This document shows, piece after piece, positions 1-19,738 of a stretch of DNA of 19,738 bases. A program made the position numbers and the translations under genes. How positions within the stretch are numbered: the stretch's first letter is position 1; each line of letters begins with the position of its first letter. Source of the stretch: Terramyces sp. JEL0728 (Eukaryota > Chytridiomycota > Chytridiomycetes > Rhizophydiales > Terramycetaceae); the NCBI GenBank assembly GCA_027603945.1, contig JADIIU010000185.1:1-19738 (forward strand), in the 5' to 3' direction. The notes below the pieces were generated by a model. The model was not told the DNA's origin. It saw only the letters and a list, made by a program, of their open reading frames with translations, and did not search any database.

Positions 1-17
1 TTGAGAGTTTTGGACTT

Positions 18-65
18 GAGCTCTGATGCAGTTGTTTTGCTTGTCTGGAGCTCTGATGCAGTTGT
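18..65. repeat. two-copy direct repeat, 30-bp period
   Basis: The 18-base word gagctctgatgcagttgt occurs at 18-35 and again at 48-65. The bases between the copies are only partly similar, so this looks like an old tandem duplication with a 30-bp unit. Confidence 0.9.
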
Positions 66-239
66 CTAGCAGCCGATCCACTGGCTATTTGTATGTGCAG
101 CCTTTGTGTTTGGCTGTGGATGTTTCTTGGTTGCTCCGAGAAAGTATAGTTAAACCTCTGTATTTACAAGCAGAGTATTCTTTTGTGAATAAATATTGTA
201 CAAGTCTGTTTATACTCACTGTGTAAGAGGAATCTGTCA

Positions 240-286
240 AACTAGCCATGCGATACACCAAATGCAACTAGCCATGCGATACACCA
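240..286. repeat. two-copy direct repeat, 26-bp period
   Basis: A 21-base word beginning aactagccatgcgatacacc is present at 240-260 and 266-286 without mismatch, separated by five bases. It is unrelated to the duplication at 18-65. Confidence 0.9.
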
Positions 287-344
287 GATCTGTAAAGATC
301 GTCACAATAAAGTTTGGTTTGCAACAGTAGAAGATATAATTAAA

Positions 345-350
345 TTTATT
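345..350 (-). terminator. polyadenylation signal AATAAA for H2A
   Basis: The plus strand reads tttatt here, so the minus strand carries AATAAA starting 19 bases past the H2A stop codon. The hexamer implies polyadenylated histone mRNA, as in fungi, rather than a metazoan stem-loop 3' end; no clear histone stem-loop is visible. Confidence 0.6.
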
Positions 351-368
351 AGTAATGTTGAGAAACAC

Positions 369-761
369 TTATTCCATAATCTTTTCGCCCTTTCCTTTTT
401 GTGGCAAGAGTTGACTGTGGATGTTTGGCAAAACACCACCTTGTGCGATGGTTACAGACCCCAAAAGCTTGTTCAATTCCTCGTCGTTTCTGATTGCCAA
501 TTGCAAGTGACGTGGGATGATACGCGATTTCTTGTTGTCTCTGGCTGCGTTTCCGGCCAATTCGAGAATTTCAGCCGCGAGATACTCCAAAACTGCTGCG
601 AGGTAGACTGGCGCTCCAGCTCCGACTCTCTGTGCATAGTTTCCCTTTCTCAACAATCTGTGGACTCTACCGACTGGGAACTGCAAACCAGCCCTGGACG
701 ATCTCGATCTTGCTGCGCTCTTTGACTTGTCTCCTCCTGACTTTCCTTTTCCTCCTGCCAT
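369..761 (-). CDS. HTA1: histone H2A
   Basis: Core histone H2A, 130 residues, partner of H2B in the nucleosome. The sequence shows a basic N-terminal tail ([20 protein letters not shown]), the signature [20 protein letters not shown], the histone-fold helices ([22 protein letters not shown]), the docking region ([17 protein letters not shown]) and the GGVLPNIH segment. I chose the ATG at 761 because it gives the standard tail; the open frame continues 25 codons further upstream but those residues are not histone-like and would cover the TATA box. The gene is intronless, unlike the non-histone genes here. It is divergent from H2B across 160 bp. Oddity: the C-terminus ends KGKGEKIME and lacks the terminal SQ-acidic-hydrophobic motif that most fungal H2A carry for DNA-damage phosphorylation. 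Confidence 0.98.
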
Positions 762-795
762 TTTTTGCTTCTCACGACTGCTATTTTGATCTGCA

Positions 796-801
796 TTTAT
801 A
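796..801 (-). promoter_or_regulatory. TATA box of H2A
   Basis: TATAAA on the minus strand, 34 bases upstream of the H2A start codon and 6 bases from the left arm of the inverted element. Confidence 0.65.
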
Positions 802-807
802 CAGAAG

Positions 808-880
808 CTGTGCCACCGAGAATAACTCTGCTCCAAGCCACCTTTCGATTTTCAACCAATCACAACTGTTGGTGGCACAG
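808..880. repeat. inverted promoter element, ctgtgccacc / ggtggcacag
   Basis: The 10-base arms at 808-817 and 871-880 are exact reverse complements separated by 53 bases. Each arm lies 6-10 bases upstream of its own TATA box and in the same orientation relative to its gene, so this reads as one transcription-factor site placed symmetrically for both histone genes. The factor is unknown; the sequence shows only the symmetry. Confidence 0.8.
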
Positions 881-890
881 TTATGCAGCA

Positions 891-897
891 TATAAAA
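891..897 (+). promoter_or_regulatory. TATA box of H2B
   Basis: TATAAAA on the plus strand, 24 bases upstream of the H2B start codon, 10 bases past the right arm of the inverted element. Confidence 0.7.
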
Positions 898-921
898 CAA
901 ACACCAGAGAGACAGACAGGA

Positions 922-1305
922 ATGCCACCAAAGGAAGCCGCCGCAACAAAGAAGCCAGCCGGAAAAGCACCAGCAAAGACTGCTGAGAAGCAGACCAAGG
1001 CATCTGCCAAGTCCAGAAAAAAGACCAGGAAGGAAACCTTCAACACCTATATCTACAAAGTCTTGAAGCAAGTCCACCCAGACACTGGTGTTTCCAACAA
1101 AGCCATGTCCATCATGAACTCTTTTGTTGCTGACATTTTTGAGAGGGTTGCCGAAGAAGCGTCCAAGCTCGCAACCTACAACAAGCGATCCACCATCTCT
1201 TCGCGTGAAATCCAAACCGCTGTGCGTTTGATCCTCCCTGGAGAATTGGCCAAGCACGCTGTATCTGAAGGAACCAAAGCCGTCACCAAATACCAATCTT
1301 CCTAA
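922..1305 (+). CDS. HTB1: histone H2B
   Basis: Core histone H2B, 127 residues. It has a lysine-, alanine- and proline-rich tail ([19 protein letters not shown]...), the [20 protein letters not shown] entry to the fold, then [30 protein letters not shown] and the closing helix [20 protein letters not shown]. The lysine of AVTKYQSS corresponds to the conserved ubiquitination site (K123 in budding yeast). The ATG at 922 is preferred over the in-frame ATG at 883, because the latter lies upstream of the TATA box and adds non-histone residues. The gene is intronless and shares its promoter with H2A. Downstream there is no exact AATAAA, only AT-rich aataatatattaatat words. Confidence 0.98.
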
Positions 1306-1498
1306 TTGTGTTGTTCAACATAATAATATATTAATATCTAATTATATACATTTTAGTTACTTTTGCTTATCTGTCAACTGGCAGGGATCGCTTGGTTGAA
1401 TCTGGATTTATTTCTGGATGGATGGATTGACTCGCTCAACTAGTCGCGGTTCATATTCAAAGATAAAAGAAATCACCAACTGAAGCGCTACGTAGATC

Positions 1499-1504
1499 TT
1501 TATT
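1499..1504 (-). terminator. polyadenylation signal AATAAA for PHS1
   Basis: The minus-strand hexamer AATAAA begins three bases past the TAA stop codon, implying a very short 3' UTR. The rest of 1306-1506 holds the H2B and PHS1 transcript ends; I see no gene in it. Confidence 0.55.
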
Positions 1505-1506
1505 GA

Positions 1507-2233
1507 TTATTCCGTCTTGTCTTTGCCAAACACCTTTTCAAAAACCTTACTTCGTTGTTTAATCATATGTTGATACATGAACCAGAAACCAGGACCATAC
1601 ATACCAGCGATAAAAGTAAACACAAATCCATATAGCGGTTGAGTTTGTTGTGCGAATGGAATAGCATATTGAATCAGCATGAATTCACTAGCAGCTCCTA
1701 CTGGATACAAAACGAAAAAGAATGTATATCTGATGTAAGTTGAAAACAGCGGTGCAGTTCCATAAATCAAATTCAATGCATAGTAGCCATAACGTACGAT
1801 TTCTGTAATTGACCATGCGATTACCATTGAAGAAACAAAGTAAGATTCTCTAACTGATGGATAATCGTACTTGTCTAGAATAAACCAGACCAAGAGTAAT
1901 CTTGAAGCTACTTGGATCATTGTTGGAGTTGGATCTGCTCTAACCAATCCCACAGTTGCATGGAATACCTTTGTTAAAGATAATTACCTCAAGCAAAGCG
2001 CAGGTTTGAACAATGTTTAATAGAAGAGATACTTTGGAGTATACTGAATGGTAACTCGCTGATTGGAGTTCTTGAATTACGACGACAAGGACTGAAAACC
2101 AAGCGATACAAGAGGCCAAGTTGTATGCAATGAGATAATTCTTTTGTAATGCGGATTGTTTCTTGACTTCCTTCTTTACCTCCTTTACCTCCTTTACTGG
2201 TTCCTTTTTTGTAGTTGATTTTCTAGGAGCCAT
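1507..2233 (-). CDS. PHS1: very-long-chain (3R)-3-hydroxyacyl-CoA dehydratase (PHS1/HACD family)
   Basis: Third enzyme of the ER fatty-acid elongation cycle: it dehydrates 3-hydroxyacyl-CoA to trans-2-enoyl-CoA for sphingolipid-type very-long-chain acids. Exons 2233-1988 and 1968-1507 give 235 residues. A lysine-rich cytosolic N-terminus with EVK repeats is followed by several hydrophobic membrane segments. Family motifs are present: LLEVFHATVGLVRADPTPTMIQVASR, AWSITEIVRYGYYAL, and YIRYTFFFVLYPVGAASE. Tyr170 and Glu177, seven residues apart, match the catalytic pair Tyr149/Glu156 of yeast Phs1. The C-terminus KDKTE is a KxKxx dilysine ER-retrieval signal. The LLEVFHATVGLVR block appears only when the 19-nt intron at 1969-1987 is removed. 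Confidence 0.95.
1969..1987 (-). other. 19-nt intron of PHS1
   Basis: gtaattatctttaacaaag. Removal joins GAG to GTATTCCAT and turns two out-of-frame pieces into the conserved LLEV-FHATVGLVR motif. The putative branch motif is TTAAC with its A at nucleotide 14; the intron has an unusual AAAG acceptor end. Confidence 0.93.
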
Positions 2234-2333
2234 CTGCTGAGAGGTAAACTGCTTTTTGCAAAATCGAGAAATTTGCTCAGGTTCGGGTCCTCAGTTATTA
2301 AAATTACAAGTATTTCCATCCGCAAGGAGCTGT

Positions 2334-2803
2334 TCATAACTTTGAGTTTATTAAGCCTGGTCCATCGACAAGCACACATGGTCCGCCAGAAATTACATTT
2401 AGTCCTGCTTGTTTTGCAAATTCAATTCCTTCGGAATGCTCTGATCCTGGCTGCAGCCATATGTTCTTGACTCCCAATTCGGCAGCAGTCTTTAGTACCG
2501 AAAGAGTAATAGCAGGTGGTGTAATTACTGACACCGATGTATGCTGAGGATCGCTCAATTCTTTCAAGTGTTTAATCGCTTTAAATCCTTCAATTGAATC
2601 TGATTTTGGGTTTACTGGATATATTGGCAGTTGTGAGTTTTGTTTGTAGAATAGCAATACTTTGTTTCCGAATTTTGAAGGATCAGCAGAAGCACCAACT
2701 TTCATTAACAAAGCTTACCAACTGCGAATCCCTTTGCTTGTTTAAAGAATTGACTCTGGCTCATTTTATCTGTTTTTGAAAAGAAGGAAAGCAGTCGCTG
2801 CAT
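2334..2803 (-). CDS. CoA-binding (Rossmann-fold) domain protein, YccU/CoA_binding_2 type
   Basis: Small single-domain protein of 149 residues; exons 2803-2719 and 2698-2334. The glycine loop FAVVGASADPSKFGNKVL (about residues 26-43) is the nucleotide/CoA-binding signature of the succinyl-CoA-synthetase alpha N-terminal fold. It is followed by the alternating strand-helix pattern with YPVNPK, SVSVITPPAITLSVLKTAAELGVKNIWLQPGSEHSEGIEFAKQAGLNVISGGPCVLVDGPG. No catalytic function is established for these stand-alone domains. The start could be 2803 (MQRLLSFFSKTDK, possibly a weak mitochondrial presequence) or the in-frame ATG at 2764. It is divergent from the ASH-protein gene only 36 bp away and tandem with PHS1. 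An AATAAA word (2347-2352, minus) lies inside the coding end. Confidence 0.88.
2699..2718 (-). other. 20-nt intron of the CoA-binding protein gene
   Basis: gtaagctttgttaatgaaag. Splicing G|TT GGT restores the glycine loop VVGASADPSKFG exactly. Branch motif TTAAT with A at nucleotide 14. Confidence 0.92.
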
Positions 2804-2839
2804 GGTGAAAAATTGAAATATCTTTGACGCGAAAATAGA
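2804..2839. promoter_or_regulatory. 36-bp divergent intergenic promoter
   Basis: Only 36 bp separate the divergent start codons of the CoA-binding protein (2803, minus) and the ASH protein (2840, plus). If the former starts at 2764 the gap is 75 bp. No TATA box is evident; transcription start sites must lie inside this gap or overlap the neighbouring coding sequence. Confidence 0.5.
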
Positions 2840-5800
2840 ATGTCAACAACAAAGGAGCTGCGAAACGCTGCTAGATATTTATTAAACGACACTGTACCAG
2901 ATGAATAACTCTAGACATTTACAAAATCATTTCTTTACAAAGAGAAATGGAAAATACTGATATCTGGACTGCAAGATATGGAACCAACAATTAGATATCA
3001 GGCACTGCTAAGTATAAATTTACTAGGGACCAGTATTTCAAGTAAATTAGATGATTTGGAAACGCAGATTAAGCTAGTAACGATTTTGATTGGATTAGCC
3101 GCGAATGAAGAAGTACAAACCACTAACAGTAGACCGGCATGGGCAAAAACGCTGCTGCTACTTGTTTAGCTTTCTGTGTAAAAGCATTTTCAAATTCGCC
3201 CAGTTTCCCAGAATCATGCAGCAAAATAGCATTTATAACAACAATGAACGAGCTATTAACTCACTTTCCTACAAATACAAACGCATTCCAAGACCTCAGT
3301 TTGTTTGATATCAGGACAAATATTAGCAAATCAAAATTCAACTCTAGAATCACATTAATTCACGCAATTGGATACTACATGTCAATGCCAGAGTGTCTGG
3401 ATACGAAATTTCAGACTTTTATTGATGAATTATTCAAAGGAATCTTGTCTGCAAATTCCCATCCACTACTATTGAATGCTGTGTTCAATGTCATAACGAA
3501 TCATCTTCCTAAAACCAATAGAAATCGATTAAGAGTGGAAAAGCACTATAGAGGTCCAATCAACAAGATTATTGAGCAGCATAAAGAGAACCTGGCAACT
3601 TCAGATTCACACAAATATGCGACCACGGTTTTCTTGAATGGATTACACAAATTTGTTTCTACGTGGTACATAAAACCATCAGACACCCAAATTATGTTTT
3701 CAAACAAGAATGTGGAATTTCCGATTGGGCTAACTGGATACGCAAGTCGAAGAAAAACATATCTGTACAGCTTATCAGAATCAAGCGGTACATTTGAAAT
3801 GCTGGATGACAAAGAACGAAAAGAAAGAGTGCAGTTGGGGAATTTGGAGCCATACAAACCACTTTATCCGTTTGAGTACAAATTAAAGTTGTTTGACAAA
3901 TATGTTACAGAAGGTTGCACTTAGCTAACCCAGTACCTGAAGAATTTGTTGGAGAAATAGATCCTGAAATAATTCCCACAGACAGCGTAATAGTGCCATT
4001 GAAAGAAACGTTGAGCTTCAGGCTGAAAAGTTCTACAATAGACTTTCAAACAAATCCGCAGACATTTAAACTGTTCTTGGATAATACTAGCCATGAAGAT
4101 ATGCAATTTGTCATCCAGGTTTATCCATCAGAGCATTTTACTGCCATGCCTGCATTTGGCACAATTGATAAGCAAAGCTCGTTGCCAATAATGTTGAGCA
4201 TCAAACCTCAAAATACAAGGAAAACATATATTAGAGGATATCTATATGTTCGATCAATAGAAGGGTTTCCCCTCGAAAGGTAAACGATGTTGATTCAGGT
4301 ATACATTAAACGGATACAATTTGCCGGCCATCCAAACTGCTGAAGAAATCAATTTTGGCGTTTGTGGAGTAAACGAAAGCACATCTGCAGTCTTATTGTT
4401 GACGAATCTGCTACCTGCGGATTGTTCAACGGTAATGGTAATGAAACTCTCAAAATACTCTTCGTATTTCCAAATCCCACAATCACAAGTAGTAATACCC
4501 GCAAGAGATTCCAAATGCATCATAATCAAGGGAGAGTTTCCTTTGGAAAAAGTATACAATGAAACGCTAATAATTTGTGCATTCGGCGGACAAATTATCA
4601 AAGTTAATCTGAAAGCTACAGTTGGCCCACAATTAACTATTCTTGAGGATAAACTCAATTTTGGTCCAACCGATATATTCTTTAACAGGGTCACAAAAAA
4701 ACTGAATCTGATAAACAGATGCAAGGAAACAAAGCTGCTCGTAATGGCCAAACCATCGACAAATGAAATAGAATTTAATAATGGGAGCCAATTAATTTTG
4801 AAGCCGGAAGAAGAGGTCGCTGTTCCTGTTCGGTTTCTCTCCAATATTAGTGGATACAGACAAGAAAAACTGGTGATCTCTTGTCCAACAATGCCAACAA
4901 AAACCATTCCAATAACTGCGTTTTCAGGCCCGCTAGTAAAAATACCTGCGTTCGAAGATATCTACTTTCCTTGTATTCTTGTAGGGCAAACTAGCTTTGT
5001 TAGGATTCCCATGGTTAACATGTCAAATGAAGCAGCTATTGTGACAATGTCTGTTCCAACTGGAGCTCCAATCAAGTTTACTACTATGCCTGTGGACTAT
5101 TCAACTAAAAGAACTGGCACAAGCGAATACGCTACGAAAGCCTTTAATCAAGGCGAGCAAACTGGGATCAAGCTAGGTTTATCAGCATTCACAACAACTG
5201 TAATAGAAATCTCTTTTATTGGTGCAAAAGCAGGATTTTTCCAATTACAGCTTAATTCAAACTTGCTTAAACCGTTCAAATCTGATATCAGTACCCATCG
5301 ATTATTGATTTCTGTAATGAACGAAGATAGTTTAACAACTGCACTGAATTCTACAAAACTATTAAAAGATTTTGCGTCGAAACCATTTTTACAGCCTGAT
5401 ACAGACCCAGAAGTTTTCAAAGAAGTAGAATCCCCGGCAACGAAACTAAAGAAATCTGATATATTCCATCTGGAGCCGAGTGTGATTACTGTTTTTGGAT
5501 TCAATCATCTGGCTAGAATTAACGATAGTATGGAGATGATGTACTTGGTGAATCTTACCAATGAGCCACAGCGCTATAAGCTAATCTTATCATATAATTT
5601 CAGGACAACTGTTCCTTTAGAGGGAGATATTCCCGGGTCTGCAAGTTTAGAAATCCCTATCAAATTCGATCCTTTTCTCTGCACCAATCCAGAAACAGCA
5701 ACCTTTACCACCTTTGGGAATATCACTGTGCTCGATTCAAATTTCAACGATCCTGGAATGGTTGCAGGTCAGGTATTTGGAGCAATTGGCGATTTAGTGT

Positions 5801-8800
5801 CTGTTGACATCAGGAACATGGAAAATCAAATTGAATTCCCTGATGTGCATCCAATGGAAGAAACACACAAGAGACTAATCTTCAGAAACAAGAGTAGCAT
5901 TCCATTGGTTTTGGAAGCCAAATTTGATCAAGTGGAAGATAAATCTGCACTGCAACAATCAAGTGGAGACAATTCATGGAATCCATTTACATTCACACTG
6001 AAATCAACGACTCTCAAACCATATGAATTGGCTTACATTGATGTATCGTTTAAATCTAGTGTATTTGGAGAGTTTTCATCCAAGTTGCTGCTGTCCTACC
6101 AAGATCCATACCACACGCCAAACAGCAACAAACTGAGGGGAGGCAAATTCAAATTTCTAACTCCTATTAAATTTAGTTGTAATGTAGGGTCTCAAGAAAT
6201 CACAGTCCAGCCAGAGTTTATACATTTCGGCGACTTGCCGGTTGGAGATTCGAGTATGTGCCATACTTATGTTACCAACACGAAATCAATATCAGCAACT
6301 GTATCGACAATCGCACCACAAGGAGGCTCGACAAACCCATTAATTGCCAAAGTTGCTGGTAAAGTGAAACAACAGATTGATCTGACATACATTCCAGTGA
6401 ACTTTGGGTATTTCCAGCACCAAACATTCTATTTCACCACAAACAACTGTCTAGCAATTCCGTTTTTTGGTTATGGAGGAAAGTTTGGATTGGCGACTAG
6501 CCAATGTGATTTGTTTGTAAATTATGAAAGTGAAAAAATACCAGACACGATGATTATCAACGTTGGAAAAGTACCAGCCGGGACTGAAATTCATAGATCG
6601 ATCAATATTATTAATACCGGCACCACGACCCTCAAACTTGTCAAAATCTCAAATGGAAATCCGGATTGTTGTTCGTTGGAGCCAATGTATGACAGCTATG
6701 TTGGATCTGACCAGGATGCCATTGAAAGTTCTTTCAATAGAGAATACATTGATAAAGACGAAGTGGATTTGGACAATTTAAATTATTTTGGAGACAATCA
6801 AACCCCGCCAGGTAAATTGTTGCGAAAGAACCGCGTTTCTGTCACCAACTCAAAACGATCAATCAGCACCACTGCAAAAAATAAGCAGACTTTTGCTCTT
6901 TTTGGAACATCTCCAGGAACGATTATTAAAAATCCAAACAACTTGGTGAAAATAATAGGATCATCAGCTGTGGAGTCTGTCTTGCCCACCCATATCCCAC
7001 CTCTTTCAGACTTTGCATTTCAATTTGGAATCAATGCCGAAAACTTTGTAAGCGCCAATTTAATTGTAGGGCTCGTTTTCTATACCTATTAGTTTAGGCG
7101 TACAAGGATACCGAAAAGAAGTTTCAACGTATACTTTTTGGATCCAAGGACAAGTACTAAGACCGCTAGCCCTGAGCTCTAAAAAGTTTGACTTTGGCGT
7201 GAGTCCAATTAATCAAACTCAAATATCCACAATCAAATTTGTCAATGAAGAATCGGCCCCAATTAAATGGAGCATCAGCTACGCCGGGTCAACCTTAATT
7301 CCTACTGAATTATTTACCGATAACTTGCGTCCTAAAAAAGAGATTAGATGTCCTGTACGTGTGTTTCCGCAGAGTGGTACATTGCAAGCAGGTTGCACTC
7401 AGACAGTAGAAATCCAAATGACTCCTAAAGTTGAAAACGCAAAGTTGCTATCGCTACTCACCTTAAATTCCGGCGACTACCACAAACAAGAGATAATTGT
7501 AGAGATTGTTGGAGCATCAAGCAAATTGGAGGTCGAGCCTGCTTCTCTTGATTTTGGAGTCCTTCGAGTTGGAACTCTGCGTTCACACACTCTCCGACTG
7601 TCTAATATCGGTGTACTCCAGTGCCAGTATTACGTGGAATGTTCAAATACCGATTTTTTGGGAGACCCGGAACAGGATATAATCAAAGGCGAAGAGGAGC
7701 TGGAAATCACGGTGACATACAAGCCGAAAAAGTCTGGAAAGTCAAATGCAAAGCTATATATCCACTCCATATCAGAACGAAAAGCCCCACCTATTGTTGT
7801 TTCTTTGCTAGGAATTGCCAGCTATCCTAAATTGGTTGTATTGTCAAAGGTAGTTGATTTTGGGACTGCACTGTTCCGAAGCATCAATACAAAAACTATA
7901 GAAGTTCAAAACAAAGGGGCAGCAGAAGCCCACATTGTTTACACTTGTTCCCACCCTGATATTTATATCGAGTCTTTGGAGGAAGATGCACTTTATGTAG
8001 GACCTAACCAAACAAAGGAAATTACAGTAGTTTACAAACCTCTGGTGGTAGAACGGCTGAATGCAAAAATTTACATAAATTCAAGCGATAGCAGAGGAGA
8101 AACTTATATGATTGTTTTACGAGGAAACGTCGGGATTCCTCAATTAACCATTTATCCGCCTGATGCTTTGGAAAAGCTTAACTTTGGGGTAATGGCATTA
8201 AACAAAAGACAATCGAAAAAGATCAAATTAGTCAACGAAGGAACAATATTTTTGAATTATTCAATCAAAGTTGAAGAGATTTCGATAGTCACAATCGACA
8301 AGTCTATGGGTTTCAAAAGGAACATATCGAATGTGCCTTCTCCAATTCGAATTGAGCCATCTGAAGGGAGTTTAGGGGTCGGAGAATCACAGGAGGTTAC
8401 TATTTACTTTGAACCGACAATGCTTGTTGAATATACTTATGAAATGACTTTGAAATACGAGTATCAAGATTTCACCGCATATATCACGGGAGTTGGAGGG
8501 AAATCCCAAGCAAAAATATATGGGCCGTTTACCGATTTCGACTTTGGACTCTGCAGGTTAAATAGAGTATATGAAAAAACGATACATATCTTTAATGGCG
8601 GCAATTTAGGATTTCACTATCATATTCGACCCAAACCCGCCGATGGCAGCTGGGATGTGTATACTAAGGAAGTTGGATTCATTGACGAATACAGTCCAAA
8701 TTCATCACCGCTATGGGATGGCTGGAAAGACGCATTACAAAGCGAAGGAATTAAAATTATTCCATCAGATGGATTTTGCGGAGCGCAAGAAAAGGTGTCT

Positions 8801-11800
8801 TTCAAAGTCCAGTTTAAACCAACCAAAGCAAAAGAAGTGCGACAATTATTTAGATTTTATCAACAAGAACGCTATGAAGACTTTAATGTCTTTGGATTAG
8901 CTGCGTCGCCGTCCTTGCATGTCTCGGATCGCACTTCAAACCAAATAGTCAAGGCTGGCGAAACTCCTGATATACATATAGGAGTGCATCCGGTAAAAAG
9001 CACTCACAAGTATATGCTAGACCTTGTAAATGATGGGCCATTTGGAATTGACTATCTGCTGCAACCGATGGGCTCGGTAGAATACGAAATTTTTCCTTTG
9101 AGAGGTTTTATCGAAGCACATCAGACAACCCCGATCAGCATTATATTCCAACCTACCTCTGAAAGCAAATTCCACTCGACTTTAAAAGTCATTTGGGAAG
9201 ACGAACCAATTGTGGCAAACATTTTTGGGGATGGTGGAATTGGACGGCTGGATGTAACCTTCTTGGAAGAGAAAGATATCTTGCTCAAAAGTTTGGACTT
9301 TGGCATGGCCCCATTTAATTCTCCTTGCAAAAAGAGGTTTTACTTGATGAATAATGGAATGGTAGGAGTATCCACAACCATTCTAGTTGAAAATGAAGAT
9401 TACGCAATTTCACAGTTAGGTGAAGTTATTAATTCGAATGAAATGGACAAGTCCAAAGTCATGCCCAAGGATATATTCTCGACGTGGTACAACAACTTGA
9501 AGATTGTCCTTCCCGCTGGAAAGGCTGTTCAGATAGGAGCACGATTCTTGCCAAGAAGCTCAATCACTTCGGTGGGAGATATTACAATTCGGTCTGACAG
9601 CGGTAACTTTACTATCCCTTTGAAAGGGAAAGGTGGGACCATTTCGCTTACCCATCGTGGAGATCTTGATTTTGGGGATGTTTCCTGCAATTATACATAC
9701 ACGAGAAAAATCACTATACTAAACGGAGGGTCAATTGCCTCAAACCTGTCACTAGCTTGGTTAGTGGTTGGATATGCGAGTGATATACCTGAATCTCATG
9801 TAAATCTTGCAGAAAACTACTCGTTCTTGGATCCAAGATCCCAGTGGGCGAGACAACAATTGTTTGCGGAAAAAGAAATAGGTGATGTTAAGCAGCTGGA
9901 CGCAAAGCTGGCAGCGAAAGAGTATTGGAGATTAATTGTGCTGATGGTTCGAAAGTCAGAAGTAAAAGAGGCAGCAATCCTCAACACTTTGGACGGTGCA
10001 GCAGTTCCCGCTGGTCTTGCGAAACGAACAATTAACACCACCAACGGATCTCATTTCAAAAGAAAACAAATGTTTTACTATCTGATTACAAACACAGTAC
10101 TTTCGAGCCAGTCTTCCTCGCAAGTAAGGCCGTTTATCAAAATTAGCCCAGCATCTACATTTTTGCCCAGTTACGGGGAGGTTACTTTTACGGTTGAATT
10201 AAACCTAGCCAGCGAAGATACATTTTTAGCAACTTTAATAGTAAAATCAGACATTATCAATACTTCAAAATACGAGATCCCGCTTACTGCTACTCCAAAA
10301 ATGGTTTCCATCTTTTGTAACGACACGAGAATGCTGAATTTCTACAGACAGCCGCTAGGAGAGACAGAAGTTATGACAAGAAAGTTCACCAATGTCGGTC
10401 ACAAGGAAGTGCCGTTCAAGTTTATAAATCCAAGCAACAGCTTGACTATTGCACCTTCAAAAGGAGTTTTGAGGATTGGGCAGACGATTGAAGTGCTATT
10501 CTCTTTTAAACCTACAGATGAATCAACTCACCAAGGAGATGTTGTATTCGAACCAAACTTTTCTCACCCTATCCGATTGAAAATGTTTGGAGGTGGCGGG
10601 TATGCTATCGCATCATTGGCAAGATACAGAAGATTTGATTTTGGACATTGTATGATAGGAAAGGACACAGTCTCCAACTTGCCTGTGGTCAATGAAGGCA
10701 ATGCTATTTTGCATCTGACAAAGTTTGAGCTTCAAGAAACCGACACCTTCTTCAGAGGCAAAGACTGGCCAACAGGCAGAATTTCACTGTTCCCTGGAAA
10801 AAGCTACAACCTGCCCCTCGTTTTTAATCCCCATGAAGAAAATCCAGTCCCCGGACACCTTGTAATCGGAACGAATACAGACATTTACGAAATCGAACTG
10901 ATTGGATTGGGGAGAGAAGCTGTACTAATTGTTTCAAAGATTGCGCTAGAATTTTCAGAATGTTTGATTGGAAATTCATACGAACAAAAGTTGGGCTTAA
11001 AGAATATTGGGGACGTCAATTATCCTGTTACCTTTCACCTTGAAAAAGAATTTCCTGACTTGTCGATCCATCCGTCAAATTTAACAATTAATCCATTCAG
11101 TGAAAATTTCGCTGTGATTCACTACAGCCCATCCCATCAAACGAAATCCACGATAGTGATGACAATCTCGTCCCCTTATAGTGTGCACAAAGTACCGGTT
11201 ATGCTTCATTCTGGCACTGCCATGTTGGAATTCAACTCAAATGAGTTGGACTTTGGCATGTTTGAACGTACAACAACCCCTTCAATCACTTTGACAATGA
11301 GAAACACCGGGACAGTGAAAACGTCCTTCCTGCTTAAAGATTTGCTGAAACCCCCAATATTTAGTATTGATCCAGTAAAAGGCTTACTTCACCCAAAGAA
11401 AACAGTAGATATCAAAATTTCGCATATCCGGCATCAAGTATCACAGTTTGATGAAAAAATTTCTGTTAAAACAGACTTGGTGGACAAACTATATTTGATT
11501 AAACTTCGAGGTCAGTGCGAAGAAACCGTTCTTCACCCTGATGAGTTTTCCATGTTGAACCTCGGTGTTTGCCCTGTATTGGAACCAACTACCAAGCCTT
11601 TGTATTTCAAAAACTATGGCAAATTCCCGCTTCAATTCCAGGTACAAAGTGCATATCCTCTTAAAGTATCTCCTAACGAAGGTGTGGTAAATGGCGAGGA
11701 TACAGGTGTTGTATATGTTACTTGGAGTCCTTCTGGCGGATACGAACTAAGAACACAGTTGCTGCTATCTACAAATATCGGCAAATTCCAAGTACTGGTG

Positions 11801-13963
11801 AGAGGAAAATCGTTATTCCCAGAAATTCATGTTTCCAGCTTATACGTGGATTTTGGAATTTGCGCGCTTGGTTACTCGTATCACCATTCATTTTACATTG
11901 AAAATAGAGGGAAGGTAAAGTTACATTTCAACATTCCTGTCTGCAAAGAAAGCAGTTATGTAACCTCAATTTCGCACGGTGCTTTAGATCCTAGGGAAAC
12001 AGTTACCGTAAATCTACTATTTTCCCCAAGGGCTCTTGGAAAACTGACTGGGAGCTTGATTGTGGATTGCAAAGGCATTCACTACAAAGAAATAGTTTTG
12101 GTTGGAATGGGTGGAAATATGGTGGTGGATATTCTTCCAAAAGTTTTAGATTTAGGTATCTTGACATAACATTAGAGAGATGTCCTTTTGGTTTAACTGT
12201 GTACGACACTGTCAAGATCAGAAATACCGGCGATGTGAACTTGGCCGTTGACTTTTCGTCAACTGTACAAAATCAAGGATCATGCTACGTAGTAATTCCA
12301 GAACCGTTGTACGTAGAGGCTCGAACGGTAGTTTCGGTTTCAGTAGGATTTATTGTGAATGCGGTTGATAGATTTTACGCCAAGTTATCTATTCGCACGA
12401 AAGAGCAAACTTATATAATCCCCGTCACTGGAATTGGGATAAAGATTTCTTTATCGCAAACGAGCAAGGAAATTTTAGCCAGGGAAACATTTCGAATTGT
12501 AATTTTTATTAACAAAGCTTGGACCCTTGGATCCATACTATATAGAGCCACCTTACGAACCGATTGAGTTTGCAGCACAGCAATTAAGGGCAATTTACAT
12601 CAAGTCAATCGAACTCTATGAACAATTCCAGCTAATTTTTGCACAAGGAATAGATTTACAGGCAACAGAGAAAGACCCAAGAAAGTTAGAGTTTCAGTCG
12701 ATGAAGAGAATTTACTTTGGCAACGAAGTAAATATGAAAGGAACCACAAAGGAATTTAGACGAATAGTATCCAAATACGACGGATCTGCGGATTCAATGG
12801 GGTCAAGGAGTGGGCGATCGTTCACAAAGAAGGGTTCAGCCTCAATTCATAGTTCAATTGACCAATCGAGTATTTTGCACGAACCAGGAGCAGATAACGA
12901 CCAAACTATAGAAGGCAAAGAAAATCCAGACATCAATACCGGGCTGGATCTACACGCTGGAGATGTAACATCAAGTGCAGCTCCTGAAAAGGATCCTTTG
13001 AATTCAGAAAAAGCTGGGAAAGATGAAACAGTTGCTAGTCGTGGGTCTGAAGGTCAAGCTGAATTGAGTGTCATACCAGAAGGTGCGGAGCATGGTGAAC
13101 AAGCTGCAACTGTAATTCCAGATCCTGTAGCACAAATCCGAGAAGAGATGCAGACAGAACAGCAGGAAGAGCATAACGAAGAGGAGATAGTTGTACAGAT
13201 TGATCAACTGAATAATCCACCTATTTCTGAAGAGGGAACTGGTATTGCTGTTACTTCTGAAGGTAGTGTTATACCACCTGAAAGTCACGAATCAATAGCA
13301 AACGCAGCTTTGGACACAGCTGTGCTGGAAAGCATAAACAAAATGCCGTTGAGCGAGCAAGGTGAGAAAATAATGCCGACGTCTACTCAGCAGCTTACTG
13401 GGGATATTGGAATTCAAATGGACGATGCAGAACCAGACATAACAAACACCGTAGAAGGGATCCAGCACCTCCACTCCAAGGTAAAGAATGCTTATGATCC
13501 ATTCAAGCCAATTAACTTTTCCGAAATCAGAGAGCTTTCAAATCAATTCATGCAGCTCAAAACATTTGAACCAGAGAAAGAGATAGTGCCAGACGATCCT
13601 GTCATTGACGAGATAATTGAGGTTGGAAGATTGGAAATCAAAAACATGAATTTGGATCCAATATTGGAATATCAACAATCATTTGATCCAATCGATATCG
13701 GGTTTTTGCTTAACAGACCACCGCCTTTCAAGAAAGACAAAGAAGCTGATGTAAGTAAAATTAATCTCAGGTTGGACAAAATCTTGGAAAGAATTCTGAT
13801 TCTCGTAAGGCTTATCTCAGTGCATTCCCACCATTAAAAAGATCAAACAGGAATGCTCGTTCCAATCCTTTCTCTGAAAACAAAAAAGGAATGAACTATG
13901 GCGAAGGAGTGCGACTATACGCGAGGTAAGCCATCCATTAAATCTAGCTACAACAACTACTGA
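2840..13963 (+). CDS. giant ASH/MSP-repeat axonemal protein, HYDIN-like
   Basis: Predicted 3,646-residue structural protein of motile cilia, probably central-pair associated. Exons: 2840-2893, 2915-3112, 3133-3913, 3934-4279, 4299-7047, 7070-12155, 12176-12498, 12518-13750, 13771-13925, 13948-13963. The first ~330 residues are helical and armadillo-like. From about residue 350 to 3180 runs a long series of ASH (ASPM-SPD2-Hydin) beta-sandwich repeats. At least 15 are marked by the strand motif xLDFG..xxG, for example SKKFDFGV, PASLDFGVLRVG, KVVDFGTA, KLNFGVMA, DLDFGDVS, RRFDFGHCMIG, NELDFGMF and YVDFGICALG. A low-complexity Glu/Ser/Thr-rich region (about 3260-3500) precedes a short basic C-terminus. 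ASH giants include HYDIN, CFAP47, CFAP65, CFAP74 and DLEC1; I cannot say which is the ortholog. If the last intron is not used, the protein ends at 13929 after 3,642 residues. All nine introns are 19-22 nt. Confidence 0.85.
2894..2914 (+). other. 21-nt intron 1 of the ASH-protein gene
   Basis: Starts gtaccag, branch motif ATAAC (A at nucleotide 15), ends tctag. It contains an in-frame TAA, so although its length is a multiple of three it must be removed. Splicing joins LLNDT to TFTKSFLYKEKW. Confidence 0.88.
3113..3132 (+). other. 20-nt intron 2 of the ASH-protein gene
   Basis: gtacaaaccactaacagtag. Branch CTAAC with A at 14. Two acceptors exist: CAG at 17 nt would leave an immediate TAG stop, so the TAG acceptor at 20 nt must be used. 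It joins AANEE to TGMGKNAAATCLAF. Confidence 0.88.
3914..3933 (+). other. 20-nt intron 3 of the ASH-protein gene, GTT donor
   Basis: gttgcacttagctaacccag. One of two introns here with GTT rather than GTA. Branch CTAAC with A at 15. Joins DKYVTE to VPEEFVGEIDP in phase. Confidence 0.82.
4280..4298 (+). other. 19-nt intron 4 of the ASH-protein gene
   Basis: gtaaacgatgttgattcag. Branch TTGAT with A at 14. Joins FPLER to YTLNGYNLPAIQ across a split Arg codon. Confidence 0.87.
7048..7069 (+). other. 22-nt intron 5 of the ASH-protein gene
   Basis: Starts gtaagcg, branch TTAAT (A at 16), ends tgtag. Removal opens 43 codons (GSFSIPISLGVQGYRKEVST...LSSKKFDFG), joining the two largest exons and completing an ASH repeat. 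Confidence 0.9.
12156..12175 (+). other. 20-nt intron 6 of the ASH-protein gene
   Basis: gtatcttgacataacattag. Branch ATAAC with A at 14. Joins PKVLDL to ERCPFGLTVYDTVKIRNTG, completing an ASH motif. Confidence 0.9.
12499..12517 (+). other. 19-nt intron 7 of the ASH-protein gene
   Basis: gtaatttttattaacaaag. Branch TTAAC with A at 14, AAAG end as in PHS1. Joins ARETFRI to LGPLDPYYIEPPYEPIEF. Confidence 0.9.
13751..13770 (+). other. 20-nt intron 8 of the ASH-protein gene
   Basis: gtaagtaaaattaatctcag. Branch TTAAT with A at 14. Joins KEAD to VGQNLGKNSDSRKAYL. Unspliced, the frame also stays open for 22 further codons, so support rests on the intron consensus and on the longer, basic C-terminal extension. 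Confidence 0.8.
13926..13947 (+). other. 22-nt intron 9 of the ASH-protein gene, before a 16-nt last coding exon
   Basis: Starts gtaagcc, branch-like TTAAA (A at 16), ends tctag. If spliced, the protein ends GVRLYASYNNY at 13963; if not, a TAA within the donor ends it GVRLYAR at 13929. The consensus match favours splicing, but there is no homology check. Confidence 0.6.
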
Positions 13964-13972
13964 CCCATGTGA

Positions 13973-13978
13973 AATAAA
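13973..13978 (+). terminator. polyadenylation signal AATAAA, ASH-protein gene
   Basis: The hexamer starts 10 bases past the TGA at 13961-13963, inside a 40-bp gap to the convergent QCR7 stop codon. Confidence 0.6.
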
Positions 13979-13995
13979 CAGTTTGAATAATCCAA

Positions 13996-14001
13996 TTTAT
14001 T
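13996..14001 (-). terminator. polyadenylation signal AATAAA for QCR7
   Basis: The minus-strand AATAAA begins 3 bases past the QCR7 stop codon. It lies only 17 bp from the facing plus-strand hexamer, so the two transcripts almost certainly overlap at their 3' ends. Confidence 0.6.
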
Positions 14002-14003
14002 TT

Positions 14004-14419
14004 TTAAGAGCTCTTGTTGCGAGCTAAAAGAGCTTGTGGGATTGAAGTCAAGTTTTCAAAGTTGAATTTAGTTTCGCTTTCCGCTTCGACTCTGGCTAAA
14101 ACTGGTTGGAGATAAGGTACATCCTAGAATTAATAGTTTTTACTTGAGCAGCTGTTGTCCATTCATTGCTTGGTAAGGTGGTCTTTTTCAATGATAACGA
14201 AAGTGCTCTTCTCATTCTGTATAATCTTTCAGCTTGTTGTTGTGGAGTAAGACGGCGGATGGCTTCCTGTACAATTTCGTTTTCTTCTGGAATCAAATCA
14301 TCGCTGAATAATCCTTCGGTTCTGTAAACTGCGAAACCGGCTTGGAGTTTATCGAGTGAAGTAAATGCGCTTGATTTTTTTAATGCGCGAATTGATTTAA
14401 GTGCGTTGACAATTCCCAT
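14004..14419 (-). CDS. QCR7: cytochrome bc1 complex subunit 7 (QCR7/UQCRB)
   Basis: Nuclear-encoded small subunit of mitochondrial respiratory complex III, sitting on the matrix side against cytochrome b. Exons 14419-14144 and 14123-14004 encode 131 residues, close to yeast QCR7 (127). The family core is clear: YRTEGLFSDDLIPEENEIVQEAIRRLTPQQQAERLYRMRRALSLSLKKTTLPSNEWTTAAQ, then DVPYLQPVLARVEAE after splicing. The last block matches the conserved DVPYL segment and is absent unless the 20-nt intron is removed. The start at 14419 (MGIVNALKSIRAL) is chosen over an upstream frame extension with no family similarity. It is convergent with the ASH gene (40 bp between stops) and lies 160 bp downstream of PKC1 on the same strand. 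Confidence 0.95.
14124..14143 (-). other. 20-nt intron of QCR7
   Basis: gtaaaaactattaattctag. Branch TTAAT with A at 14. Joins TTAAQ to DVPYLQPV, restoring the family C-terminal block. Confidence 0.94.
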
Positions 14420-14564
14420 TCTGATGAGCGATTGAAAAAAACAAAACTGGAAATCGAGCCTGAGCAAGCCGATAGTTTGACAACCTCCAATGACTATTGC
14501 ATAACTAACGGGATATTCTGCGGGTGATGCCCCTTTATATCAGCTTAATAGAAATATTGAACAG

Positions 14565-14570
14565 TTTATT
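14565..14570 (-). terminator. polyadenylation signal AATAAA for PKC1
   Basis: The minus-strand hexamer begins 9 bases past the PKC1 TGA stop codon. The 160 bp at 14420-14579 must hold both the PKC1 3' end and the QCR7 promoter. Confidence 0.55.
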
Positions 14571-14579
14571 GAAATAATA

Positions 14580-17551
14580 TCATTGCGGCGGAACCATAAC
14601 TGCAGCTCGAGACACTTTTGCCCAGTCACTAACAAATGTGAATCCTCTAAATTCTTCTTGATTTGCGTTGGATAATACAGAATGAACAGGCGTTAATACT
14701 GGCACTTCGCTGGTAAATTCTTCGTCAAAGTTTGATAAATCAGTAGGAGAGGTCTATGTTAAAACTTTATACGATTTTTGGCAGGTAAGGCGGAGGGATT
14801 TTCAAATTGTAGACATCGTTCCAATTGATTCCTTTGAAATAAGGATGTGCCTTAATTTCGTCTGCATCGGTAGGACCACCTCCTAATCGTTTGGCTGCAT
14901 CCTTATTCAGCAACCTTTGAATAACATCGACTGTGGCTCTATCGAGAGATTCAGGGAACATTGGTGGGTTTCTCAAAATCGCCTGGAAGATTCGCTCTTC
15001 AGAATCACCAGAGAACGGCGCCTGCTGTAAATCAAGATATACCTTTCCAAGTACCATTTCGTAAATCAATACACCAAAGGACCACCAATCAACTGCTCTG
15101 CCGTACGGTTTTTCAGCAAGAATTTCAGGAGCCATAAATTCTGGTGTTCCGCAAAAAGTGTTTGTAGTCGATCCATAAACCATGCTTTCCTTGCAAAGAC
15201 CGTAATCGGCAATCTTGACGTGGCCATCTAGAGTCAACAAGATATTGTCAAGTTTCAGATCACTAGTATGATAGATCAATTACCGATATAGAATTTTGTT
15301 TTGGTGCCAATATTCAAGCGCTAATAGAACTTCACATGCGTAGTATTTAGCTTGTGCTTGAGTGAATTTGGAGTGTTGAATATGCCACATCAAATCACCT
15401 CCAGATACATACTCCATTACAAAGTACAACCTTGATTCTGTTTGGAAGCAAGAATGCAAATTAACAAGGAACGGATGCTTGCCTTTTGTTGCAATTTGGA
15501 AACACCGTTTTTCTGATTTGGTACTCTCGACTTCGTCGTGTTCCAGGATAAATTCTTTTTTCAAAACCTTAATTCCGTAATAACTGTTTGTAAACTTTTC
15601 TTGCGCAAGCATGACCTGATGTTAACAATGGGTACTTTTCCAAAATTTCCTTTTCCTAGAACGGCCAAAAAGGTGAAATCGTCCAAACCAACTCCTTTGC
15701 TTCCGTGTCTAAAGAACATTAAACTTTCTTGACGATCGTTTCTAGTCAAATTCTTTAATTGCTTTGCTTGGCTTTGATCTGGCATTGTGGACAGCCTGTT
15801 CAACTCCTTCTTGCTCTGGAACGACTGCAAACTCGGTAGTCCATGTTTTCTTTCCCCGCTGACATTATCCAGCGAAGCGTGTAGCGATGATGTGGAAGCA
15901 GACGTATCAGCAGGCCCAGATTTTTGAAAGCTTCGTAATTCAGACATCAGCTTCGGCGGTAATCCACACAACTCTGGAATATAAAGCTTGCACGATTCAT
16001 GGCAGGTTAGTGAGCATTCCGTGCATTTTAAATAGCTATTCTTGCCAAGTGGAAGCATTTTTCCACAATGGCAACACCAATTGACAGCCCTGCTGGCGTA
16101 GATAGAGAATCTATGCGGTATCTTGTGCTTTACTTCGACTTCATTTTCATCCTACACGTTATATCTACGTACCTTGTCAAGTTCTGACTTTGCAATACAT
16201 TTACATACAACGTTATCTACACACCTGCGATGGCAAATAAAATCACAAGCTTTGGTTAATAATATTTACTTTGACAATTTAATCCCTGTCCGCTAACTAA
16301 AAATTCATGACATATGGCACATTTCAATACCTGGTACGAATTAATTCCAACAAACTTATGGCCCCTTCTGTTTGTGAATTTTTGAACAGCTTTTTGACGA
16401 ATTAGTTGTTCGTTGCCTTTCTTTTTCGGCTTTTCAGGAGCTGCGTTAATTCAAAATACTAAATGTCATCTGAAGGTGAATCTTTCCACCAGGTAATAGA
16501 TTCAGCCATACATCGGTGCCCTTTCCATCTTCAGAAGGGTTAATTTGAAGATCTTCCAAGTAGTCGTAAATCTTGAACCATATTAGCCCGAGAATTCCAG
16601 AGTCTTGTTCATGCACAGCAATTTCAACCTCGTGACCCTTTTCAAACGACATGTACAGCGCTTCATTCCATGTGCCTCTGCTGTTTCTAGTTTTTGATTT
16701 GGTAGAGTTATCCACAGATACTGTAACAAACAAATCCGATTTAGAGAATTTTTTCCCGGTCAGCCCAATGGCAGAAATCACAGTAATAGTCAGCTTACCG
16801 CTATTTGGCCGCTTGATGTTTGGTGAATTGTCTTGTTAGTGTCTTGCTACCTTTTTCTTCAAATATATTGACGCTCTGATAAGCTAGTAACGATCTCTGT
16901 AAAATAAAGATTTTCCCCATGCAATCTTGAGATTTGGATTTCAAATCTAGTGTAATTTTTTCATTTGTCGTCTCAACTTCAGCCCTAGCATGCAGCATCT
17001 TGTCAGTTCCTTCTTTGACTCTTTGCTCCACTTCTAGTCTATGCTGAATTTCCGCATACATGTATTTTACTTTATCTCTAGTAATGCTGGTATCACTGCG
17101 TATATAGCCTAAGATTAAAATTGATAACCAAATCGCGAAATCGGCGGAATGCCTGGGTCGCCTTCGAACACTTCGCTGAGACTAGTAGCTGAGTGCGAAC
17201 GAGATTTTAAAGTAAACCGCTGTAATAATCCTCCAAGATTTGAAGTCTTTCTCCTTGTAATCTTTCTAGCTTCCAATTTCGGCGCAGTTGGCCCTGGGAT
17301 ATATTCCTTCTCAATCTCCATTCCGGTGGTTTCTAATCGTAGTTTTTGCAATTCGTACATTTCCAATTGCAAGAAATTCAACCTTCTGGTTGTTTCGGTT
17401 ACGTTATGCTCACAACTGTCAATTGCCTCCTGTTCTTTAAGTCTAGTCAGCATGTACTCGGCTCCTTGTTTACACTTCTTCTCCACTTCAATTTTTGATT
17501 TCAAGTCTGCAATCTTGTGCTCGAAATCCTTCTGTTAGAACACAGTACCAT
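14580..17551 (-). CDS. PKC1: fungal-type protein kinase C (PKC1)
   Basis: Ser/Thr kinase of the AGC group; in fungi it acts below Rho1 in cell-wall-integrity signalling. Eleven exons: 17551-17549, 17528-17129, 17108-16851, 16831-16460, 16440-16270, 16249-16173, 16151-15636, 15615-15284, 15262-15043, 15021-14773, 14753-14580; 923 residues. Order: HR1 coiled coils (~2-65 and ~140-210, Rho binding); C2 (~225-345); RQKAV pseudosubstrate-like stretch; two C1 zinc domains (~364-412, ~440-487) with all His/Cys ligands and the fungal IPHRF...NWCCHCG motif; kinase from ~586 with GKGNFGKV, Lys615, YRDLKLDN, ADYGLCK (DYG is normal in fungal Pkc1) and the activation loop [12 protein letters not shown]. 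The tail carries turn motif LTP and hydrophobic motif FRGFTF. Each zinc and kinase motif that spans an exon junction is complete only after splicing. The start is the first ATG in frame, abutting an intron. Confidence 0.95.
14754..14772 (-). other. 19-nt intron 10 of PKC1
   Basis: gtataaagttttaacatag. Branch TTAAC with A at 14. Without removal the kinase would stop after PPPYLPKI; splicing adds the AGC C-terminal tail with turn and hydrophobic motifs. Confidence 0.94.
15022..15042 (-). other. 21-nt (or 18-nt) stop-free intron 9 of PKC1, tandem acceptor
   Basis: Starts gtatatcttg and ends acagcag. It has no in-frame stop and its length is a multiple of three, so it is read through in translation as VYLDLQQ inserted in YEMVLGK-APFSGD. 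AGC kinases have no insertion there, and the 21-nt form gives the exact family length (GKAPF like GQAPF). Using the first CAG gives an 18-nt intron and one extra Gln. Confidence 0.88.
15263..15283 (-). other. 21-nt intron 8 of PKC1
   Basis: Starts gtaattgatc, ends atactag. It interrupts the catalytic loop: splicing a split Arg codon CG|T gives [13 protein letters not shown]. Its branch motif is atypical (TCATAC). Confidence 0.94.
15616..15635 (-). other. 20-nt intron 7 of PKC1
   Basis: gtacccattgttaacatcag. Branch TTAAC with A at 14. Removal completes the ATP-binding glycine loop [14 protein letters not shown]. Confidence 0.94.
16152..16172 (-). other. 21-nt intron 6 of PKC1
   Basis: Starts gtacgtag, branch ATAAC (A at 14), ends gtgtag, so its own acceptor TAG is an in-frame stop. 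Joins [11 protein letters not shown] to [15 protein letters not shown] between the two C1 domains. Confidence 0.92.
16250..16269 (-). other. 20-nt intron 5 of PKC1
   Basis: gtaaatattattaaccaaag. Branch TTAAC with A at 14. Splicing restores the zinc-binding [12 protein letters not shown] of the first C1 domain. Confidence 0.94.
16441..16459 (-). other. 19-nt intron 4 of PKC1
   Basis: gtattttgaattaacgcag. Branch TTAAC with A at 14. Joins the end of C2 (HLQMTF) to the pseudosubstrate-like region [19 protein letters not shown]. Confidence 0.92.
16832..16850 (-). other. 19-nt intron 3 of PKC1
   Basis: gtagcaagacactaacaag. Branch CTAAC with A at 15, the shortest branch-to-acceptor gap seen (4 nt). 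Joins IFEEK to [21 protein letters not shown], the start of C2. Confidence 0.92.
17109..17128 (-). other. 20-nt intron 2 of PKC1, GTT donor
   Basis: gttatcaattttaatcttag. Branch TTAAT with A at 14. Joins PPISRFG to [20 protein letters not shown], entering the second HR1 repeat. Confidence 0.9.
17529..17548 (-). other. 20-nt (or 17-nt) intron 1 of PKC1, directly after the start codon
   Basis: gtactgtgttctaacagaag. Branch CTAAC with A at 14. The donor follows the initiator ATG immediately. Acceptors CAG (17 nt) and AAG (20 nt) are in the same frame and differ by one Lys; 20 nt fits the size range of the other introns. Confidence 0.75.
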
Positions 17552-17870
17552 TCTGATTGAAATTAATAAAAGCGAGTCAAAGGTAAATTTTTTGAGGCTT
17601 GGCTGCGAGGAAAAGTAATAAAGGTGGAATAAGTCCGATCAGTTAGAAAGATGGAAATGGAAACCTTTTGCAAATAGCGAATACCGTTGGTGAAGGCAAT
17701 GTACTCTCTGATCGCATAATATTCGAAATTTCAAAAGCTAAACTTCAGGAGATTTCATATTATGGCGCCTAAGCTCACCGTTAGGGATTGGCATTCTCCA
17801 TAGAAAGCTCACAACAGATACTGTATTTTGAGCTGGGCTGCAAAAAATATTTTCAACAAAAAATAAAGAA
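17552..17870. other. 319-bp divergent intergenic region PKC1/BCP1 with unexplained open frames
   Basis: It must contain the PKC1 and BCP1 promoters. It is longer than most gaps here and holds two overlapping, protein-like open stretches: 17665-17730 on the minus strand (22 codons, ...AIREYIAFTNGIRYLQK, ending at a GT) and 17647-17769 on the plus strand (41 codons, no ATG). I recognise no family with confidence and cannot build a gene from either. Confidence 0.4.
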
Positions 17871-18640
17871 ATGAAGAGAAAAGAGAGCGATTTGGAATCA
17901 GCAAAGAAAAAACTGAAAGAAGAATCTGAAGAATCTGAATCTGATTATTCAGTTGATTCGGAAGATGGGGAAGACGACGAAGATAAAGAAGAAATAATCA
18001 ATGTTGATTTTGACTTTTTGGATTATTCAGAGATAGACTTTCATGGACTGAAAACACTAATCAAGCAAATATTTTCAACTGATTTCACTAGAGATTCAGA
18101 TTTGTCAGATTTTTTGATTTCTCAGAATATTGGCAGCGTGGTCAAGGTTGATGAAGGATTGGACCCATATGCTTTCATCACTGTCCTTGATTTGAATGGC
18201 AAGGAAGAATTCATCAGAGAACTTGCTGATTTTCTGAAGAAGAAGGACGATAAATTGAAAATGAATGATGCCTGCCTCCTACTGAGTTGCAGACTGATTA
18301 ATATGCCGCCGCAACTCGCCCCACCGCTATATAGACAATTAGTAAACGATGTCAAAGTAATTGCGATTAATATTAGAAAAAATACAAGACCGTTTATTAC
18401 ATTTCTCAGGTGTACAAAATGGTGAGCGATAAGGAAGTGTTTTTCTACCAGGCAGAAGATGAATTACTGCAAGATTTAGTTGACTACTACGTGGATTATC
18501 AACTACCTAACCCTCAATCTACTGACAGTCGCAGAGTATTCAATGATGATGGTGTAGAGACCTGGAGAAGGATATTTTGCTTCAAGTACGATAAATTGGC
18601 AATATTCCAAAAAGCAATGGATAAAGAATTGGCCGAATAA
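17871..18640 (+). CDS. BCP1: BCP1/BCCIP family protein
   Basis: Nuclear protein of the BCCIP family. Yeast Bcp1 is a chaperone for ribosomal protein Rpl23 (uL14) and is needed for nuclear export of Mss4; human BCCIP binds BRCA2. Exons 17871-18356 and 18377-18640 give 249 residues, somewhat shorter than yeast Bcp1. The first 45 residues are a basic, then very acidic, low-complexity stretch ([24 protein letters not shown]). The family core follows: [84 protein letters not shown] and, after splicing, [15 protein letters not shown]...[12 protein letters not shown]. The short acid segments and [11 protein letters not shown] are diagnostic. It is upstream of THI5 on the same strand, with 95 bp between them. 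Confidence 0.92.
18357..18376 (+). other. 20-nt intron of BCP1
   Basis: gtaattgcgattaatattag. Branch TTAAT with A at 14. Joins QLVNDVK to [24 protein letters not shown], restoring the conserved C-terminal half. Confidence 0.93.
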
Positions 18641-18641
18641 A
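18636..18641 (+). terminator. AATAAA overlapping the BCP1 stop codon
   Basis: The hexamer AATAAA contains the TAA stop codon (18638-18640) itself. If used as the polyadenylation signal, the 3' UTR would be only about 10-30 nt. Confidence 0.5.
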
Positions 18642-18689
18642 GAAATTACAAGTTTGGATATTCCATCACCTATTTGTGAGATTGTGGCT

Positions 18690-18710
18690 ATGTCTACCAA
18701 TATCACTTGA
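18690..18710 (+). other. short upstream ORF (MSTNIT) before THI5
   Basis: ATG at 18690 opens a six-codon frame MSTNIT ended by TGA, 25 bases before the THI5 start. Its first nine bases ATGTCTACC are identical to the THI5 start. It is either a leader uORF or a chance or duplicated start segment; no function is shown. Confidence 0.35.
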
Positions 18711-18735
18711 AAAAAATGTTGTTCATTTACCAAAA

Positions 18736-19704
18736 ATGTCTACCGAAAAGATTACCTGCTTACTCAACTGGCAAGCTACTCCATACCACGTCCCAGTGTT
18801 TCTCGCTCAGAAGCTTGGGTTCTTTGCAAATCACGGAATCAAAGTCGCAATTTTGGAACCAAGCGATCCATCCGATGTTACTGAAATTATCGGGTCTGGA
18901 AAGAGCGATTTGGGTTTGAAGGCAATGATCCACACTATTGCAGCTAAAGCGAGCGGGTTCAACGTCACTTCAAGTAACAATCTCTAATTCTAGTCGGAAC
19001 TCTTCTTGATGAACCATTGACTGGTGTTGTTCACGTTAAAACGCAGTCCGGAATTACTGATTTCGAATCTCTCCGAGGAAAGAAGATTGGCTATGTCGGC
19101 CACTTTGGCAAAGTCATTATTGACGAATTGATGCGCTCCAGAGGATTCAAGGAAACCGACTACGAGGCAGTTCGTGTGGGCATGAATGTAACTGATGCCA
19201 TCAAGAGAGGAGTGATTGATGCCGGTGTTGGTTTGGAAAACGTGCAACAAGCCGAGTTGGAAAACTGGGTTGAATCCAAGGGACAGCCAAGATCTGATGT
19301 CGAAATGCTCAGAATCGGTAATTGACATTGACGTAGATGAGTTGGCAGATTTGGGATGCTGCTGCTTCTGCTCGGTCTTGTACATTGGAAACGACGAGTT
19401 TATTGAAAAGAACCCCGAAAAAGTCAAAGCATTCATGGCAGCTATTCGCGAATCAACCAGCTACATGCTTGCCAACCCAGACAAGGCATATTCTCTCTTT
19501 ACTGAAATGAAGCCAGCTTTGGCAGGCAAGGATCACCGCACCATCTACGACCGTTCGATGATCTACTTTTCCAAGGATCAGTCCAACGTCCAGCGCGACT
19601 GGAACAAGGTCACTGGCTACTCCAAGAGACTTGGGTTGGTCAACGACACTTTTGTTCAAAACATGACCAACGAATTCATTCAATTGGATACCGTTGACCG
19701 TTAA
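18736..19704 (+). CDS. THI5: 4-amino-5-hydroxymethyl-2-methylpyrimidine phosphate synthase (THI5/NMT1)
   Basis: Makes the pyrimidine half of thiamine (HMP-P) from pyridoxal phosphate and an active-site histidine of the protein itself, so it is a single-turnover enzyme. Exons 18736-18973, 18994-19317 and 19337-19704 encode 309 residues (yeast Thi5 has 340). It has the periplasmic-binding-protein-like fold of the NMT1/THI5 family: [22 protein letters not shown], then GLKAMIH with Lys62 (PLP) and His66 (the consumed histidine) at the same positions as in yeast. After two splices come [16 protein letters not shown] and the iron-binding CCCFC motif at residues 195-199. The ATG at 18736 fixes this numbering; further in-frame upstream residues are not conserved. 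I see no TPP-riboswitch motif in the 95-bp upstream gap, although fungal THI genes often have one. Confidence 0.97.
18974..18993 (+). other. 20-nt intron 1 of THI5
   Basis: gtaacaatctctaattctag. Branch CTAAT with A at 14. Splices A|TC into [15 protein letters not shown], the conserved family segment. Confidence 0.95.
19318..19336 (+). other. 19-nt intron 2 of THI5
   Basis: gtaattgacattgacgtag. Branch TTGAC with A at 14. Splices G|AT into [16 protein letters not shown], restoring the approach to the iron motif. Confidence 0.95.
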
Positions 19705-19710
19705 TCTTGC

Positions 19711-19716
19711 AATAAA
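19711..19716 (+). terminator. polyadenylation signal AATAAA for THI5
   Basis: The hexamer begins seven bases past the TAA stop codon. The window ends 22 bases later with no further gene visible. Confidence 0.6.
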
Positions 19717-19738
19717 AATGTTTCTAGCGATTGATTGC

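Follow-up and report, generated by a model that had tools for sequence, protein, structure and literature searches.

Probable spliceosomal introns of 19–22 nucleotides across the genome of the chytrid Terramyces sp. JEL0728

Introduction

Are frame breaks of about 20 nt in the genes of a fungus spliceosomal introns, and do they represent the general intron class of its genome? The question is raised by a 19,738-nt stretch of DNA from Terramyces sp. JEL0728 (hereafter, the window), in which a first-pass annotation, made from the letters alone, had listed 25 breaks in seven genes, each mended by deleting a GT...AG segment of 19–22 nt, and had proposed these segments as the only intron class of a flagellated, fungus-like nucleus. 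The host was rightly guessed, as the spliced THI5 protein of the window is identical, at 309/309 residues, to one that NCBI lists for Terramyces sp. JEL0728, a soil chytrid of the Rhizophydiales (Chytridiomycota), that is, a flagellated fungus. Judging from the DNA and its predicted products, we consider it very probable that the segments are genuine U2-type spliceosomal introns, compressed genome-wide to 19–22 nt, and mostly to 19–21 nt.

Twenty-five short segments in seven genes

On recount, all 25 breaks were located as GT...AG segments with the very length tally claimed for them (seven of 19 nt, twelve of 20, four of 21 and two of 22), and removal restores the coding frame in 25/25. Twenty-three start with GTA, and 22 carry TRAY with its A at position 14–16, the exceptions being 13926–13947, 15022–15042, and 15263–15283. 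A gene finder limited to 18–23 nt, whose training set included the window, called 21 of them; the remaining four (2699–2718, 2894–2914, 13926–13947, and 15022–15042) were positioned by hand on the evidence of the reading frame, and the last of these was also recovered by length-free spliced alignment. With a model trained elsewhere and lengths free between 10 and 300 nt, the finder called 18 window introns, of which 12 measure 19–22 nt; 16 decoy dinucleotide pairs yielded 0–3 calls apiece in that range, and the window introns exceed chance.

On the reverse strand, a PHS1-like 3-hydroxyacyl-CoA dehydratase of the PTPLA family (1507..2233; Pfam PTPLA, 160.8 bits once spliced) has one 19-nt intron, GTAATTATCTTTAACAAAG (1969..1987), found by the 18–23 nt finder and the recount. 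A CoA-binding protein on the same strand (2334..2764; CoA_binding_2, 107.8 bits once spliced) has one of 20 nt (2699..2718), which the finder missed. Removal of nine introns from the gene of a HYDIN/CFAP65-like flagellar protein with Ig/ASH repeats (2840..13963, forward strand; Pfam was run on the largest exon, 7070–12169) leaves an uninterrupted frame of 3,646 aa. Seven of the nine came from the finder and the recount, at 3113..3132 (20 nt), 3914..3933 (20 nt), 4280..4298 (19 nt), 7048..7069 (22 nt), 12156..12175 (20 nt), 12499..12517 (19 nt), and 13751..13770 (20 nt). Of the two placed by hand, 2894..2914 (21 nt) is a multiple of three with an in-frame TAA inside, and the last, 13926..13947 (22 nt), lies in a stretch without conserved sequence; were it retained, the frame would end within the intron, seven codons sooner.

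QCR7, subunit 7 of complex III (14004..14419, reverse strand; UCR_14kD, 102.5 bits), contains a 20-nt intron (14124..14143) supported by the finder, PDB alignment, and length-free spliced alignment. BCP1, of the BCCIP family (17871..18640, forward strand; BCCIP, 108.3 bits), has a 20-nt intron at 18357..18376 (finder and recount). The THI5-like pyrimidine synthase (18736..19704, forward strand; 398 bits to yeast THI5; NCBI protein P0001) has introns of 20 nt (18974..18993) and 19 nt (19318..19336), both backed by the finder, homology, the NCBI protein, and length-free spliced alignment.

The gene richest in introns encodes a PKC1-like protein kinase C with HR1, C2, C1, and kinase domains (14580..17551, reverse strand; domains from a Pfam run on NCBI model P0121), which reads as 923 aa with ten introns out. 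The finder and length-free spliced alignment agree on 14754..14772 (19 nt), 15263..15283 (21 nt, within the YRDLKLDN loop), and 15616..15635 (20 nt, 3′ of the glycine loop). The hand-placed 15022..15042 (21 nt) is in frame with no stop and would be a 7-residue insert relative to PKC beta; P0121 splices it alike, and its tandem acceptor, CAGCAG, offers an alternative intron of 18 nt (15025–15042). Finder calls at 16441..16459 (19 nt), 16832..16850 (19 nt), 17109..17128 (20 nt), and 17529..17548 (20 nt, abutting the start codon) were supported by protein comparison, and at the site of the first of these the Boothiomyces PKC1 protein has the insert GALFLILV. Finder and recount gave 16152..16172 (21 nt), whose acceptor is common to the NCBI model, and 16250..16269 (20 nt), within a C1-like cysteine-rich block whose spliced form has conserved counterparts in both Boothiomyces and Globomyces.

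In the strain's own NCBI proteins, both THI5 introns and 7/10 PKC1 introns are spliced identically. An eighth PKC1 intron shares its acceptor with the NCBI model, and it and the remaining two fall in a single NCBI intron of 360 nt, which deletes a cysteine-rich block still present in the proteins of Boothiomyces and Globomyces. Alignments of spliced QCR7, THI5, PKC, and U1-C (the last encoded elsewhere in the genome) to solved relatives continue across the junctions, and splicing regains AVVGASADPSK in the CoA-binding protein; the repair of frames and family motifs by deletion, as first proposed, is upheld. A search of viral contigs for relatives gave none.

The length peak recurs across the genome

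Outside the window, we sampled 200 kb from 20 other contigs (220 kb with the window). A scan of the 200 kb for GTA...branch...AG gave 84, 96, 59, and 32 matches at 19, 20, 21, and 22 nt, respectively, against 28.2 ± 5.5, corresponding to z = 10.2, 12.4, and 5.6 at 19, 20, and 21 nt, with no excess at 22 nt (z 0.7). No other length between 12 and 300 nt forms a peak (the next highest count is 42 against the mean of 28.2), and in the stretches sampled the counts from 23 to 300 nt are flat, without excess. The genome-wide peak predicted by the first-pass annotation was thus seen, at 19–21 nt. Its phrase "only intron class" fits the lack of any excess at 23–300 nt in the 220 kb sampled and is too strong as to longer introns, which may occur rarely.

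Gene finding under a flat length prior put 93/174 introns at 19–22 nt (26, 41, 20, and 6 by length, with 1, 1, 0, and 1 at 17, 18, 23, and 24 nt); the 16 decoy dinucleotide pairs, run at one of the six settings, yielded 1–13 each. Across all six settings, the share at 19–22 nt was 49–60%; a first, cruder run had given 32/106. In a held-out set of 20/28 loci, from which L002, L024, L035, L036, L041, L042, L045, and L046 were excluded for overlap with other loci or training stretches, or as repeat, 21/55 calls were at 19–22 nt vs. 0–3 for decoys. The 81/174 flat-prior calls outside 19–22 nt are at or under decoy rates, and we read them as noise. The total score of the gene finder was discarded as support because TT..AA (3829) beats GT-AG (3773), which is not singled out; AT..AG (3774) about equals it, and TT..AA also outscores it in the held-out run. 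By extrapolation, the genome would hold ~16,500 introns.

Length-free homology alignment was applied to the seven proteins with a relative at hand, PHF5A and LUC7 being left out, and placed 13/15 introns at 19–22 nt; the other two, of 15 and 24 nt, lie within a weakly conserved part of SF1. The total alignment score was 3718 for GT..AG vs. 3209–3392 for ten decoys, which put 0–5 introns at 19–22 nt (5/9 for CT..AC). Deleting introns of 21 and 22 nt reconstructs the U1-C protein.

Splice signals and the spliceosome

A branch motif, unused by the finder, is present in 98/119 calls of 19–22 nt, against a background of 13.6% (715/5,264) in GT..AG segments of these lengths in general. The typical intron starts with GTA(A), carries YTRAY with the adenosine at position 14–16, and ends in an AG 4–7 nt beyond it; among 19-nt introns, T12 stands at 95% and A14 at 98%. 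By our own scoring, 36/213 introns are without a recognisable branch motif. The exon border leans to AAG|GTA(A), with A 52%, A 62%, and G 50% at −3 to −1. Calls of other lengths have the motif in 30/107 (28%), twice background, and some of them may be genuine introns, or genuine acceptors paired with the wrong donor.

The branch motif is complementary to GUAGUA, the branch-pairing sequence of the U2 snRNA found in locus L023 (140.2 bits). A U5 snRNA of 115 nt was also found (85.9 bits, exon-pairing loop present), and Prp8 (U6-binding domain), DIM1, SF1, U2AF35, U1-C, and a LUC7 relative are encoded. For U1 snRNA, RF00003 gave no match in the genome at E ≤ 1. The usual U1 5′ end is ACUUACCU; ATACTTACCTN had 14 exact matches, none of them U1 in Rfam. 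PF12220 gave no match for U1-70K in a search run without a positive control, and a human U1-70K query matched RRM-like stretches only, at ≤42 bits. We weighed the loss of U1 and did not conclude it: U1-C and the LUC7 relative are encoded, and the very search that recovered U1-C failed to detect PHF5A, which any spliceosome should contain as a core protein; therefore, genes in small exons can escape such a search.

For U6, RF00026 gave two 27-bit matches, under the family cut-off, on the near-identical loci L035 and L036, which we rejected as repeat-like and without the canonical catalytic sequence. Neither of two matches to a pattern of the U6 3′ half is U6 in Rfam; a pattern of the 5′ half had six matches with three mismatches vs. 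three for a reversed control, and Rfam was blank for the 3/6 checked. U6 may be divergent, interrupted, or absent from the draft assembly.

Discussion

How could segments this small be spliced? An ordinary spliceosome would release lariats whose loop measures ~14–16 nt and whose tail measures 4–7 nt, the branch site lying at a near-constant distance from the 5′ end of the intron. The floor at 19 nt would fit tiled pairing, with U1 or U6 on positions 1–6, U2 on 9–15, and the shortest tail that can present an AG, and the ceiling at 22 nt would fit use of the first AG beyond the branch site. Side by side on 19–22 nt, the U1 and U2 snRNPs may be crowded, as the first-pass annotation had argued. 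A bolder and rather doubtful proposal is that the spliceosome of Terramyces and its near relatives has become adapted to tiny introns, with the tiling of U1/U6 and U2 sites as a 19–22 nt ruler, a U1 snRNA lost, shrunken, or altered beyond the usual U1 model, and U5 and U6 selecting the 5′ splice site in its stead. If true, this would be a first for fungi, in a set of splicing factors that is otherwise ordinary.

The assembly is a draft of 231 contigs, and the breaks could in principle be assembly or sequencing errors, with nothing excised in the cell. We give this hardly any credence, as errors would not yield inserts of 19–22 nt with a GT, a branch motif at a set place, and an AG (the 98/119 vs. 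13.6% noted above). The pattern moreover recurs in 20 other contigs, and Boothiomyces, the closest PKC1 relative found, has an apparent unspliced 21-nt intron at a matching protein site. Any deletion that mends a frame looks identical at the protein level, be it splicing, ciliate-like DNA elimination, or the ribosomal bypassing known from certain yeast mitochondria. The segments eliminated in ciliates have ends that differ from GT..AG; the GT..AG ends seen here, the motif complementary to U2 of the same genome, and the presence of core spliceosome genes leave these other routes with next to no probability.

A more serious competitor, although one that we still think very unlikely, is that the tiny introns coexist with a normal class of some 50–300 nt or more that our methods missed. 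Long introns are hard to detect from DNA alone, flat-prior finding up to 600 nt gave 60 calls of 121–600 nt (a range without decoy runs), and the 30/107 calls of other lengths with a branch motif and the 360-nt intron of the NCBI PKC1 model point the same way. Against this, calls at 25–120 nt are rarer than with decoys (64 vs. 109–141), those at 121–300 nt equal decoys in the held-out loci (22 vs. 20–28), and branch-anchored counts stay level between 23 and 300 nt; the block that the 360-nt intron cuts is retained in both Boothiomyces and Globomyces.

Introns this small are known as a kind; what is new is the fungal lineage. The first-pass annotation rightly cited the Bigelowiella nucleomorph and Stentor, and omitted the mikrocytids and Blastocystis. 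The Bigelowiella natans nucleomorph, a 373-kb relict algal nucleus, has 865 introns in a narrow range of 18–21 nt (~3 per kb of coding sequence), a U1 (102 nt) and a U5 that are both shrunken, and a 5′ exon border without obvious motif (PMC6461891). Terramyces resembles this chlorarachniophyte nucleomorph in its narrow, tiny length range and in intron density, and differs in its 15-Mb fungal genome, normal-length U5, and leaning exon border. Stentor coeruleus has 8,806 introns of 15–16 nt with an adenosine at position 10 or 11, a 5-nt tail, no strong branch consensus, and all five snRNAs found (PMC9505925). The two share a near-fixed branch adenosine, A+T-rich introns, and a U2 with GUAGUA, whereas Terramyces has longer introns, an adenosine mostly at 14–16, a strong YTRAY, a larger extrapolated intron number, and U1 and U6 that our searches did not find.

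Mikrocytos mackini and Paramikrocytos canceri have uniform, conserved introns of 16–17 nt, and M. mackini is a parasite with 224 introns and a highly reduced spliceosome (PMC10245619); Terramyces introns are likewise tiny and uniform, but abundant, and SF1, U2AF35, U1-C, and the LUC7 relative are kept. Blastocystis, a bigyran protist with compact genomes, has a median intron of 19 nt (PMC12817076), a likeness in median length. Within fungi, a study of 644 genomes terms the Cryptococcus neoformans mean of 63 bp relatively short and, in the portions drawn on here, makes no mention of a tiny intron class (PMC8476143). Our literature search gave no report of tiny introns in fungi. Introns of other fungi are GT..AG and U2-type, like those of Terramyces, and differ in length.

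Fungi, the group that includes the yeasts with the best-understood splicing, would thus join the few lineages nearing the physical minimum of intron size, and Terramyces, whose introns rank with the smallest known from any nucleus, offers a new place to ask how short an RNA splicing can remove. Unlike relict nuclei, giant ciliates, and reduced parasites, its genome measures 15 Mb, its introns are numerous and bear a strong branch motif, and several of the usual helper proteins are encoded; how U1 and U2 might share a 19-nt intron becomes testable by comparison with yeast. Gene models lose accuracy where software expects longer introns, as is seen in the PKC1 protein deposited for Terramyces and, it seems, in that of Boothiomyces.

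Tiny introns in the genes of the window

Terramyces belongs to the chytrid order Rhizophydiales (family Terramycetaceae), and its genome assembly comprises 15,016,339 bases in 231 contigs. Seven genes of the window carry introns, namely those encoding PHS1, a CoA-binding protein, a HYDIN/CFAP65-like flagellar protein, QCR7, protein kinase C, BCP1, and THI5. The histones H2A and H2B are encoded by a divergent, intronless gene pair (369-761 on the minus strand and 922-1305 on the plus strand). The first-pass annotation had reported 25 breaks, each a GT...AG segment of 19-22 nt, and our recount agrees exactly: all 25 start with GT and end with AG, with seven of 19 nt, twelve of 20 nt, four of 21 nt, and two of 22 nt. 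The HYDIN-like gene, whose introns include 2894-2914, reads through as one open frame of 3,646 aa once nine segments are deleted. We conclude that these segments are most likely introns removed by an ordinary U2-type spliceosome; the original observation is confirmed, and its interpretation is supported, with qualifications.

A gene finder restricted to introns of 18-23 nt called 21 of the 25, and the remaining four were positioned by hand. When length was left free (10-300 nt, flat prior), a model trained exclusively on other contigs called 18 introns in the window, and 12 of these measured 19-22 nt. Under the same setting, each of 16 decoy pairs of end dinucleotides gave 0-3 introns of that length.

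Removing the segments restores conserved protein sequence

The proposal that removal of the segments restores family protein sequence was borne out for QCR7, THI5, and protein kinase C, whose spliced products align with solved relatives continuously across the junctions. Spliced THI5 is identical at 309/309 residues to the NCBI protein of Terramyces sp. JEL0728, the next-nearest relative being that of Globomyces pollinis-pini (82%). Seven proteins were also aligned to DNA with intron length free between 10 and 300 nt. With GT-AG ends, 15 introns were placed, of which 13 measured 19-22 nt; the other two, of 15 and 24 nt, both fall within a poorly conserved region of SF1, and DIM1 received none. 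The summed score was 3718 for GT-AG versus 3209-3392 for ten decoy pairs.

As read from the sequence, the finest protein-level case is the U1-C gene, outside the window (locus L044, G000:C76:63232-63396 and flanks), in which 9 coding bases are followed by a 21-nt intron, a 10-nt exon, a 22-nt intron, and the main exon. With both introns deleted, the rebuilt 22-residue stretch could be matched against human U1-C. The leading exons of this gene are smaller than the tiny introns themselves.

An extra stretch in the kinase, VYLDLQQ, revealed a further, frame-preserving intron at 15022-15042. It is stop-free and ends in tandem acceptors (CAGCAG), so that the intron could be either 18 or 21 nt long, making it a candidate for alternative splicing near the lower size limit.

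A sharp length peak across the genome

A sharp genome-wide peak in intron length had been predicted, and one was found at 19-21 nt in 200 kb drawn from 20 other contigs. The pattern GTA...TRAY...AG occurred there 84 times at 19 nt, 96 at 20 nt, 59 at 21 nt, and 32 at 22 nt, the background at 23-300 nt being 28.2 per length (SD 5.5); at all other lengths between 12 and 300 nt the count stayed at or below 42. By this measure there is an excess at 19, 20, and 21 nt, but not at 22 nt, and the peak was gone when the first or last bases of the pattern were altered. Scaled, the excess corresponds to ~219 introns within the 200 kb sampled and, as a rough figure, ~16,500 genome-wide.

The flat-prior finder (10-120 nt, 220 kb) called 174 introns, of which 93 measured 19-22 nt; lengths of 17, 18, 23, and 24 nt received 1, 1, 0, and 1 calls, respectively. 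For 16 decoy pairs, the number at 19-22 nt ranged from 1 to 13. Depending on which of six settings was used, this length class made up 49-60% of the calls; the earliest, cruder run (≤300 nt) placed 32 of 106 introns there, and in 20 held-out loci the figure was 21 of 55, versus 0-3 for decoys. The finder's total score was higher for TT..AA than for GT-AG and does not single out GT-AG, whereas the length peak does. Across 161.6 kb of coding sequence, gene models with introns restricted to 18-23 nt contained 213 introns, a density of 1.3 per kb, and 80 of the 117 models had at least one; such models miss in-frame, stop-free introns like 15022-15042.

Public models of the kinase

It is clear from the NCBI proteins that a number of the tiny introns had been modelled by the submitters' software. 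P0121, the NCBI protein kinase C (PKC1) model of this strain, agrees with our model at seven of ten introns, including the in-frame 21-nt one. In place of window positions 16152-16511, it has a single 360-nt intron that swallows three tiny introns together with two complete exons and the tail of another; the two lost exons include a C1-like cysteine-rich block. This block is kept in the kinase of Boothiomyces macroporosus, a member of the same family as Terramyces (85% identity across the aligned part of the protein). At the site of the 19-nt intron 16441-16459, the Boothiomyces protein reads TF-GALFLIL-VPEK. Back-translation of the insert suggests an unspliced 21-nt intron, in that 6,912 of 82,944 codon choices would encode it exactly as a GT..AG segment, 4,608 with a branch motif. 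Because the Boothiomyces model lacks 80 kinase-domain residues and contains this apparent unspliced insert, public protein models of this family should be handled with care.

Splicing machinery

The genome encodes Prp8 (U6-binding domain), DIM1 (79% identity to human), SF1 (49%), U2AF35 (four pieces, 51-67%), a LUC7 relative (30-34%), and U1-C, together with a U2 snRNA carrying GUAGUA (140.2 bits) and a U5 snRNA with an intact loop (85.9 bits). The genome search did not find a U1 snRNA, though U2, U5, and U1-C were found, nor did it recover a gene for U1-70K, a canonical U6, or PHF5A. U6 and PHF5A are expected in every cell that splices by the U2-type route, and the misses therefore mark limits of the search in an intron-rich draft and do not demonstrate losses. 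Two U6 look-alikes (L035, G000:C199:4823-4928, and L036, G000:C111:34941-35045; 27 bits each) have ACAGAGA and lack the canonical catalytic sequence; near-identical on separate contigs, they are probably a dispersed repeat. Immediately downstream of the U5 gene (locus L037) lies an identical tRNA gene pair (1901-1982 and 2330-2411), 0.4 kb apart.

Precedents for tiny introns

Tiny introns as such are already known. The precedents named in the first-pass annotation hold in the portions available of the respective papers, with 18-21 nt in the Bigelowiella nucleomorph (PMC6461891) and 15-16 nt in Stentor (PMC9505925), and its list omits mikrocytids (16-17 nt; PMC10245619) and Blastocystis (median 19 nt; PMC12817076), likewise from partial texts. 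In the accessible part of a survey of 644 fungal genomes, 63 bp is called relatively short (PMC8476143). We found no report of tiny introns in fungi among the few open-licence papers found on Terramyces, Globomyces, Boothiomyces, Terramycetaceae, and Rhizophydiales, and the available portions of PMC13391722, PMC9698843, and PMC11210171 do not mention intron size in these fungi.

Intron anatomy and a proposed layout

Introns of 19-22 nt that were called blind to the branch site carry TRAY near the 3' end in 98 of 119 cases, versus 715 of 5,264 GT..AG segments of these lengths overall (p about 1e-61); calls of other lengths have it in 30 of 107. Among the 213 introns, the branch adenosine is at position 14-16 in 169 and elsewhere in 8, with the motif absent in 36 by the scoring used; 5 or 6 bases follow the adenosine in 147. 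In those of 19 nt (n = 62), T occupies position 12 in 95% and A occupies position 14 in 98%. By these counts, the spacing of 5' end, branch, and 3' end is nearly fixed. About nine in ten introns start with GTA, their interior is 26% G+C, and the upstream exon end favours AAG (A 52%, A 62%, G 50%), ending in AG at 72 of 213.

Canonically, U1 pairs with six intron bases and U2 with UACUAAC. In a 19-nt intron, U1 or U6 would pair with positions 1-6 and U2 with positions 9-15, the adenosine being at 14, which would leave two bases between the sites and four behind. Given these pairing lengths, 19 nt would be about the minimum for simultaneous pairing of U1 or U6 and of U2. In Stentor, whose 15-nt introns have the adenosine at position 10, the two pairings would have to alternate.
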